Shown: in pieces, positions 1 through 64,000 of the stretch | Position numbering within the stretch: position 1 is the stretch's first letter | How the letters are laid out: every line of letters starts with the position of its first letter | Assembly: GCA_918797485.1 (NCBI GenBank) | Contig: CAKKNE010000001.1 | Location: 992,001-1,056,000 of the forward strand | Direction: 5' to 3' | Source of the DNA: Pelagomonas calceolata | Taxonomy: Eukaryota; Sar; Pelagophyceae; Pelagomonadales; Pelagomonadaceae | Length of the DNA: 64,000 bases | Position numbers and translations under genes: made by a program | The notes under the pieces: generated by a model | Databases searched by the model: none | What the model was told of the DNA's origin: nothing | What the model saw: only the letters and a program-made list of their open reading frames with translations

Positions 1-20
1 TAGACGAGAAGCAGTTTGGG

Positions 21-539
21 ATGGCGCGCAGGGCACACACCACGTGGCAGAACAAGCTCGCAAAAGGGGCCAAGCCGCCGCGCGCCGCGCCGAAGCGCAA
101 GGCGCCCGCGAAGCCGGCCGCGAAGCGCCGCAAGCCGCGGTACGAGGACGACGACGACGAGGCTTTTACGGCGCCGGCGCCGGCGCGTACCGGTACCGGC
201 GGGCGAAGGTCCGCGCGGGCCACGGCGACGAGGGGGAGCATGCGCGAGGCCTCCGACGACGAGGACTTCGAATTGGTCGATGTTGACGAACCCGCGCCCG
301 CGCCCGCGCCGCCGCCGCCAAAACGGGCGCGGACAGCGCCCCAGCAAGAGTTCAAGAAGGGTGACCGAGTCGACGCCAAGTTCGGGTACCGGTGGTACCG
401 GGCCACGGTCGACGAGGTGATCCGCGACGCCGCGGGAAAGATCACGAAGTACGAGATCCGCTGGCCGTCGAACGACGACTGCAACCGCATCGCGCGCGGG
501 AACGTTCGCGCGCCCGTCGATGGGACCGAGGAGGGGTAA
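21..539 (+). CDS. Basic protein with C-terminal Tudor/Agenet-like domain
   Basis: A 172-residue protein starting at an ATG. The first ~115 residues are low-complexity (Arg/Lys/Ala/Pro-rich with short acidic runs), as in chromatin-associated linkers. The last ~60 residues form one compact segment beginning FKKGDRVDAKFGYRWYRATV and continuing with a strand that ends YEIRWPSND, the pattern of Tudor/Agenet/chromo-barrel folds that bind methylated histone tails. It probably acts in the nucleus as a reader module; the target is unknown. The window starts 20 bases upstream, so a longer 5' end cannot be excluded. Family assignment is by pattern only. Confidence 0.6.
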   Translation: MARRAHTTWQNKLAKGAKPPRAAPKRKAPAKPAAKRRKPRYEDDDDEAFTAPAPARTGTGGRRSARATATRGSMREASDDEDFELVDVDEPAPAPAPPPPKRARTAPQQEFKKGDRVDAKFGYRWYRATVDEVIRDAAGKITKYEIRWPSNDDCNRIARGNVRAPVDGTEEG

Positions 540-562
540 GACGATTCTTAGGCACGCGTGGA

Positions 563-2638
563 TCACACCCTGACGAGGATGCAGGCGTCGAAGGGGACCC
601 TAAAGTGTGCTTCGATGTTGTACGCGCGATCATCCTCGTCAAGGCCTTCAACTGTAAATTCCTCGCCGGCGAGTTCTTCCATGTCCTCGACCCAATCGAC
701 GAATCTATCCGCCCCCGGTGCCCGCCGCTCGCAGAGCCTTCGGAACTCGTCGACATTGTCGATAATGCGTATCACGGATTGATTCGGAACGAGGTCTCCG
801 CGCCACGCCGTCATGGGCGTACCAGCAGCAGCAACGACGCCGGAGGGACGGTCGACGGTGAGCAGCCGCACGACCTCGTTGCCTAAGCCCCGCTCACCGG
901 CTCGCGCGACGAAGGACTTCACCTGTTCTCGAAGCTTAAACGCCTCTAGGAGCATGTCGCGGTCGGACGATGTCCCCTCCGCGCACTCGCACTCGGGAGA
1001 CGGCGCCGCCGCCGCGAGGTGCTCCTTCGCAGAATCGAGGCCGCCGGGCAGTTCCCCGACGAGCTTGAGGCGCGCCGACGCGAGGTGCCAGGCAGCGGCT
1101 GCGTTGCCGTCTACTAGGCCGTTCTCAATCGCGGAAGCGACTAGATTACGGCCGTCGGTATGGTCCGCCAGACGCGTGCCCATTCGTTGATTCGTGAGCG
1201 GCGACGACTTTTTCTGGCGCAGCCAACGCTCGATGTGTGCCCGCTCGTAGCACTTGCCGTCTTCCGCGATGACCGGCCGCACCACGAGGCTTTGAGAGAT
1301 TGGACAGGTCACCGATGCGAGGACGGCCTCCGCGAACGTGCCGTTCGTGCCGTTCGCCGCGCGGGGGCGCTTCTTGCCTCGCCGCTCGCCCCCCGTCTTA
1401 GCCTCGCGCCGCGGCGCGGGCGCGGGCGCCGGCGGCATCGGTGGCGCGGCAGGCATCGCAGGCACCGGCGGAAGAGCCACCCGCTGGGCGGCCTCGCGTG
1501 CCCATTGAGCAGCTCCACCGAGCCCGTTCTCGAGTCGCAGCTCCACCGTCCGCGCCACATTGAGCAGGTCGTCGTCGTTCCTGTCGCCCCGGGGGTAGAT
1601 ATTCATGTTCAGCGAGACGCGGAGGTCCTCGATCGGCCGCGTGTTGTGCGTCGCATCGACGAGCCTTACCTCGATGCACGTCGCGTCCGTCTCCTCGAGG
1701 CCCACAGCCACGTCGTTCCACGGTAGGAGGCTCAGGAGGTCGACCGTCGCGTTGGCCGGGTCCGAGCCCTTGACCCACCGCCGGACCTCGAGCTGGCAAA
1801 GGTTGAGGTCGTCGTTGGAAGTGTCCGTCGCGCTCGTCGTGAGGCACGCGGCGCAGGCGCAGCGGTGCGCGGTGTTCGCCAGGGAGTCGAAGGCCTCGGC
1901 CTCGTAGCGCACGATGCCGAAATCGCCGCTCCGCAGGTCGCGCGCGGCCTCGAGGAAGGCGTCGCGCGGCGCCGGGTCCCACCGGGAGAGCGGCAGCTCC
2001 CGGGAGAGGTCGCGGGGGCGCATCGCCTGCAGGCGCCGGAGGTCGCCGCCCGCCGCCGCGCGGACCGCGGCCCGCACCTCCGCGTTGCCGTCGCCGCCGA
2101 CGTGCGCCTCGAGCCAGTCGTCGAGGGTGATCTCGTCCGTGCCGGCCTCCCTGAACGTGATGCGCTGCGCCTGGCCCGCGACGCGCTTCAAGGTCAGGGT
2201 CGTGAAAGTCTCGATGCTTCCCGTGACACCGTCGATAACCGCAAAGCGGATGGGGCGCGTCTCGTCGGGCATGAGCCTACAAAACCACGAGGGGTCGACC
2301 TGGGCGAGGCTGTCGATCCTCTTCCAGCCCCTGGGATTGGGGTCGTTCTCGCCCTGGTGCCACCGCAGACCGTCCCGTAAGTTCTGGCGGCGCTCCTCGT
2401 CGCGCGTCACAAGGTGGCCGTCCGCGCAAATGCCGGAGAGCTGGAGCACGTCGAGGACGCTCCGGCCCGTCGGCACACACAGGAGATCGCCCTCCCGCAG
2501 GCGGCCGAGGCCCCGCGCCTCCGGATCCGCGCCCACGGCGGGCAGCTCGCCGCCCTGCGCGCCGATCAGGGCAGCCTCCCGCTTGAAGATCTCGAGGGTC
2601 CGGACCCTGGCCGGTCGTCGTACCAGTGTACGTCGCAT
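563..2638 (-). CDS. U-box protein, putative E3 ubiquitin ligase
   Basis: 691 residues from an ATG at 2638. Residues ~430-500 form a U-box: VTCPISQSLVVRPVIAEDG is followed by a Tyr-Glu-Arg helix and a closing SPLTNQRM, the usual order of this zinc-free RING-like E2-binding fold. An Ala-rich helical stretch follows. The last ~70 residues (IIDNVDEFRRLCE..., WVEDMEELAGEEFTV) resemble the SH3-like repeats of Mind-bomb-type ligases. The first 400 residues have no domain I recognise. Expected role: substrate ubiquitination in cytosol or nucleus. It is divergent with the threonine dehydratase gene and shares the 2725-2747 motif region with it. Confidence 0.7.
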   Translation of the reverse strand: MRRTLVRRPARVRTLEIFKREAALIGAQGGELPAVGADPEARGLGRLREGDLLCVPTGRSVLDVLQLSGICADGHLVTRDEERRQNLRDGLRWHQGENDPNPRGWKRIDSLAQVDPSWFCRLMPDETRPIRFAVIDGVTGSIETFTTLTLKRVAGQAQRITFREAGTDEITLDDWLEAHVGGDGNAEVRAAVRAAAGGDLRRLQAMRPRDLSRELPLSRWDPAPRDAFLEAARDLRSGDFGIVRYEAEAFDSLANTAHRCACAACLTTSATDTSNDDLNLCQLEVRRWVKGSDPANATVDLLSLLPWNDVAVGLEETDATCIEVRLVDATHNTRPIEDLRVSLNMNIYPRGDRNDDDLLNVARTVELRLENGLGGAAQWAREAAQRVALPPVPAMPAAPPMPPAPAPAPRREAKTGGERRGKKRPRAANGTNGTFAEAVLASVTCPISQSLVVRPVIAEDGKCYERAHIERWLRQKKSSPLTNQRMGTRLADHTDGRNLVASAIENGLVDGNAAAAWHLASARLKLVGELPGGLDSAKEHLAAAAPSPECECAEGTSSDRDMLLEAFKLREQVKSFVARAGERGLGNEVVRLLTVDRPSGVVAAAGTPMTAWRGDLVPNQSVIRIIDNVDEFRRLCERRAPGADRFVDWVEDMEELAGEEFTVEGLDEDDRAYNIEAHFRVPFDACILVRV

Positions 2639-2724
2639 TTTATCTGCTTTCCACGGCTGCAGCGACCACGGGACGCCGCGTTGGCTTTTTTTGTCTCGGA
2701 TCTCTCGCTTGGATCTCGGCTCGA

Positions 2725-2747
2725 GCTAGCGTCCTGTAAGGCACTAG
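2725..2747 (-). promoter_or_regulatory. CTAG/GCTAGC promoter-type motif, copy 1
   Basis: GCTAGC followed by a spacer ending TGTAAGGCACTAG; same 23-bp layout as 15 other intergenic copies. It lies 87 bp from the U-box start and 153 bp from the threonine dehydratase start, in a divergent intergenic region with no other feature. Confidence 0.6.
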
Positions 2748-2899
2748 CAAGCAAGCCAGTCGCCGCAATCCACGCAATTAACGCTGCATTCAGCCGCTTT
2801 CGCCCATTGCACACTGCTGCAGGAGTGCTTTGGCATCCGTGGAGCACCTGCTGCGGGCTCACGTGCATAACTCATCGATTGCAAGAGATTGAAGTAGCC

Positions 2900-4679
2900 A
2901 TGCGAGCCGCAACACGCGTCCTGCGCCGCAGCACGACACCCAAAGCACTACGACGCCACGCGGCATCAATAAAAACATTCGACGACCAGTTCGACTACCT
3001 GCGGGAGATCCTCAACAGTAGAGTCTACGACGCGGCCGTCGAGACGCCGCTCCAGCACGCCGCGAAGCTCTCGTCCATAACGAACTGCGACGCCTACGTC
3101 AAAAGGGAGGACCTCCAGCCCGTCTTCTCGTTCAAGATCCGCGGCGCCTACAACCGCATCGTCAATCTCGGAGACGTCAAAGGTGTTGTCGCTTGTTCGG
3201 CGGGTAATCATGCTCAAGGTGTGGCCAAGAGCTGTTCAATACTAAATCTTCCTGCCGTTATAGTGATGCCTTTGGCAACACCTAGAATAAAAGTGGATGC
3301 CGTGGGTAGACACGGTGGTTCGAACGTCGAAGTGCGACTCCATGGCAATACCTACGACGAGGCCGCGGCGGAGGCCAAACGGCTCGTAGATGAGGAAGGA
3401 TTGACCTTAGTTCATCCGTTCGACGACCCTCTCGTTATCGCAGGACAAGGGTCCGTCGGTGCTGAAATATTAAGGCAGAGAAATGGCAGAAGGTTGGATG
3501 CGATCTTCTGCTGCTGTGGGGGTGGCGGGTTGCTGGCCGGCGTCGCGGCCTACGTGAAGCAGGTAAGACCGGACGTGAAGGTGTACGGGGTGGAAGCCGA
3601 GGACGCGGCCGGCATGACGGCTTCGCTCGAAGCGGGCAAGCCCGTCGTGTTGGACCATGTTGGTCTATTTGCGGACGGTGCCGCGGTCAAAGCCATCGGC
3701 CAGGAGACCTTTAAACTGTGCGATCGGTACGTGGACGGCATGATCACCGTCGACAACGACGAGATCTGCGCGCACGCGGCGTCCTTGCATCGTCTGGCGT
3801 GGCGCGTCGATGGCGTCTTAGCTCGACGCGTCGCTTCGATGGCACCGCTCGTCGATGGCGTCTTAGCTCGACGCGTCGCGTCGATGGCGTCGAGGGCGCG
3901 CGCGATCGTCCCGACGCCGTCGCCGCGACACCCAGTGACACGCAGGCGCCGCGATCAAGCAGGGCTTCGAGGACACGAGATGTGTGTTAGAACCCGCAGG
4001 AGCACTGGCCTTGGCGGGCCTGAAGAAGCACGCCTCGTCACAGAGTGGAGACGACGTTCCTACCTATGTAGCGGTCGCGTCCGGCGCGAACATGGACTTT
4101 GACCGGTTGCGCTTCGTGAGCGAGCGAGCGGACACGAGCGAGGTGCGACTAGCTGTCAAGGTGCCCGAGGAGCCGGGCGCGTTCCGGGCGTTTTACGAAC
4201 AGATTTATCCGTGCAACGTGACCGAATTTTCGTACAGATTCTACAAGTCGAACCGGCCGGCGGACATTATCATTGCGTTTCAACCTAGGACGTCGACATA
4301 TATGGAGCGGCTCGAGAAGGGCGGGTATGCACCGAGAAACGTCACGGACGACGATTTGGTGTCCTCGCACTTACGACATGTCGCTGGTGGTCGAAGTGCG
4401 GATGTGGGTAGTGAGCGCTTGTTCCGCTTCGAGTTCCCGGAGGCGCCGGGTGCTCTCAGAAAGTTCCTGTCGTACTTCGAGGACTCGTTCTTCAACGTCT
4501 CGCTGTTTCATTATAGAAACTACGGCCACGACTTCGGGCGGGTCTTGGTGGGCTTGCAGGCCTCCCAAAGCAAGGAGGACGATCAGAAATTAGACGCCTT
4601 CCTGGACGCGCTGGGGTACCGGTACGCGGAGGAGACGAGCAACGCGACGTACAAGCAGTTCATGACCGACGAGGGGTAG
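2900..4679 (+). CDS. ilvA: Threonine dehydratase (biosynthetic), organelle-targeted
   Basis: Exons 2900-3767 and 3946-4679 give 533 residues. The enzyme deaminates threonine to 2-oxobutanoate, the first step to isoleucine, using PLP. The first ~25 residues (MRAATRVLRRSTTPKALRRH) are a basic presequence. The PLP lysine lies in VFSFKIRGAYNR (about residue 79) and the phosphate loop is CCGGGGLLAG. The C-terminal third holds two ACT-like regulatory repeats (VKVPEEPGAFRAFY and FEFPEAPGALRKFL), as in the feedback-inhibited bacterial enzyme of ~514 residues. Splicing restores ICAAIKQGFEDTRCVLEPAG across the junction; unspliced, the frame is lost. The nearest upstream ATG in frame after the promoter motif was taken as start. 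Confidence 0.93.
3768..3945 (+). other. GC-AG intron with tandem hairpin repeats (in ilvA)
   Basis: A 178-nt intron starting GCGCGCACGC and ending CACGCAG, placed because only this pair restores the conserved threonine dehydratase sequence. Inside are two ~50-bp tandem copies of a unit containing TCGATGGCGTCTTAGCTCG, the same TCGATGGCG core that sits in the middle of introners elsewhere in the window. No clean target duplication is visible; GCGC recurs at both ends. Confidence 0.75.
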
Positions 4680-4858
4680 CGTAAGTGTAGTAGCTTTATC
4701 TTGGTCTCCGGCGTCGCGACGTGCGGCGGCGGCGTAGAGCGTCCCGCTGCTACGCCTCGTAGATCCTCTTTTGCGCGTCGCCCCTGTGGGCGTGACTAGT
4801 ATTTGATCGAACTTAGTACGCGCAAGTACCCTGCCCGAAGGGACTCACGGCATGCCAG

Positions 4859-5830
4859 CTAATAGTTGAACTCGTGGTGGACCTCCTTCTCGAAGCCGAG
4901 GAAGCAGTGGCCCCTCGCCGCCTCCGCCTTGAGCATCCTAATGGTCTCATCGAAGGGCCGCGGCGTCCGGTCGGCGAACGGCTTTTTGAGCTCGTCCTCG
5001 TCCCAGAAACAGAGGAGGCGCGCCTGGTACCAGTCCTCGTGCTCCTTGGACACTTCGGACAGCCGCGCGGAACCCTTAATGTTCCTGTTGGCGTAAAGGT
5101 CCGCGTACTGGAGGTTGGAGGGATGGCACAGCTCCCGGATGACCACGTTTGGGCGGCCGTTTGCGTCGAAGGCCGGTCGTAGCCCTCGCCGCGCGTAGTC
5201 CGCGCGGATAACGCTTTTCGGTATAATGTGGTCGTAGCTAAATTTGTGATCGGCGTCGGCCTGTCGGCGCTTGAAGACCTCCTCGAGCGTGAGGCGGCCG
5301 TGGGGCCTCGGCATGGAGGCCAGCATGATTTCGTTAATCTGCTTGGGCGTGTAGTCCGGGCAGATGTCGTCCGTGGCGATGCCAAAGTAAGTCGTCCAGC
5401 CATTTGTAACGCCACGCGCCGGGTCATTGCGGACACTTCCTACGCCCGACGAACGCATCACGCTCATTAAGAGCGCGCCCGCGATGGAGCTTCCGTGCGA
5501 CGGGTCGTTCGGATAGTTCTGGCACGGACACTTATAGACGTCTCGGCCAGTCTTCGGGCAGTAGCGCCTAGAACGAGTAAAGGGTTGGCCGGCTCGCGAC
5601 CGACCAGTGCCCGCCGAGACCACCTCTTGGCCGGCTCGAGACAGACGATCGCCAACCGTCCGTGCTCCGAACTTCTTGTTGGCGCCACCACCACCACGTC
5701 GACCTCGCCGGTAACGCGCTATGAGATCCGCCTCGGCCTTCTCCGCAGCCTTGCGCACGCTAGCGGCCCGCCTCGGCCGCGGCGTCCGTCGAGAGTCCCA
5801 GACGACGTCGCCCAGGTCGTCGCACGGCAT
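4859..5830 (-). CDS. HNH-like nuclease-domain protein
   Basis: 323 residues from an ATG at 5830. The C-terminal half holds an HNH-type signature: FSYDHIIPKSVI (Asp-His pair), then ELCHPSNLQYAD with Asn-Leu-Gln, then Asn-Arg-Asn-Ile-Lys-Gly, the spacing of metal-dependent His-Asn-His nucleases. A CPKTGRDVYKCPCQNYPND segment around residues 90-108 could hold a second metal site. The N-terminus is basic and low-complexity. Substrate is unknown; stand-alone HNH proteins occur in mobile elements and viruses, but nothing of that kind surrounds this one. Its 5' end lies close to the divergent gene at 5880, and its first ~35 codons could be antisense to that gene's leader. Confidence 0.6.
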   Translation of the reverse strand: MPCDDLGDVVWDSRRTPRPRRAASVRKAAEKAEADLIARYRRGRRGGGGANKKFGARTVGDRLSRAGQEVVSAGTGRSRAGQPFTRSRRYCPKTGRDVYKCPCQNYPNDPSHGSSIAGALLMSVMRSSGVGSVRNDPARGVTNGWTTYFGIATDDICPDYTPKQINEIMLASMPRPHGRLTLEEVFKRRQADADHKFSYDHIIPKSVIRADYARRGLRPAFDANGRPNVVIRELCHPSNLQYADLYANRNIKGSARLSEVSKEHEDWYQARLLCFWDEDELKKPFADRTPRPFDETIRMLKAEAARGHCFLGFEKEVHHEFNY

Positions 5831-5879
5831 CGCCGACTACCGCTTCGAGAGTTGGTTCGACCAACGCGAGATCGTGCGG

Positions 5880-6134
5880 ATGAAGCTCGCGATCGTCGAC
5901 CTCATCGAAGCGGTCCATCGCGGCCGGACAGACGCGCCCGTAGACGTCTCTGCGCAGGAGCTCGACGCGGCGCGGGCCAAGGCGGCCGCCTTGCATGCAG
6001 CCGCGGCGGCCGCCGCCGCGGACTTGGCGACCAAGAAGCGGCAACGGCGCGATATGCTCGATAGGCAGATCGCGCGGTTGCAAGCAGAACGGGACGCCCT
6101 GGAATCGGACGCCGACACGTGCGTTGTTTCGTGA
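5880..6134 (+). CDS. Small coiled-coil protein, unrecognised
   Basis: 84 residues from the ATG at 5880 (MKLAIVDLIEAVHRG). The second half is an Ala-rich stretch leading to a clear heptad helix (KKRQRRDMLDRQIARLQAER). An upstream in-frame ATG at 5721 would give 137 residues with an arginine-rich leader, but that part overlaps the 5' end of the HNH gene on the other strand. I do not recognise the family and the start is uncertain. Confidence 0.4.
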   Translation: MKLAIVDLIEAVHRGRTDAPVDVSAQELDAARAKAAALHAAAAAAAADLATKKRQRRDMLDRQIARLQAERDALESDADTCVVS

Positions 6135-6188
6135 GCCGTCGCCCTGGGGTTCGAGGACCTCACCGTGACTAGCAAGTAAAACATGGAA

Positions 6189-8013
6189 TTAACTAGTACT
6201 ATTCGACGCGTTGCGCTGCTCGTCCAGATCCGCGCAGAGCGCAGGACTGATCAGCGGCCGCGCGGGCCGATCCTTCCGTCGAAACGCGAAGGCGGCGGCC
6301 CGCGACTCGTTCCACTTTTGCTGAAACGCGGCCCGCGCGACGGCGACGTCGTGGAACGTCGAGGCACCCGTGCCGCGAGGTAGAAGCGTATCGCACGACG
6401 ACAGGATGAAGTTCTCGGCCAGGGCGTCCAATAAACCAGAACGTGATCCCCGGTCCGCGACGCGCCCCCTTTGACCGACTGAGAGTATATGCGTATCCGG
6501 TCGCTCCTCTAGGTGGTGCATCAGCATCCACTTCGTTTTCTTCGACTCGTGGTCGGCGGCGATGTAAACATTGGGATGTGGGATTCCATTTAGTGCTTGT
6601 TCGAGGTGGACCTTGTACCTATGTGCAAATCGACCAGTGAGTCCCTCGCCGTCGAGCATGCGTCGCGTCGATGGCGTGCAGGGTCATGGTTCCCCAGTGG
6701 ACGCGCCGCCGCCGCAGCAACAATTGATTTATGCACTACCTTGTACTTCAAGTTCTCCGTCTGTTGTTTCCCGTCGCCCGGAAGGTTATCTGCGCGTCTC
6801 AGATGCATTCCCACGTCGCACTTTATGTTTTTGTCGCCGAGTGCCTTGTGCACCCTAGATACGATCGAGGCGCGGGCGTCTCCCAACAACCAGCTCATCA
6901 ATCCACCAAACTCGGCCCACGGGTTGCCCGCTTTCGGGTCGAGGCCCCACGCCCTCCGCAGGTTCTTGTTGCACGTCAACGCCCAGCCCCAATAAAAAAA
7001 GCCGTACGTGCACAGGTAGGGGTCCTCCTTGCCTGTGCGGAGTCAACCAGTGAGACCTCCACGCCATCGAGCAGATGCAGTTACCGGGATAAGCGCCTAA
7101 AAATTTGATTTCCACACAGCTCCTCGCGCCAATCCGGACCTAGTTTGTGGGTACGCAGGTGGTCCGCCGTCTTCCGATCGTCCTCTTCCCCAATAGCCCA
7201 CCGTTTCAGTGGCTTAGCGTGGCGCTTGATGTCGTCTCTACACCGAGTGATCGCGGCATGCGCATGACCTGTGCATAAATCAACCAGTGAGTCGGGCGCG
7301 CCCGATAATTCTTCATCAAGTCCTTTCTCGGCGAGAACGCGGTCGCACAGCCTGAATCGAGCGGCGAGAGACCACACCGCCACGCCGTCGAGCAGGCATC
7401 GCGTCGATGGCGTGGAGGCCATGATTCAGCCGTGACGGACGCGCCGCGACAATTTGATTTATGCACTGGGTATGACTCCCGACGCCCCACTGCGCCCTCG
7501 TTTCGTTCTCCACAAATAGGTCGTTGATCGACGTCGGGTCGCAGTCGCCGTGGTTCGTGTGTCTGCCTGTGTGGAAATCAACCAGTGCGTCGGGTACTGC
7601 ATCGCCACGCCATCGAGCAGGCGTCGCGTCGATGGCGTGGAGGACAACGAACGCGCCGTAAAATTTTGATTTCCACACAGGTATCTACAATCCGTGTGCG
7701 GCCAGAGCACGATGAGCGATCGCCCCGTCGCCATCGCGAGCGCGAGCGTTGACGTGACGATGTTGATGCGGTTGCCCAATCCATAGTCGTCGGCGAAGGC
7801 GATGAGGAACTTACCGTTCTCCTTGCGCTCACGCCGCTGCGCCGTCGACCAATCGCTGAGCGCCGGCCCCCAAACGCCGCCGCTGCGATCCATTCCCGCG
7901 AGGAAACGCTGCTTGAGTAGGGCGAGGTGCGCGTTGTTCACCGCTTCGCCGCCAACCATCGTCTTGGCTGCCCGGGCCGTGCCGGCCAGCAGCAGGGCGA
8001 GGCTTAGCTGCAT
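6189..8013 (-). CDS. Secreted fucosyltransferase-like glycosyltransferase, five exons
   Basis: Exons 8013-7689, 7566-7477, 7268-7128, 7032-6747 and 6618-6189 give 423 residues. The N-terminus is a signal peptide (MQLSLALLLAGTARAA). The GLGNRINIVTSTLALAMATG block with a later DVGMHLRRADN matches the donor-site pattern of fucosyltransferases of the xyloglucan/GT23/GT37 type (G-x-GNR and H-x-R-x-D), so a Golgi or secretory GDP-fucose transferase is likely; the acceptor is unknown. All four introns are introners with 8-bp flanking duplications, and excision keeps the frame each time (for example CR|HTNHGDCDP and LK|YKVHLEQ). Five other introner-free or introner-poor genes nearby make this an unusually heavy load. 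Confidence 0.8.
6619..6738. mobile_element. Introner, family A (fucosyltransferase intron 4)
   Basis: A 120-bp element with ends related to CTGTGCAAATCGACC and GATTTATGCAC. It is flanked by a perfect 8-bp duplication CCTTGTAC (6611-6618 and 6739-6746). Read on the minus strand the intron is 6746-6619: it starts with the GT of the duplicated GTACAAGG and ends with the element's AG. Confidence 0.88.
7033..7119. mobile_element. Introner, family A (fucosyltransferase intron 3)
   Basis: An 87-bp element running from CTGTGCGGAGTCAACC to TTTGATTTCCACACAG. The flanks are CTCCTTGC (7025-7032) and CTCCTCGC (7120-7127), a 7/8 match. On the minus strand the intron 7127-7033 begins with GC from the duplication and ends AG, so it is a GC-AG intron. 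Confidence 0.86.
7269..7468. mobile_element. Introner, family A (fucosyltransferase intron 2)
   Basis: A 200-bp element from CTGTGCATAAATCAACC to TTTGATTTATGCACTG, containing a CGCCATCGA...TCGATGGCG hairpin. The flanks are CGCATGAC (7261-7268) and GGTATGAC (7469-7476), a 6/8 match, so it is probably older than the others. The minus-strand intron 7476-7269 starts with the GT of GTCATACC. Confidence 0.84.
7567..7680. mobile_element. Introner, family A (fucosyltransferase intron 1)
   Basis: A 114-bp element with well-matched inverted ends, CTGTGTGGAAATCAA and TTGATTTCCACACAG, around the hairpin core CCATCGAGCAG...TCGATGGCGTGG. The flanks are GTGTCTGC (7559-7566) and GTATCTAC (7681-7688), a 6/8 match. 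The minus-strand intron is 7688-7567, with GT taken from the duplication and AG from the element. Confidence 0.88.
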
Positions 8014-8239
8014 AGGAGATGCATTGCTAGCATGCCCATAATTGGGCTGCCTCTACGACCTGCCGCTGGCTACCGCACGTAGAGCAGGAGCAATGCTGCT
8101 TAAGGGAAGTACGTTACGGTCCTCAAAGCCACCCAAAGCCACCGATGCGCCTCAGACAGCACGCGCAACCCAAAAAATTGCGGGCGTCAGGGCGGGTTTT
8201 GCCAGGTCGCGTCGAACAACAACAGTACTAACTACACAT

Positions 8240-9415
8240 TTATGTCAAAGAAGAAGCGTGCGCCCGGATCGCCGCGAGCGCCTGCGGCAGGGCCGGGAAG
8301 ACTGCCGCTACGGATGCGCCCTCGCGGAGCAGGCCGCCCGGCGCGCCGCCGTCGATCACGGCCGGCGTCGGCGCTTCTGCGAGCTCCGCTGCGCAGGCGA
8401 CGCCGTGATGCGACGACGTCACGAGCACGGCGAGAATGCCGGCTCGGCACGCGGCGATCATATCAGTCCTTGCATCTCCCACCAGGACGGCGCGGTCGCG
8501 GTCGGCATCTCCCAGGGCGAGATTCAAAAGATCCGGCGCCGGCTTCAGCGCCGGTCCGTCAAGGCCCGTCGCGACAAATATGTCGTCAACAGGGACCTCC
8601 CTCCGGAGCGACGCGTGTAGCTTGTCGAGCGTCTTTGCCGACAATAGGCCTTTTTTCCTCGCGTTCTGATTCGTGACCACCACACACGCGTGCCCGTCCT
8701 CTTTGAGGGCACGAACGGCGTCTGAGACTCCTGGCAGCAATTCGAATTGTTCCGCGCGCACGACTCCCGGGCTGCCCACGTCTTTGTTGAGCACACCGTC
8801 CCGGTCCAATAACACGGTCCATGGCCGCGGCACCGCGTCTGTTTGCTCGAAGCCGCCGTAGGCATCAGTCGCATCGGCGCCGTCAGTGGTCGCATCAAAG
8901 CCACCGTAGTCGTCCTCCGCGTCGCTCGCCGTCACGCCAGTGTATTGCTCCCACTCGGAACGCCGCTCCGCCGCATCAGCAAGCGCCCATCCTCGTTCGC
9001 GCGCATTAAAACTCGACCACCCGCGCACCTCGTCGTCGGCGAGAAAACACCCGATACACACCGTTCCATCCATAAAGGACGGATTGCGCCGGCAGATGCG
9101 GTTGCAGGGAGACCTCTGCGCGGGTGCCGCCGCTGACACGCCGACGAGCAGCAGCACGCGGCGAGCAGCGTCGAGCAGCAGCGCCGCGCCGGCGAGCGCG
9201 GCGAGCAGCGCGACGACGGGATGCAGTGGCTGTCGTCGCGTCGGCGACGGGCTTCGTGCGGGCGCGGGCGGCGCCCTGCGCTTCTTGGCGGGCGTCCGCG
9301 AGGGCCGCTTCCTCTTCGCCTCGCGCGCCGCGGCCGGGAGCAGGTGCCAGGGCGTGTACCCGCTATTCTTGCGCGCCGAGCGGCGCGAGTCCGCGCGGCG
9401 GTGGGCCGGGCCCAT
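8240..9415 (-). CDS. DUF1289 - HAD phosphatase (GmhB-like) fusion, membrane anchored
   Basis: 391 residues from an ATG at 9415. Order of parts: basic Pro/Arg-rich leader; a hydrophobic helix at ~66-90 (ALLAALAGAALLLDAA); a DUF1289 block (SPCNRICRR..., CIGCFLADDEVRGW, ARERGWAL) with its four cysteines; an acidic linker with two YGGF repeats; then a HAD domain. HAD motifs are LLDRDGVLN (nucleophile Asp), VVVTNQ, and VLVGDARTD, closest to the histidinol-phosphate / heptose-bisphosphate phosphatase group, but the zinc cysteines of GmhB are missing. Substrate is therefore unknown. The ATG follows directly after the stop codon of the 9416-9637 gene on the same strand. Confidence 0.75.
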   Translation of the reverse strand: MGPAHRRADSRRSARKNSGYTPWHLLPAAAREAKRKRPSRTPAKKRRAPPAPARSPSPTRRQPLHPVVALLAALAGAALLLDAARRVLLLVGVSAAAPAQRSPCNRICRRNPSFMDGTVCIGCFLADDEVRGWSSFNARERGWALADAAERRSEWEQYTGVTASDAEDDYGGFDATTDGADATDAYGGFEQTDAVPRPWTVLLDRDGVLNKDVGSPGVVRAEQFELLPGVSDAVRALKEDGHACVVVTNQNARKKGLLSAKTLDKLHASLRREVPVDDIFVATGLDGPALKPAPDLLNLALGDADRDRAVLVGDARTDMIAACRAGILAVLVTSSHHGVACAAELAEAPTPAVIDGGAPGGLLREGASVAAVFPALPQALAAIRAHASSLT

Positions 9416-9637
9416 TTACTCGTCCGGTCGCGGCTGGTTGTAGTACGCGAGCGTGCTGCTGATCGCAAAGATTACGAAACCGACGTCGAGGCTCCGCAGC
9501 ACGCGAGTCTTGGGTCTCGGCACAGCTGCAAATAACGAGGCATACGCATGGATTGTGGCTGCGCTTGCGCAAGCAACGCCCCAGCTAAGTGGCCTGGAGA
9601 CCTCTGGCGTACTCAAGGCTTTCTCTAGAGCATCCAT
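9416..9637 (-). CDS. Small two-helix membrane protein, possibly COX20-like
   Basis: 73 residues from an ATG at 9637. Two hydrophobic segments (roughly 19-38 and 50-66, the second reading SLDVGFVIFAISSTLAYY) are separated by a short basic turn, and the end is NQPRPDE. Size, topology and the charged ends recall COX20-type assembly factors of the mitochondrial inner membrane, but the similarity is weak. The stop TAA at 9418-9416 is followed without spacing by the ATG of the next gene. Confidence 0.5.
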   Translation of the reverse strand: MDALEKALSTPEVSRPLSWGVACASAATIHAYASLFAAVPRPKTRVLRSLDVGFVIFAISSTLAYYNQPRPDE

Positions 9638-9673
9638 GCGCTCATATGCCAGCTTTTTGGCTTGCTGTCCATG

Positions 9674-9695
9674 CTAGTGCCCATATGCAGCTAGC
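9674..9695 (+). promoter_or_regulatory. CTAG/GCTAGC promoter-type motif, diverged copy
   Basis: CTAGTGCCCATATG with GCTAGC closing at 9690-9695. The ends and spacing match the consensus but the middle has diverged. It lies 37 bp from the 9637 start and 131 bp before the 9826 start. Confidence 0.4.
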
Positions 9696-9825
9696 CAACA
9701 AAAATTAATCATCCCCAGATCCTGACAAACATTTAACTGCCTGACGCCTGATCGTCCAGAGCCACGCAGGACCACTTCGGGACCCGCAGCCCTCCCAAGA
9801 GACGCCACCGCTGCCCGCGGCACGC

Positions 9826-10833
9826 ATGTGGAACAACTACTTCGAGGAGCAAAGGTCGGGCAGCCCCCGGGCGGAACCGACGAGCCCGCCGCCGCAGCAC
9901 TGCCCCGGCTGCGGCCAGCGCCTCGACGTCTGCGCCTGCGCGCCGTCGCAAGACAGCTACGCCGCGCCCCGCCACGAGGCCGTCAAGACCCCCGACCAGC
10001 ACTACTCGGAGTCGTTGCGGGCGGACCTGCACACGAAGCCGCGGCGCGCGCCGTCGCCGGCGTCGCGTGCGCGCTTCGAGGCGGCTTCTGTCGAACTCAA
10101 CAGTGAATTGAGGGGCGCGGCCGCCGCCATCGACCGCATCCGCACGCCGCCGAAGCGGCCGTCGCCCCAAGGTTCCGTGACGTCGGAGACGTCGCGACAA
10201 AAGAAAACGAGGAAGCCGCCTTTACCAAGGCGTTTGGACGGCCGCATCGTCGGCGCCCGGGCGAGCCCGGTCCGGCGGGCGCCGAGCCCGGCGCCCGTCG
10301 CGCGCGTGCCCGTACCACGGCCCGCGGCGCCCGTGCCGCTGCGACCCGTCCGGACGTGGGACCACAGCGCCTGGGCGGCGGCCGTATTAGTCGTCTTGAT
10401 CACGCTGAGCCTGCACTACGCGCCGGCTTATAGGAATATCGTCGATCAATATATGGGCATTTCGCGCGAGGGCGGCAACGCGTCGGCTTTACTGTACCTC
10501 CTGCCGCTCGCGCTGCTGATTGTCTACGACGCCGCGCACAACCCGCTCCACCGCTTCTTCCCGTTTCCGGACCGATGGGCGAACTACGTGCTGCGCGTCG
10601 CGGGCGGCTACGGCATCGTCCAGGTCCTGGCCCAGGACTTGGGGCTGAAGACGGGCGCCGTCCAGCGCGACCTCGTCCAGGCGGAGGGGGTCCAGTTCCT
10701 GCTCCTGTGGGGCGGCGCCTTCGCCGTGACAGGTCATAGATCAGAGGGCCTCGTGGCGGCGCTGTTGTACTTCGTCCTCAAGCACCACGTGAGCGCCGGC
10801 GAGACGAGTAGCGTGTGCTTCGAGGGCGTCTGA
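9826..10833 (+). CDS. Multi-pass membrane protein with zinc-ribbon-like N-terminus, unrecognised
   Basis: 335 residues from ATG 9826. Near residue 25 is CPGCGQRLDVCAC, a compact four-cysteine knuckle that could bind zinc. Residues ~70-175 are disordered, basic and proline-rich. The C-terminal 160 residues contain four hydrophobic helices (WAAAVLVVLITLSLHYA; LLYLLPLALLIVYDAA; the YVLRVAGGYGIVQVLA region; VQFLLLWGGAFAVTG). No catalytic motif is evident and I do not recognise the family. Confidence 0.65.
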   Translation: MWNNYFEEQRSGSPRAEPTSPPPQHCPGCGQRLDVCACAPSQDSYAAPRHEAVKTPDQHYSESLRADLHTKPRRAPSPASRARFEAASVELNSELRGAAAAIDRIRTPPKRPSPQGSVTSETSRQKKTRKPPLPRRLDGRIVGARASPVRRAPSPAPVARVPVPRPAAPVPLRPVRTWDHSAWAAAVLVVLITLSLHYAPAYRNIVDQYMGISREGGNASALLYLLPLALLIVYDAAHNPLHRFFPFPDRWANYVLRVAGGYGIVQVLAQDLGLKTGAVQRDLVQAEGVQFLLLWGGAFAVTGHRSEGLVAALLYFVLKHHVSAGETSSVCFEGV

Positions 10834-11190
10834 CGCGTACTAAGGAGCTCTTGTTGGTCCTTGGTCCTTGCGCGTCCGGGGCGTCTCCGCGGTGTTGGAA
10901 CGAGGAACTTGCGACTTGGTACTTGCCGGTGCGGGACTGCTCGATTCGCAAGCGTGGTCCCGGCCAGGATAACGGTGCCGGGAGAAGCGTGCGCTCCGAC
11001 CCACGCTAGTAGGTAATAAGCGAAACCGCCGCTAGTGGCCATCGTCCCAGCGCCATCGACGCGAGCGCCGAGCGGGGCAGCCCCTCAGCCGTGCGGCCCG
11101 TCCCCACGCGTAACGCGGACCGCTCGACGCCGGCGCCGCGCCGCAGAACGCGCCGCCGCGCGCCAGCCAGACCAGAGACAGGCAGCAGCC
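10834..11190. other. Intergenic region and leader of the CFAP100-like gene
   Basis: No open frame with coding character. Around 11005-11035 are two CTAG-containing palindromes (GCTAGT and GCTAGT) spaced wider than the standard motif, so they were not counted as a copy. Confidence 0.4.
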
Positions 11191-12777
11191 ATGGACATGG
11201 AGGAGGAGCGCAACCCCTTCACGCTGCCCTCCGATGAGGAGGTCTTCAAGATGCGCGACGAGGAGAAGCGGCGGAAGAAGGAGTACCGGGAGACGCAGTC
11301 GAAGCTGAAAGTCTGGGAAAAAACGACGCGCGGGAAGTTGCCGACCGGCGCTGAAAGGCTGCGGCAGCTCATCGGGGAGGAGGCCGCGGCGAAGCCCAAG
11401 ACGCGGAAGGCCAAGGTCAAGGGCGAAGGTCAACTCGCGAAACAACCGGACGCGCTGGAACGGCGCGGGGAGCGCGAGTGCATGGCCGAGTTTCTCGCGA
11501 AGAAGAAAGAAATGTTTTATACACAACTCTCACTAGATGTGAAGCGCGAGGAGATCCAGAAGCTCCAGGACAAGGCGACGCAGAAGGAGGAAGCACTTAG
11601 GCGTAGTGAGCAGAAGCTCGAGGAGGATGCCATAAGGTTCGACACGTTCCTCAAGGAAAACGACAAGCGCGCCCACGACGCCGTCAAGGAGGCCGAGGCG
11701 GCGACCAAGAAGAAGAATGATAAAGTGCAGGAGATTAAACGACTGAACCAGCAACTACAAGCCGTTTCCAGCGAGATGTCCAAACAAAGAGAAGCTTTAG
11801 ATGACTGTCTTAAATACAGAGAGTTCCTCGACGGATTGACGCCGGAGGTCCACTTCGAGGAGAACAAGAAGCTGAAACGAGAAAGGCAGGAAGCGCGGCG
11901 GCAACGTAGAATCGCGAAGCGCGTCGAGGCCGAGGAGGCGCGGCGGCGAGACGACTACGAGCATGAATTAGCGGCGGCCCAAGCGGCGGCATCGTCACCT
12001 AAAAGGAAAGGCAAGAAGAATAAGGTGGCTCCGGAATCTCCCAAAGTGAAGCCTCCTGAGGATGTCGATCCATCAATGTTCGACGACGAGCCCCTTACCA
12101 GCAGTGACGAGGAGTGCCCCATGTACTTCAAACAACCAAGGCAACTACTGGACATCTTCGAGGAGCTCGAGGAGCAGAATTTGTTTCTCATCCAGAACTG
12201 CCAGGAAACCGAACGCCAGGCCGAGGAGCTCAAGCAACAATTCGCGGATACTCAGACGGAGACCGATGCGAAGGCTGCCTCACAACGGAAGCAAATTCGC
12301 GAGCTCAACAAGGCCATCGACGAGGAGGAGGCGAAGACGGAGAAACTCGAGTTGAGGATGGCGTCGGCCGGGACGGATTCACAACAAGCGGAGCTGCTGC
12401 GGAAATTGAATGATACGACTGCAAGAGTCTATGAGCAGTGCGGCTTCGGCGACGGCGGCGGTCAGACTCTGACCATGCTCGCTGATTTGGAAGCGAGACT
12501 GGAGCAATTATTGGATCATGTGGAAACGTTACCTCCAGATTATGTCGCGAAGGCAGAAAAGTACAAGGAAAAGAAGCGGCGCGAGCGGAATCGCATCGAG
12601 GCCCAGAAGGTCGCCGACGCGGAGCGCGAAGAGAAGAATCGGAAGTCGGTGGAGAGGAGTATGCAGCCCCCGAAGAAGCGGACGGGCCGCATGGTCATGC
12701 ACCGCTCTAGGCCTCCTAGAAAAAAGGTCGACGTCGAGGTCGACGAGGTCAACGACGACGACAAGTACCTGACGTGA
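11191..12777 (+). CDS. Flagellar coiled-coil protein, CFAP100/CFAP73-like
   Basis: 528 residues from ATG 11191 (MDMEEERNPFTLPSDEEVF). The opening NPFTLPSDEEVFKMRDEEK and the following long coiled coil, starting near TQLSLDVKREEIQKLQDKA and ending near the DCLKYREFLDGLTP helix break, have the layout of the DUF4200 domain in CFAP100/CCDC37 and CFAP73, the modifier-of-inner-arms proteins that dock inner dynein arms on axonemal doublets. A second coiled coil fills the C-terminal half, ending in a basic tail. An upstream-extended frame exists but lacks an ATG, so this start is preferred. It implies a flagellated life stage. Confidence 0.72.
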   Translation: MDMEEERNPFTLPSDEEVFKMRDEEKRRKKEYRETQSKLKVWEKTTRGKLPTGAERLRQLIGEEAAAKPKTRKAKVKGEGQLAKQPDALERRGERECMAEFLAKKKEMFYTQLSLDVKREEIQKLQDKATQKEEALRRSEQKLEEDAIRFDTFLKENDKRAHDAVKEAEAATKKKNDKVQEIKRLNQQLQAVSSEMSKQREALDDCLKYREFLDGLTPEVHFEENKKLKRERQEARRQRRIAKRVEAEEARRRDDYEHELAAAQAAASSPKRKGKKNKVAPESPKVKPPEDVDPSMFDDEPLTSSDEECPMYFKQPRQLLDIFEELEEQNLFLIQNCQETERQAEELKQQFADTQTETDAKAASQRKQIRELNKAIDEEEAKTEKLELRMASAGTDSQQAELLRKLNDTTARVYEQCGFGDGGGQTLTMLADLEARLEQLLDHVETLPPDYVAKAEKYKEKKRRERNRIEAQKVADAEREEKNRKSVERSMQPPKKRTGRMVMHRSRPPRKKVDVEVDEVNDDDKYLT

Positions 12778-12960
12778 GTAACTTGGCCTTAGTCTTCTCG
12801 TCGACGGCGTCTGGGAGCCGCGCGGAGTATCTGCCGCGTGGAGTATCTGCCGCATGGTGTGCGTATTGGCCGCGCCTGGAGGCCAGCAATATGTCTTTTA
12901 CGGTGCTAGGACTAGTGGGCGGGGCCCCTGCCCAGGGCTGGGGGCAAGCCAAAATTTGCG

Positions 12961-12982
12961 CTAGTGTCTTACGCCCGCTAGC
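12961..12982 (+). promoter_or_regulatory. CTAG/GCTAGC promoter-type motif
   Basis: CTAGTGTCTTACGCC followed by GCTAGC. It lies 92 bp before the hydrolase ATG and 184 bp after the preceding stop; the rest of the spacer 12778-13073 holds nothing recognisable. Confidence 0.65.
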
Positions 12983-13073
12983 GTGCATTTGTGCGCATGG
13001 CAATTTTCGTGTCGTACGTGGCCGTACAGACACCTTCGGGCCCGATTCATCGCACATCAGCTGCCTGGGCTAC

Positions 13074-14399
13074 ATGCGACGAGCCGTGGCTGTGCTTGCC
13101 TTCAGTTGCTCCACTGCTCTCCACATCAGACCTCTGCGCCAGCGCAGCAGTGCACCAAAAAACGACAGCGGCGCGCCGGCGTTGCGAAGAACTCGCAGCA
13201 CCATTGCGCTCGCGCTGCGCCGCGTTTCTGCGCCGATCAAGTCTGCAATCAGCGCCGCTGCAGTTGCTGTGCTATCCGTGCTCACGGTCGGGGCGTTAAC
13301 CCTAACACCGCCGGACACCCTCGAGAAGGCATCGATGGCGCCGTTCGCCTGGCATTTGTTCTGGCGCCGCGTGACGCGGCCCGAAGCCGCTCAAGCCGAG
13401 GCGCGATTGTTAGACCTCGGCCTCGGCGCGGGACGGTGGCGCCGCAGCGACACCGCCGCGAGCTCGGCACCGGACGACTACGTTCATTCGGTCTCCATCG
13501 ACGGTACCGGCGATGCGACGCTCGTCATGGTCCACGGTTTGGCAAATGGTGGTGGCATCTTCACGCGCAACCTGAGGCCGCTCTCCGCCGCGTTCGCCAG
13601 AATACACGCCGTCGACTGGCGCGGCGCGGGCCTCTCGGGCCGGCCGACGTACGAGCCGGACGACCACGACTCCGCGCGCGACTTTTTGGTTGATGGACTC
13701 GAGGCCTGGCGGGCCAAGGAGGGAGTCGATCGTATGGTACTCCTGGGCCACTCAATGGGTGGCTTGATCTCCGCCCATTACGCGTCGCGTTACCCCGAGC
13801 GCGTGGACCACCTAGTGTTAGTAGGGCCGGCGGCCGTCCAAGCGAGGCCGCGCCGCGTCCAGCCCGGGGAATCAAGAATGTATGATTTAGCTGAGCAGCT
13901 GTGGAAGGACGGGTACACGCCGTCGGGCTTCCTGAACTTTTTAGGGCCCTGGGGCAAGCGGTTGGTTGAAAGATATGCGGTCCGGCGGTACGGTCTGGCG
14001 GACGAGGAATATAATGAGGCGTTAGCTGATTACATTTATGCGATCCAAAGCCTGGGTATTGGCTCGGCGGCCTCGATGAACCAGCTGCTCGCGCCGATCG
14101 CCCAGCCCAAGGTTCCCATCGCGCCTATTGTGGAGAAGCTGCCGATGCCCGTGACGTATATTTACGGTGAGCACGATTGGATGGATCCGCGAAGCGGCGT
14201 GGCCTCTGCGGCCCGATGCCGCGTCGACGGCGTTGCACGGGTGCTCCCGGGCGGCGGCCACTACATCTTCATCGACCAGCCCGAGTTGTTCGAAAACGCG
14301 TTGCTCGACCGAGTCGCGCCCGGCGCGCCTCATCGCGTGGCCGTCCGGCATCCGACCCCTGCAGGAGCGACGCCGGCCGGCGCGGCCTATTCTAAGTGA
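13074..14399 (+). CDS. Alpha/beta hydrolase, ABHD4/ABHD5 (CGI-58) type, plastid-targeted leader
   Basis: 441 residues from ATG 13074, chosen because it lies downstream of the promoter motif and opens a signal-plus-transit leader (MRRAVAVLAFSCSTALHIRP). The hydrolase core has the oxyanion HGLANGGG strand, the nucleophile elbow LLGHSMGG, the acid in YGEHDWMD, and the catalytic His in GGHYIFIDQPE. That last stretch is also the H-x4-D motif typical of the CGI-58 acyltransferase/lipase cofactor family. The nucleophile is Ser, as in ABHD4, not the Asn of animal ABHD5, so the enzyme should be active on acyl lipids. Confidence 0.85.
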   Translation: MRRAVAVLAFSCSTALHIRPLRQRSSAPKNDSGAPALRRTRSTIALALRRVSAPIKSAISAAAVAVLSVLTVGALTLTPPDTLEKASMAPFAWHLFWRRVTRPEAAQAEARLLDLGLGAGRWRRSDTAASSAPDDYVHSVSIDGTGDATLVMVHGLANGGGIFTRNLRPLSAAFARIHAVDWRGAGLSGRPTYEPDDHDSARDFLVDGLEAWRAKEGVDRMVLLGHSMGGLISAHYASRYPERVDHLVLVGPAAVQARPRRVQPGESRMYDLAEQLWKDGYTPSGFLNFLGPWGKRLVERYAVRRYGLADEEYNEALADYIYAIQSLGIGSAASMNQLLAPIAQPKVPIAPIVEKLPMPVTYIYGEHDWMDPRSGVASAARCRVDGVARVLPGGGHYIFIDQPELFENALLDRVAPGAPHRVAVRHPTPAGATPAGAAYSK

Positions 14400-14427
14400 T
14401 TGTTGTACACAACTTACCACAGATCTA

Positions 14428-15624
14428 TCACACACACCGCCGCTGGAAGTCGTCCACGCCGCGCGCGAGCAGCTCCCGCGCGACCAGGCCCTGAGGCATG
14501 TTCAGGTTCAACCGCGGCTGGCGCGACAGCAGCTGCTCGAACGACGTCGAGCAGTTCTCGCCGCGCGCGAAGCGCTGGTGCGCGACGAGCGACGTCCACG
14601 TGCTATCGGCCGTCCCCACGAAGGCGGCGGCCCGCTCGCACATTTCTTGTTCGACGAGCGACGTCATATAGTTGTCCTGATCGCCGACCGACGCGGATTC
14701 CGAATTCAACGAGCCGTTCCGCAAGAACCCGAGTAACGCGGCGCCCTCGCTCCGGAAGGGTCCCTGCCGCAGGGCCACGCGCGACACATAAATGTCGGCG
14801 ACGCCCACCGCCTTTGATGCCTCTCGCAGCGTCTCGGCGAGGCGCCGCGTGGCCACGTAGCCGGCCTTCACGGGCGGGCACGAGACCTGGGGCGCCCGGA
14901 CGCTGCCCCCGTCGCGACACCGCTGCGCGTTCTCGACTCTCCTGATATGCGCGCAGAGGTAGGGCCGGTCGCCAAACAGCTTTGTCCTCAGTTGAGCAGC
15001 CTTTTCGCGTATCGCCGGCGCCCGCCTTAACGCGCGGACGGCTTGGAGCGTCCGGGGCTTCCTCAGGGCGCGCTGTCCGTAGAGCCCGTTCATGGACGCC
15101 CAGAGCGCAGCGCCGAGGACCCGATCGTTGTAGTTCTCGCTCAAACATCGCGCGAAGGAGCCCCACGTTTTCTCCCGCGCTCGACAGCGCTGGCGCGCCG
15201 CCGGCGTCAGCAGCGGCGTCGACGTCGCTTGCGTGGCGCACCAGCCGCCCCGTATCCCGGCCATGCCGCAGATGACGCGGAGCTCGTGTTTTGGTTTTTT
15301 TGCGCCGCCGGCCGCCACGATCGTCGTACCTGCCTCGCCCATGTCTTTCGTAGAAACGACGTCGACGAATCTCTTGACCGCATCAACGTCAAAGGTCGCT
15401 CTGAACGCGTGGACGCGCTGGCGGTCGCCGCCGCCGGGCCAGGACAGAAAGGGCGCGAGGACTATTTTCCTTCTCAAAGCTTTTGCGAGCACCATGCTCT
15501 CGAGGAACTGTTGATATTGATTGTTCGGGCCGCCCTGGATCATGATTGGGTACAAGAGCTTCTTTTCAGCGACCGGTGGCGCCGCCGCGGCGACGGCGGC
15601 GACGACGTGCGGCCAGCAGCGCAT
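14428..15624 (-). CDS. Secreted protein O-fucosyltransferase-like protein
   Basis: 398 residues from ATG 15624 with a short hydrophobic leader (WPHVVAAVAAAAPPVA). The block GGPNNQYQQFLESMVLAKAL followed by a hydrophobic strand (KIVLAPFLSW) is the standard start of GDP-fucose O-fucosyltransferase folds, and YLCAHIRRVEN is the matching H-x-R donor segment. A C-terminal TADSTWTSLV strand also fits. It likely acts in ER/Golgi; the acceptor is unknown. The 27-bp gap to the hydrolase stop makes the pair tail to tail. Confidence 0.72.
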   Translation of the reverse strand: MRCWPHVVAAVAAAAPPVAEKKLLYPIMIQGGPNNQYQQFLESMVLAKALRRKIVLAPFLSWPGGGDRQRVHAFRATFDVDAVKRFVDVVSTKDMGEAGTTIVAAGGAKKPKHELRVICGMAGIRGGWCATQATSTPLLTPAARQRCRAREKTWGSFARCLSENYNDRVLGAALWASMNGLYGQRALRKPRTLQAVRALRRAPAIREKAAQLRTKLFGDRPYLCAHIRRVENAQRCRDGGSVRAPQVSCPPVKAGYVATRRLAETLREASKAVGVADIYVSRVALRQGPFRSEGAALLGFLRNGSLNSESASVGDQDNYMTSLVEQEMCERAAAFVGTADSTWTSLVAHQRFARGENCSTSFEQLLSRQPRLNLNMPQGLVARELLARGVDDFQRRCV

Positions 15625-15763
15625 GGCTCACACAGCCGCACGGATGGAAACCGCGGCTGCTGCTGGCGCGGGCTCACACGGACGATCGTTTGCACTTGTT
15701 AGGCCGTGCTGGCTTCATTGCTTTGAGGTGTTTTGCTAACTTTGCTTTGCCTGCCTGCTTGCT

Positions 15764-15788
15764 CTAGAGTGTCTTACAGGACGCTAGC
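15764..15788 (+). promoter_or_regulatory. CTAG/GCTAGC promoter-type motif
   Basis: CTAGAGTGTCTTACAGGA followed by GCTAGC (two bases longer than consensus). It sits 140 bp upstream of the O-fucosyltransferase-like start and 70 bp beyond the end of psbU. Confidence 0.6.
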
Positions 15789-15857
15789 GCGATTTTGAAT
15801 CAGCCGTCACACCTCGAATAAACATTCGTATTAAAAATATCCGTCCGGCGCGGCGCG

Positions 15858-16302
15858 TCACCGTCGGTTCGTCTGGACCTGGCGGATCTGCTCGTCGCGG
15901 TAGCCGCCGCCCTTGCCCCGGCCGCACTCGTACTTGCAGATCTGACTGCCCTTGTACTGCATGACCGCCGAGTCTCGCGTTGAGGACTATGGCCGCGTCG
16001 TACTTCCTGAGCGCGGCGCGTTCCACGTCCGTATCGAGGGCGGCGTACATGTCCCGCTTGGACTTGAACGGGCCGCGCTTGACGAGCTTGGTCCCGACGG
16101 TGGGGAAGAGGCCGGGGTACGCGGAAAACTCGCGGGCCATGGCATTGTTCACGTCGATCTTGGCGTTCGCCGGCAGCGCGACGAATGCGCCCGCGACCGC
16201 CGCGGCACCGAACGCGCGCCGCGACTTCTCCACGAGCGGCAGCGGCGCGTTGGACGGCCTCAGAGCTGCGGCTGAGGTTATTAGGCTTAACAAGAGACGC
16301 AT
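15858..16302 (-). CDS. psbU: Photosystem II extrinsic protein PsbU (apparent frameshift)
   Basis: Starts at ATG 16302. The leader has an ER-type signal (MRLLLSLITSAAALRP), a transit stretch, then a thylakoid signal (RRAFGAAAVAGAFVALPANA) cut before KIDVNNAM. The mature part AREFSAYPGLFPTVGTKLVK is the PsbU helix-hairpin-helix that stabilises the oxygen-evolving complex in the lumen. The true C-terminus, KGSQICKYECGRG...GGYRDEQIRQVQ and stop at 15860-15858, lies in another frame; the shift falls near 15971-15977, where AGAGAC would be expected instead of AGAC. That is a two-base loss or an assembly error. Ignoring it yields an arginine-rich nonsense tail ending at 15784. Confidence 0.88.
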
Positions 16303-16505
16303 TGAAGCGGCTGTCAGCTGTTCTCAGTGCACGCAAATTGCACCTAGGCCTCAGAACGCAGCCGAGGGGCTGCACGCAAATTGTCGCGCCTGCTGATAAG
16401 TGACAAGGCGCGGAGACCTTTCAATCGTCCACCTGGGTCGTGCGGCGTGAGACAGGGCAGCAATCAGGCAGCAATCTGCCGTCAAATGATCGGCCGTAAA
16501 AGTGG

Positions 16506-16528
16506 AGCTAGCGGCATGTAAGGCACTA
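16506..16528 (-). promoter_or_regulatory. CTAG/GCTAGC promoter-type motif
   Basis: GCTAGCGGCATGTAAGGCA ending CTAG, inside the divergent spacer between psbU (204 bp) and the 16666 gene (138 bp). Nothing else is seen in 16303-16665. Confidence 0.65.
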
Positions 16529-16665
16529 GCAAGCAGCCGGCAGTCGACTGCATCTCTTGCGTACTGCTGTTATAGATGCCACCAGGGCATTCCTGACTCT
16601 ATTTCCAGCGTTTTTGACCTAACGCCAGCCTGCGCGTGGAGCGAAAGGCGGAGTGACGCGCAAAA

Positions 16666-17322
16666 ATGGGCAGGCAGCCAGACGCCGCCGAGGCGCTGCG
16701 AAAACTCGACGCCGCATTCGCAAAGGAATCCCCGCGCCTCTGCAAGGAACTCAACGCGCGGGACCCGACGACCGTCCTGGGCCTCGCGACGAATCTCTGG
16801 CCCGGGGCGCGCCAAGCGAAGGTCACGGGCGTCATGCGCGAGCGGTTGCTGATCGGCGCGACGGGGTTTTCGCCCATCCGCGAGGAACTGGCGTACCCCT
16901 TCGAGCCGCCACTCGAGTCCGTCGAGGAGGTCCCCAAACGCTTCGCGGCGTTGCGCGGCGAGGCGCTGCGGCCGGCCTTCGACGTTATCGCGATACCTCT
17001 CGTTTTCATGGCGACGAGTCTGCTGGGCGCCCACTTCACGACGTGGCATATCTTCGCTTGGGTGCGGGCGCTGGCCCGCTACTTGTTTCGAGGGTATGCC
17101 TCGGCCGTCATGGAGCTCTGCGTCAACTTTATGTTTGCGGCGCATGCGGCCGAAGCCGCGTACGCCGGAGCGCTCGCCCACTCGCTCGGCCTGGACGCGC
17201 GGTCCGTGATGGGCTGGACGCTGCGGACGTTCCTCGCCGGCGTCGGCGCGCTCGGGCGGCTGACGCGGCTCGCTAATACAACAACGCTGCCGGGCTATGA
17301 GAAATGTGGAGTAAAATACTAA
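16666..17322 (+). CDS. DUF4499/TMEM254-like membrane protein
   Basis: 218 residues from ATG 16666. After a soluble helical region, residues ~105-125 (FDVIAIPLVFMATSLLGAHF) form a membrane segment. The C-terminal block NFMFAAHAAEAAYAGALAHS... WTLRTFLAGVGALGRL matches the two-helix pattern of DUF4499/TMEM254 proteins (small residues, A-x-x-A-x-Y, then Q/R-T-F-x-x-G). Function of the family is unknown. Its stop codon overlaps the stop of the opposite-strand gene at 17319. Confidence 0.6.
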   Translation: MGRQPDAAEALRKLDAAFAKESPRLCKELNARDPTTVLGLATNLWPGARQAKVTGVMRERLLIGATGFSPIREELAYPFEPPLESVEEVPKRFAALRGEALRPAFDVIAIPLVFMATSLLGAHFTTWHIFAWVRALARYLFRGYASAVMELCVNFMFAAHAAEAAYAGALAHSLGLDARSVMGWTLRTFLAGVGALGRLTRLANTTTLPGYEKCGVKY

Positions 17323-17723
17323 CTGTTACCACCATCCCATATAGAAGGGCAGTCCCGGTCCTCCTTGAGGGTGAACTTCGCCTGCCCCAGGCCCTCCTTC
17401 CGCTTGTTGCGCTGGCGCGTGGTCTCGTCGGCCGACCGCTTCTTCGACTTCACAAATTTGACGGGCGCGGGCTTCGTGGGGTCTTCCACGACGGCGGGCT
17501 TGGCCGCCGCGGCGCGCTGCCGCTCGGCCTCCTCACGACGTGCGGCGGCGGCGCGCTCGGCGTCCTCCGCCTCGGCTTTCGCTCGCGCGGCGGCCTCGCG
17601 TTTTGCTACCGACGATTCCAACGAGTGGTCTGACGTCGCTATGCCATCTATTCTGGCTTTCTTGGTCGGCTGCGGCGCGTCGCAGAGCGGTATTTCGCTT
17701 AGGTCTGAATCGGAGTCGCTCAT
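17319..17723 (-). CDS. Charged conserved-looking protein, unrecognised
   Basis: 134 residues from ATG 17723 (MSDSDSDLSEIPLCD). The middle is a long Ala/Glu/Arg helix (KREAAARAKAEAEDAERAAA). The C-terminus is compact and tryptophan-containing: NKRKEGLGQAKFTLKEDRDC then PSIWDGG, which looks like a conserved motif rather than low complexity. An in-frame extension to 17771 begins with ATG too, but the Ser/Asp-rich start is more natural. No function assigned. Confidence 0.55.
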   Translation of the reverse strand: MSDSDSDLSEIPLCDAPQPTKKARIDGIATSDHSLESSVAKREAAARAKAEAEDAERAAAARREEAERQRAAAAKPAVVEDPTKPAPVKFVKSKKRSADETTRQRNKRKEGLGQAKFTLKEDRDCPSIWDGGNS

Positions 17724-17841
17724 GGCTCCCACGTCTGCTCTTAGCGTCAGCACGGCTTGCCAGCGGCCCAAGGAGGATCAATGATTAAACGTACGAACGC
17801 CAGCGCCGCGTGCAGCCTACTAAAGGACTGCTGCCATATTC

Positions 17842-17864
17842 CTAGTATGTCAATACACGCTAGC
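17842..17864 (+). promoter_or_regulatory. CTAG/GCTAGC promoter-type motif, diverged copy
   Basis: CTAGTATGTCAATACAC followed by GCTAGC; correct 23-bp length but altered middle. It is 119 bp from the 17723 start and 278 bp before the methyltransferase start, in a 418-bp divergent spacer with no other signal. Confidence 0.5.
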
Positions 17865-18141
17865 TGCCTTTTACGAGGCAAATTGCGCGTAGGTCGAATA
17901 CGTACGCGTTAAGCGCGTCGCGGGACTTCTACGGTCACCACCAATCGCGCTGTGGCCACTGCGCCCCACGCTTAACTCCGTACGGCGACTGCACACATTG
18001 CTCTCCGTGCTCTGCTCTCAGGCGCAGCTCGCTCGTCACACCGCTGCACACTGACATCCATTGTGCACACTAACATGGACGTCTCTGCACAAGCGTTCCG
18101 AGACAGATGGTCATTAAGCGACTGTTGACTTGACGGGACTA

Positions 18142-18786
18142 ATGGCCGCGACGGTGCCCCATCGATCATCCAGATTCACCATCGGTCCCTTGGAGCTGGA
18201 AACGACCGCCGGCGAATTGCAGGACGACAGTGAGGACACCTCCGGTCGCGCGGCCTGGACCGCCGGCTGCAAGCTGGCCGAGTTACTGCTGCTGGAGGAC
18301 AAGTCGTCCGTGCGTGAGTGGGTCGCACCGGGCGCGCGCGTGCTTGAGTTAGGATGCGGCTGTGGGGTAGCAGGTTGCGCCGTCGCGGCGCGCGACCCGG
18401 CCGCGCACGTCCTCTTCACCGACAGCAATACGGCGTGCCTAGACACGGCGGCGCGTAACGCCTCCCGCTTCGGAACGCGGTGTTCGACGTCGGTGCTCCG
18501 CTGGGGCGACGTCGACGCGGCCTCGAAGATTGCCACGACGTTCCGACCAATGCTCGTCATCGGTACGGACGTCGGCTACGACCCGTCGTCGCACGGGGCC
18601 CTCGTCAGAACGCTCGCCGCCCTGCGCGCCGAGGTGGTGCTCGTCGAGCAGGTGCGGTACCGCGACGTGTTTGGGTGGTTCCTCGACGAGCTCGAACGGG
18701 CGGGCTTCGCGCTGGCCGGGCGCGTCGACGACGTCGGGGAGAGGGTGTGCTGTATGCGTTTTTGTATCAACACGAATGATTCTTAA
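18142..18786 (+). CDS. METTL21-type protein lysine methyltransferase
   Basis: 214 residues from ATG 18142. Signature blocks: TAGCKLAELLLLE (family W/T-x-G-x-x-L start), the SAM-binding VLELGCGCGVAGCAVAA, VLFTDSN (motif II acidic residue), and LVIGTDVGYDPSSH in place of the D-x-x-Y motif post IV. This is the METTL21/23 class of cytosolic or nuclear lysine methyltransferases; the substrate protein cannot be told. A second member of the class is fused to an FKBP at 60371-61723. Confidence 0.82.
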   Translation: MAATVPHRSSRFTIGPLELETTAGELQDDSEDTSGRAAWTAGCKLAELLLLEDKSSVREWVAPGARVLELGCGCGVAGCAVAARDPAAHVLFTDSNTACLDTAARNASRFGTRCSTSVLRWGDVDAASKIATTFRPMLVIGTDVGYDPSSHGALVRTLAALRAEVVLVEQVRYRDVFGWFLDELERAGFALAGRVDDVGERVCCMRFCINTNDS

Positions 18787-18806
18787 ACGACGCCTAGGGC
18801 TCGCTC

Positions 18807-18853
18807 AGAGGGGGGAATGTAGTCAAAGGGTAGGGGAGAGAGGGGGAATGTAG
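18807..18853. repeat. Short direct repeat GAGAGGGGGAATGTAG
   Basis: Two near-identical copies of an AGAGGGGGGAATGTAG unit ~30 bp apart in the spacer between the methyltransferase stop and the haloperoxidase remnant. No role evident. Confidence 0.5.
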
Positions 18854-18875
18854 CTTGTGGAGATCTCGAGAGAAT

Positions 18876-19166
18876 CTACCACTCGCCGCCGATGAGGTCG
18901 GAGGCGTATTCGAAGCCCGCGGTGCCGATGCCCGCACAGAGCGCTTCCCCGGCGGCGACGGCGCCCGTGAAGTGCATGCCTCCATCCAAACGCGACGCGC
19001 CGCAGGCCGCCGCGAGCGCGTCGACCGTGGCGTACGTGAGCGTGACATCTTGAGCCGGCGTCGTGCCGGGCTCGACCTTCGACGAGCCCGCGGGCGCGAC
19101 GTACTGGAGCGGCGGCAGCGTGACGCCCGTGGCCGCGAGGAAGGCGGTCGCATAGTCCTTGATGCC
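18876..19166 (-). pseudogene. Vanadium haloperoxidase C-terminal remnant
   Basis: A 96-codon open stretch ending in TAG at 18876, bounded upstream by an in-frame stop and lacking a start at its 5' end. It reads GIKDYATAFLAATGVTLPPL, later LTYATVDALAAACGASRL and DGGMHFTGAVAAGEAL. R-x-x-GG-x-HF followed by a small-residue helix is the end of the vanadate-binding site in vanadium-dependent haloperoxidases and related PAP2 enzymes. The ~300-500 residues that should precede it are absent, so this is a truncated copy. The signal-peptide frame at 19224-19427 on the same strand may be its other end. Confidence 0.6.
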
Positions 19167-19223
19167 TTAGGATGGTTAGCTTCATCTTTTGATAGTGTTG
19201 TTGATTGTGGTGTTGATAGTGGT

Positions 19224-19427
19224 CTAGCGGTTTGTTTTTGGGCTTACTTCAAGAGCAGTTTCAGTCGTTGTATCGGTTGGTCCTCTCTGACGACTTGACA
19301 CGTCTAGCGCGTCGATTCGTAGCGAATTAAGGCGTCGAGAGCATCGGGCCTGCAGAGGCCATAAAGCCGAGGCGAAAATCACGAAGGCCAAGATAGTGCT
19401 CTCAGCACGCATAGTAATCATCCGCAT
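19224..19427 (-). pseudogene. Orphan signal-peptide reading frame, possible 5' end of the haloperoxidase remnant
   Basis: 67 residues from ATG 19427. MRAESTILAFVIFASALWPL is a good secretory signal, followed by a polar tail without recognisable domain. It stops 58 bp upstream of the haloperoxidase fragment on the same strand, as would result from an internal deletion of a secreted enzyme gene. The remaining spacer 19167-19521 holds nothing else. Confidence 0.3.
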
Positions 19428-19521
19428 GCCCACCAACGAGGTGGGAGCGAAGCCGGGCCGTATATTTTGCGTTTGGGTTGCGTCCGTCGGTGCATGATTA
19501 TCCACAAAGTACATGATTAAT

Positions 19522-20415
19522 CTACAACGCCTCCCCCTTGGCCAGGATCTGCGAATACTGCGCAGAGCGAGCAAACCTGTCCAACTCCGCGACGCGCCGG
19601 ATGGGCAGCGGGTGCGTCGCGTCCGCGAGCATGCGGCCCTGCATCGTGCGCACGAAGCGACTGGACTTCTCCAAGGCCTCGTCGTACTCGCGGGCCTGCT
19701 GCAGGTAAGCCTCAACGTCGACGGGCCTTGTCGAACCGCTCGCGAGCTTGATGAGCGCCTCGCTGACCACCGCGGCGTCCTGCGTCACGAGCAGGGCGGC
19801 GCGGTCGCACGAAAACTCCGCCGCGCGGCGCCACTCCTGCTGGAGGCGCTCGGCCGCCGCGCCGACGCCCGGCAGCGGCGGCAGCAAGGTCGAGCCGATG
19901 CTCCCGAGGGAGAACCACAGCGAGTGCTCGCACACGAGGTGGCCGAGCTCGTGGCCCAACACGGCCTGAGTCTCGGCTGCCGAGAACCCATCCACGAGCG
20001 CCGACGTCACCACGACAAAGGGCGCGCCACCGCGCAGGGCCAGCGTGTACGCGTTCGGGCGAGGATCGCTCTTGACAAATAATTCGGGCTCCGGCTTGAG
20101 CCCGCCGAGGCACGCGATGGCCTCCTGGAAGCTCGCGTGGAGCTCGGGATACTGTTTTTCGCTGACCTTGACGCCCGTCGCGAGGTTGTCCAGGCGCGTC
20201 ATCTGTTCGAGGGGCGGAGCAAGACCCGTCCGCACCGCAGTCTCGAGAAACCGCAGCGGCGAGCGCTGCACGGACGCCGTCAGGTCTTTGTCTAAGGGGT
20301 GACGGAAGGCCTCAGCCTTGAGGTGCGGGAGCTTGACGCGCGTCGATGGCGTCTGAGTGGTCGCAGAGAGCGCGCTGGCTGCTGCCAGGCACGCGGCGGA
20401 GAGTATCAGCTGCAT
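19522..20415 (-). CDS. M48-family zinc metallopeptidase, organelle-targeted
   Basis: 297 residues from ATG 20415, with a signal-like leader (MQLILSAACLAAASALSA). The zinc site HELGH is at residues 155-159 and the third ligand is the Glu of RAAEFSCDRAALL near 200, exactly the M48 arrangement (HtpX/Oma1/Ste24 group). Unlike HtpX it has no clear flanking membrane helices, apart from a Gly/Leu-rich stretch at 167-187. A plastid or endomembrane quality-control protease is plausible. The 37 bases after it carry no gene. Confidence 0.85.
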   Translation of the reverse strand: MQLILSAACLAAASALSATTQTPSTRVKLPHLKAEAFRHPLDKDLTASVQRSPLRFLETAVRTGLAPPLEQMTRLDNLATGVKVSEKQYPELHASFQEAIACLGGLKPEPELFVKSDPRPNAYTLALRGGAPFVVVTSALVDGFSAAETQAVLGHELGHLVCEHSLWFSLGSIGSTLLPPLPGVGAAAERLQQEWRRAAEFSCDRAALLVTQDAAVVSEALIKLASGSTRPVDVEAYLQQAREYDEALEKSSRFVRTMQGRMLADATHPLPIRRVAELDRFARSAQYSQILAKGEAL

Positions 20416-20477
20416 TATTCGAGCGATAACTGATCGATAACCCCGCCGCGTTTTCCCGTGCCAGCTCTGCAGCGCAA

Positions 20478-20500
20478 GCTAGCGTGAGTATAGCTACTAG
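20478..20500 (-). promoter_or_regulatory. CTAG/GCTAGC promoter-type motif, diverged copy
   Basis: GCTAGCGTGAGTATAG ending CTAG; ends and 23-bp length are kept, the middle is altered. It is 63 bp upstream of the M48 peptidase start; the neighbour on the other side is the 3' end of the WD40 gene. Confidence 0.4.
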
Positions 20501-20546
20501 AAAAAAAAACCAGGAGCTAAGATTCGGAATATACAACAAAAATATC

Positions 20547-23500
20547 TTACGTCTCCTCCTCCAGGAATAACCTACCGCTATCCGTACGGACGAACTTGTG
20601 CCGCGGCTTCGCGTCGCGCGGCGGCGAGTCGAACGAGGCCCTCCGTTCAAACTCCGTGTCCAGCACGTACAACCTTCCACTTTCGTCGCCGACGGCGATG
20701 CGCTTCCCCGCGACGGCGCCCTGGCCGCCGACGCCGTCCGGCGAACCGAAGCGCGCCGCGCCGGGAAACAACGCGTCCACACCCAGCGTCTCGAGACTAT
20801 CGCCCTGCCTCCGCCACGCATGGACCAGCTTCGCCTCGCAGGCCGTGACCAACCGATCTCCTACACTTCCAACCCAGGCCATGGCGCACTCCAACGATGT
20901 GGACATGGAGATGACCTCACATTTCCCAGGTTCGAGAACACACACCCTACCAAGAGATGTACAAGCGGCTAATCCATGGGCATAAAAACAGATGGACACG
21001 ACCCAGCCCTCTATTTTGGTAAAGCGGTACTGCTCGAACTCGCGCCGTTCAGAGGTATCTTCTCTTTCCTTTTCCGTCCACACATTTATTCGGCCGTCGT
21101 TGTCCCCTGTCGCGATCGTGGCCTCGTCGCCCGTGATGCGGCAGGCCATGGCCAGAACACTGTCGGTCTTCTTCGCTTCCGAATGCGTTATTGTTATCGT
21201 ATTACCTCGATCCCACACATTTACTGAAGCAGCATCTCCCGCAAACGCGACCGCGCCACCCCCGACAAAGGCGCAGCAGTTGACCCAGTCGTCAAATACT
21301 AGTGGTGGTGCGGCTTCCGCTCCTCCCGCGATCTCCCTTAGGTGCACCCGCTTGTACATGGCCACCGCGACCCGAGCCCCGCCCTCGGCCACGGCGAGGG
21401 CCGTAATCGCGCGATGCTCCGCTTCTAAAGGTTCGGTACGCCACACTTCTCCTTTGCCGTCGGGGTCGAACAACCTTAGTACCCCAGCACCATCCGCGAC
21501 GATCAGCCCCGCGGGCTCTTCCACAAAAACGCAAGCAGCAATACCCTTGTCACTGCCTGGGGCTTTATCTTGACCGAAGGCCCGCGCGTAGTCCCAGATG
21601 CGGCAAGACCCGTCTTCTGATGTTGTTAAGCAAGAAGATCCACCGGGTAAGTGCGCGACGTGCGCCACCGCTGCACTATGTCCTCTTAAAACGGCCTGGT
21701 CCGGGCTCAATCTACCGCCGCTCAACCTGCCTCCACTTAATCTAAATAAGCGTGCTGATCGGTCCTCGCCCCCCGACACGAGGTGGATGCCCGCCCCCGG
21801 GCTCTTCGTCAGGCGCACGCTCTTACAAATGTCCTCGTGCGCCTCGATGTACGCGAGCCGCGCGCCCGACTTCTCGTCGAATAATACCACTGAACCATCA
21901 TCACAAGCGGTAGCCACGAAGCCGCAGGCCCAGTGCACGTCGTTCACTTTTTCGGGATGCTGGCCTTCAAAGGTCGGAGGCGTATACTTTCCTGTTAATG
22001 ATTTGGCCTGGATGTGCGTGTTCACGGCGCAGACCACGAACTGGTTGTCTCCATTATGATTTGTTGGACTGAAACAGCACGCTGCGGCGTCGCCGTCAAG
22101 TTTCAACGTTTTTTGTAGTGTAGCTTTATTTGAATAGATCTCACATCTGCCAGAACACGCGACGGCGACGTACAACCCATCTGAAGACCATCTTGCATCC
22201 GAAGCCGATCCGGCTCCTTGGGCGGCGGCGAGCTTCGTGGCGGCGTGGGCGTCCCAGACGAAAAGGTCGAACGCGGCTTTTTCGTGGCGCGAGACTCGAG
22301 CTAGAGATACTAGCGTCGCCTCGTCCGTCGGCGAGAATGAGACAGAAACGATGTCGTCTTGATGTCCAGTCAACAGAGCTTTTTCGTACTGGTCCTGGGC
22401 GTCGATGATATGTATCAACTTGTCACTACCGCCTAGCGCTAATGATTTGCCTGACTTGCTCGAGGCCGCGGCCCAGTAATGCGTCGCCGGCGACGACATG
22501 ATGCCCAAACAAGCGGGTCGTTTCTGGTCCTTGTTGACCCAGCGGAAGGGAGCCCGCAATTCCTTCGTGTCTATAGTAGAATCGTCTCTAGAATTAGCTA
22601 ACTGTTGCGCAAACAGCCCGGGCACATAACGACCGACAGCGAGGACGTGGGCGTTCGCCCGGACGCACTCCGCGAAGTCCTCGTAGCCCGCGTCCGCGAA
22701 GTCGTGGACTAAGTCGCCCACCAGACCGGCCGCGCACTTCCTCTCGCCGAACGCCGGATCTTTTAACCGCTCCGCATCATTACTACCAATCAAGTGCCGC
22801 GGCAGGCGCGTCAGGATCTGGCACTCCAGTGCCTTATCCGCCTCTCGGTCGTGGTCCGAGAACTTGTATAAGGTACTGAAGTGGGCCGCTAACATCCCAT
22901 GCGCCTTCTGGACGTCCTCCGGCGTCTTCAGCCACTTCCGTTGCACGGCGTCTCGCGCTTGCTGGTGCACGAAGGCGACACGGCCGTCCGGGCCGCACCT
23001 TACTAGAGGCCCGAGCCAGCCTTCTAGTGTACTATGTCTCGCGAGCTCTCTCAATTGAGACGCCCACACCCCACCACCAGACACATAGATCGCCGTCAGG
23101 ATCTTCTTCGCCGCGTCGGCCGGTAATCCTACTAACAGATCATCAAAGACCGCTTGGATCGTATCTGGTGCTGAACTTACAGGATCCGTGCCTCGCGTAC
23201 TCTTGGCGGGGCTCCTCGTTCTATTTGCTGCTATCACACCCGAAGCCGCACGTCTGAGCTTGCCGCCGCCCCTCCTTTTATTTTCCCTGGATGCGGGCGG
23301 CGTCAGATTCAATGATTTGCCACCGAGCAGCGGGTGTAACGCGCTTCCGTCGGGCGACCCCCGCGCTAGTTTTGGAGCGAGCAGTTTGATGTAGAGCGGC
23401 GAGGCGGCGTCCTTCTTCGTCTTGAGGGCCTCCTGCTCTTGGGAAGTAGGTGCTCTACCCGCGAGTTGCGTCAACAAGGAGATCTGGTCATCAGAAGATA

Positions 23501-24152
23501 AAGGAGGCACGACCAAGGGTTCCGTGATCTCGAAGCGCTTTTTGAGAGCAGCTAAGACAGTTTTCACGTTCGGGTCCTTCGAATTGGCCCCACCGCGAAT
23601 CGTCGTCACCACAATACCACTGCGTCTGGGAAGCCATCCCAAGGAAAGAGCGGCGGCGCCCTCCAATTCGTTGACCGCATCCACAACGATGAGGACCTTC
23701 TTCTTCTCCTCCTGTAGTACTTGCAGTCTTTTCTCGAGCAACCCAGACAGGCCAAGTACATCATCAGCCAACTCCTCGACGGAGTTCTCCGAGGTACACA
23801 AGTCGGATAGACTCTCACGGGACTTCCGTGCGGGCACCAACGAAGCGCACAACTCGCTCAACACTCTCACCAGGTTCGTCGAGCCGCCCGCGCTGCCGAC
23901 GAAAACCGCCCTTACTATATCGTACTCCTCCCGCAACCGTGTCACACAATTCGCCATGAACGTCGACTTGCCACTGCCGGACGGTGCCACGACGGCGACG
24001 GGCCGGTCCGCTCCATTCAATTTTGCCTTGAGCGCCTCGTAGAGGTCGTCTCTTGGTAATAAAACGCCGCCGGCTCTTTCCAGGATGGCGGCCTCGCCGT
24101 CGATGATGGCCGGGGCCGCCTGGCCCTGTTCTGTGGACGCGCCGCTGCCCAT
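20547..24152 (-). CDS. STAND-type P-loop NTPase with C-terminal WD40 repeats
   Basis: 1201 residues from ATG 24152; the frame is open 8 codons further but without an ATG. MGSGAST is a good N-myristoylation start. The P-loop is APSGSGKST (residues 56-64) and Walker B is KVLIVVDAVNELEG (152-165); the DAxNEL form recalls NACHT proteins of the TEP1/NPHP3 group. A helical middle (roughly 200-560) precedes about 10-12 WD40 blades (e.g. LLTGHQDDIVSVSFSP; AVLRGHSAAVAHVAHLPGG; YIEAHEDICKSVRLT). Such NTPase-WD40 proteins are oligomerising sensors or scaffolds. No effector domain (TIR, caspase, HET) is present at the N-terminus. Confidence 0.82.
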   Translation of the reverse strand: MGSGASTEQGQAAPAIIDGEAAILERAGGVLLPRDDLYEALKAKLNGADRPVAVVAPSGSGKSTFMANCVTRLREEYDIVRAVFVGSAGGSTNLVRVLSELCASLVPARKSRESLSDLCTSENSVEELADDVLGLSGLLEKRLQVLQEEKKKVLIVVDAVNELEGAAALSLGWLPRRSGIVVTTIRGGANSKDPNVKTVLAALKKRFEITEPLVVPPLSSDDQISLLTQLAGRAPTSQEQEALKTKKDAASPLYIKLLAPKLARGSPDGSALHPLLGGKSLNLTPPASRENKRRGGGKLRRAASGVIAANRTRSPAKSTRGTDPVSSAPDTIQAVFDDLLVGLPADAAKKILTAIYVSGGGVWASQLRELARHSTLEGWLGPLVRCGPDGRVAFVHQQARDAVQRKWLKTPEDVQKAHGMLAAHFSTLYKFSDHDREADKALECQILTRLPRHLIGSNDAERLKDPAFGERKCAAGLVGDLVHDFADAGYEDFAECVRANAHVLAVGRYVPGLFAQQLANSRDDSTIDTKELRAPFRWVNKDQKRPACLGIMSSPATHYWAAASSKSGKSLALGGSDKLIHIIDAQDQYEKALLTGHQDDIVSVSFSPTDEATLVSLARVSRHEKAAFDLFVWDAHAATKLAAAQGAGSASDARWSSDGLYVAVACSGRCEIYSNKATLQKTLKLDGDAAACCFSPTNHNGDNQFVVCAVNTHIQAKSLTGKYTPPTFEGQHPEKVNDVHWACGFVATACDDGSVVLFDEKSGARLAYIEAHEDICKSVRLTKSPGAGIHLVSGGEDRSARLFRLSGGRLSGGRLSPDQAVLRGHSAAVAHVAHLPGGSSCLTTSEDGSCRIWDYARAFGQDKAPGSDKGIAACVFVEEPAGLIVADGAGVLRLFDPDGKGEVWRTEPLEAEHRAITALAVAEGGARVAVAMYKRVHLREIAGGAEAAPPLVFDDWVNCCAFVGGGAVAFAGDAASVNVWDRGNTITITHSEAKKTDSVLAMACRITGDEATIATGDNDGRINVWTEKEREDTSERREFEQYRFTKIEGWVVSICFYAHGLAACTSLGRVCVLEPGKCEVISMSTSLECAMAWVGSVGDRLVTACEAKLVHAWRRQGDSLETLGVDALFPGAARFGSPDGVGGQGAVAGKRIAVGDESGRLYVLDTEFERRASFDSPPRDAKPRHKFVRTDSGRLFLEEET

Positions 24153-24710
24153 GGCGTTTGGATGGGCTCTGCTCAACCCTGGGAGAGGCTGCCCTGTACT
24201 CTCTTGGTGCTGCCCTGGGCACAGTCTACGTGGGGGAGGCCGTGGGGTGCGGGGTCAGCAGTCAATCCGGGCAACCGCGGCCGCCTCTGCGACCGGCGAC
24301 CGGCGAGACCAGCGCTGCTAAGAAACCAGCGCGACCGGCAACCAAGGCATGCGCACTAGCGTGAGAGATAGGAGGAGCCCTCGGTTTGACGGGTCGGCGA
24401 GGGGGTGGCGTGGGCGTGCGATTGATCTTCAGGGTGCTTTGGAATTAATTTTTTACCTGCCAAAATGCCCCTGCTCCTAAACAGAGGAGGGGGTGCGCCT
24501 ACCAAGGGCTAAAAGTCGAGCCCAAATCGGAAGCGAAGATCCGGCCATCCCGACGGACTCGCCCAACAGTCCGCTGCGTTTTAGCTCGCGAAGTCCAGCC
24601 GCCGCGCCGCCGCCGTGCGACAGCAGCCGAAAGGAGAGCGCCGGAGAAGCTCTTAGCACCAATCTCCAATACGCCGCCGCCGCGACCCTGCGAACGCCTC
24701 CAGCAACACT
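24153..24710. other. Divergent spacer without the common motif
   Basis: A 558-bp divergent spacer between the WD40 and HMG-box genes. No open frame with coding character. A lone CACTAGCGTGAG near 24355 is half of the promoter-type motif. Short C-G-A-C-C-G-G-C tracts occur at 24280-24345. Confidence 0.4.
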
Positions 24711-26207
24711 ATGGACTCGCCCTACGCCTACGCCGCGCCCGTCCAGGCGTCGCTAGGCGCACCACTCTTAGCTCCACCGTTAGTACCCGCGGCGGTCGCC
24801 ACCATGCCAGCGCCACAGAAAAAAACAGTAGCCAGACCGGGCACCGGACCGAAAAAACCCAAAAGACCGAAGACGGCCTACCACTTCTTCTTCGACGCGG
24901 AGCGCAAGGCGGCGCTCGATGCCGCGCCGGACCGAGAAAAGGTCGACAACAACATGCTGTCGAGGCAGTTAGGCACGATCGCGGCGTCCCGTCGTGTGGA
25001 GGTGCCTTCACTTCTTCAATACGACTCGTCTCCAGGAATGATGGAAGTGGGTGGTTTTTTGAGAGATTTTGAGCCGGTTCGGACCGCGTCGAGACCGCGA
25101 TTCGCGCAGGCCAGCGCTGGAAGGCCATGGACGCCAACGCGCGTAGAAGGTGGGACGAGCTCGCCAAGGGCGCGAAGGAAGATTATGATGAGGCCGTCCG
25201 GTTGTTCGAGGCGCAAGGGGGACGGATGCACGACGTCACGCCCACGAAACCGTCCGATCTCCGCGTTTTGAGGTGCTGCGGTGCCTTCACTTCACTGATA
25301 CGACTCGTATCTAACACACGATCCCGTGGGTGGTTTTGTTTCCGATTTTGATGCTCCGCGCAGGTTATCGGCCTACATGCTCTACTTCCGGGCCAAGCAC
25401 CAAGCGCAAAAACCCGACGAGAAGGTCACGGACTTTGCCAAGGTCACCGGTGCGGAATGGAAGGCCCTGTCGGATCAGGACAAACAACCTTTTCATGAAA
25501 GCGCAAAGAAGCAGCGGGATCTCTACGATAACCAAGTTGCTTTTTGTGCCAAGTCTTGTGACCAGTTGATCGGGGAGAAGTTCCTGGATGGGCGGCCGAG
25601 CGTGATGGCCTTCGCTAGAGTAGCTTTATTTGATGCTGGAACTGCTCAAGAAAACGCGGACGAGGCGCGAGCCGCCTACCACGTCGTCTATGACGACCAA
25701 TCGCGGGGCCAAGAGACTTTGAGCTTGGGAGAACTGAAAGCAAGGGTGTGTGGTGATGAAAGGGCGGCCAAGCGAGCGGCAGCTAGGGTCGACGCCGCGC
25801 AGAAGAAGCGGAAGGCCATGCCACCGCCGCCCATGTATCAGGTACCAGTAGACAAGAAGCCCAAGATTACAAAAAAGCCGCCGCCGCCGCCGGACGACGA
25901 GCCGGAGCCGTTTACGGACAACGAGATACTTAACGTGTTGCGGCTGACGCGGCGCGTGGCCGCCGGCGCCAATGTCGGCAATCTCAAGAAGCTGTGTGCG
26001 GCGGCGGGCCTGGCCAACGTCGGTAGCAAAGCTCAATTAGCTTCTAGATTGGAGCGGTTCCTGCGCGAGAAGAACTTCGAGGCGCACCCCTTCATCCCGT
26101 CGCACGCCGACAACTTGCTGCCCTTCGCGGAGTTCGACGCGAAGTACCAGGCCATGACCGTGCTCGAGATCTCGGCCGTCGAGAAGGTCGTCGCGGGGCT
26201 CCTCTGA
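24711..26207 (+). CDS. Two HMG boxes plus SAP domain, chromatin protein
   Basis: Exons 24711-24972, 25110-25272 and 25364-26207 give 422 residues. HMG box 1 begins RPKTAYHFFFDAERKAAL and, across intron 1, reads SRQLGQRWKAMDANARRRW, the normal core of the fold; that is why the intron is placed with a GC donor. HMG box 2 begins LSAYMLYFRAKHQ and continues EWKALSDQDKQPFHESA. Near residue 345-385, LKKLCAAAGLANVGSKAQLA is a SAP-like DNA-binding helix pair. Expected role: bending or bridging nuclear DNA. Both introns are family B introners. Confidence 0.82.
24973..25109 (+). mobile_element. Introner, family B (HMG intron 1, GC-AG)
   Basis: 137 nt, from GCACGATCGCGGCGTCCCG to CGCGATTCGCGCAG. Internal blocks GGTGCCTTCAC, ACGACTCGT and GTGGGTGGTTTTTTGAG are shared with the two other family B introns. 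The two ends are imperfect inverted copies (ATCGCGG in both). No clear target duplication remains. Confidence 0.75.
25273..25363 (+). mobile_element. Introner, family B (HMG intron 2)
   Basis: 91 nt, from GTGCTGCGGTGCCTTCAC to GATGCTCCGCGCAG, sharing the GATACGACTCGT and GTGGGTGGTTTTGTT blocks with its siblings. Flanking octamers GTTTTGAG and GTTATCGG match at 5 of 8 positions. The donor GT follows AG; the acceptor exon begins G TTA TCG, restoring RLSAYMLYF. Confidence 0.75.
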
Positions 26208-26233
26208 TAGGCGTAAGCACACTTGAACATTAC

Positions 26234-27766
26234 TCAATTCACGGGCCCCGTCCTTCCAAGCGGCCACACGCGGTACAACGGCTTCCCGACGACAAACCTC
26301 GCGTCGACGTCTCCAAAAACCCGCGAGTCGACGGATTTCCCGTCACAATCGCCTCGTACAAATACGGCGCCGGGCGCGACGGGGCGGTCGCCGCGGTCCC
26401 TGGCACCTTCCGTGATGGCGCGCGCGAGTGAGTCCGACGGCGAGTTACATACAGCCGGCACCCGCCGTGCGTCGAACGACGGCGCGTCGCCGCCGACGCC
26501 AGCGACGCGTTTGACGAACTGGTCGCCCGCTTTGACCTCTTTTCCGACTAAAGCCCGAAGCGCTGGAGGTTGATTGAACACGATCAGGTCACCGACGGCC
26601 GGCGGCGCGCCGCGGCGTAGCCCTGACTTCGCTACGAGCAAGACGTCGCCCTTCTGTAACGTTGGGACCATACTCTCCGACGGTATCACGTAGAGCGACG
26701 CGAACGTCCGCGCGAGCAGCACGAGGGGTATCGGCGCCACCGCCGACAGAAGCCACGCAATTAATATTGCGCCACCCCGCGCCGCGTCGCCGCCAGAGGC
26801 CGCGGACAGGGACAGCTCCCGCGTGACTCGGGCCGGAAACGAACGCGCGTCGAAGCGCGTCAGCCACTCGACGCCGTCGAGCGCGAGCGGGACCGTGACC
26901 GGCCACATGGGATCCATGGCCCCCATCGCCGGTCGTAGCTTCGCCGTGAGGTTGTGGTCGGTCGCGTCGGCATAGAAGACGTCCTCGTCATCGCGTAGCA
27001 GACGCATGACGCGGTACTCGCCGCCCGTCGCGAGCCCCATTTTTTCGAGCGCGGCGGCGCCAGCATCGCTCCTAGCTACTGGAACGAGCACCTCTCCGCC
27101 CTTGAAGCGTTCGCGGGTACGCGGCGCCGCCGCGCGCGCCGCTGCGCCGAGCGCGCCGCGGAAACTGCTCGAAGTCTCGCCCGAGCGCCGGCTCCACGTC
27201 GCGATCTCGACGACGGCCGACGGCTCGTCGCCGGTTTTGCACCCCGGCCAGGCGTGCGCGCCCCAGTCCGCCGCGCGGCCGCAGCTTTCCACAGCTTCAG
27301 CAGCACCGCAGAAGGTCATGGCGCCGCGCCACACGGGCGCGCCGCCCTTCTCCGCGCCGCCGCATCCAGATAAGGTCGGCACGGTGGTTCCGTTCACGCG
27401 CAGCGCCAGCGAGAACGTGGCGTCGACGTCGTCGCCGTTCCCGCGACTCAGGTAGCGGAGATACACCGCGGCAGCCCGTTTTCCCGAGTTTCCTCGCGGA
27501 TACACGTCCACTCTGAATCTTTCGCCTGCCTCGGTCTCGATCGGAGCGGAGGACAGCATCGGTATTTGCTGTGTGACTGCATCATTCAGACTCAGCGGCG
27601 AGTCCCACAGCGGCTGCTGCTGCGACGGCGTCGACGGACGCAGATTCACCTCCACGCGTGTGACTGATGGCTGCAAGGCTGTGCTGGTGCAGAGTATGAC
27701 AGCGCAGCTCACGAGTCTTGCAAAGTCTTTGCACGCCAGCCGCGCATCAATGCGCTTGAGAGGCAT
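26234..27766 (-). CDS. Type I signal peptidase, plastid/thylakoid type, with long N-terminal extension
   Basis: 510 residues from ATG 27766, leader MPLKRIDARLACKDFARLVS plus a hydrophobic stretch ending STALQPS. The S26 core occupies the C-terminal ~170 residues: membrane helix (LIAWLLSAVAPIPLVLLA), Ser nucleophile in IPSESMVPTL (Ser 365), general-base Lys in FVKRVAGVGGD (Lys 419), and the closing GDCDGKSVDSRVFG box. It should cleave thylakoid or envelope transfer signals, such as those on PsbU and the FKBPs here. The ~240 residues between leader and core are not part of normal signal peptidases and I do not recognise them. Confidence 0.87.
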   Translation of the reverse strand: MPLKRIDARLACKDFARLVSCAVILCTSTALQPSVTRVEVNLRPSTPSQQQPLWDSPLSLNDAVTQQIPMLSSAPIETEAGERFRVDVYPRGNSGKRAAAVYLRYLSRGNGDDVDATFSLALRVNGTTVPTLSGCGGAEKGGAPVWRGAMTFCGAAEAVESCGRAADWGAHAWPGCKTGDEPSAVVEIATWSRRSGETSSSFRGALGAAARAAAPRTRERFKGGEVLVPVARSDAGAAALEKMGLATGGEYRVMRLLRDDEDVFYADATDHNLTAKLRPAMGAMDPMWPVTVPLALDGVEWLTRFDARSFPARVTRELSLSAASGGDAARGGAILIAWLLSAVAPIPLVLLARTFASLYVIPSESMVPTLQKGDVLLVAKSGLRRGAPPAVGDLIVFNQPPALRALVGKEVKAGDQFVKRVAGVGGDAPSFDARRVPAVCNSPSDSLARAITEGARDRGDRPVAPGAVFVRGDCDGKSVDSRVFGDVDARFVVGKPLYRVWPLGRTGPVN

Positions 27767-27855
27767 GTCGAAAATGCAGTGATTGCCTCGGGCAAGGCTG
27801 CACGAGACCCTGCCAGCGCACTCACAATGGCCCAGGGGTATCCCAGGGGTGCTTG

Positions 27856-27876
27856 CTAGTATCTTAGACCGCTAGC
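27856..27876 (+). promoter_or_regulatory. CTAG/GCTAGC promoter-type motif
   Basis: CTAGTATCTTAGACC followed by GCTAGC, 90 bp from the signal peptidase start and 299 bp from the 28175 start; nothing else is seen in 27767-28174. Confidence 0.6.
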
Positions 27877-28174
27877 TATTCTGTTGCACGAGTCCTCCAG
27901 GCACGTCATGCGGGCACCCGGACCACGCCCGAGATCGCTCCGCGACAAAGCACGCCGCACGAACCCGAACCTCTGCCTGATTTCGAAGGAGCTCCTGGCC
28001 TGCCGGCAGCCTGGGACGCGAACACAGGTGCCTATACCTCGAAGAGCATAGCGCCTCGACGTCACGACATCGCTCGGCCAACGTCTCCACTAAGGAGGCA
28101 GCCCCAGCACGGCAGCCACCCCGTACACCTATACAACACCCAGACGCCATCGCGCAGACGCGGGAGCTTCAGCA

Positions 28175-29435
28175 ATGGAGGCCAAAGGATCAGAGGAAGA
28201 GGCCAAGGACGCCAAAGAAGAAGAACCCCCGTCGAAGGTCGTCATCGACCTGCTGAATTTTGCCATGAAAGTCGTCCACGAAGAAATGAGTGGATTTTTT
28301 GAGACACACTGCGTGCTCTGGGACTACAAGGAGGAGGACCTCAAAAAGATCACGGCCGGGGAAGGAGAAACCTTGGAGCAGCATGCGGTTTTTACCCAAT
28401 ACCTGGAACAGATCAACGAGCGGTTGGACGGGTTCGCGCGGACTGCCGGTTATGCGGACGCGCAAGGTGTTCTCACGGACGTGCAAAAAGCGGTAGACCA
28501 CGACAAGAAGCTCCGGGACCAGATGATGAAGGAGATGAACGCGCTCTTTGCGCAGATGCGGCTCGGGTTGGAGCAGCGCGACAAGGCGGCGGCCGGCGCC
28601 AAGGGGACCGAGGACGACGCCAAAGGTGATGATGATAGTACCGCCTCGGCCAAAACAGTAGAAGTCGATGAATCGGAAGCGAAGGAGTCCAAAGCAGTAC
28701 CAAAGAAGAAGAAACCTACAGGCAATGGCTTGATGCTCTTCAGTCAGCCGATCGGGCTCGAGTACTTGCTGGAGTCCGTGATGAATTTGGCGGAGTACGA
28801 GACGTTCCGGATGATGATGATCATGAAGGCTAGGTGCGATCTCGGCGTCCCGCAGCGCTGCGGTGCCTTCACGCCATCGACGCGACTCGTGTCCATCAGA
28901 CGAGGTCGTGGGTGGTTTCTTTTTCGAGTTTGAGGCCATTCGGACCGAGTCGAGCGACCGCGATGCTCCGCGCAGGGAAAGGAGGATGTACCGGCAGCTG
29001 GAGGAGCGCGGGAATAAAAGGCGACGTTTGCGAGACACGAGGAAAGCGGAGTTGACTGATGGCTGTTCTGGGGATGTTGTTCGCGAACAGTACTCGTTAC
29101 TGAAAGTTAGACTAGGCGAGATGACGCCGCAGCGGAAAGATTTACGGGACGAACTCGACAAGGGCATGGATGTGGATAGGTTCGACTTTGACAGTAGGAT
29201 AGCTGATCCGGAGAGTTATAAATATCCCATGGACTTCCTCTGCAAGGTGTCCTCACCTTCCGCCCAGGAGGAGCTCAAAGGTAGGAGGGAGGATTTGACG
29301 CAACAAAACGCGCCGCACTGCGACTGGCTCGAAGCGCTCCACGCGCACGTCGACGCGATCCACGACAACATCGAGGAGGTCATGCTGGCCGCGCGGAGAG
29401 GGGCTAATGCGGAGGCCAAGGGGGCGAAGGCATAA
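28175..29435 (+). CDS. BART-domain-like protein (ARL2BP/CFAP36 type)
   Basis: Exons 28175-28833 and 28976-29435 give 372 residues. Residues ~20-130 are helical, with FFETHCVLWDYKEEDLKK and VFTQYLEQINERLDGFA resembling the BART fold (F-F-x-x-[HN]-C-x-x-[FW]-D, then E-E, then Y-x-x-x-x-E) that binds ARL2/ARL3 GTPases; CFAP36 carries the same fold. A charged linker with an Asp-rich run and a KKKK patch follows, then a second helical region. Duplicate helices in the second half (YLLESVMNLAEYETF) suggest a further bundle. Assignment is by pattern and may be wrong. Confidence 0.5.
28834..28975 (+). mobile_element. Introner, family B (BART-like gene)
   Basis: 142 nt, from GTGCGATCTCGGCGTCCCG to GATGCTCCGCGCAG. 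It carries the fullest version of the family: GCGGTGCCTTCACGCCATCG, CGACTCGT, GTGGGTGGTTTC, GAGGCCATTCGGACC. Ends are imperfect inverted copies. Removal joins MIMKA to RERRMYRQLEE in frame. Confidence 0.8.
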
Positions 29436-29573
29436 GCTTTTCCCGAGGTCTAGTCGCACTCGTCGTCGCGGCGATGGCGTACCCGGGTGCCCCCGTGGAC
29501 GCCGTCGCGGACTTCGTCGCGGCGACGCGTCGCTAAGTGCGCCGCTCCATGGACGTGCGACGAAACAAATTAA

Positions 29574-30809
29574 CTAGGATACCGTACACCTATTGGAAGG
29601 AAGGGGCTCGCAGCCCGCCGGCGCGATGCGCATCACCCTATCGCACTTGAGCGGCATGCAGTAGAGCGCGCCGTCGTTCCCCTCGACGCCGCCCTCCCAG
29701 AGATTCAAACCCTCGAAGGGCCCTCCAATCAATGACGCGCAGTCTTCTTTGGAAGGGTCAATCCGCAGCACGCGCTCACATTTCAGGGGAATCGCGTAGA
29801 TGCAGCCGTCCTGACCAGCGAAACCGTTCTGCCACTTGTTCTGACCCCTAGATTGCCCCTTGGCTATATCCGACAGGTCGCGGCCGACGTAGGAACAGGA
29901 AGCCGTGGACGGGTCGACCCTCAGTATTCTATCCGCATCACTCGGAATGCAGTACATGCAGCCGTCGATAGGGGAGACCACCCCTCCCAAGTATTTATAT
30001 TTGTCGTCGTCCCTGTGTTGCCCTCCTACTAATGGCTTGTTATCCGGTCCGGGAATCGTAGAAACGACATCACCGTCCGGGTGGGGAGAGATGCGCAGGA
30101 CACTAAGCGAATTCGAGGGAATGCCCCAGACCTGGCCGTCTTGTGTGGTACAGCCGCCGTGCCACTTCCAGCCGCCCTCCGGGAGGTCGCCGATGACCTC
30201 TATTTTTTCGTCGGGCAGGCCTATCCTTAATACACCAGGGGCGCAGGCCGGGATGCCATAAATTGCTTTGGCTGTATGTGAGTATAACCCTCCATAAAAC
30301 TTCCACCGTCCTGGGAGGTCCGGTCCAATGAGATCTACTTGTGGTTCCGCGTTGTTTCGTAGACATCCCGCCGGTGCTAATCGCAAAACCTTCATCGCCG
30401 TCTGCGGGATCGCGTAAATTAAACCCGTTTTTGGATCTTCCACGGCGCCGTGCCACTTCCAGAGCCCTGGCAATTTGGGCCCGACCAGGTCCACGCGCGG
30501 CTCCGTTTCGTTTGGCAGAGGGGGTCGGATCCGCAGCACCTGCTCCGCGTGGCAAGGAATAGCATAACACGCGCCGTCCCTCCCTAAAATGCCTCTTAAC
30601 CATTTAAACTTGCCGGGCAGCTCGGGCCCGACCAACCGCGTCTCTCCTCTCGTATTGATCTCCATGACTCGAAGCGCGTGGCCCGGCACAGCGTATATAG
30701 TTCCATCTGGGCCTCTCGCGCCGCCCAGGTACTTCTCGGCGCCGGCGTAGCGCTGGCCGATGTAGGCGCAGTCCGGTTTTGTTTCTGTGGCGCCGCAGAT
30801 GGCATCCAT
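29574..30809 (-). CDS. Repeat protein, probable beta-propeller
   Basis: 411 residues from ATG 30809, built almost wholly of about seven to eight ~48-residue repeats. Each has a G-K-[FW]-K-W/Y-x-G-G turn, then DG-x-[IC]-YAIP, then a VLRI strand, for example DGTIYAVPGHALRVMEI, TGLIYAIPQTAMKVLRL, DGQVWGIPSNSLSVLRI, DGCIYAIPLKCERVLRI. The number and spacing fit a closed propeller, as in Kelch- or NHL-like proteins. No signal peptide or enzyme motif is visible. Binding partner unknown. Confidence 0.65.
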   Translation of the reverse strand: MDAICGATETKPDCAYIGQRYAGAEKYLGGARGPDGTIYAVPGHALRVMEINTRGETRLVGPELPGKFKWLRGILGRDGACYAIPCHAEQVLRIRPPLPNETEPRVDLVGPKLPGLWKWHGAVEDPKTGLIYAIPQTAMKVLRLAPAGCLRNNAEPQVDLIGPDLPGRWKFYGGLYSHTAKAIYGIPACAPGVLRIGLPDEKIEVIGDLPEGGWKWHGGCTTQDGQVWGIPSNSLSVLRISPHPDGDVVSTIPGPDNKPLVGGQHRDDDKYKYLGGVVSPIDGCMYCIPSDADRILRVDPSTASCSYVGRDLSDIAKGQSRGQNKWQNGFAGQDGCIYAIPLKCERVLRIDPSKEDCASLIGGPFEGLNLWEGGVEGNDGALYCMPLKCDRVMRIAPAGCEPLPSNRCTVS

Positions 30810-30990
30810 GTTGCGCGTGCAGCCTCGGAGTGCAAGCCTCTCTTTGCCTTACTTGCTCCGGCTTCGCACGGTTGCGTGCAGCCGACCCGCAGCGATGGCG
30901 TACAGCCAAGCCGCAGCAACCAACTATCGAACGCGTATCGCGGAGCTACTCCCTCAGCGAGAGCTGTCGCGTTTTTTCAGAGAGGCTCGA

Positions 30991-31013
30991 GCTAGCGGCA
31001 TCTAAGACACTAG
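30991..31013 (-). promoter_or_regulatory. CTAG/GCTAGC promoter-type motif
   Basis: GCTAGCGGCATCTAAGACA ending CTAG, 182 bp upstream of the propeller-like gene; the other neighbour is the 3' end of the 31071 gene. Confidence 0.65.
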
Positions 31014-31070
31014 GAAGCGACGAATCCGCTGCGGTATGCCTCAGGAACATCTTTATGAAATAAAACATTA

Positions 31071-32003
31071 TCAACTACCTCGCACAACTCCCCGCCACCC
31101 AAACGACAACGGCGGCAGCGACCGCGGGTAGAGCGGCCTCGCCTCCCCGACGGACACGGAGGGAGGCCTCCCGAGGATGAGGCCGTTCTTGGGCGTGATC
31201 TCCCGCGAGCACAACACATCGCGCTCGACGGCCCACCCCGCCGCCGCGAGACGCCGCGCGCGCGCCGCATCGATCGCCTCGTCGAGGCCCACTTTCGCCG
31301 CCGCTGCAGCGTCGTGCGAGATTTTCGTAGAGTGGCAACAAGGCACGAGCGCGAGCGCCGACGATCCCTCGAGGGCGACGTCAATCACAATATCAGACAG
31401 GCCGCCGCAGGCGTGCAGGCCCGCCACGAGCGTATCACTCGTGGCTTCGACATCGCGCGCGTCGCCGACGATGTAGCGGTGCTGCGCCCGTAGCCGCGGG
31501 AAGGCCTCGCCAAAGGAGTCTCGGATCTTCCCCGCCGACGACGGCATGCGCTCGTCGACGGCGTAGACGACCGGAAGAGGCGCGCGAGCTTGGTAGCAGA
31601 GCGCCAGAAGAAACCACCCCAGGAGACCATGGCCCGCGGCCACGTCAACGACGCGCCGCGGCGGCTCTGATCGCCAGAACTCGTCGTGGATCCGTTCGGC
31701 CATGGCCCAGCATTCGGGCAGCTCTTTTCGCGCGATCGCTGCGTCCGCGGTGCAGACGGCCCGCGCCACTTGGTGAAACGTGCTGTCGCCCGCGAAGTGG
31801 CGCACGTCGGTTGCGCGCAGGCGACTGGCCACGACTGGGGGCATGCGCATTGTCAGCTGGCAGCCTTGCAGCTTGTGTCCCTCGCTTGTTTCAGCGCCAC
31901 ACGCAGCAGCTCTCAAAGAAACTGGCCGTAGGCTTACTGGTGGAGGGTTTTCATCATTGCTAAGTCCGCTTGCGCCGCGGTATTCACTTGCACTCGATTG
32001 CAT
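31071..32003 (-). CDS. Class I methyltransferase-like protein
   Basis: 310 residues from ATG 32003. Motif I is VVDVAAGHGLLGWFL, and later blocks LHACGGLSDIVIDVAL and LVPCCHSTK are characteristic of the METTL25/Methyltransf_32-like group (HACG, then PCCH). Substrate unknown. The longest start lies only 8 bp from the promoter-type motif, much closer than in other genes; the in-frame ATG at 31850 (MRMPPVVASRL) would give 259 residues and a more typical spacing, so the true start may be there. Confidence 0.65.
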   Translation of the reverse strand: MQSSASEYRGASGLSNDENPPPVSLRPVSLRAAACGAETSEGHKLQGCQLTMRMPPVVASRLRATDVRHFAGDSTFHQVARAVCTADAAIARKELPECWAMAERIHDEFWRSEPPRRVVDVAAGHGLLGWFLLALCYQARAPLPVVYAVDERMPSSAGKIRDSFGEAFPRLRAQHRYIVGDARDVEATSDTLVAGLHACGGLSDIVIDVALEGSSALALVPCCHSTKISHDAAAAAKVGLDEAIDAARARRLAAAGWAVERDVLCSREITPKNGLILGRPPSVSVGEARPLYPRSLPPLSFGWRGVVRGS

Positions 32004-32010
32004 GATAATG

Positions 32011-32033
32011 CTAGTGTGTTACATACCGCTAGC
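32011..32033 (+). promoter_or_regulatory. CTAG/GCTAGC promoter-type motif
   Basis: CTAGTGTGTTACATACC followed by GCTAGC, in the divergent spacer between the methyltransferase-like and F-box genes. Confidence 0.65.
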
Positions 32034-32188
32034 TAACTCGAGCTCCGCCACCAGCTTTTGTAGGGATTGCTCGCGTACCCAGGGCTGGCCACGCTCGTTG
32101 CACACGCCCCCCGGCCACTTGCAAACGCACCTGCGTCGCGACGCCCCACCGTTGCTTGCCTGCACACTGGGAGGACAAGAGCACTACA

Positions 32189-33568
32189 ATGGAGCTGGAC
32201 CGGACGCCGCCGCCGCAGCAGCCGAAACCAAAACGAAGGAGCCACCACTCCGCACGGCTACCCGACGACTGCTTGAAAAAGCTCTTCGAGTTCGCGCCTC
32301 TCAGTAGTCTGCTGCACACGCTCCTCGTCTCGACGCCCTGGCGCGAGAACGCTTTAGATGATCCGCGCTGGGACCCGATCCTGCCGCCGCCGGCCTTGCG
32401 GGCGCCGAGCCAGTGGCTGCGGCCGTCGACGCGGGCCGAACGATGTATATATGCGCGCTACTACGCGCGCTACCTCCTCGTCCTCGATAACTGGCGAAGG
32501 GCGGTCCTCGACGACGAGGGCGCCGTCACGACGGCGCGCGGCCGCACGACGGCATTAGATGGCTGGTTCGCGCTCGCGCCGTGGGCGAAGACGGGCATGC
32601 GCGGCGGCCGGCCCCTGGCCTGGCTGCGCCACGCCGTCTGGCTGCCCGAGGCGGCCCGCGCGACGGATAGATTAAGGCGAAGCGCGCGCCTGCCGCCGCG
32701 GTCGCGCGACCAGGAGCGGTGCGCCTTCTTCAATGAAAACCACGAGGATGAGCAGCAGGAGGAGGGCCCGCTGCCGCTGCCCGTGTTACCTGCCGCAGCG
32801 CTCAGGAGGTTAGAAACGGAGGGCCTGACCAGCGCATTTTCGGCCGGCGCCGCGGCCGTCGCGGACCGGTTGGAACGGGAGCGCCAGCCGCCGCTCTCCC
32901 AAACAAGCGTCACGGTGGCCTACGCGCACGGCAACGCGAGCGAGGACCCGCAGCTCTGGGGCAACGTCGACCAGATCTTGTGGGGCTGCGCGACGATCGG
33001 GGCCCAGTTTTTGAGTGCGTACTTCGGACCGGGGTCGTCGATCACGCTGGCGCGGCGGCACATCCCGGGCCTCGCGGTGGGCGAGGCGCAGAACGTCGCG
33101 AGCTTTCGGGTCGAGGAGCCGCCCGGCGACTCCGTGAGGGTCGTGGTTACGGGGGGGCGTATTGTAGATGAGGGGAACCGCGGGCGCATCGTCACGTCGC
33201 TGACGCCGCGCACGCGCGTGCTGTCTTTTCTGGACCTTGGGCCGGGCTTCGAGCTGGCGGCGCGAGGGGCGTGTGCTATCATCCTGCACGCGGCACTGCG
33301 GGCCGTGGGATTGCCGCTCTGCGCGCACACGAGGTGCGCCTTGAACCCGATCGAGACGGCGGGCGACCTCGCGAGCGCGTCGTTACTCTGCTGCCCCGTG
33401 TGCTATCGACGATTAGAATTGCGGGGCGTGCCAGTGCACAACACGATCCAGGCCGTCGCGCGCGTCTCGAAGCGCTGGCGCGACTCGTCGGCATGGGACC
33501 TCGGCGTGCTGGCGCGCTGGGGATACGTCGATATGAATGAGGCGGCGGTGGACCTGACGAACGCATAA
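32189..33568 (+). CDS. F-box-like protein
   Basis: 459 residues from ATG 32189. Residues ~20-60 (ARLPDDCLKKLFEFAPLSSL, then LLVSTPWRENALDDPRWDPI) have the F-box pattern LPxxxLxxI and the C-terminal W of the SCF-binding helix. The rest is mixed alpha/beta without repeats I recognise; a CCPVCYRRLEL stretch near residue 410 has two close cysteine pairs with H-T-R-C just before, perhaps a small zinc site. It may be an SCF substrate adaptor. Confidence 0.6.
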   Translation: MELDRTPPPQQPKPKRRSHHSARLPDDCLKKLFEFAPLSSLLHTLLVSTPWRENALDDPRWDPILPPPALRAPSQWLRPSTRAERCIYARYYARYLLVLDNWRRAVLDDEGAVTTARGRTTALDGWFALAPWAKTGMRGGRPLAWLRHAVWLPEAARATDRLRRSARLPPRSRDQERCAFFNENHEDEQQEEGPLPLPVLPAAALRRLETEGLTSAFSAGAAAVADRLERERQPPLSQTSVTVAYAHGNASEDPQLWGNVDQILWGCATIGAQFLSAYFGPGSSITLARRHIPGLAVGEAQNVASFRVEEPPGDSVRVVVTGGRIVDEGNRGRIVTSLTPRTRVLSFLDLGPGFELAARGACAIILHAALRAVGLPLCAHTRCALNPIETAGDLASASLLCCPVCYRRLELRGVPVHNTIQAVARVSKRWRDSSAWDLGVLARWGYVDMNEAAVDLTNA

Positions 33569-33591
33569 CTGATTTTTAGTCTCGTCAGGCA

Positions 33592-33644
33592 CCACGCCAT
33601 CGAGCAGTCACAGTCACAGGGACAACGTCGCGTCGATGGCGTGG
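33592..33644. repeat. Introner-core hairpin outside any gene
   Basis: Inverted arms CCACGCCATCGA (33592-33603) and TCGATGGCGTGG (33633-33644) around a loop with CAGTCACAGTCACAGG. The same hairpin lies inside family A introners. It is intergenic, between two convergent genes. Octamers TTAGTCTC (33576-33583) and GTAGTCTC (33658-33665) flank it at 7/8 match, consistent with an insertion. Confidence 0.6.
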
Positions 33645-33670
33645 GGATGGAGCAGTTGTAGTCTCAAAAC

Positions 33671-34537
33671 TTATTCCGCGCACGCGGCCGGCAGGCACGA
33701 CCCCGAGAGCTTCTCGGCGCACGGCCGCGGCACGAGGTGCGCCGCGTAGCCCCGCGTCGAAGCGTGTGCGACGTACAGCTCCCACGCCGCGGCCCAGGGC
33801 CTCGCCAGGCACGTCGGCTCTAGGGCGACCGCCCGGGCCAGCATATCATTTTCATTCTCGCGGTGGAAGCTCGAGGTCACGTAGAGGATGCCGCTCCCGC
33901 CGTAGCGCTCGCGGAACGCCATGACGGCGTTCTTGTAGAAATCTTCGCCGGGTAGGCAGAAGCGGTAGGGGTTCTTCCTCTCGGTACTGCTGTAGGCGTC
34001 GCCGCGGCGGTGGTAGAGGGCCACGTATTTTATATCGCCTCCGGCGAGCTCCTTGCCGATGGGTTGGATGGAGGTCTCCCAGAGCGCCGACGCCTTCTCC
34101 ATAATAGTCTCGGTGAAGCGCCCGAGCTCGCCCCTGATTTTTGAGGAGACGGACGGCACGTTCGCGAAGTACGACGCGCTCTGCCGATACCCCGAGCATT
34201 GGAATAGGCTGTTGGTGTTCACACTTCGACGAACGGTCTGGACCTCGCTCTCATGTCGACGGCCGTCCCACCAGCTCCGCGAGCCCTTCAGAGGCACCGT
34301 CCGGTAGGTGGCGGGCTTTGGGAGCCCGCATCCGTCAATATGGTCGTGCGTCAGGCAGACGCCGGCGTATTTGCCTTGCGTGTCGGCGCGAAAGGCCGCG
34401 CCGGCTCTCAATGCAAGCGCGCGGCACGACGCGAACTCAAACAATTGATTGCCGTAGCCGCCTTTCGCGTCGACCTCGACGACGGCGCGTCCCGAGACGT
34501 GCGCGACCGCGAGGCCGGCGAGGATGAGGGCAAACAT
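33671..34537 (-). CDS. Alpha-1,2-fucosyltransferase (GT11-like), secreted
   Basis: 288 residues from ATG 34537, with a signal or anchor (MFALILAGLAVAHVSGRAVV). GGYGNQLFEFASCRALALRA is the GT11 N-terminal motif, YVALYHRRGDAYSS is the H-x-R-R-x-D GDP-fucose site, and ILYVTSSFHREN matches the GT11 strand that ends in S/D-D. It should add alpha-1,2-fucose to a galactose- or fucose-containing glycan in the Golgi. Length is near that of bacterial GT11 enzymes (~290). Confidence 0.82.
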   Translation of the reverse strand: MFALILAGLAVAHVSGRAVVEVDAKGGYGNQLFEFASCRALALRAGAAFRADTQGKYAGVCLTHDHIDGCGLPKPATYRTVPLKGSRSWWDGRRHESEVQTVRRSVNTNSLFQCSGYRQSASYFANVPSVSSKIRGELGRFTETIMEKASALWETSIQPIGKELAGGDIKYVALYHRRGDAYSSTERKNPYRFCLPGEDFYKNAVMAFRERYGGSGILYVTSSFHRENENDMLARAVALEPTCLARPWAAAWELYVAHASTRGYAAHLVPRPCAEKLSGSCLPAACAE

Positions 34538-34709
34538 CAGGCTCAAATTGACTCGACAGTGAGTCAGTGACCGAGCAGTTACGCCTCACTGCGGCCCCGA
34601 TTCTGGCTTGCGAGCATTTGTTGACAGTCGTCGGCTTATAATCTTGTGCTCACGACGCCTATTTATTCAGGACTGCACGCGTGAGCATTAAAAAACAAGC
34701 CAAAAGCCG

Positions 34710-34732
34710 CTAGTGTCTTACATTACGCTAGC
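34710..34732 (+). promoter_or_regulatory. CTAG/GCTAGC promoter-type motif
   Basis: CTAGTGTCTTACATTAC closing with GCTAGC, 173 bp from the GT11 start and 227 bp before the kinase ATG; no other signal in 34538-34958. Confidence 0.7.
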
Positions 34733-34958
34733 AAACTAAGTGCCGCCGCGCAAAAGCGCCGCGCGCGACGCCAGACGAAGCGCTAGTACATCACAGCGAG
34801 CGCTGCGCGCCGCCAGCCAACGCCGTCGACGACTGGCAGGCGACGAGCCGCTACGAAACGCCACGTGCGAAGCTCGGTGCAGTAACGTCTTCTCCGCACG
34901 CATCTCATCGACTACGCGACGCGACGCCCGCAGCGCTCGAAAGCATCAGCAAACAAAA

Positions 34959-36428
34959 ATGACGAGCTACGCCGCCGCGATAGACACGCCCGAGCGGCAA
35001 CGCGCCGTCGACCAGGACTACGACGCCGCCCGCGCCGAGCGCGACGCGGCGCTGCAGAAGCTGCGGGCCCTCGCGCCGGCGAACACGTCGCCGCCGCCGC
35101 TTCCACAAAGGAAGCCGCCCAGAACGCCGCCGCGGACGCCGCGCGGCGTCCGCTTCGAGCCCACGCCCCTCGGCACGATCAAGGAGGGAAGTTCCGAGCG
35201 CGGCTCCGAGGACGTCAAGAAGCCCGAAGAACCAAAGAAGAAGAAGAAGGGTCTATTAGCGAGAATTAGGAGAGGCGTCGCGAAGCGCGTCGGAACGTCA
35301 TCAAGTAAGCCGCGGGCCTGGGAACCTACACAGAAGCGCAAGCCCGCTCCGAAAAAGAAGGGCCGCCTCAGCGAGCAGCCTTTTGCTCCTACGGATTTCG
35401 AGCGGAGGCGCGTGCTAGGTCGAGGCGGCTTCGGCGTCGTCTACCTCGTCGAAAAGAAGCTCGCCCCGGACCAAGGGCGGAACTACGCGATGAAGGTCCT
35501 CGACAAGCACAAGCTCCTGAAGGGCGGCCAGCGGTCCCAGGCGAGGTTGGAGCGAGACGTTTTGAGGGTGGTCCGGCACCCCTTCGTCGCGCGGCTGCGG
35601 CTGTCCTTCCAGACGGAGACGAGGCTGTATCTTCTCTCAGATTTCTACTGCGGTGGTTGTTTGACGGAGTTCCGGAGGGACCACGACGTAAGCAAGGAAG
35701 GAGCGCGCTTCTACGTCGTCGAATTGGCGCTGGCGCTGGCCTACCTCCACGCGCAGGGCGTCGTCCACCGCGACCTCAAGCCGGCGAACGTGCTCGTCGA
35801 TAGACAAGGACATGTGGCGTTATGTGATTTCGGCATCGCCGCGGCCTGTTCCGAGACGATGAAGACGCCCCACAAGAAGAAAGGTGCCAAGACGCCGGCG
35901 ACGCCGCGGCGACGGTCCTTCTGCGGGACGATCGACTACATGGCTCCGGAGTTACTCAGAGGCGAACCGTATGATGATGGCGTCGACTGGTGGGCTCTTG
36001 GGTGCGTGTTCCACGAGCTCTTGAGCGGCAAGCCGCCCTTCTCGCGGGACCGACCGCGGGACATGTTCTGCGCTATTCTCAGAGAGGAGCCGCCTTCCCT
36101 TATAATGAAGTGCGGCGTCGAATGCAACGATGCGGTCCAGGGCTTGCTGAAGAAGTCTTCCGGAGAGAGGTTCGGGAGCGACGCCTTGCGGTCTCATGCC
36201 TTCTTCGCTGACGTCGATTGGTCAAAAATGGAGCGCAAGGAGGTGGCGCCGCCGCACGCGCCTGTCCTGAAACCTTATCTGGTGGAGACGCCCGCCGGCG
36301 TCAAGTGCGTCTCTTCGGGAAAGCTGCCTCCATTAAATGACGACGGCGAGTCGGACGAGGACGACTCGTCCTCCAGGCGAGTCGTCCAGGACGCGTTCCG
36401 CGGCTTCGCCTACGCCGGCGACGACTAG
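34959..36428 (+). CDS. AGC-family Ser/Thr protein kinase
   Basis: 489 residues from ATG 34959. A disordered, proline- and lysine-rich N-terminus of ~140 residues precedes the kinase domain. Visible motifs: P-loop VLGRGGFGVVYLV (about 150-162), Lys of YAMKVLDKHK, HRDLKPANVLVD (about 270), DFGIAAACS, a basic insert of ~20 residues, CGTIDYMAPELL activation segment end, and DVDWSKME leading into an AGC-like tail. All catalytic residues are present. Closest broad group: PKA/S6K/Akt-like. No membrane or lipid-binding domain is seen. Confidence 0.88.
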   Translation: MTSYAAAIDTPERQRAVDQDYDAARAERDAALQKLRALAPANTSPPPLPQRKPPRTPPRTPRGVRFEPTPLGTIKEGSSERGSEDVKKPEEPKKKKKGLLARIRRGVAKRVGTSSSKPRAWEPTQKRKPAPKKKGRLSEQPFAPTDFERRRVLGRGGFGVVYLVEKKLAPDQGRNYAMKVLDKHKLLKGGQRSQARLERDVLRVVRHPFVARLRLSFQTETRLYLLSDFYCGGCLTEFRRDHDVSKEGARFYVVELALALAYLHAQGVVHRDLKPANVLVDRQGHVALCDFGIAAACSETMKTPHKKKGAKTPATPRRRSFCGTIDYMAPELLRGEPYDDGVDWWALGCVFHELLSGKPPFSRDRPRDMFCAILREEPPSLIMKCGVECNDAVQGLLKKSSGERFGSDALRSHAFFADVDWSKMERKEVAPPHAPVLKPYLVETPAGVKCVSSGKLPPLNDDGESDEDDSSSRRVVQDAFRGFAYAGDD

Positions 36429-36435
36429 TGTGCAC

Positions 36436-36708
36436 TTAAGGAATTGCTTTATCGAGCTCCGCGCAGCGCCCCTTGAGCGCCCGGACGGCCTTGAGCCACT
36501 CGACGAGGCGCTCCCGCTCGCCCGCTTGGAACTCGACCTCGGCCAGGGACTCGGCGTCGAGGTCGAGCAACAGCTGGAGGTCGACCTCGTCGGCCTCGAA
36601 CATCTTGAGCGTCTTTTCGCTCAGGTCGATGCGCTTCAATTGGTTTCTCAAAGTCTCGTTGCGGCCGGCCGGCGCGGTCGCGGCGTCGTCCTCCCAGTTG
36701 TCAGCCAT
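36436..36708 (-). CDS. Small SAM-domain-like protein
   Basis: 90 residues from ATG 36708. After an acidic, disordered start (MADNWEDDAATAPAG), residues ~25-80 have the alternating helix pattern of a SAM domain (LKMFEADEVDLQLLLDLDAE, then LVEWLKAVRALK). The stop lies 7 bp from the kinase stop on the other strand. Confidence 0.55.
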   Translation of the reverse strand: MADNWEDDAATAPAGRNETLRNQLKRIDLSEKTLKMFEADEVDLQLLLDLDAESLAEVEFQAGERERLVEWLKAVRALKGRCAELDKAIP

Positions 36709-36954
36709 AGTTGCGGATTAGAGGTCCGATGCGTTGTCCGTTTTCGCCACGGAGTTCTTCGCCACCAATGCTTGCGTGAGCGGACGCGGTCGCGGTACGC
36801 AAGTGCTGGCGAGGTGCCGCAACAAAGGGCTTCAGCGTCACCTACTGGGCGCAGCGCTGTGAGCGAGGGAAGAGCGCTTGAGAGTGATGCTCTGCGCGAG
36901 TTTGCAGTGCTCGGCGATGGCGTACAGGCAAAGACGCGCTTTGGTCAATCTCGA

Positions 36955-36977
36955 GCTAGCGGTCTGTAACACACTAG
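36955..36977 (-). promoter_or_regulatory. CTAG/GCTAGC promoter-type motif
   Basis: GCTAGCGGTCTGTAACACA ending CTAG, in the divergent spacer between the SAM-like gene (247 bp) and COX15 (116 bp). The spacer 36709-37092 also has GCGATGGCGTACAGGC at 36914, a short string seen near 30893 as well. Confidence 0.65.
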
Positions 36978-37092
36978 GAAGCTACAAGCTCGACTGCCGT
37001 GTTCCGCGTACACCACGCCTACGCACAATCTGACGCGCTGTAGTGCTCATTTGGACCTTCCAAGAGTCGCAGCGCAACTGGCCCGGTCCAAA

Positions 37093-38385
37093 ATGATGCG
37101 TACTGCGCTTAGAAGAGGCTTGCTCAGCGGCGCTCCCAGGACGCTGACGCCGCGGCGAGCGCCGCTCGTCCGCGCCTACCGACCACCCTCAACAAGCTTC
37201 ACGAGAGCACCACCGGCGCGAAGAAGCCTCTCGCTCGCGCTCCCCAAAGCGGCCGCGCCACCCGCGGCCGTCGCCGGCGACAGGGCCGTCGCGTACTGGT
37301 TGTTCGGCTGCGGCGGGCTCGTGGCGGGCATGGTGTCCGTTGGTGGATTAACGAGACTAACCAGATCCGGCCTGAGCATGACGGACTGGAAGCTGCAAGG
37401 AGGTTTGCCACCTATGAACAGGGCTGACTGGGAGAGGGAATTTGCCCGCTACAAGCTCTACCCGGAGTGGCAACAAAGACAATCAATGACTCTTGAGGAA
37501 TTCAAGTACATTTATGCGTGGGAGTACGGTCATCGCATGCTCGGGAGGGTTGTGGGACTGGCTTTTGGCTTGCCCTTGGCCTACTTTTGGTCAAGAGGTC
37601 GGTTGACGCCGTGGCTGAAACCTCGCGCGATGGCGTTATTAGGATTGGGCGGCGCCCAAGGTTTAATCGGCTGGTGGATGGTGAGGTCGGGACTTAACAA
37701 AGATCTCCTCCCAGAGCGCCAAAAACAAGACGTCAGGGTGTCGCCGTACAGACTGGCGACGCACCTGACCATGGCCTTCATTACTTATTCGGGATTGGTC
37801 TGGTGCGGTTTGGAGCAGCTGGGAGGTCAAAGAGCGGTTTCAGAAGGTGTAAAACATGCGGCCAAACTCACACCAATCGCGCGAGGCGCCGCCTGTTTGA
37901 CCTTGGTCACAGCAATCTCCGGAGCCTTCGTCGCCGGCAACGACGCGGGCATGGCGTTTAATGTGTGGCCGTACATGGTCGACGATCGGGACGTCGGTGG
38001 AGAGGCGACCTTCGTGCCGCCCGACTTGTTGGAATTGCAACCGCTGTGGCGCAACATGTTCGAGAACACGGCTTGCGTCCAGTTCGACCATAGGATGTTG
38101 GCTTATGGTACCGCGCTGAGCGGCACGGGCCTCTTCGCTCTGGCTCGGTCCGGGGCTTGGCATGCTCTACCAATTGTCACGCGGCGCTTCGTCGCGGCGG
38201 GGGCTTTGGCTGTGGTCGGCCAGGCTTCGTTGGGTGTCGCTACCTTGCTGTATGTGGTCCCGATCGAGCTCGCCGCGGCGCACCAGCTTGGTGCTATTGG
38301 TTTACTGACCTGCGCGCTCGGCTCGGCGCATAGTCTCGCGCGGGCGGCGGCGGTTCCTGCTGTCGTCGTGGCGGCGGCTTTGTAA
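37093..38385 (+). CDS. COX15: Heme A synthase COX15
   Basis: 430 residues from ATG 37093, with an arginine-rich mitochondrial presequence (MMRTALRRGLLSGAPRTLTP). It converts heme O to heme A in the inner mitochondrial membrane for cytochrome c oxidase. Family blocks are GGLTRLTRSGLSMTDWK, WEREFARYKLYPEWQ, YAWEYGHRMLGRVVG (His ligand), TGAFVAG-equivalent SGAFVAGNDAGMAFNVWP, QFDHRMLAY, and AAAHQLGAIGLLT (last His). Seven to eight membrane helices are evident. No intron is needed. Confidence 0.95.
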   Translation: MMRTALRRGLLSGAPRTLTPRRAPLVRAYRPPSTSFTRAPPARRSLSLALPKAAAPPAAVAGDRAVAYWLFGCGGLVAGMVSVGGLTRLTRSGLSMTDWKLQGGLPPMNRADWEREFARYKLYPEWQQRQSMTLEEFKYIYAWEYGHRMLGRVVGLAFGLPLAYFWSRGRLTPWLKPRAMALLGLGGAQGLIGWWMVRSGLNKDLLPERQKQDVRVSPYRLATHLTMAFITYSGLVWCGLEQLGGQRAVSEGVKHAAKLTPIARGAACLTLVTAISGAFVAGNDAGMAFNVWPYMVDDRDVGGEATFVPPDLLELQPLWRNMFENTACVQFDHRMLAYGTALSGTGLFALARSGAWHALPIVTRRFVAAGALAVVGQASLGVATLLYVVPIELAAAHQLGAIGLLTCALGSAHSLARAAAVPAVVVAAAL

Positions 38386-38734
38386 TCTTGATTCTTGTTT
38401 TATCTTTCCTCGCGCGGCGCGGCTTTGGTTCGGGTGGGACGCGTTCTTCTTTTCCAGGGTGCGAGGCGGTCTCGTTGAGGTTGCTCGCGAGCCGTGTGGA
38501 GTGCTTTTGCGGGGTTAGTCTTGTTTTGGAGCCATCAGCCGAAAAACCCGCACCAAACGGAAAGCGAGGTGTTTCCGCGCTGCTACGGACAGGACAAGGC
38601 TCGAGGAGAGCTCTAGGACGCCTTCGGACATCGAAACAAGCGCGGACGTACACCTTCAATCGACGCAGAGCAGCAAGGGCGAGGCCTAAAGCACCGCTAC
38701 AGCCGCTGGCACGCAAGGCGTGTCGGTAGACAAG
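38386..38734. other. Spacer between COX15 and plastid L4 genes
   Basis: Head-to-tail spacer without open frame or copy of the common motif; T-rich just after the COX15 stop (GATTCTTGTTTTATC), otherwise featureless. Confidence 0.4.
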
Positions 38735-39472
38735 ATGATGAGGCGAGCGGCCGTTGCGCTGCTTTGCACGGGCGCCGCCGCGTTGATGGCGCCCCCGGCG
38801 AGGCCTGCGAGGGCAACAGCGCTAGCTGCAAGCGCGACGGCCGACGTACCCGTCAAGACCTTCGATGGAGGCGACGCGGGGACAGCTACGTTGAACCTGA
38901 AGGTGACCAAGGGCGAGAAGGACATGTACGTCGTCCACCGCAAGTACGTGCTGGAGCGGCGCAACGCGCGAGCCGGCACGGCGTCCACCAAAACGAGAAG
39001 CGAAGTACGCGGCGGCGGCCGCAAGCCCTTCAAGCAAAAGGGCACGGGCCGGGCCCGCCAGGGCTCGATCCGGTCTCCCTTAAAAGTCGGCGGCGGCGTC
39101 TCCTTCGGCCCGAAGCCCAAGGACTGGGCGAACAAGAAGATGAACCGCAAGGAGGCGGAGCTCGCCATCGGCATCGCGATCCAGAACAAAGCTTCTAGAG
39201 TGACCGTCGTCGACTCGATCGCGGGGAAGTTCTCGGAGCCCAAAACGAAGAACGTCGTGTCCATGCTCAGCGGTCTGGGCTTAGATGCGGACGCCAAAAC
39301 GGTGCTCGTCTACGACACGGAGGACGCGACCTTCGAGAAGAGCGCCGCGAACCTGCCGAACTGCGAGCTCCGCCTCCAGGACGAGATCACGGTCTCGGAC
39401 ATGCTCTGGGCGGACCAGGTCCTCATGACGCAGCCGGCCTTCGACTGGGTCAACGAGCGCTACGGGGAGTAG
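38735..39472 (+). CDS. rpl4: Plastid ribosomal protein L4 (uL4), nuclear-encoded
   Basis: 245 residues from ATG 38735. The leader MMRRAAVALLCTGAAALMAP followed by an Ala-rich basic stretch is a bipartite plastid signal. The mature protein carries the uL4 signature GGGRKPFKQKGTGRARQGSI, then GPKPKDWANKKMNRKEAELA, and the C-terminal Rossmann-like half (VTVVDSIAG; KTVLVYDTED). Such bacterial-type L4 with a plastid leader belongs to the 50S subunit of the chloroplast ribosome. Confidence 0.93.
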   Translation: MMRRAAVALLCTGAAALMAPPARPARATALAASATADVPVKTFDGGDAGTATLNLKVTKGEKDMYVVHRKYVLERRNARAGTASTKTRSEVRGGGRKPFKQKGTGRARQGSIRSPLKVGGGVSFGPKPKDWANKKMNRKEAELAIGIAIQNKASRVTVVDSIAGKFSEPKTKNVVSMLSGLGLDADAKTVLVYDTEDATFEKSAANLPNCELRLQDEITVSDMLWADQVLMTQPAFDWVNERYGE

Positions 39473-39551
39473 ATTCGGAGTCGTTCCCCGCTGTATTAAT
39501 ACGTTACCTCTCTTACACACTAGTCGCGTCGGCGGCGCCGCGCGGGAGCCG

Positions 39552-40587
39552 TCATTGGCCGCGCGCGAACTCGTCCTTCTTCCGCGTGTCCTTGCCCTGG
39601 CGGCGCTTCCCCTTCTTCTTTCGCTGCGCGGTCCGCGCCTGCGTGGAACTCAAATGTCAGGCACCCAACGTCTGCTCGATGGCGTGTAGGTTCACGAAGG
39701 ACACAGGTCCGCGCGTCGAGGCCCCGCCGCCGCCGCCGCCGGTAGTCGTCGTCGGCCTTTGTCAGAGCCCGGAGGCGCTTCGACGTCGCCGCGACCGCCG
39801 CCGCGCCGGCGTCGGGCAGCGCGCCGATGACCGCCGCGACCGCGCGCGCCGCCGCGGCCTCCCCTAGTAAACTGTTGAACGGCCGCGCCGCCGGCGCCTT
39901 CTTGCGGGCGGGCCGCGGTAGGCTCCGAGCCGGCCGGGAGAACGCGCGGAAGACGTCGGGCTGCTCCGCATCGTAGGCGAGCGCGCGGCGGCCGTCTACG
40001 GTCGCGCCGGCGAACCGGACGCTTCTCGCCATTCGTAGGACGCGCCGCCGCCGCGCCGCGAGCAAGCGGGGCCGCGCGGCGTCCTTCTGGGCGCGGACAC
40101 CAACGGACAAGGATACTGCGCGCCGCAGCGCCCTGCACGTCGCCGCCGCGGCGCCCGCCCGATAGGCCGAGCACCAGTCGAGCACGCGCGCGACGACGCC
40201 CTCCGGGACCGGTGCGAGAACCGAGTCGCTGTTGTATTCCGCCTTCGGCACGACGCCGTCGAGCCGCGCGGCGACCGTCGGCACTTGCTCGAGCGGCGGC
40301 TCCGTCGTCGCGTCGGTGGCGGACGGGCTCCAGGGCGCGAGGGTCTCGGCGTGGCTCCACTTGCAGCGGCGGTTCGGGCAGTCGCCATTTCGAAAGTACG
40401 CCGCGCAGAGCTTATTGCCTTGCCCTGCGACCCAGACGCTCGCGTCGGGGTCCTTGAGGAAGATGGCGTTCAGGATGTCCAGGGGGTCGACGAGCTGGCC
40501 CTTGGCTTTTGCTGCCGCGGCGTCCCGTTTCGCCGCTTTTTGTTTTGCTGCTCGTTCTACTCGGCGCTCCCAGTTGCCTTTGACCAT
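39552..40587 (-). CDS. CCCH zinc-finger protein with basic C-terminus, one introner
   Basis: Exons 40587-39715 and 39638-39552 give 319 residues. A CCCH finger sits at ~61-80 (CAAYFRNGDCPNRRCKWSH, spacing C-x8-C-x4-C-x3-H), which points to RNA binding. The middle has two similar Ala-rich F-box-like helices (EGVVARVLDWCSAYRAGAAA and ARAVAAVIGALPDAGAAAV). Removing the 76-nt intron changes the end to ARTAQRKKKGKRRQGKDTRK...EFARGQ, a basic tail followed by TGA; without splicing the frame runs on into an unrelated Arg-rich tail to 39520. Confidence 0.7.
39639..39706. mobile_element. Introner, family A, shortest copy
   Basis: 68 bp, from CTGCGTGGAACTCAAATG to GTTCACGAAGGACACAG, flanked by a perfect duplication GTCCGCGC (39631-39638, 39707-39714). 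Minus-strand intron 39714-39639 begins GC (from GCGCGGAC) and ends AG. Confidence 0.85.
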
Positions 40588-41108
40588 CGCGTGCTCCTGT
40601 TTTTAAAGTTTTTCCGAGGCGTTTCGCAAGCGCTCGCACCGCTGCGCCGTCTCAAAGCAATGCTCTCTGTTAATGCTCTCAGTACTCCAGCGCGCGAGCA
40701 ACGCAGCGAGCGATGACAGCGTTCACGCCGCGGCTCAATTGGCGCTGTTACAGATCGCCGGTGATGCCTGTAGCGCTTGCCCGCCCACGCACGGCGCTCC
40801 AGCCCAGAGCAGCTGCTGAGGCTGCAGCAGGACGGGTTTTTCACGAACCTCGGGCTCCATTCGTCTTGAAACGACCGGGCCAGTCGTGCAGGCGCAGTAG
40901 AAAGGAGAAGGACGGCTCTTGGCGTCATAACTGAGGTCAATTGCGGCTCCGCAGACCGAGAGCGCTTATTGCCCTTCGGCGCGGCGCTATAAAACACAGA
41001 GCAGCGCCGGTGCCCTTGGCCGAACACCATTCGCTGTCGGTTCGCGCTGTGCGCGAGAAACAAGGCTGAACCGAGGCGAAACCACAGACTGCAAAGTTCT
41101 TCAGCAGC

Positions 41109-41234
41109 CGGCCACAGCCGAACGACACCCGCGCGCGACCCAGCAACGCGCGGCGCGGAGACGTGGGTCGCGCCAGCAGGCCCACAGCCGAAAAGCAACA
41201 CCCGCGGCGCCCGGTAACGCGCGCCGCGGAGACG
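41109..41234. repeat. Imperfect tandem duplication, ~70-bp period
   Basis: GGCCACAGCCGAACGACACC... at 41109 recurs as GGCCCACAGCCGAAAAGCAAC... at 41179; both copies end CGGAGACG after an AACGCGCG block. It lies in the 669-bp spacer 40588-41256 between the CCCH and SBP-like genes, just before the latter's ATG. No promoter-type motif or other gene was found in this spacer. Confidence 0.55.
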
Positions 41235-41256
41235 CCCACGAAGCGGCGCGGCCTCC

Positions 41257-42748
41257 ATGGACATCCGCCCCGGCCAGAGCCCCGGCTCCATCTTCGGCAA
41301 CGCCGAGAACAATCCCTTAGTCCAGTCGTTCGACGAGGAGTCCCCGGACAGCGTCCTGAACCCCGACGGCTCCGTCGGCTACCTAGCAGCAAGGCTGTCG
41401 AAGGAGCGCGGCGCGACTGCCGAGCGTTTAAAGACACTCACAGCCATGGAGCAGCGCGGAGATATCGATAGCAAGGAAAAAGGAGATCTCAAGGACGCTT
41501 TGTTAGCACAAAAGTCCGACCTCGAGACGGCGCTCGACCGAGTAGCTAATAGAGAAGCGCCCTTCCCGACGGCGCGGTCGCCGCCCGCGGCTCGTTCGTT
41601 AGAACATGAGCTCCAACATATGATGTCATTGGACGACGTCGCCTCGACGTCCTTCGGCGGGCGGAACCAGACGCTCGCCTCGCCTCGAGGGGCCTCACTC
41701 TTGGATAATATGCGCCAGCCCGTCTCCGGCTACTCGTTCCACGACGAAAGCGTCGCGCAAGCCGCGGCCATCGCCGCGGCGGAGATGCGATCGTCGGGCG
41801 GCAACCTCATGGGCTCCTACGACGGCGCGTCGTCCTTTTTGGGCGCGCGCAACAGCTTCCAGGGGCGACACTCGCCGCCGTTCGGCGGTGGAGGCGTACC
41901 GAGGCGCCTCTCCGCGCCGGGCGCACGGGCGCACCGCCCGTCGCCGCCGGCCGAGTTCGCGCCGTTCGCGGCTCTAATAGACCAGGCTGATGATATGCCT
42001 GGGTTCGAGTTCGAGATGGAGAATAGCCTGGGCACGACGCCGACGCCGAACGTGGGCTCGCCGATCCGGCCGCGCGCCGAGGTGCAGCGCTTGAGAAGGC
42101 AGGGGTCCATCGCCGACCGAGCGCGGGCCGCGGCGCCTAGGCCTGCGCCTGCTCCTCGACCGCCACCGGCGCCGCCGGTCACGTCTCCTGGGAAGCATAG
42201 AGGCTGCTCGACGACGATCGACCTGAAGGACTTGCCGCCTTTAGATAGCTTTCCTACCCAAGAAGCGCCGTCCTACGACTCCGTGAGCAACGGTGTGGAA
42301 ATCAACCCGTGTGTCGGGTGCACTCGGCGATGACGTGGCCGCGCTGGCGTCGCGTCGATGGCGTGGAGGTCGACGCGACGAACGCGCCGTAAATTTGATT
42401 TCCGCACAGGTGATCAACTTCAACCGCACGAAGGGCCGCGGCGCGCCGCACAGCTGTGTGATGTGCGGGAAGCGCGGCCGGCCTCCCACGAAAGGCAAGG
42501 ACCCGCCGGCCGACGACGACCGCGTCGTCATCCCGACGCAGAACAAGGACGTCTGCAAGGTCTGCGACACGGTGACCTGGAAGCACAACCCCACGGGCGC
42601 CTACTTCAAGTGGTGCAAGGGCTGCAAGCGCTTCCACGAGATCCACGCCTTCGCGGGCAAGCTCAAGGCCTCGAAGTGCGACGACTCGCGCGCCCGCGGC
42701 CGCGCGGGCTACATGCGCCGCAAGGAGGACGGCGAGAACGCGTCCTAG
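41257..42748 (+). CDS. SBP-like zinc-finger protein with disordered N-terminus
   Basis: Exons 41257-42282 and 42410-42748 give 454 residues. Exon 1 is disordered, Ser/Pro/Ala-rich, with one helical pair near 50-90. Exon 2 holds the only folded part: CVMCGKRGRPP, CKVCDTVTWK, then WCKGCKRFHEIHAFAGKLKA and SKCDDSRARGRAGYMRRK. C-x2-C-x-RFH followed by Phe, a Cys and a G-x-x-x-RR tail is the second half of an SBP (SQUAMOSA-promoter-binding) finger; the first half differs from plant SBPs. A sequence-specific DNA-binding regulator is plausible. Confidence 0.65.
42291..42409. mobile_element. Introner, family A (SBP-like gene)
   Basis: 119 bp, from CGGTGTGGAAATCAACCCG to TTTGATTTCCGCACAG. The flanks are GTGAGCAA (42283-42290) and GTGATCAA (42410-42417), a 7/8 match. 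The plus-strand intron is 42283-42409, with its GT taken from the duplication. Confidence 0.87.
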
Positions 42749-42910
42749 TCCTCTGGCCTCCCCCCTGACATTTAGAAGAATAATGCTGCTTATTATTGGT
42801 ATCCTTTTCTTTTTGGCGCGTCGGCGGCGGCGGCGTCTGGACGTCTGGGAACTTGTCTGGGAAGTCGTCTAAGTCGTCTGGGATTACGAAACGAAACACA
42901 GACAACGTAT

Positions 42911-44695
42911 TTACGCGTAGCAAAGAGGTTTGATTGCTTCGTGCCAGTCCCAGAGCATCGGGCGCTCCATCAAACCCTCGTCGTTTGCACGTGAGTTGTA
43001 ATTGTGCTTCAGGACCTCTAGATCTTCGCGCCCCGCCAGCCGCGCGCACTCTCTGAGGTCGTCGCCGATGGCATGCGCATACAGGGCGTTTTCCGGATAA
43101 GTACCATACGGCGCGATCCGCAGGTTCCGAGGCAGCGCTGACATGATGCGTTTGAGGTCCCAAGTTTCCGTCGGTTCATCCGCCTGGTCCCCCCATTCAG
43201 TCAGCTCGAGCGTCTCGAGGTGCGTCGCGGCCGCGGCCGCCTCGAGATGGCATATACCCTCCTCCGCCTGAGGGGTAGTGTGCGTGCAGCTATAGTGTCG
43301 GAGATTTGGAGCGGCGTCTATCCACGCCGAAAATGTGGCGGCAGTACAGTCGCTGTCAAAGATCAAGCCGGTGTGGATGTGTGTGAGCGCGTACGTGCGC
43401 CCCGGCGTTGGCATAGGCATGAAGTCAGCGCAGCCGAACGCCCAAAATATGCGCAGTTCCGCGCAGCGCTCGAGTACACGAGCGAAGGGTTCTCGTTCCT
43501 CCGCGCTACCGTCCCCGATACTGGATCCGTCGACCCGCAGCGCCCGCAGATCCCGGCAGTGCTCGCTCACGAGCCCCAGCAGTTCGAGAACGACCGCTTT
43601 CGAATATAGGGGAGACTTTTCCCCATTGTCACCCTGCCACTCAATGCGTAGGACACGGAGCCGCGAGACGCCGACGGCGCTGACACCGGCCACGTATGTT
43701 CGTGTCAACGCGTATCCCCCCTCGTCTTTTTCGGGTGGTGTTCGATCGACATACGCGAGCGCGACGACGCCGCGCCGGGCGTCCGGGCGCAGACGGACCG
43801 GTGCTTCGTTCCAGAAATCAATACAGAAATAGAAGTCCTGCAGGTCGAGGTAGGAGACCGGGGCCAACGCGTACGCAGCAATGCGCCGCAATACAATATG
43901 GTTGCCGGCGATCCACTTAATCACCTGTGTGGAAATCAAATTTTACGGCGCGTTCGTGCTGAATCATCGCGTCGTCCTCCACAGTATCGACACGACGCCT
44001 GCTCGATGGCGTGGCGATGCCGGTTCCTCGCCGCTCGACCGAGCCATGACGGCCGCCTCATTGCCGAGAAATGACTTAGTGAAGAATTGTCGGGTGCACC
44101 CGACGCACTGGTTGATTTCCACACAGTTAATCACGCTGCCTTTCCCGAGGCGGCGCTGGCGGCCCATGAGCAGCGCGTACAGCTCCGCGCGCGACTCGAA
44201 CCATCGATCGTTGTACGTCACCGCCGCGTCCCAGAGATGCCGCAGCGGTCGCGGAAGTGGGAAGAGATCTCCTCTGCGCACGTTTCGGGTCTTACTCTCG
44301 CCGTCGCACCGCACCCTCCACCAGCCATGATCTGGATGGTTCGCCGGGAGTGTGACGACGCCGGTGGTGTGTGCGCCCCCGCCTATTGCGATCCGGACTT
44401 TGTCTCCCTCGACCCATTCGTGCTTTCGGGTCCCGCCTACGACCGACGAAATCTTCCAACTGTCTCCTGAGGCCGACTCCTTCTTCGATTCGGGGAGCCG
44501 CTGGACGCTTCGCTCCGCCGCCAACACGCTCCCGCAGGGCTCGAACACGCTAGGTCGCGGCGAGCGGAGCGCGCAGTAGTCCATGACATTCTCGCGCTCG
44601 GCTGGGCCGAGATGACGGATGATCCTGAGATCCCAGTGCTTTGGTCGCTCCCATGGCGTCGTCGACGACTCCGACGGCGTCGCTTTGGTCCGCAT
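42911..44695 (-). CDS. Leucine-rich, F-box/LRR-like protein
   Basis: Exons 44695-44135 and 43924-42911 give 524 residues. Residues ~90-155 form a small beta-rich domain (WVEGDKVRIAIGGGAHTTGV then GWWRVRCDGESKTRNVRRGD), similar to Tudor/SH3-like barrels. The second exon has irregular Leu-rich repeats (RLRVLRIEWQGD, CRDLRALRVDGSSIG, CAELRIFWAFGCADF, APNLRHYSCTHT, THLETLELTEWGDQ) as in F-box/LRR adaptors. A canonical F-box is not evident. Intron removal joins KGS to VIKWIAGNH in frame. Confidence 0.6.
43925..44126. mobile_element. Introner, family A, longest copy with perfect duplication
   Basis: 202 bp with near-perfect inverted ends CTGTGTGGAAATCAA and TTGATTTCCACACAG. The flanks TTAATCAC (43917-43924 and 44127-44134) are identical, suggesting a recent insertion. 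The minus-strand intron 44134-43925 starts with the GT of GTGATTAA. Just inside both ends are segments (TTTTACGGCGCGTTCGTGC; CGGGTGCACCCGACGCACTGG) also seen in other copies. Confidence 0.9.
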
Positions 44696-44868
44696 CCTGT
44701 TACGATGCGTACCCAGGTAGGTAGGGCAGCCTTCCTGTGAGGCGCTTGGGCAGCCTGCACTGCAGCTGCAGCTGTTCGTTGCGATGAGTGGGGCTGCCTG
44801 CTTCTCCTGTCGAGCGCTTGGGCTGCCTGCACTGCGCTCTGAGGCTCCGAGAGCGCCCTGCCATTTTG

Positions 44869-44891
44869 CTAGTGTCTTACATGCCGCTAGC
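44869..44891 (+). promoter_or_regulatory. CTAG/GCTAGC promoter-type motif
   Basis: CTAGTGTCTTACATGCC then GCTAGC, the copy closest to consensus; 174 bp from the LRR-like start and 92 bp before the acylphosphatase-like ATG. Confidence 0.75.
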
Positions 44892-44982
44892 TCCGGCTGG
44901 AGCCCGGATTCGCCTGCGTGTCTCCGCGCCTCGCAGCATAGGTGTCAATCCTGCCAGTACGACGTCGCCTGTTACTCACAGG

Positions 44983-45504
44983 ATGGCTCTCATGAGGTGT
45001 TCTTTGCTGTGCACGCTGGCCGCGGCCCTCATTCCCCAACACAGGGTTATGCAGCAGCGGCACCGCGTCATGCGCATGGCCGTGGAGAGCGCCGAGTTCA
45101 CCCTCAAAGGAGAGACCGTGGCCACCGCGTTCTTCGCGAACCAGTGCCGGCGGGAGATGACACAATTTCGTGGCTTGGCTGGATCGATTGTGCCAGGAAA
45201 GGAAGCGAAGACGGTTGTTGTCGTCGCCGAGGGCGAGCGCAAGAAGCTCGAGTCCTTCGTCGGGTGGTGCCAGCGGGGCCCGCCGGATCTCGCCTTGGAG
45301 GGCGGCAAGCCCCAAATTGTGGGCGATGTCGCGTACGGCGCGGCGCGCAACATGCAGGGCTTCGCCTGCGACGACAGCCTGTGCGACGTCGACATGGTCG
45401 AGGCGGCGGCCGCCGAGGGGCCGGCGCGCGCGCTCTTGGAGAGAGACGACGATGAGATCACCGAGGAGGACCTCATCGCGGGGCTCATCGACGAGCTCTC
45501 CTAG
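44983..45504 (+). CDS. Acylphosphatase-like protein lacking the catalytic residues, secretory leader
   Basis: 173 residues from ATG 44983, chosen as the first ATG after the motif that opens a signal-like leader (MALMRCSLLCTLAAALIPQ). Residues ~45-110 follow the acylphosphatase fold: FTLKGETVATAFFANQCRRE, GLAGSIVPGKEAKTVVVVAE, ERKKLESFVGWCQRGPPDL. The catalytic Arg of the usual VFFR is Ala here and the catalytic Asn position is not conserved, so hydrolysis of acyl phosphates is unlikely. An acidic tail (DDDEITEEDLIAGL) follows. Probably a plastid or lumenal protein using the fold for binding. Confidence 0.6.
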   Translation: MALMRCSLLCTLAAALIPQHRVMQQRHRVMRMAVESAEFTLKGETVATAFFANQCRREMTQFRGLAGSIVPGKEAKTVVVVAEGERKKLESFVGWCQRGPPDLALEGGKPQIVGDVAYGAARNMQGFACDDSLCDVDMVEAAAAEGPARALLERDDDEITEEDLIAGLIDELS

Positions 45505-45541
45505 GCATTTCCGGTAATATCGTTCACAATACATTTACTCT

Positions 45542-48500
45542 CTAGTATAATGGCGGCGCGTCGCCATAGGCCTTCTTCCTCAGTTCTCCAAGCTTCTTCT
45601 CGTGGGCGAGGGCCTCGTCCTTCTTGGCCTTGACGCCGGCGAGGTACTGTTCCAACCAAGCGACCTCATCAAAATCCTCCATGTTCTTCCACGCCAAGTC
45701 TTTGGCCTTTTCCTTGGCCTCGTCTTCCGCCTCCCGTTCCAGATCGGTCAACTTTTTGCGGCGCATGCGCTCCATGCGCTCCTCGCGGCCACTCCGTTGG
45801 AGCCCGCGGCTCCGCTTCGGCTTGGACAGGTGCATGCGCACGCGCTTCACCAGAGCCTCACGAATCTTCTCGGGGTAGCCCAGTTTGTCCGCCCCGGCCA
45901 TCGACCGATCACCCTTCTCTTTGAGGAACTCCTTGAGCCTATCAATATTCCACTCCTCCGGCGGGTCGGACTCCAGCTTTTCTTTTTCCTCGAACTCGTT
46001 CATCAAGGCTAACTCCTCGGCCTCGGCCTCGGCCCGTTCCGCGCGCTGCCGCTCCTTTTCAAGCCGATCCCTCTCGCCCTGCGCCTGGGCCAGCAGCGCG
46101 AAGCCCTCCGCCGTCAGCGCGTCGAGGCGGTCGGAACGGTCGGGCGACGTCGCATCCACATAGACGCGGCGAGAAACCGTCGGAGAGGGAAAGCCGTTCC
46201 GCGGGCACGAGTCCATGCGGTCCTTCCTCAAATCCTTCTCGTCCGCCGTGAGTGGCGGCCTCTGGTCGATGTCGCCGCGCCACGCCGTCCTCAATAAATT
46301 ATTCGCTCGTCTACTATCGGCGTTCTGCCGCCGAATCCGCCGCCGCTGCCGCCGCTCCTCCCGCGCCACGGCCTTGCGACGCGCCACCTCTCGAGGATCG
46401 GACTGCAGTCGAATCCAATCCAGCCGCGCGGCCTTGGCTCTCTTGGCCAGATTGTTCCCCTTGAACGTGCCTCGACTCTTCAGCTCCTCCTTGTCGAAGT
46501 AGTTCTCGAGCCACGTCAGCCACGCGCCCCGTAAACCTTCCCGGATGAAGCTCTCGAAGCGCTTCTTGACGCGATCCTTCGCCCGGTACTGCCTTTCTTC
46601 GATCATCAGCAGCCGCGCCGCCTCCTTCTCTCGGATGCGCCGGTCGCGATCGGCCACAGCTAGGTTGTACCTATTCCGTCGCCGAATGCGCTTCTCCTTC
46701 TTGGCTTGTAAACGAGCCTCCTCCTCAGCCCTTAATTTAGCAGTCTCATTTATGAGATCGTCCCAGTGCTTATTCAAAGCCATTGTCTTTGCCGTGACGT
46801 TTCTATATTCCCCAAAAACCGGTGCGGCTTCGGGATCAGCACCCTTAGCTAACAACACTTTAGCAGCCTTGAGCTTGCCGGCCTGGCAGGCGTTCCAGAG
46901 CGGCGTCGCGCCCGTCGTCCAGTCTTGCGGGTCCACACTATCGCAGGACGGTCTTTCGAGCAACCATTTACACACTCGCTCGTGGCCCCGCAACGCCGCG
47001 ACGTGTAATGCGGTTTCACCTAGATCGTTCCGCTTCCACAACGCGTCTCGCTCCTTCTTGAGCGCGAGGTCCTTGGCCTCGCGCTTCTTCGTCGCCTCTT
47101 CTTCATCATAATCGGGGTCGTCTGCGCGGGGGCGTCGCGTCGATGGCGTCGGGCGCCACACGTACGCCCTCGCGCGTCGCGGCGATGGCGTGGCGGGGCC
47201 CGGCGTTCGCGTCGGATGGCGTACAGGTGCTACGTCGTTGCATCGATGGCGTAAGGTGGTGTAGAGCCAGATCTGGCGTAGTCTATCCCACCACGCCATA
47301 GCCGCGACACGCCATCGATGCGAGAGTCAGGGCGTACGGCGTCGCGTCGATGGCGTCGACACATCGAAGGCAAAAGAAGACGCGGCACCGCACCGGGGTC
47401 GAGCTCCTCCTCGTCGTCGTCCTTCTTCGCCGAAGACACTTTTTTCGCGATCATCGCGAGGTTGCCCGCGGCGGCCGCGTCGAAAATGTCCATATTTGCG
47501 CTTAATTTAGCGACGGCCCGCGCCGCACGAACGGCCCGCATCATCCGGAAGATGCGCATCGCGCGCATGATCCTCCCCGACTTCGCGAAATCACTGATGG
47601 GCTTCATCCAGGGGTACTTTTCCTCGACTCCCGCCAATGCTAGAGTTATGAGTAACACTATGAGATCAATGGCCACCAGAGAAAAGTCCAAAATGCAGAA
47701 CGGGTCCGTGAAGAACTGGAAGTAGCTCCGACAGATCGAGAACTGCCTCAACCGCAGAAAGATCTCGACGCAGAAGATCGCTAGGACCACGTTCCCGAAG
47801 ACCTGCACCGAACAGCCCGGCGTCATGGCCCATTGATCGGTCGCCTGGGGCGCTCCACTATTGCGAGGCGACGCGTCGAGCATCTTCGTGATTGGTAAGT
47901 CTGAAGCGAGGTTGTAGTAGTTACCACTTGTACCGTAGAAAGGTGGGCCACCGGTACAAAACAAGTAGGGCGGGTCGCCGTACTTGTCGTAGCCCTTCCA
48001 TATGGAGATTAATGTAGGCACGGGCGTCGGCGGACTTGTGGAGGACCCCCCGCCGCAGGCGCAGCACTGGACATTCGCCGAAAAATCGTCGTCGTCGAAC
48101 TCGCCGCACCTCGTCGGATTCTTCACGTACCACGCGCAGTCTCCTCTGAAACTATCCAGAGTTGTTAAGTCGTCGTAACAGACGTCTTGCAAGGAACGTG
48201 AGGTGGTCGCGGCGATGGCGTCTTCGTCCGAGAGCCTCCGCACGACCGGTTCCTCAGCCGCACCTTCGTTCTTGTAGGCCGTCTTCCAATCACTAGTCAT
48301 ATTGAAGCACTGGTAACAAAACTTCCCCACATATCCTTTCTCAAAAATTTCCTCTGGTGACGGGTCACGAATAGGCGTATCCAACACTTTACCGTGGCCC
48401 TTGCCGGTCCCACAGGTCCCGGGCTCGAGAAAACCGTCGAACTCGTCGCAACACGCGCCATCCCCGTTGTAGTCCCAGCCTTTTAGGGCATTACCTCCGG

Positions 48501-49638
48501 CATCGACAGGACCGTCTCCTTCGCGCTCGATCATGGGGCAGTTTCCGGCCAATATGGGCGCGCCTTGGGGATAAGTAGCTAAAGCTGTTACCGCTAAATC
48601 GGCAAAGGTCAGGGCTAAAATAACAACAAGAACGACATTCGACTCCTGGATGGCTAGTATTCTGCCATCTCTGTCAAATTCTCGGAGGTCTTCCGGGACC
48701 TCGACCAGCCCACCGAGCAATCTCCAGTCCCGCTCATCCTCCGGCACGACCGCGAGCATGCCAAAGCAACACGTCGCCTCGCCCTCCTCCACAATCTCCT
48801 CGTCGGACGATTCGGAGTCACTTGGCAATATCAGCGGCTCGTCGTCTTCGACGAGTTTCTCGGAAACGCACGCATAGAGCCACAGACCCGCGATGCACAA
48901 AGCTGCTTTCTCCTTGCTGTCCTTCGCTCTTTCTAGGGCCTCCTGGACGGACTCGGCCAAGGATCTCCGAGAGGCTTGTGATTCGTACGTTTCTTCATCA
49001 TCTTCGATCGACGGCGCGGGCGCAGGCGCCGTCGACGCGTTGCTGTACTCGTCCCATAATACGATGTCCGTGCCGGGCGCGGGCGCGGGCGCCGGTCCTG
49101 GTGCAGGCGCCGGGCCGCACGCTTCGACGTCGTACATGCCGGGTACAGGCGCCTCGGCGACGGGCGGCGCGGGCCCAGGGGCGCCCGGGAAGCGCCACGC
49201 GATAGCGCCGCGAAGTCTCCCGAAGCGCGTCGGCGACGGCGACCGGCCCACCGGCGACGGCGCGCCGGAGCTCGGCGGCGACGGGACCGCGTCGAGCGTC
49301 GGTGACGACGACTGGCCCACGGGCGACGGTGAGCTCGGCGGCGCTGGCCCGGGCGCGGCGCCCGGCGCGCGGCGCCGCGCGAACCGGGCCGCGAGGCCCG
49401 CTGGTCTCAAGCTCCCGAAGCGCGTGGGCGACGACCCGCCGGAACTTGGCGGCGACGCCTCGCCGGGCGCCGGCGGCGCCGGCGCCGGATGCACGCGCGC
49501 GGCCGGCGCCGGATGCACGCGCGCGGCCGGCGCCGGCCGCGGCAGGCTCGATGCTATCCGGCCCGCCGCGTCCAGGCTCCGGAGGCCGGCGGACCGCAGG
49601 GGCGACGGGCGCCCCTGGCCGGGGCTGCCCTCAGGCAT
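45542..49638 (-). CDS. Voltage-sensor domain fused to ankyrin repeats, no pore domain
   Basis: Exons 49638-47394 and 47121-45542 give 1274 residues. Residues 1-~200 are Pro/Ala-rich with tandem ARVHPAP units. S1 (VVLVVILALTFADLAVTALA) is near 335; a ~260-residue cysteine-rich extracellular loop follows; S2 (VFGNVVLAIFCVEIFLRLRQ) is near 613, S3 (ILDFSLVAIDLIVLLITLAL) near 650, and S4 (IMRAMRIFRMMRAVRAARAV) near 690 with Arg at every third position. Instead of S5-pore-S6 the chain enters ankyrin repeats (DIFDAAAAGNLAMIAKK, LGETALHVAALRGHERVC, ATPLWNACQAGKLKAAKVLL) and then a long charged coiled coil. Splicing joins EEELDP to DDPDYDEEE. Sits in a membrane; effect of voltage unknown. Confidence 0.75.
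47122..47393 (-). other. Introner-like intron rich in TCGATGGCG hairpins (VSD-ankyrin gene)
   Basis: 272 nt on the minus strand, GTGCGGTGCCGCG at the donor and CCCCGCGCAG at the acceptor. CGACCCCG occurs on both sides (47394-47401 and 47113-47120), a perfect 8-bp duplication. Inside are at least five GCCATCGA/TCGATGGC half-hairpins. Ends resemble family B. Here the donor lies at the element edge, so one duplicated copy remains in the mRNA. Confidence 0.72.
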
Positions 49639-49890
49639 ACTGTTAGCTTCTATGCGAGCGGGGCTGCGTGAGCTGGTCCGGCGGCATCGTCGGTCAGACG
49701 CGTGATGCCTTTTGTGCGTCGACAGTGCGCCATCGCTCTCCCACCACGCGGGAGGCAGCCCACAATTGCCGCTGTCTAGCGCTCTCCCGCCGCTTCGCGA
49801 TCCCGGCGGTTGCAATCTTGGAGCTCGCGGAGGGCTCCATGCGTGTTGCTGATTGAGGAGAGGTATCTCTTGGAAAACGAAGCTTGCTTG

Positions 49891-49909
49891 CTAGTGTCTT
49901 ACCGCTAGC
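49891..49909 (+). promoter_or_regulatory. CTAG/GCTAGC promoter-type motif, short copy
   Basis: CTAGTGTCTTACC directly followed by GCTAGC (four bases shorter). It lies 253 bp from the VSD-ankyrin start and 54 bp before the FKBP start; no other signal in 49639-49962. Confidence 0.62.
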
Positions 49910-49962
49910 TCTGCGTGAGAGCCGAGGAGCTCTCGGCACCTATACGAGCTCGCAACTTAGTT

Positions 49963-50865
49963 ATGATGCGTGTCGTGATCGCTGCATTGCAATGCGCAAC
50001 CGTCTGCACGCTGGAGCTGCCGCTGCAGCGGCGCCGGATGCTGCAGAGCTTGGCCGTCGGCGCCGCCGCGGCAGCAGCGCCGGCACATGCGGGCGCCGTC
50101 GTCTCCGACGAGGTCAGCGTCACATTTAAAGAAGCATCACTCGGCATGCAGCTCGACGGTCTCGCGTACCAGAAGACGACGCTGGGCTCGATGCCGTCGC
50201 TGCGCTGCGTCGTGACTGCGGTCGCGCCGGGCTCCGAAGCGGCCAAGCTCGGTGTGAGCGACGACTGGACCGTCGTCTCCGTGAATGGCGCAAATGTGGA
50301 GAGCCTGGGCGCGCAGGAGGTCGCGTCGAAAATTGCGGAGGCCCCGCGGCCGCTGTCCGTCGTTTTTCGAGACGCGGAACGCTTTACCAACGCTTTAGAA
50401 CCGGGTTCTGGCGCTCGCATGGCGAGAACGACCGTACTACCACCAACCGGGCCGTACACCGAGGCCCAAGTGTTGGAAGTCGAAAGGTTACAGTCACCAC
50501 CCCAGTGTTCGATCGGGGCCGAACGGGGCGACCTGCTGGAGGTGCGCTACGAAGGTAGACTCAGGCAGGACAACAAGCTTTTTGATGGCAGCGCGATCAC
50601 GTTTGCCGATGGACGCGCCGTGCCTGGGAGGGGGGGTGACGCGTCGTTGTACTTCGTGCTCGGGAAACAGCCGGTGGGCCAGTTCCCGCCGGCCTGGGAC
50701 GCGGCCATGGCCGGCTGCTGCGTCGGCGAGGTGCGGCGTTTGGCGGTACCGCCCGTGCTAGGGTTCGGGGAGAAAGGGGCGCCCAAAAGAGGCGTCCCGC
50801 CCTACGCGCCGCTGGACTACACGATCCAGCTCCTCGGCATCAACGGGAACAACCAGCCGCGATAA
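49963..50865 (+). CDS. PDZ-FKBP peptidyl-prolyl isomerase, thylakoid-lumen type
   Basis: 300 residues from ATG 49963. The leader has a hydrophobic start (MMRVVIAALQCATVCTLELP), then a twin-arginine thylakoid signal RRRMLQSLAVGAAAAAAPAH with an AHA-type cut. Residues ~45-120 form a PDZ fold (LRCVVTAVAPGSEAAKLGV, then VVSVNGANVESLG). Residues ~175-295 are an FKBP: VRYEGRLRQDNKLFDGS, FVLGKQPVGQFPPAWDAAM, VPPVLGFGEKGAPKRGVPP, LDYTIQLLGI. It should catalyse proline isomerisation or act as chaperone in the lumen. Confidence 0.88.
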   Translation: MMRVVIAALQCATVCTLELPLQRRRMLQSLAVGAAAAAAPAHAGAVVSDEVSVTFKEASLGMQLDGLAYQKTTLGSMPSLRCVVTAVAPGSEAAKLGVSDDWTVVSVNGANVESLGAQEVASKIAEAPRPLSVVFRDAERFTNALEPGSGARMARTTVLPPTGPYTEAQVLEVERLQSPPQCSIGAERGDLLEVRYEGRLRQDNKLFDGSAITFADGRAVPGRGGDASLYFVLGKQPVGQFPPAWDAAMAGCCVGEVRRLAVPPVLGFGEKGAPKRGVPPYAPLDYTIQLLGINGNNQPR

Positions 50866-50871
50866 CATTAA

Positions 50872-52392
50872 TTAAACATCACTAGTGAGGAGGGGCTCCG
50901 CGAGCGCGCCCGTGCCTTCGGCGAGGCGGCCTGAGGCTTCCTGAACTTGCTTCTCCCAATCTAAAGACCGCAAGGCGAGCAACTGGAGGACGAACGACGT
51001 CGCGAGGCCGAGCGCACAACAGCACAACAGGACCGGAGCCGCACTTTGATCTAAATCTAAACCAAAGAGCAAGCCAAGCGCCACCGGGGCTGCGACGCCG
51101 TACCACCCGATGAGGTTCGACATAGCTATCCGCTGGGGCGCGCCGGCGCCCGACAGCGTGCCCTGTATACAGACGTTCTGCGCGTCGAAGAAGACAAGCA
51201 ATGCGAGGGCCGGCACGCATCGACTCGTCAAGTCCACGACGTCCGAATCGTGCGAGTAGAGGCGCGCGATCAAAGGTCGCGCCACGATCAAGCCGGCGGC
51301 AGTGATCGCGGCGGCGCAGAACGCGGCCAAAACGCCGAGTCGAGCGGCGCGCTTGGCGCCCTTGGGATCGCCCGCGCCGACCTGGGCGCCCACGGCGACT
51401 GATGTTGCGACCATCGCACCCAACCAACACATCTCCAGCACCGTCTGAATATTGAGCGCACAAGTAACAGCAGCAAGCACGGCCGGCGACCGCCGCGTCC
51501 CGGCCAGCGCAATCACAAATTCCATGGACCACCACTCCAGAAGACTCGCGACCAACCCCGGCAGCGACAGCCCGAGGAACTCGCGGACACCTCTACGATC
51601 AAAAACCTCGCCGATCGACCGCGGCCGGAAGACGTGGCCCAATCCGACATAGAGGCAGTACGGTATTTGTAGAAGGAGGTATTGATTGTTCGTGATGGAG
51701 GAGGCCCACGCCGCGCCCACGAAGCCCAGACCGTGGCGGTAGACGAGGAAATTCTGCCACGCGGGGGCGGTCGCGAAGACCGTAGCGCAGATCGCCAGAT
51801 TCGCGAAAACGTGGCCCTCCGCGGTCATGACGCGCTGCACGATGGTCATGCACGGGATGCCGAAGAGGGCAGGTAATAAAGCGAGGCCGTAGCGTTGCGC
51901 GCGCTTCGCTAGCTGTTTTGGTTGGCCGAGGACATGTATTAAAACTGCATCGGCGAAGTAGATGCCGATGATACCTATAATGGCGGCGAGGGCGACGATG
52001 GCCAATGCCCGCTGCGCGTAGAGGCCGTGCAGTTCTTTCCCTTTCCTCGCGCCGGCGGCCTGGGGGCAGAGCGTCCTTAATGCTGATATCAGACCATAGC
52101 TCGTGGAGAAGCAGCTGATGTTGAAATAGGACCGGCCGAGGCCTACCGCGTCCAGGTCGTCGGCGTCGCCGCGGCGGCCGATGAAGTACAACGCCACGGA
52201 GACCGGCAGGTACTCGGCGAGGTTCGCGAGGGCCGTCGGGATGGCGATGCGGAGGAGCGCGCGGAGGCCGCCTTTCGCATCACTGCTTGCTGCTGCAGCA
52301 GTGTCAGTCTCTGGTGGCGGCCTTGCTGCTGCAGCAGTGTCAGGTGGCGGCTCAGCATCGCTGCAATTGGCTTCGCTGGCGGTCGTAGCCAT
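50872..52392 (-). CDS. MATE-family multidrug/metabolite antiporter
   Basis: 506 residues from ATG 52392. Twelve hydrophobic segments in two similar halves. Family marks: ALRTLCPQAAGARKGKELHG (first half signature: L-x-x-Q-x-x-GA), PCMTIVQRVMTAEGHVF, and in the second half VAVGAQVGAGDPKGAKRAAR. Such carriers export organic cations or metabolites against H+ or Na+. N-terminus is low-complexity (TAAAARPPPETDTAAAASSD, a short duplicated unit). The stop lies six bases from the FKBP stop on the other strand. Confidence 0.9.
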   Translation of the reverse strand: MATTASEANCSDAEPPPDTAAAARPPPETDTAAAASSDAKGGLRALLRIAIPTALANLAEYLPVSVALYFIGRRGDADDLDAVGLGRSYFNISCFSTSYGLISALRTLCPQAAGARKGKELHGLYAQRALAIVALAAIIGIIGIYFADAVLIHVLGQPKQLAKRAQRYGLALLPALFGIPCMTIVQRVMTAEGHVFANLAICATVFATAPAWQNFLVYRHGLGFVGAAWASSITNNQYLLLQIPYCLYVGLGHVFRPRSIGEVFDRRGVREFLGLSLPGLVASLLEWWSMEFVIALAGTRRSPAVLAAVTCALNIQTVLEMCWLGAMVATSVAVGAQVGAGDPKGAKRAARLGVLAAFCAAAITAAGLIVARPLIARLYSHDSDVVDLTSRCVPALALLVFFDAQNVCIQGTLSGAGAPQRIAMSNLIGWYGVAAPVALGLLFGLDLDQSAAPVLLCCCALGLATSFVLQLLALRSLDWEKQVQEASGRLAEGTGALAEPLLTSDV

Positions 52393-52478
52393 TATTGAGC
52401 TGTTGTTTCCAGTCGTGCGATGATCCTTACTGCAATCGTGTGACTTACACAGCGTGGCTAAAGCGAGCTTGCATTTTC

Positions 52479-52497
52479 CTAGTGTAAGGACGCTAGA
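52479..52497 (+). promoter_or_regulatory. CTAG/GCTAGC promoter-type motif, short diverged copy
   Basis: CTAGTGTAAGGAC then GCTAGA; four bases shorter than consensus. It lies 87 bp from the MATE start and 285 bp before the LHC-like start. Confidence 0.45.
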
Positions 52498-52666
52498 TAA
52501 TCCGCGGAGCTGGCATCCCAGGCTTCGTCCCCGCTCACGCGCCAACCACAACAGAAAAAAGTTCCGGACTGGTTGGAGAATCTCACAGAGCTGCCAACAC
52601 GGCGTCAACGAACTTTGCATCAGCAGGCGTGCGCCTCGGACACGACGTAACCCATACCACCTGCTT

Positions 52667-52768
52667 CGAAGGTGGCCACAACGCTGTTCGTCGCTGGAAG
52701 AACGGCTCTAGATCCACACTGGTCACGAAGGTGGCCACGCCAGCGACGAACCGCTCTAGATCCACACT
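52667..52768. repeat. Duplicated unit with internal inverted repeat upstream of the LHC-like gene
   Basis: CGAAGGTGGCCAC (52667, 52726) and CTCTAGATCCACACT (52706, 52754) each occur twice in the same order. Between them GTTCGTCGCTGG (52686-52697) and CCAGCGACGAAC (52740-52751) are exact inverted copies. The unit ends 13 bp before the ATG and thus lies in the promoter or 5' UTR. Confidence 0.7.
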
Positions 52769-52781
52769 AAACTAAGCAACA

Positions 52782-53555
52782 ATGACGCCGACGCGCCACC
52801 AAGCGCTCCTCGCCGTCCTAGCGGCCGCCACCGCCCTGTCACCAACACGCCGCGCCGCGCTTAAAGCAAAAAAAGAAGTTCCTGTCTTCGACGCGAACGC
52901 CTACAAGAGGAAGTACTACGCGAATTTTGCCGAGGCCAAATGGCGCCAGCGAAACGAGCTAGCAACAGCGACGACGCGCCAGGCCGTCATTCCGGAGCCG
53001 GTGGAGCGGCCGCAGCTCGGCGACCTCTTCGCGATGGACCCGAACGTCGAGGAGCCCGTCGGCTGGCGCGACCTCTTCGTCACGAAAACGGTGCCCATCA
53101 AGTACCGCAAGCGCCAGGAGCTGAAGCGCGCCTTCTACAAGGCGGCGGAGCGCGAGCACGGCCGCGCGGCGTTATTGGGCGCCGCGTTCATCTCGAGCGT
53201 GGCGTGGGACGCGCGCCTCGGTCCGCTCGTGCTGTTTGCGCGCTGCGGCTGCCCGCAAGCTTTAAATCAGTTCGCGGAGGGCGCGCCGAATGTGTTAATA
53301 GAGGGCCCGCTCGCGGCGATGAGCCTCGCGTATCTCGTGAGGGAGCTGCACCGGTCCTTCAACCCCGTCGGTGTCGAAATGCGGGACCTCGACGCCTCGC
53401 AGCAGAAGGCGCGCGGTTTATCTCTTAGGGCGGAGCTCTTCCAGGGCCGCGTCGCGATGCTGGGCACGGCGGCGGTCGTGCTCCTCGCGGGGCCGCAGCA
53501 CACTGTGAGCGAGGCCGTCGGCGACGTCGTGGACGCCGTCGTGGGCACGCTCTGA
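52782..53555 (+). CDS. LHC-like (ELIP/RedCAP-type) plastid protein
   Basis: 257 residues from ATG 52782; leader MTPTRHQALLAVLAAATALS. Two chlorophyll-binding-type helices are visible: AEREHGRAALLGAAFISSVA and AELFQGRVAMLGTAAVVLLA, each with E-x-x-x-GR-x-A-M/L-LG. Between them is a less conserved hydrophobic stretch. This is the core of the extended LHC superfamily (stress-inducible or red-lineage LHC-like proteins) rather than a full antenna protein, since other LHC ligand residues are lacking. Thylakoid membrane. Confidence 0.75.
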   Translation: MTPTRHQALLAVLAAATALSPTRRAALKAKKEVPVFDANAYKRKYYANFAEAKWRQRNELATATTRQAVIPEPVERPQLGDLFAMDPNVEEPVGWRDLFVTKTVPIKYRKRQELKRAFYKAAEREHGRAALLGAAFISSVAWDARLGPLVLFARCGCPQALNQFAEGAPNVLIEGPLAAMSLAYLVRELHRSFNPVGVEMRDLDASQQKARGLSLRAELFQGRVAMLGTAAVVLLAGPQHTVSEAVGDVVDAVVGTL

Positions 53556-53639
53556 TCATTTTCGTTCATACTCCAATTCGTGACGGATATAAGCTCCCTT
53601 TTGTGTTAGACAGTCTTCTTACACAGACACGACGGGGGC

Positions 53640-54503
53640 TCACGCGTAGGGCCAGAGCGGGCGGCTCGCGCTGGACCCGGTGTAGGCGCGCTCTGCGGCC
53701 GGTAGTTGTTGGAGCGCCTCGCGCGGCGACACGCCGACGACGTCGGGCATCTGCTTGGTCGCGAGGTACGCCTCGACGTTCGCGGGGCTCTCGGACCATC
53801 TAGCGGACTCGCGCGCGAAGGGCGGCGCAAGCCGCTCGTAGACGCTCACGAAGTGCCCGATGAACCGCACGTAGTAGTCCATGAAGGCCGGATGCTCCGC
53901 AAATAAGCCAGTCTCGCGCGCCGCCCAGAAATGCAGGCGCATCCACACTCTGCAGTCGTCCAGCCTGCGCGGAGGCCCAATATTTGAGCGATCGAACAAT
54001 AGTTGATTTGGACGCCGCATTCACTTAAAATGCTCACCCCATACCTGGGGATCACGCTTCGGACTGTGCCAGGCGGCGAAGTGAGCCGAGGAGCGGTCGT
54101 GCGCGGACATGAAATCCTGGCCGTGGGCCGAGAACGGGCACATCTTTCTCGTCCGACGCTCGGCCGTCCACACGTTGCCGCCGCCGAGCTTCTCGAAGAT
54201 CCAAGCGGCGAAGCGTTTCGCGTGCGGTTCCCCATGATCTCGGATAAACGCGTCGAGCTTGGGATCCTCGAAGGCCTTCTCGTAGAAGCGCGTCGTGAAG
54301 GCCTCGAGCTTGGCGAGCCCGACAATCTCGACGAGGCGGCGCGTCGCCGCGTTGGCCGCGTGCGCTTGACGGACGACGTTCAGCGGCACGCGTTGCATCG
54401 GCGGCGCCGCTGCGACGGGCGTGGCCGCGACGCGGCGCTCCGCGACAATGTCCGGGTCGAGGCGCATGCGCTGCAGGGCGGCGGCGGTCTTGGCGGATGC
54501 CAT
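53640..54503 (-). CDS. Globin-like (truncated-hemoglobin type) protein, two exons
   Basis: Exons 54503-54025 and 53964-53640 give 267 residues. The segment LEAFTTRFYEKAFEDPKLDA, followed by HAKRFAAWIFEKLGGGNVWT, AHDRSSAHFAAWHSP and, across the intron, EHFKLDDCRVWMRLHFWAAR, has the helix order of bacterial-type 2/2 globins, with candidate proximal His in the AHDRSSAH or AAWHSP region. The last 120 residues are an extension. The exon join (EHF-K-LDDCRVW) is what fixes the 60-nt intron. Ligand and role unknown. Confidence 0.6.
53965..54024 (-). other. 60-nt intron, decayed family B end (globin-like gene)
   Basis: Minus-strand intron GTGAATGCGGCGTCC...GGGCCTCCGCGCAG. The last ten bases equal the family B acceptor end CTCCGCGCAG and CGGCGTCC near the donor also matches family B, so it may be a shrunken introner. 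Confidence 0.65.
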
Positions 54504-54849
54504 GCTTGCTGTAAATAAAATTGCTTCGCGGGGTGCGCCGAGCACAGCTGATTTGCGCAGCGCTTGTATTTTTTGACAGCTCCAAAGACGCCGCAGACGT
54601 GTCAGTTTGCTCTGTTATCTCTCGGAGTGAGTGAGCACTATATGCGCGTGCCTTCGCACAACTTAAGCCTTGGCTATTTATGCGGTTCTTCGAGCTACGA
54701 GCTACAACTCGAAGACCGATGCCAAGGCCGAGCTCGGCTCTGGCGCGAGATCCGCGGGTTCCGAGACGTCCCGGGAAGCACCCAGTCCCCAAGACAAGAT
54801 TCTTCTGAGCGGCAACGGCCTCGATTGTTTCACGAAACCCCGCACCAAT

Positions 54850-54893
54850 TATCGCAACGCGCCTCCCCGCGACGCGGGAGCTGGGCACAACTA
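54850..54893. repeat. 44-bp repeat, copy 1 of 2 flanking the glycosyltransferase gene
   Basis: TATCGCAACGCGCCTCCC... through CACAACTA; the second copy is at 56156-56199 in the same orientation, with two mismatches. The spacer 54504-54902 has no other feature. Confidence 0.7.
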
Positions 54894-54902
54894 CAAGTTA
54901 AA

Positions 54903-55862
54903 TTATGTCACACCCCGCTCACGCAGCAAGCTCCCAATCCCAGCCCTCTCAAAAATCCCGACAGCATCGAACCTCTTGGCGAAGGCCTCGCGTCTGCTCA
55001 AACCGAGTCGTAACCGCTCGGAAGGAGCCATGCGCACGTATTGTTCAAACATGATAGGAATGTCGGCCCGCTCCACAAAGTCGATCAAACCCTTAAACTC
55101 AATTTCATCCTTCCCGTAGCACCTCTCAGAAATGACGAGCCCGCCCGAAGAAAGGAGCTTGGGATTGCGCCAAGTAACAGGATTAGGCACGGATACATTG
55201 CCGCAGTCCTTGTGGAGGTTCAGGAAGATGCCAATGTAATCATTTCCCAAAAAGTCTTCATAATCTCGATCGTTCCAGACATTGTACCGGCTCATCACAT
55301 CAGCACCCATCAGATTTTGGATTTCAGACCAACACGGCCGCCACTTCGCATTACCGAAGAACACCAGTTTCGGGACATCTCCGAACCGTTTTATCAGAGG
55401 TGCTTCCCTTAAAAATGCGATCGGGACGTACCTTAAAATAGGCGCATCACTGCCTCTGCAGTGATCGATGTTGTGCCACGAGAAGTCCCAGACCTCGTCC
55501 ACCTCGTCCTTGGTATATACCAGGGAAGTGACCGGTTCGCTCTGGTAGTATATTCGGTATATACCTCTAGCACCGAGTCCCTTCCAGGGCACCCGCCGGT
55601 TCCTTCCATACCTCCCCTTGCGGCCCCAGCCGAGCCATATCAATATAGAACCTGGCGGGATGGCGTCCCAGTCAAAGTCTCCATCAAATTTGATGTTTAT
55701 TCTCGTCGCGCCGATGCCACGGAGGCCGTTCAATACCGTCGCCCGCAGGGGTGCGTACAAATAGTCGTGGTGCGGCGCGTGCCACACATAAATTTGTTTT
55801 TCTGTGGTGTCCTGTGCCGCGGCGACGACGAGCACCGCGGCGGCGGCAAGTCTTAGCTGCAT
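54903..55862 (-). CDS. Secreted CgeB-like glycosyltransferase
   Basis: 319 residues from ATG 55862, preferred over ATG 55898 because it opens a signal peptide (MQLRLAAAAVLVVAAAQ). SILIWLGWGRKGRYGR, IYRIYYQSEP and VWDFSWHNIDHC form the N-terminal half; KLVFFGNAKWRPCWSEIQ, FLGNDYIGIFLNLHKDCGN and KLLSSGGLVISERCYGKDEI form the C-terminal nucleotide-sugar half, in the order seen in CgeB/GT-B spore-type transferases. Donor and acceptor unknown. The gene is bracketed by two 44-bp direct repeats. Confidence 0.6.
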   Translation of the reverse strand: MQLRLAAAAVLVVAAAQDTTEKQIYVWHAPHHDYLYAPLRATVLNGLRGIGATRINIKFDGDFDWDAIPPGSILIWLGWGRKGRYGRNRRVPWKGLGARGIYRIYYQSEPVTSLVYTKDEVDEVWDFSWHNIDHCRGSDAPILRYVPIAFLREAPLIKRFGDVPKLVFFGNAKWRPCWSEIQNLMGADVMSRYNVWNDRDYEDFLGNDYIGIFLNLHKDCGNVSVPNPVTWRNPKLLSSGGLVISERCYGKDEIEFKGLIDFVERADIPIMFEQYVRMAPSERLRLGLSRREAFAKRFDAVGIFERAGIGSLLRERGVT

Positions 55863-56155
55863 GGGAGCTGCATGCTCATCAGTGGGCAGCCCCTTCATGC
55901 CGCCATGGGCAGCTCATTTCTTGGCAAGTGCTTCGCTTCAATTGATGCGAATCAATGCGATGCCGTAGCCAACTGCTCTTGTTTCGCTCTTTACAGGCCA
56001 GGCTGCAGTGCAGCACAGCTGCACAAAATCACATGCCTACGGGTTTTGTGCTATGTGTCCAAGAACAGCCCTCACTCCTCACGCCAGGCGTCTCCGGAGC
56101 GGCCACAGCCCCAAGCGTGGTAACGAAGTACAAAACCTAGAGGGACAACCTAGAG

Positions 56156-56199
56156 TATCGCAACGCGCCTCCTCGCGACGCGGGAGCTGGCCACAACTA
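56156..56199. repeat. 44-bp repeat, copy 2 of 2
   Basis: TATCGCAACGCGCCTCCT... through CACAACTA, direct copy of 54850-54893. The divergent spacer 55863-56279 has no promoter-type motif and no other feature. Confidence 0.7.
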
Positions 56200-56279
56200 G
56201 CCAAAGGTTGCAAGGCAAGGCGAGCGGCAGCCCCACAGCCGTCCCTCGCGCCCGCGGCAGGCCGTCGGGCAGCGCAGCC

Positions 56280-59200
56280 ATGTCCTTCAGGGTCACCTGC
56301 GAGATCGTCCAACCTACCGTAGCCGAGGACGCCCCGCCGCCCCCGCCGATCTCATTGAGATACGACTGGCAGGGCGAGGCCGTGGTTTCAAGCGACTGGA
56401 CGGCGGCCGGCCAGGGTGGCGACCCCGGGTCCCAGGCTGCCAGTCGCGCGAGCAGCCGCCCCGCTACAAATGAAGGCAGCCGGCCCGCGACGGCCGATGA
56501 TGAAGAGGAGGAGGACGCGCCCCCCGCTGTACTACCAAGTGGACCGCTCGACCCGCCACCCGATCAGCCATGCTTGGTTTGTGAAAAAACACATTCGATA
56601 GCGACCTCGGACGACGCCCTCGACGCGTTAAACGAAAATCCGGTAGTGTGCTTCATCCTCGGGACGGAAGACGCGCCGTACGCGCAAGTGTTACATGTGG
56701 ACCTGTCCCATTTCTTCGTCGCGGATACTCCTCTCATTGCTGTTCGGTCCACCTCGAACGGTGAAGCCTTCGAGTACGTCGACTCGAGTGACGACGAAGA
56801 CGAGCAGGCGCCGTCCTCGAAACCGGCCGGACCGGCGACGCATCTGTTGCGCTACGTTAGAATCACCGTTTCGCTGGAGAACGCTCCCTTCCTCAACGAC
56901 GAAGCGCGGAAGAAGCACAACCCCCTATCTTTGACGGTAGATAGGGCATTACGATTACCTGGTGTGAGAAGTGACGCTAAACCCCTACAGAAGTACGTGC
57001 AACCGGACCCCCACCAGCTACTCCGAGACGAGTGCAAGGGCGCCTTTTGTGTGGTCAAGCCTCCACTACCCTGTCCACCAATGGCAGGAGAAGACCTCTC
57101 CCGTTCAGAGAGAGCTATTCGCGCGTTAGGACGGGCGTCCGCGTCCGACGCGCGGGGCGCGACGTCGTCCATCACCTGGAACCACACGACAGCGTGGCTG
57201 ACCGGTCAGATCGATCGGGAGACGCTCGAGGAGCTCATGGCCTCTTCACCATTAGGGGTCGAGGTCCACGACCGAGTTTTGAAACCGCCGCCGCCCGACG
57301 AAGATGATGTGACCGAGGAGGACCAGCGGCTCGCGCTGCTCGCGGCGGAGCCGGACTTGAGACTAGATGATTGGTCTGCGTTAGTAGGTGCGCCTCGTCG
57401 TCATTTCGAAGTCGTGGAGAGGGCTGTTAGATCGATAAGTTGGGTCGCGTGCAAACCACCAACACTAGAAAAGAGTGACGGCGACGTCACGCTGGAGGAA
57501 GTCGATCAATTATTCAGACTAGCACTCACAGCATCATGGTGCAAGTGCGGCGACGACCACGCGCACGGCCAGGCCGATATCCGGGTGGATGCGTTACTCG
57601 AGAACTCCGCGGCGTTAGCTAGAGCCTTCGCTCGGAACAATAAGACGAAGCCCGACGCCGTACGACCCCTCGTCGAGAGTTCGGCAGACGTGACCGGCAG
57701 AAAGCGGAGAATAACGCCGAAGGGCGGCGTCGACGATTGGAGGTTAAACGAGGCCCAACGCTTATGTGTCAAGACGGGGATGTACTCCGATGCGAATTCC
57801 GTCGTCGGTGTGTCCGTCGGTCTCCAACGGCCTCTTCGCTCCTTACAGGAGGGCTGCTTTGTGGATGGGTGCTTCTGGGAGGGCACTTTAGGGGACCAGC
57901 CCTTCGCTACACAAAACAGCAAGGGTAAGATCTTCCGAGGGGCCTCCTCAGAAGCTCCATTTGGACGCTTAGCTATCATGTTCCCCTACAAGGACGGCGA
58001 GTTACTTGGCAAACTGTTAGAAGCGATGGATGCCATCAATCATCGTACCTTAAGTAGTACGATGCCCGGCAGTCTCGTCAGTCACCAGTTGTCACCGGAA
58101 GAAGTCGAAGCAGCGGAGTCTGGCGAGCTCGATATCGTCAGTGGTTGGCACGTCATCGACCCGGCCTGCCGAACCATCGTGCTGGAAGGTCTGGCCGATT
58201 CCATAGCAGAGATAGCTGATGCAGTACCTAGAGACGCCATCAATGACGATAGTTACAGATTACTAGCGGACCCGACCGTAAGGTTCACGCAACGAGTCTA
58301 CACGCAGTTCAACGTCGACCTGAAGAAGATTCGGCTGCGAGAACCGTTACCGCTACTGGCGGAGTCGCCAGACATCTATAACCCAGTGAAAGTTGCTACC
58401 GGGGCCTTTACGGCCTTGGATAGATTGGTCCAGTTACGTAGAAGTCCTTCTTTGAGGCAGTTGGCTTTAGATTCAAATGGTGGCTTGCCCCTACCAGAGC
58501 AATTAAGTCAAGTCGAGAGCAAGTTCGGCAAAGCCATTTCCCTGGAGGACATGGACGGCGTCGATCGTAAGGCGCTGACGGTGGATGACACCTTATCGTT
58601 GGAGGAACAATCGCATCATACTGCTAAGAAGATAACACATGAGCGACGGAAGGCGCCGACCGATAGCACAACTCCTTTGCACTTCCTCGAAAGTACGAGG
58701 AACCGGAAGGAGACGGACTGGTTGGAGACGCGTCGACTCGAGAATGCGGAAGCTGCTCAGGTCTATGAAGTGCAAAAAGCTGCGAGATTGAAGAGAATCG
58801 CCGAGGACCCTATTCCCGCGACTTATGTCTATTCGGGCCAGAAACTGCAGTACACGGAGCTCGCCAAAGCGGCACAACGGGAGGAGCTCAGCAAGGTCAA
58901 GAACTGCACCTTCGTGCGCTCGACCAATGACAACTTTTTATCGTTAGTAGTACCCATGGTGGATGAAGGTAAATTGGAAAGGGACCAGAAGCTAGCTTCG
59001 AAACAAAAGTGGATGACGTCCCGAGGCTTCGTCTATCCCGCTCCCAGAGAACCGGGGACCTGGAACCGCCACCCGAAGAACGTGTCTGCGTCGCGAGCGG
59101 AAGAACTCAGGGAGGAGTGGGTCGAGGGCGAATTGTTCCCCGATCCGGAAGGTCGCGAGGACCACCCGGACAAGTGGACGGGCGGGAAGAACTTCGATTC

Positions 59201-59900
59201 GATTCCTGCGTTCGCTCGCGAATTTGGCGGGTATCAATACCCGAAATATGAGAGGGAGTACAACTCCCACGAACTGGGCAACTGGAACCGGTTGCCCAGA
59301 GGTAGGATGGTCGACGGGCACGTGCCTCCCGACGTGTCTATTTATCGACGAGGCACGGACGTGCCGCCGGCTTACGATTCTCGAACGTATTACAAGAGTG
59401 TGCACTTGGAGCCAGATAAAGCCGCAAATGATAAAGCGAGGAAAGATAAATTACACGAGGAGTGGGCTTCCAGAGTTATCGTCGACGACCCGGTCTTTAA
59501 AGTAGGAGGCTTCCTCCAGAAAGATAGACCGGATGCTTGTGATAGAACCAGTGATATATTGAAGGACCCGCCGAAGAAGTACGCTCTCAAACTAGTACGG
59601 AACGCGAAGCTCCCGTCGGGTCGCCGCGTGAAGATGACGCCGGCGCCCTTTTCCATATTTGCCACTGGTGAATTTAAGGAGGAAGAACGCTTCGATCGCA
59701 CTCTACGTAATTATGGAGGGCCCGAGGACTTCCCGAAAGATGCACAGGGCGAGCCGATCGACTTCCAGACTCGAATTCATCGGGACATTATGAGGAGAGC
59801 TTCCGAGAAGATCCTGTGCGGCAAGACGATCACTCCTGTAGAAGCGCATGAGGTGTACGGGGACCCGCGGTGGCATTCCGGGGGGCTGGACCTGGGGTAA
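56280..59900 (+). CDS. Large protein, CFAP92/DUF4550-like (probable flagellar protein)
   Basis: 1206 residues from ATG 56280. The beginning (MSFRVTCEIVQPTVAED, then ISLRYDWQGEAVV) and a beta-rich first half are followed by FGRLAIMFPYKDGELLGKLL and SGWHVIDPACRTIVLEGLAD; the last recalls the I-D-x-x-[CR]-x-x-V-LEGL strand of CFAP92-type proteins. The C-terminal 350 residues carry W-N-R-x-P repeats (PGTWNRHPKNVSAS, LGNWNRLPRGRMVD) and many charged helices, as in microtubule-associated proteins. No signal peptide or enzyme motif. Assignment is tentative. Confidence 0.5.
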   Translation: MSFRVTCEIVQPTVAEDAPPPPPISLRYDWQGEAVVSSDWTAAGQGGDPGSQAASRASSRPATNEGSRPATADDEEEEDAPPAVLPSGPLDPPPDQPCLVCEKTHSIATSDDALDALNENPVVCFILGTEDAPYAQVLHVDLSHFFVADTPLIAVRSTSNGEAFEYVDSSDDEDEQAPSSKPAGPATHLLRYVRITVSLENAPFLNDEARKKHNPLSLTVDRALRLPGVRSDAKPLQKYVQPDPHQLLRDECKGAFCVVKPPLPCPPMAGEDLSRSERAIRALGRASASDARGATSSITWNHTTAWLTGQIDRETLEELMASSPLGVEVHDRVLKPPPPDEDDVTEEDQRLALLAAEPDLRLDDWSALVGAPRRHFEVVERAVRSISWVACKPPTLEKSDGDVTLEEVDQLFRLALTASWCKCGDDHAHGQADIRVDALLENSAALARAFARNNKTKPDAVRPLVESSADVTGRKRRITPKGGVDDWRLNEAQRLCVKTGMYSDANSVVGVSVGLQRPLRSLQEGCFVDGCFWEGTLGDQPFATQNSKGKIFRGASSEAPFGRLAIMFPYKDGELLGKLLEAMDAINHRTLSSTMPGSLVSHQLSPEEVEAAESGELDIVSGWHVIDPACRTIVLEGLADSIAEIADAVPRDAINDDSYRLLADPTVRFTQRVYTQFNVDLKKIRLREPLPLLAESPDIYNPVKVATGAFTALDRLVQLRRSPSLRQLALDSNGGLPLPEQLSQVESKFGKAISLEDMDGVDRKALTVDDTLSLEEQSHHTAKKITHERRKAPTDSTTPLHFLESTRNRKETDWLETRRLENAEAAQVYEVQKAARLKRIAEDPIPATYVYSGQKLQYTELAKAAQREELSKVKNCTFVRSTNDNFLSLVVPMVDEGKLERDQKLASKQKWMTSRGFVYPAPREPGTWNRHPKNVSASRAEELREEWVEGELFPDPEGREDHPDKWTGGKNFDSIPAFAREFGGYQYPKYEREYNSHELGNWNRLPRGRMVDGHVPPDVSIYRRGTDVPPAYDSRTYYKSVHLEPDKAANDKARKDKLHEEWASRVIVDDPVFKVGGFLQKDRPDACDRTSDILKDPPKKYALKLVRNAKLPSGRRVKMTPAPFSIFATGEFKEEERFDRTLRNYGGPEDFPKDAQGEPIDFQTRIHRDIMRRASEKILCGKTITPVEAHEVYGDPRWHSGGLDLG

Positions 59901-59943
59901 GGCTCTAGCTTACTTGTCGCGTCGATGGCGTGTGTACTAGGAT

Positions 59944-60300
59944 TTAGGCACTCCCCGGCGGCGTCTCGCGGGCGCGGAGCGCGGCTCGCGCATCTCGCAG
60001 GTTTTTCTCAAGCCCAATTGTGTCCGGGTGCGCGCCGCCAAGCACGCGCCGCGCGGTTCGTTCCGACTCCTCGAGCGTCGTCACGGCCTCATTGAGATCG
60101 TCGAGCGTGGCGGCGTCGTCCCTGTAGAGCGCCACCGCGTAAGCCCAGCTCAACACGAGCATGAGACCATGATTCTCTCCGAGAACGCGTCGCGCCACGG
60201 GCATCGTTTTGCGCATCAGTGCCTTTGCGGATGACCTGCGAGACGCGCGAGCCGCGCTCCGCGCCAGCGAGACGCCGTCGGGGAGTGCTAATCTTAGCAA
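59944..60300 (-). pseudogene. TPR (kinesin-light-chain-like) gene fragment
   Basis: An open stretch of 118 codons with no ATG at its 5' end (first ATG at 60216). It encodes one and a half TPRs: PVARRVLGENHGLMLVLSWA and RTARRVLGGAHPDTIGLEKN, ending RAALRARETPPGSA. ARRVLG-x-x-HP-T is typical of the abundant TPR families of pelagophyte-type algae. Full members have several more repeats; here they are missing, so this is a gene fragment or an exon whose partner I cannot find. Confidence 0.5.
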
Positions 60301-60370
60301 GAGAGTACATAGGGCATCGACGCGACGCCGCCATCGTAGTTAGTTTGTAAGACATACCAAACACAATTAC

Positions 60371-61723
60371 TCAGAAACGCTGCTCGAAGTCGAGGTCCTC
60401 CCTCCGGACCGAGGGATTGTACTGGAGGTTGATGCCGCGCAGCGTGACGTCGTATTCGAGCGTCGCGCCGCCCGGCACCCCGAACGCGCGCGAGCCTCTA
60501 TCGCCGAAACCAAGCGCAGGCGGCACGCGCAGCACGCGTCGCTCGCCGATGCACATGTCATACAGCCCCAGCTCGAGACCTTTCAGCACCTCCCCGCTCC
60601 CAAGCATCGCCGCGAAGCGGCTCCGTCGATCGAACACGCCGCCGTCGACGACGCTGCCGACGTAGTCAATTTCGACCACGTCCGCGTCTCTGGAACGCAT
60701 GCAACCGGTCGCGGCCGCGGGCCCCGGCTCGACCTTGAGCACGTTTATACGCGACGTCCGGAAGCCCTGATCTTGCGCCTCTTTTTCAACATAATCCGCG
60801 CGCGCCTTGATGTCGGTGCGTGGATCGTCAGCAGCGTGCGCGCGCGGCGCGAAAGCGAGCGCCGTCGCGCCGAGGACGCTTCGGCGGTCCACGCCCGTCG
60901 TCGTGTCATCAATCACACGAGATGCAGTATGCAACACGACGTCGTACACACCGCTCGCCGTCGTGATCGACGACCGCGCCGTCGCCACGCGCAGCCCTAC
61001 GGCCCGCAAGGCGTCTTCCAGGTCGCTGGGCGCCGCGCGCGCATACTTCGCGTCGGACCAGTCCCGCTCGGCCGAAAACGCGTACAGGACGCCGTCCTCT
61101 GCTAAATGATGAGCGATACAGTTCGCCAACGGTTCTATAGCTTCCGGCGCGTAGACGCAGTCCGCGCAAACCACGACGTCGACCGGTTCGAGCCAACTCT
61201 CGGAGTCCGCCCAGTCGACCCGTTTCGAGTCGACCTGATCGAAGCCGTTCGCGATGCACGTCCGCCGCTGCGCGTCTAGTAATCCGGACGGCGCGTCGAA
61301 GTCCCTATCATTAACAGCGTCGAGGTCCGTCAACGTGACATGAGCGGCGTCCGTGACGGCCGCGACCGCGCAGCCGAACAGCCCCACGCCGCTCCCCAAC
61401 TCCAGCACGCGCTTGCCCTCGAATAAGGCCTTGTTTTGACAAGCCCAGGCGGCGCCGGCCAAAGCTGCCGGCCAGACTTGATACCCAAGTTTGCCCTCGA
61501 AAAAGCTGCACTCGTAGAGCGTCAGCATTTTCGAGCCATCCAGCACAAAGGTCCGGCCCTCGGCCTTGGTCGTGACCTCGAGCAGGTCCGTTTTGTCTTT
61601 ACCGTCGGTCAGCGTGTAGGTGCGCTGGGCGCGTAATGCGACGGTTCTGGCGTGCGATTTGTGTGGGGGCTGGTAGGCTGTTGTCGTGCAGAGCAGCAGC
61701 AGGGCTGTCATTTGTGGCGGCAT
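60371..61723 (-). CDS. Methyltransferase-FKBP fusion with an internal thylakoid signal
   Basis: 450 residues from ATG 61723; leader MPPQMTALLLLCTTTAYQPP. Residues ~60-255 are a METTL21-type methyltransferase: LGYQVWPAALAGAAWACQN, VLELGSGVGLFGCAVAA, VTLTDLD, VDVVVCADCVYAPEAIEPL. Residues ~279-298 (DRRSVLGATALAFAPRAHAA) read as a twin-arginine thylakoid transfer signal in mid-chain. Residues ~340-435 are an FKBP: VEIDYVGSVVDGGVFDRRS, ELGLYDMCIGERRVLRVPPA, LGFGDRGSRAFGVPGGATLE. If processed, the methyltransferase would stay in the stroma and the FKBP would enter the lumen. The frame is unbroken. Confidence 0.82.
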   Translation of the reverse strand: MPPQMTALLLLCTTTAYQPPHKSHARTVALRAQRTYTLTDGKDKTDLLEVTTKAEGRTFVLDGSKMLTLYECSFFEGKLGYQVWPAALAGAAWACQNKALFEGKRVLELGSGVGLFGCAVAAVTDAAHVTLTDLDAVNDRDFDAPSGLLDAQRRTCIANGFDQVDSKRVDWADSESWLEPVDVVVCADCVYAPEAIEPLANCIAHHLAEDGVLYAFSAERDWSDAKYARAAPSDLEDALRAVGLRVATARSSITTASGVYDVVLHTASRVIDDTTTGVDRRSVLGATALAFAPRAHAADDPRTDIKARADYVEKEAQDQGFRTSRINVLKVEPGPAAATGCMRSRDADVVEIDYVGSVVDGGVFDRRSRFAAMLGSGEVLKGLELGLYDMCIGERRVLRVPPALGFGDRGSRAFGVPGGATLEYDVTLRGINLQYNPSVRREDLDFEQRF

Positions 61724-61867
61724 GACTTGTGAAAACGCAGGGCGCGGTCGCGTTGTTGGCGAGGGCACGGGTGCGCAGACGTCTCGGGAGTCTTAAAACG
61801 AGCGATGCCGCTCTGGCTTGCTTGTACGGCGTCAAAAACAAGCTTTTGCTTGCTTGCTTGCTGGAGC

Positions 61868-61890
61868 CTAGTGTGTTACAAGTCGCTAGC
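61868..61890 (+). promoter_or_regulatory. CTAG/GCTAGC promoter-type motif
   Basis: CTAGTGTGTTACAAGTC followed by GCTAGC, 145 bp from the fusion gene start and 163 bp before the sulfotransferase ATG; nothing else in 61724-62052. Confidence 0.68.
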
Positions 61891-62052
61891 TACTCGGCCG
61901 CGGCGCGGGCTCGTTAGACGCCTTAATTGCGACGCTGCCACTCAATTGAGCTCGATACAGTCTCAATCTCAAAGGACTGCGACCGCTGCGCTGCGAGACA
62001 TTGCGGCATTTGGCGCCACAGGGGCTGCACAAGCCTGCATGCTGCACGACGC

Positions 62053-63297
62053 ATGATGCGTCGCGCGAAGAAACGAGCCGAGCCGCGCGGCCCGTCGCCG
62101 CGGAGGATAGGACTCCTCGTCGCGTTCTGCCTGCTCGCCGTCGGCGTGCCGTACTGGTTCAAGGGACGCACGAGCCCGCCCGCACCACCTACAACCTCGC
62201 TGCACGACCTCCGCCGGTCCGCTCCTGTCATAGGCGACGGCCTCGTGAGCCAGTGGACGGAGATCGCGAGCCTTAGCTGGTACCACACGGACAAGCTCGA
62301 CAAAGATGAGCTGGCGAGCGAAGCGTCGAAGGCGGAGGAGCGTGCAAGACTCGTAGCAGAATGTTTCCGCCGCGACCCGGGTAATGGCGCGCGCCTCTGG
62401 GGTACCGACCAGATGAAGAAGCGCCTCATTTTTGTGCACGTGCCCAAGTGCGGCGGCTCGGCGCTGACGGCGACGTTAAGACGTTTAGCGTGTGTCGCCA
62501 ACGGGAACCCGACGAACCCCTGCTGCAGCAACCCCGGCTTCTGTCAAAGAAATAGGCAGAAGATGCGCCTGTGTCCTGATGTCTTAAATTGCCACTCGCA
62601 CCAGCCGCAATTATCGTTATTCTTCGGGGCTCGAAGCCTGAACCGCCACCTCAAGGCCGTGACCATGGTCCGCGAGCCACTCGGAAGGGTCGTCTCTGCG
62701 TGGCACTACCGCTGCCACAACCCGAACTGGGACTGCTTTCATATCGACGGGAGCGTGCAGTGGGCCGAGAGAAAGCGATTGCATGATGACTGGTACGTGC
62801 GGCCGCCGAACGCGTCGGACTCGCTGCCCTGGGTCTCCTTCGGTCAATTTTTGGGGATGGAGCACTACCAGAACGTCCAGACGCGGATGCTTGGGAGTGA
62901 TCGGTTCCCCTACTCCCCAACAAGAGTGGAGGCCCTGGACGTGCGGCGCGCTTTATCTCGCATCGACGCCCACTTTGCGGTCGTGGGGGTGTTTGAGCTA
63001 TTCGAGCACTCGGCGGCATTAATAGCGGTCCTGGCGGGCGTGCCCGTCGACCCCGCGGATTTGCTAAGGGTGCGCGCGCAGCATACGCCCAAATATTCCG
63101 AGTTTACCGCGGCGCTGACGGGCGACGCGGCGCTGGCCGCGAAGGTTCTGGAGAAGAATGTTCATGATCAAACGCTGCACCGGGAGGCGTCCATGCGATT
63201 GTGTCGGCAGCTGCGCGAGAATGATTTGCTGGAGCTGCCGGGGTGCGCGGATCCTGTTGCCGCGAAGGCGCGGGCGTTTTGTGCTAAAGTTTTGTAG
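62053..63297 (+). CDS. Golgi carbohydrate sulfotransferase (Sulfotransfer_2-like)
   Basis: 414 residues from ATG 62053. Type II topology: basic start (MMRRAKKRAEPRGPSPRR) then one anchor helix (IGLLVAFCLLAVGVPYWF). The PAPS 5'-phosphosulfate loop is FVHVPKCGGSALTATL and the 3'-phosphate block is TMVREPLGRVVSAWHYRC, the pair found in heparan-sulfate 2-O/6-O-type enzymes. A cysteine-rich insert (NPCCSNPGFC) separates them. It should sulfate a glycan in the Golgi, in keeping with the fucosyltransferase genes of this window. Confidence 0.85.
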   Translation: MMRRAKKRAEPRGPSPRRIGLLVAFCLLAVGVPYWFKGRTSPPAPPTTSLHDLRRSAPVIGDGLVSQWTEIASLSWYHTDKLDKDELASEASKAEERARLVAECFRRDPGNGARLWGTDQMKKRLIFVHVPKCGGSALTATLRRLACVANGNPTNPCCSNPGFCQRNRQKMRLCPDVLNCHSHQPQLSLFFGARSLNRHLKAVTMVREPLGRVVSAWHYRCHNPNWDCFHIDGSVQWAERKRLHDDWYVRPPNASDSLPWVSFGQFLGMEHYQNVQTRMLGSDRFPYSPTRVEALDVRRALSRIDAHFAVVGVFELFEHSAALIAVLAGVPVDPADLLRVRAQHTPKYSEFTAALTGDAALAAKVLEKNVHDQTLHREASMRLCRQLRENDLLELPGCADPVAAKARAFCAKVL

Positions 63298-63333
63298 TAG
63301 TCTTACTTTTCACATACAATAGGAAGCGTGGGG

Positions 63334-63398
63334 CCGCGTGTCTCGGCGGATGGGGTTGGAATAGTTCCGTCCTCCACCCACGTCATGTCAGTGCGCGG
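63334..63398 (-). promoter_or_regulatory. Candidate SECIS element in the SelO 3' UTR
   Basis: On the minus strand: CCGCG pairs with CGCGG, then ATGA (63386-63383) faces GAGA (63344-63341), a GA-rich core, followed by an 8-bp helix GTGGGTGG/CCATCCGC and an apical loop holding AA. The layout is SECIS-like, but the core starts only ~44 nt after the selenocysteine UGA, closer than usual. Confidence 0.3.
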
Positions 63399-63420
63399 TC
63401 GTGCTTCCTCGCTCGACGCT

Positions 63421-64000
63421 TCACGACGATCACGACATGTAGCCGACGCCGCCCTGCGTGTGAGCGCCGTCGGGCGCGCGGCGGGCGTATTTGGCCACAA
63501 GCGCAGGGTCGTGGTCGTCGCTGTACGGCCTACTAAACAGCCGCTGCAGCGTCTCGATGACCGAGTTGTCGCCGCGCTCGGCGGCTTCGTAGGCCTCCAC
63601 GAGCATCCACTCGCGCGGCACGAACAACGGGTTCACTTGATTCATTCCCTTCACGTCGGGTTCCGCGCGGCGCCAGCGCGCGAGCCAATCGCGCCACTTT
63701 TTCGCCTTTGCCGGCGACGGCGGGACATAGAACGCCGGTGCGAGCGCCTCCAACGCGTCGGCGTCCGTCCGAGCGGTGGCCGCCAGACGGCGCCAGAATA
63801 ACGTATAGTCGACGTCCGCGTCGAGGAGAGCGGCGGAGTCGGCCCATAGCTTCGTAGCCGAGGCTTGATCATGGACGAGGCCTAGCTTGGCCGCCCACAT
63901 CGCCATCTCGGCCCGTTCCGCTTCGTCGGCGAAGGCTTGGCGCGCGGCGGTCGCGGCGGCCGCGTCGTCGAGGAGTGGTTCCAGGCTTCTCACCAACGTC
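63421..64000 (-). CDS. selenoo: Selenoprotein O (protein adenylyltransferase), C-terminal part, with in-frame UGA
   Basis: The 3' end of a gene running off the right edge; ~190 residues are visible. Family blocks: ATARTDADALEALAPAFY, KWRDWLARW, MNQVNPLFVPREWMLVEAYE, AAERGDNSVIETLQRLFSRP. This is the C-terminal region of SelO/UPF0061, a pseudokinase-fold enzyme that AMPylates proteins, usually in mitochondria. The frame meets TGA at 63432-63430, then two Ser codons, then TGA at 63423-63421: YMS-U-SS-stop. SelO selenoproteins place Sec third from the end before Ser-Ser, so the first TGA is probably selenocysteine. The usual Cys two residues before Sec is Met here. Confidence 0.85.

Follow-up and report, generated by a model that had tools for sequence, protein, structure and literature searches.

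A bipartite CTAG-armed motif in promoter gaps of Pelagomonas calceolata, a probable protein-bound promoter element

The sites of the yeast general regulatory factors (Reb1, Abf1, Rap1 and Cbf1) are short and lie in promoter gaps with A/T runs adjoining, often between divergent genes; the Abf1 site is bipartite. Core promoter elements are usually directional and lie about 40 bp or less from the start of transcription. For oomycete promoters, the available text of one study reports 984 forward and 969 reverse matches to the CCAAT element, most of them no more than 150 nt from the start codon, together with a forward bias of the INR+FPR, INR, FPR and DPEP elements, at ratios of 5.9, 2.9, 1.8 and 1.8, respectively (PMC3599244). 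The heat shock factor site of Phytophthora infestans is given as TTCTAGAA in the accessible part of its report (PMC11267843). As far as their main texts are available, the former does not contain the string CTAG, nor the latter GCTAGC, and a literature search found no report of the motif described here.

The motif comes from a 64-kb stretch of Pelagomonas calceolata DNA (the window), in which the first-pass annotation had listed 16 copies; a CTAG...CTAG motif was found at all 16, no more than 2 bases from where it had been placed. Twelve of these lie in divergent gaps. Strong copies occur on the forward strand at 27856..27876 (matrix score 31.9; gap 27636-28177), 32011..32033 (36.6; 31810-32167), 34710..34732 (35.3; 34554-34969) and 61868..61890 (31.2; 61627-62063), and on the reverse strand at 2725..2747 (38.8; 2606-2978), 16507..16529 (38.8; 16257-16680) and 36955..36977 (36.5; 36702-37209). 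The top score among the 16 belongs to 44869..44891 (+; 43.3; 43246-45056). The copy at 49891..49909 (+; 38.0; 49623-49922) has a short spacer and that at 17842..17864 (+; 22.5; 17771-18189) a variant core, GTCAAT, while two are weak: one, with arms retained and core diverged, at 9674..9695 (+; 9.1; 9414-9779), and a shortened one at 52479..52497 (+; 7.9; 52282-52784). The other four occupy gaps between same-strand genes, with strong copies at 12961..12982 (+; 32.1; 12775-13275), at 15766..15788 (+; 28.3; 15608-15964), where the first CTAG starts at 15764, and at 30991..31013 (-; 36.5; 30814-31090), and a copy with a variant core at 20478..20500 (-; 18.2; 20339-20549). Scores reach at least 18 in 14 of the 16; the two below, 9674 and 52479, retain the arms and not the core. 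That the motif is intergenic holds for every copy on the original list and fails for a further strong match at 23024 (score 21.2), absent from that list, which lies within coding sequence. The claim that 12 of 16 divergent pairs are marked stands, the coding model giving 16 divergent gaps, 12 with the motif and 10 with a strong copy, and none of the four pairs named as motif-free has a strong site. Exact matches in the window number four, against zero across 100 window shuffles; neither tRNAs nor, at the gathering score, any RNA families were detected in the window.

Alignment of 89 sites yields the refined consensus TTGCTAGTGTCTTACA-n-GCCGCTAGCT, in which two constant arms flank a spacer of variable length and the edges are sharp. 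Conservation covers 26-27 bp, more than the 23 bp first described, with TTG preceding and T trailing the pattern originally read; the span from CTAG to GCTAGC is about 19-24 bp, depending on the spacer. Beyond position -3 of the left block and +6 of the right block, conservation is near background in the 89 sites. Because conservation ends sharply at 27 bp, the motif is not a fragment of a longer repeat, and the initial view that it is not a dispersed repeat is borne out. Since 51 of the 89 sites were from contig 1 loci picked at an exact core match or in its surroundings, the core columns of the alignment are sharpened by that choice, the outer columns being unaffected. Read off the consensus, the arms are able to pair, one G-U included, and the reverse strand carries GTAAG, which resembles a 5' splice site. 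Out to 40 bp from the motif edges, the sequence is rich in AAAA/TTTT words.

Exact cores occur 1914 times genome-wide, against once for the reversed-pattern control, and arm pairs 3947 times against 174; further patterns gave 79, 839 and 1048 matches, with 0 for each reversed control, the 1048 counting every site on both strands. A search for arms at the off-spacing N14-18 returned 290 matches against 109 in the control. Many of the listed N14-18 matches are extended or longer-spaced forms of the same motif. A position matrix was trained on these 51 sites from contig 1, all outside the window and outside the sampled stretches. Matrix matches in 254 kb far exceeded those in order-2 shuffles, with 41 versus 0.33 at scores of at least 18 and 44 versus 4.0 at scores of at least 14, the threshold for a strong site. 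Extrapolation from the sample densities suggests about 4,400-5,200 sites in the genome. In viral contigs the stricter motif pattern had 0 matches; the looser pattern was found in at least 120 viral-contig stretches, with exactly one match in each of the 120 listed, which reads as chance.

The position of the motif relative to genes was determined with gene borders from our own coding model, not from annotation, coding segments shorter than 120 bp being ignored (shorter than 90 bp for orientation and ATG distance); locus L026, a duplicate of L009, was included in coding-model training and excluded from site, gap, orientation, composition and site-number counts. At scores of at least 14, 26 of the 43 sampled divergent gaps contain a site, compared with 11 of 68 tandem gaps and 1 of 48 convergent gaps (divergent versus convergent, Fisher p = 2e-10). 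Outside the window alone, 16 of 27 divergent gaps have one, and only 2 of the 89 aligned sites have a convergent-gap location. Coding DNA has 2 sites in 189 kb, and the densities are 1.21/kb in divergent gaps, 0.11/kb in convergent gaps and 0.011/kb in coding DNA, the last at or below shuffle level. The initial proposal, a bidirectional core-promoter element or a site for a major transcription factor, would have been contradicted by equal density in coding or convergent regions; this was not seen, and the contrast supports the proposal. A strong site is missing from 17 of the 43 divergent gaps, so the motif is not a universal element.

Orientation was compared in both kinds of promoter gap. 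Of the 26 sites in tandem gaps, 11 run in the direction of the gene and 15 opposite to it (p = 0.56), and in divergent gaps the gene on the left-arm side is the closer in 28 of 47 (Wilcoxon p = 0.56). The ATG lies a median of 183 bp away beyond the left arm (47 sites) and 206.5 bp away beyond the right arm (50 sites). The motif also occurs in gene gaps of a mis-binned contig of a relative (L222), with 83-94% identity in collinear blocks. All five sites there are in tandem gaps, oriented opposite to the gene; adding them to the 26 brings the tally to 11 in the gene's direction and 20 opposite (p = 0.15), so that the motif may have a weak orientation preference.

Strand composition shows a T-to-A step about 120 bp from the motif, in analyses restricted to arms longer than 60 bp and shorter than 450 bp. 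The gain in fit is 65.5 with the motif as anchor versus 42.5 with the ATG, and 40.0 versus 19.5 once the first 40 bp are removed, with the motif the better anchor in 97% of 300 bootstraps. This step is consistent with start sites being set outward on both sides of the motif. The oomycete INR consensus is YCATTYY, and around the motif it gave no signal (7 sense, 6 antisense); nor is CCAAT enriched there (9 sense, 14 antisense). CATTY at 60-79 bp from the motif, found post hoc, occurs 13 times in sense and 0 times in antisense. TATAAA is present in 0 of 52 motif promoters versus 2 of 34 motif-free ones (p = 0.15), and TATAA[AG] in 1 of 52 versus 4 of 34 (p = 0.08), neither difference being significant.

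The motif is best read as a binding site for a single abundant protein with sequence specificity, and as an orientation-free, bidirectional proximal promoter element; to this reading we assign a probability of roughly 0.77. A candidate nuclear factor, either dimeric or built of several domains, would bind the motif as double-stranded DNA; bound in mid-gap in a divergent pair, it would hold the DNA clear of nucleosomes and bring in the initiation machinery on both sides. Transcription would then start outward, some 60-120 bp from the motif, and a single element would serve both genes. Protein binding, chromatin opening and the correspondence of the composition step to start sites are what we infer from the DNA. 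The variable spacer speaks against this reading, being atypical of a rigid dimer site.

Of the two possibilities raised at first, the lack of orientation preference and the putative start zone 60-120 bp out favor a transcription-factor site over a core element. One alternative is a true core-promoter element: the basal machinery itself (a TBP-, SNAPc- or Inr-binding-like complex) would occupy the motif, and the start site would follow at a set distance. This would suit both the anchoring of the composition step on the motif and the presence of the motif in 26 of 43 divergent gaps, but the absence of direction preference (11 with, 15 against) and the distance to the predicted start zone make such an element unlikely. 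Length, neutrality of orientation, intergenic location, several thousand copies and flanking A/T runs would also befit an element of chromosome architecture or replication in open intergenic DNA, an origin-recognition or insulator site for instance. Yet sites are far fewer in tandem gaps (11 of 68) and almost lacking in convergent ones (1 of 48), and the motif is the anchor of the composition step; because neither would be expected if gene starts were irrelevant, this explanation is quite improbable.

The high copy number and inverted-repeat look could point to a mobile element, for example of the Introner type, that left a footprint or solo remnant, and in the available text of PMC9481584 Pelagomonas is reported to have introns of a length like that of Introners. 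The 89 sites, however, share nothing past about 27 bp and are concentrated in promoter gaps, so a mobile origin is disfavored and very improbable. A signal read in the transcript, be it a hairpin, a 5' splice site or a spliced-leader-like sequence, would make use of the pairable arms, with their one G-U, and of the reverse-strand GTAAG; it is disfavored to the point of being scarcely credible, as tandem-gap copies run either way relative to the gene (11 with it, 15 opposite) and the motif precedes the putative start zone.

A more tentative and somewhat doubtful idea is that pelagophytes have alternative promoter classes. The main class would be organized around one 27-bp element at the center of the divergent promoter, read by one lineage-specific protein and fixing both start zones at a constant distance of about 100 bp to each side, in place of TATA/Inr logic, and a second class, without this element, would have another, perhaps ACGGGTTTT. 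As to a link with gene class, among 20 of 27 proteasome-family matches and 12 of 93 light-harvesting matches, a strong site lies upstream of 10 of the 20 versus 2 of the 12, a difference that is not significant (p = 0.075). The motif could serve as bait for fishing out a main transcription factor, as a tag to sort genes by promoter class and as a marker of pelagophyte contigs mis-binned in bacterial MAGs. If one site sets both start zones, it would provide a simple, naturally occurring model for the construction of bidirectional promoters.

Like the yeast Reb1, Abf1, Rap1 and Cbf1 sites, the motif is located in promoter gaps, adjoins A/T runs and would often serve divergent genes; it is bipartite, as is the Abf1 site. 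In keeping with a site of the general-regulatory-factor type, it is concentrated in promoter gaps and scarce in coding and convergent DNA, and shows no orientation preference in 26 tandem-gap sites and 47 divergent gaps. Unlike the yeast sites, whose sequences differ from it, the motif is longer, at 26-27 bp, and has a variable spacer, and the protein here is putative. The vertebrate ZNF143 (SBS) motif is likewise long and found in upstream promoter regions, where it stimulates initiation, but ZNF143 is a multi-zinc-finger animal protein, and its site is unrelated in sequence and lacks inverted CTAG arms. The directionality of a core-promoter element is not seen in the 26 tandem-gap sites, and the consensus, having no CCAAT within it, lacks the core of a CCAAT/NF-Y site. 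The oomycete CCAAT element, as described in the available text, resembles the motif in being an orientation-neutral stramenopile promoter element but is a short site. INR, FPR and DPEP are also gene-start elements from the same eukaryotic supergroup, but they are described there as directional, 7-16 nt long, and at or near the start site. The heat shock factor site of Phytophthora infestans, another stramenopile sequence, has a central CTAG; in the accessible account it is a single 8-bp palindrome, whereas the motif has two CTAG arms and an asymmetric core.

The assembly holding the window has 8 contigs and 32,445,274 bases, the window being bases 992,001-1,056,000 of contig 1, with a GC content of 62.5%. 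According to the accessible text of the genome paper (PMC9481584), P. calceolata RCC100 has six nuclear contigs (32.4 Mb, 63% GC, 16,667 genes) plus one plastid and one mitochondrial contig. A COX15 protein is encoded in the window, and among named database entries Aureococcus proteins come first as its matches.

The motif was found at all 16 positions listed by the first-pass annotation, with an offset of at most two bases. Scoring used a position matrix that leaves the spacer free. Its 51 training sites come neither from the window nor from a motif-blind sample of 20 ten-kb stretches at preset coordinates; since one of the 20 is a duplicate, 19 were scanned. Of the 16 listed copies, fourteen score at least 18; copies 9674 and 52479 retain the arms alone. 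Over 254 kb there are 41 matches at a score of at least 18 against 0.33 per order-2 shuffle, and 44 against 4.0 at a score of at least 14. Genome-wide, TGTCTTAC-N3-12-GCTAGC occurs 1914 times (1 for the reversed control), CTAGT-N6-13-GCTAGC 3947 times (174 in the control) and GCTAGYGT-N5-9-ACRCTAGC 524 times per strand (0 in the control), the last being self-complementary, so that both strands register each site. Scaled to the nuclear contigs, the densities at a score of at least 18 correspond to about 4,400 sites if taken from the 190 kb beyond the window and to about 5,200 if taken from all 254 kb. Two of the sampled stretches, L009 on contig 1 and L026 on contig 5, carry the same copies at shifted places, which fits the duplicated ends that the accessible text of PMC9481584 describes for these contigs.

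The consensus of 89 sites is TTGCTAGTGTCTTACA-n-GCCGCTAGCT, in which CTAGTGTCTTAC and CGCTAGC hardly vary, partly as a result of choosing 51 of the 89 by an exact core. The outer TTG and T, which were free of selection in site choice, are conserved at about 65-79%. The arms are inverted copies of GCTAGYG around an asymmetric core, and the number of bases separating TTAC from GCTAGC is most often 5 (57 sites), otherwise 4 (13 sites), 3 (11), 6 (6) or 1 (2). In a minority of sites the core differs while the arms are kept, for example 17842 (core GTCAAT), and similar cores occur elsewhere in the genome among the matches listed. A few bases outside either block, information is almost down to background. 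An off-spacing pattern search also brought up, among the matches listed, a recurrent long-spacer version, CTAGTGTCTTACCTGTACAGGCCGCTAGC (contig 1 at 1866233 and 5495238, contig 2 at 2050196 and 3759684), inside which sits the palindromic CTGTACAG, and a separate recurrent element with small variants, CTAGTTACTCGGTTTTGGGGACGCTAGC (contig 1 at 1909186 and 2922836, contig 2 at 391191 and 3380834).

The promoter reading in the first-pass annotation hung on the motif not being equally dense in coding or convergent DNA, and its distribution is indeed strongly uneven. In gaps defined by a coding model trained on the DNA itself, sites scoring at least 14 lie in 26 of 43 divergent but 1 of 48 convergent gaps. 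For tandem gaps the count is 11 of 68, a share lowered by introns, which will make up part of this class. Coding DNA holds two such sites in 188,700 bases, and one strong match, at window position 23024, is inside coding sequence. Outside the window 16 of 27 divergent gaps carry a site, so the result is not a product of the region first read. The 89 sites (at most three mismatches) divide into 50 divergent, 26 tandem, 2 convergent, 11 at stretch edges and 0 coding, and the unselected subset (n = 38, window included) into 25, 10 and 1, with 2 at edges.

The motif shows little preference for either neighbouring gene. In divergent gaps the nearer gene is the left-arm gene in 28 of 47 cases (p = 0.56). 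The predicted ATG is a median 183 bp away on the side of the left arm, against 206.5 bp on that of the right. In 125 promoter arms, the T-to-A balance shifts away from T about 120 bp outward of the motif. The likelihood gain of this step is 65.5 with the motif as anchor and 42.5 with the ATG, or 40.0 and 19.5 without the first 40 bp. Of 300 bootstrap replicates 97% favour the motif as anchor, and the step position ranges over 120-135 bp (5th-95th percentile). With the anchor blurred by 0-80 bp, the gain declines from 47.6 to 32.2 on average over 100 trials and reaches 42.2 at most. CATTY words, in a post hoc count, peak on the sense strand 60-79 bp from the motif (13 versus 0 antisense). These composition signals suggest, indirectly, that transcription is initiated some 60-120 bp away on either side of the motif and proceeds away from it.

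Divergent gaps that lack the motif may have another signal. The word AAAACCCG or its complement CGGGTTTT, picked after inspecting many words, is present in 6 of 17 such gaps (window 40833 and 56040, and L015:4557, L020:3148, L025:4871 and L028:1525 in sampled stretches) and in 0 of 26 motif-bearing ones. An independent set of upstream regions leans weakly the same way, AAAACCCG being present in 5 of 20 motif-less and 1 of 12 motif-bearing ones. As a lead, the word possibly marks a second promoter class.

Among bacterial and archaeal genomes, one scan found three matches, all in MAGs labelled bacterial (contigs L221, L222 and L223), whose run and isolate names we take to indicate ocean samples. 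By our own arithmetic about 2 would be expected by chance (20 fixed bases, four spacings, 257 Gb), so the three need contextual support. Within 8 kb, L222 (NZGT01000013.1) carries five copies scoring 14.4-40.6, all in non-coding tandem gaps of the coding model and all oriented against the gene. It is collinear with P. calceolata contig 6 at 2,236,569-2,246,679 (eight blocks, 83-94% identical), which makes it a mis-binned eukaryotic contig from a relative. At the edges of two aligned blocks (2199-3288 and 4288-4588) sit copies 2198-2220 and 4290-4310, which P. calceolata, by this placement, seems to keep; the other three are outside aligned blocks. The L221 copy lies within a block 96% identical to contig 1; bases 2043-3615 match the algal genome, with short weak matches only elsewhere. 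In the three whole MAGs the arm pattern is not above its reversed control (1, 12 and 2 versus 240, 60 and 66), as expected if algal contigs are few. About 157 bp of L222 (299-455) recur in at least 39 places of the P. calceolata genome at 80-88% identity (40 of 271 candidates scored); these alignments mark an interspersed repeat that may be of the Introner type.

Literature on Aureococcus, Pelagomonas, pelagophyte and stramenopile promoters, searched also by motif letters in a scope that leaves most subscription journals outside, yielded, among the papers listed, no description of the motif as a promoter element. Among the matches listed, no paper with motif strings concerns pelagophytes by title; a 12-letter motif string also occurs in one on diphthamide in yeast. 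CTAG is absent from the accessible main text of oomycete promoter paper PMC3599244, GCTAGC from that of oomycete paper PMC11267843, and 'motif' and 'intergenic' from that of PMC9481584. The main text of a 2026 Pelagomonas physiology paper lacks the words motif, promoter and transcription factor.

The motif is probably the site of one putative general promoter factor serving two gene starts (probability about 0.77). It had been proposed as a bidirectional core-promoter element or a major transcription factor site, and the factor half of that proposal is favoured; a basal core element is unlikely, given the absence of observed direction in the site and its long distance to the inferred start zone. 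A replication or insulator element, a rather improbable role, would leave the near absence from convergent gaps unexplained. That the copies are remnants of a mobile element is very improbable, because nothing is common to them beyond about 27 bp, in keeping with the first-pass view that this is not a dispersed repeat. A signal read in RNA can hardly be entertained: it would need a single orientation, and the motif occurs in both relative to genes (11 tandem-gap sites with the gene, 15 against), so that it is most likely a DNA element.

For the general promoter factor, the candidate protein would bind between two gene starts, keep the gap open and aid initiation in both directions. It may work in a manner like that of the yeast general regulatory factors or of ZNF143.
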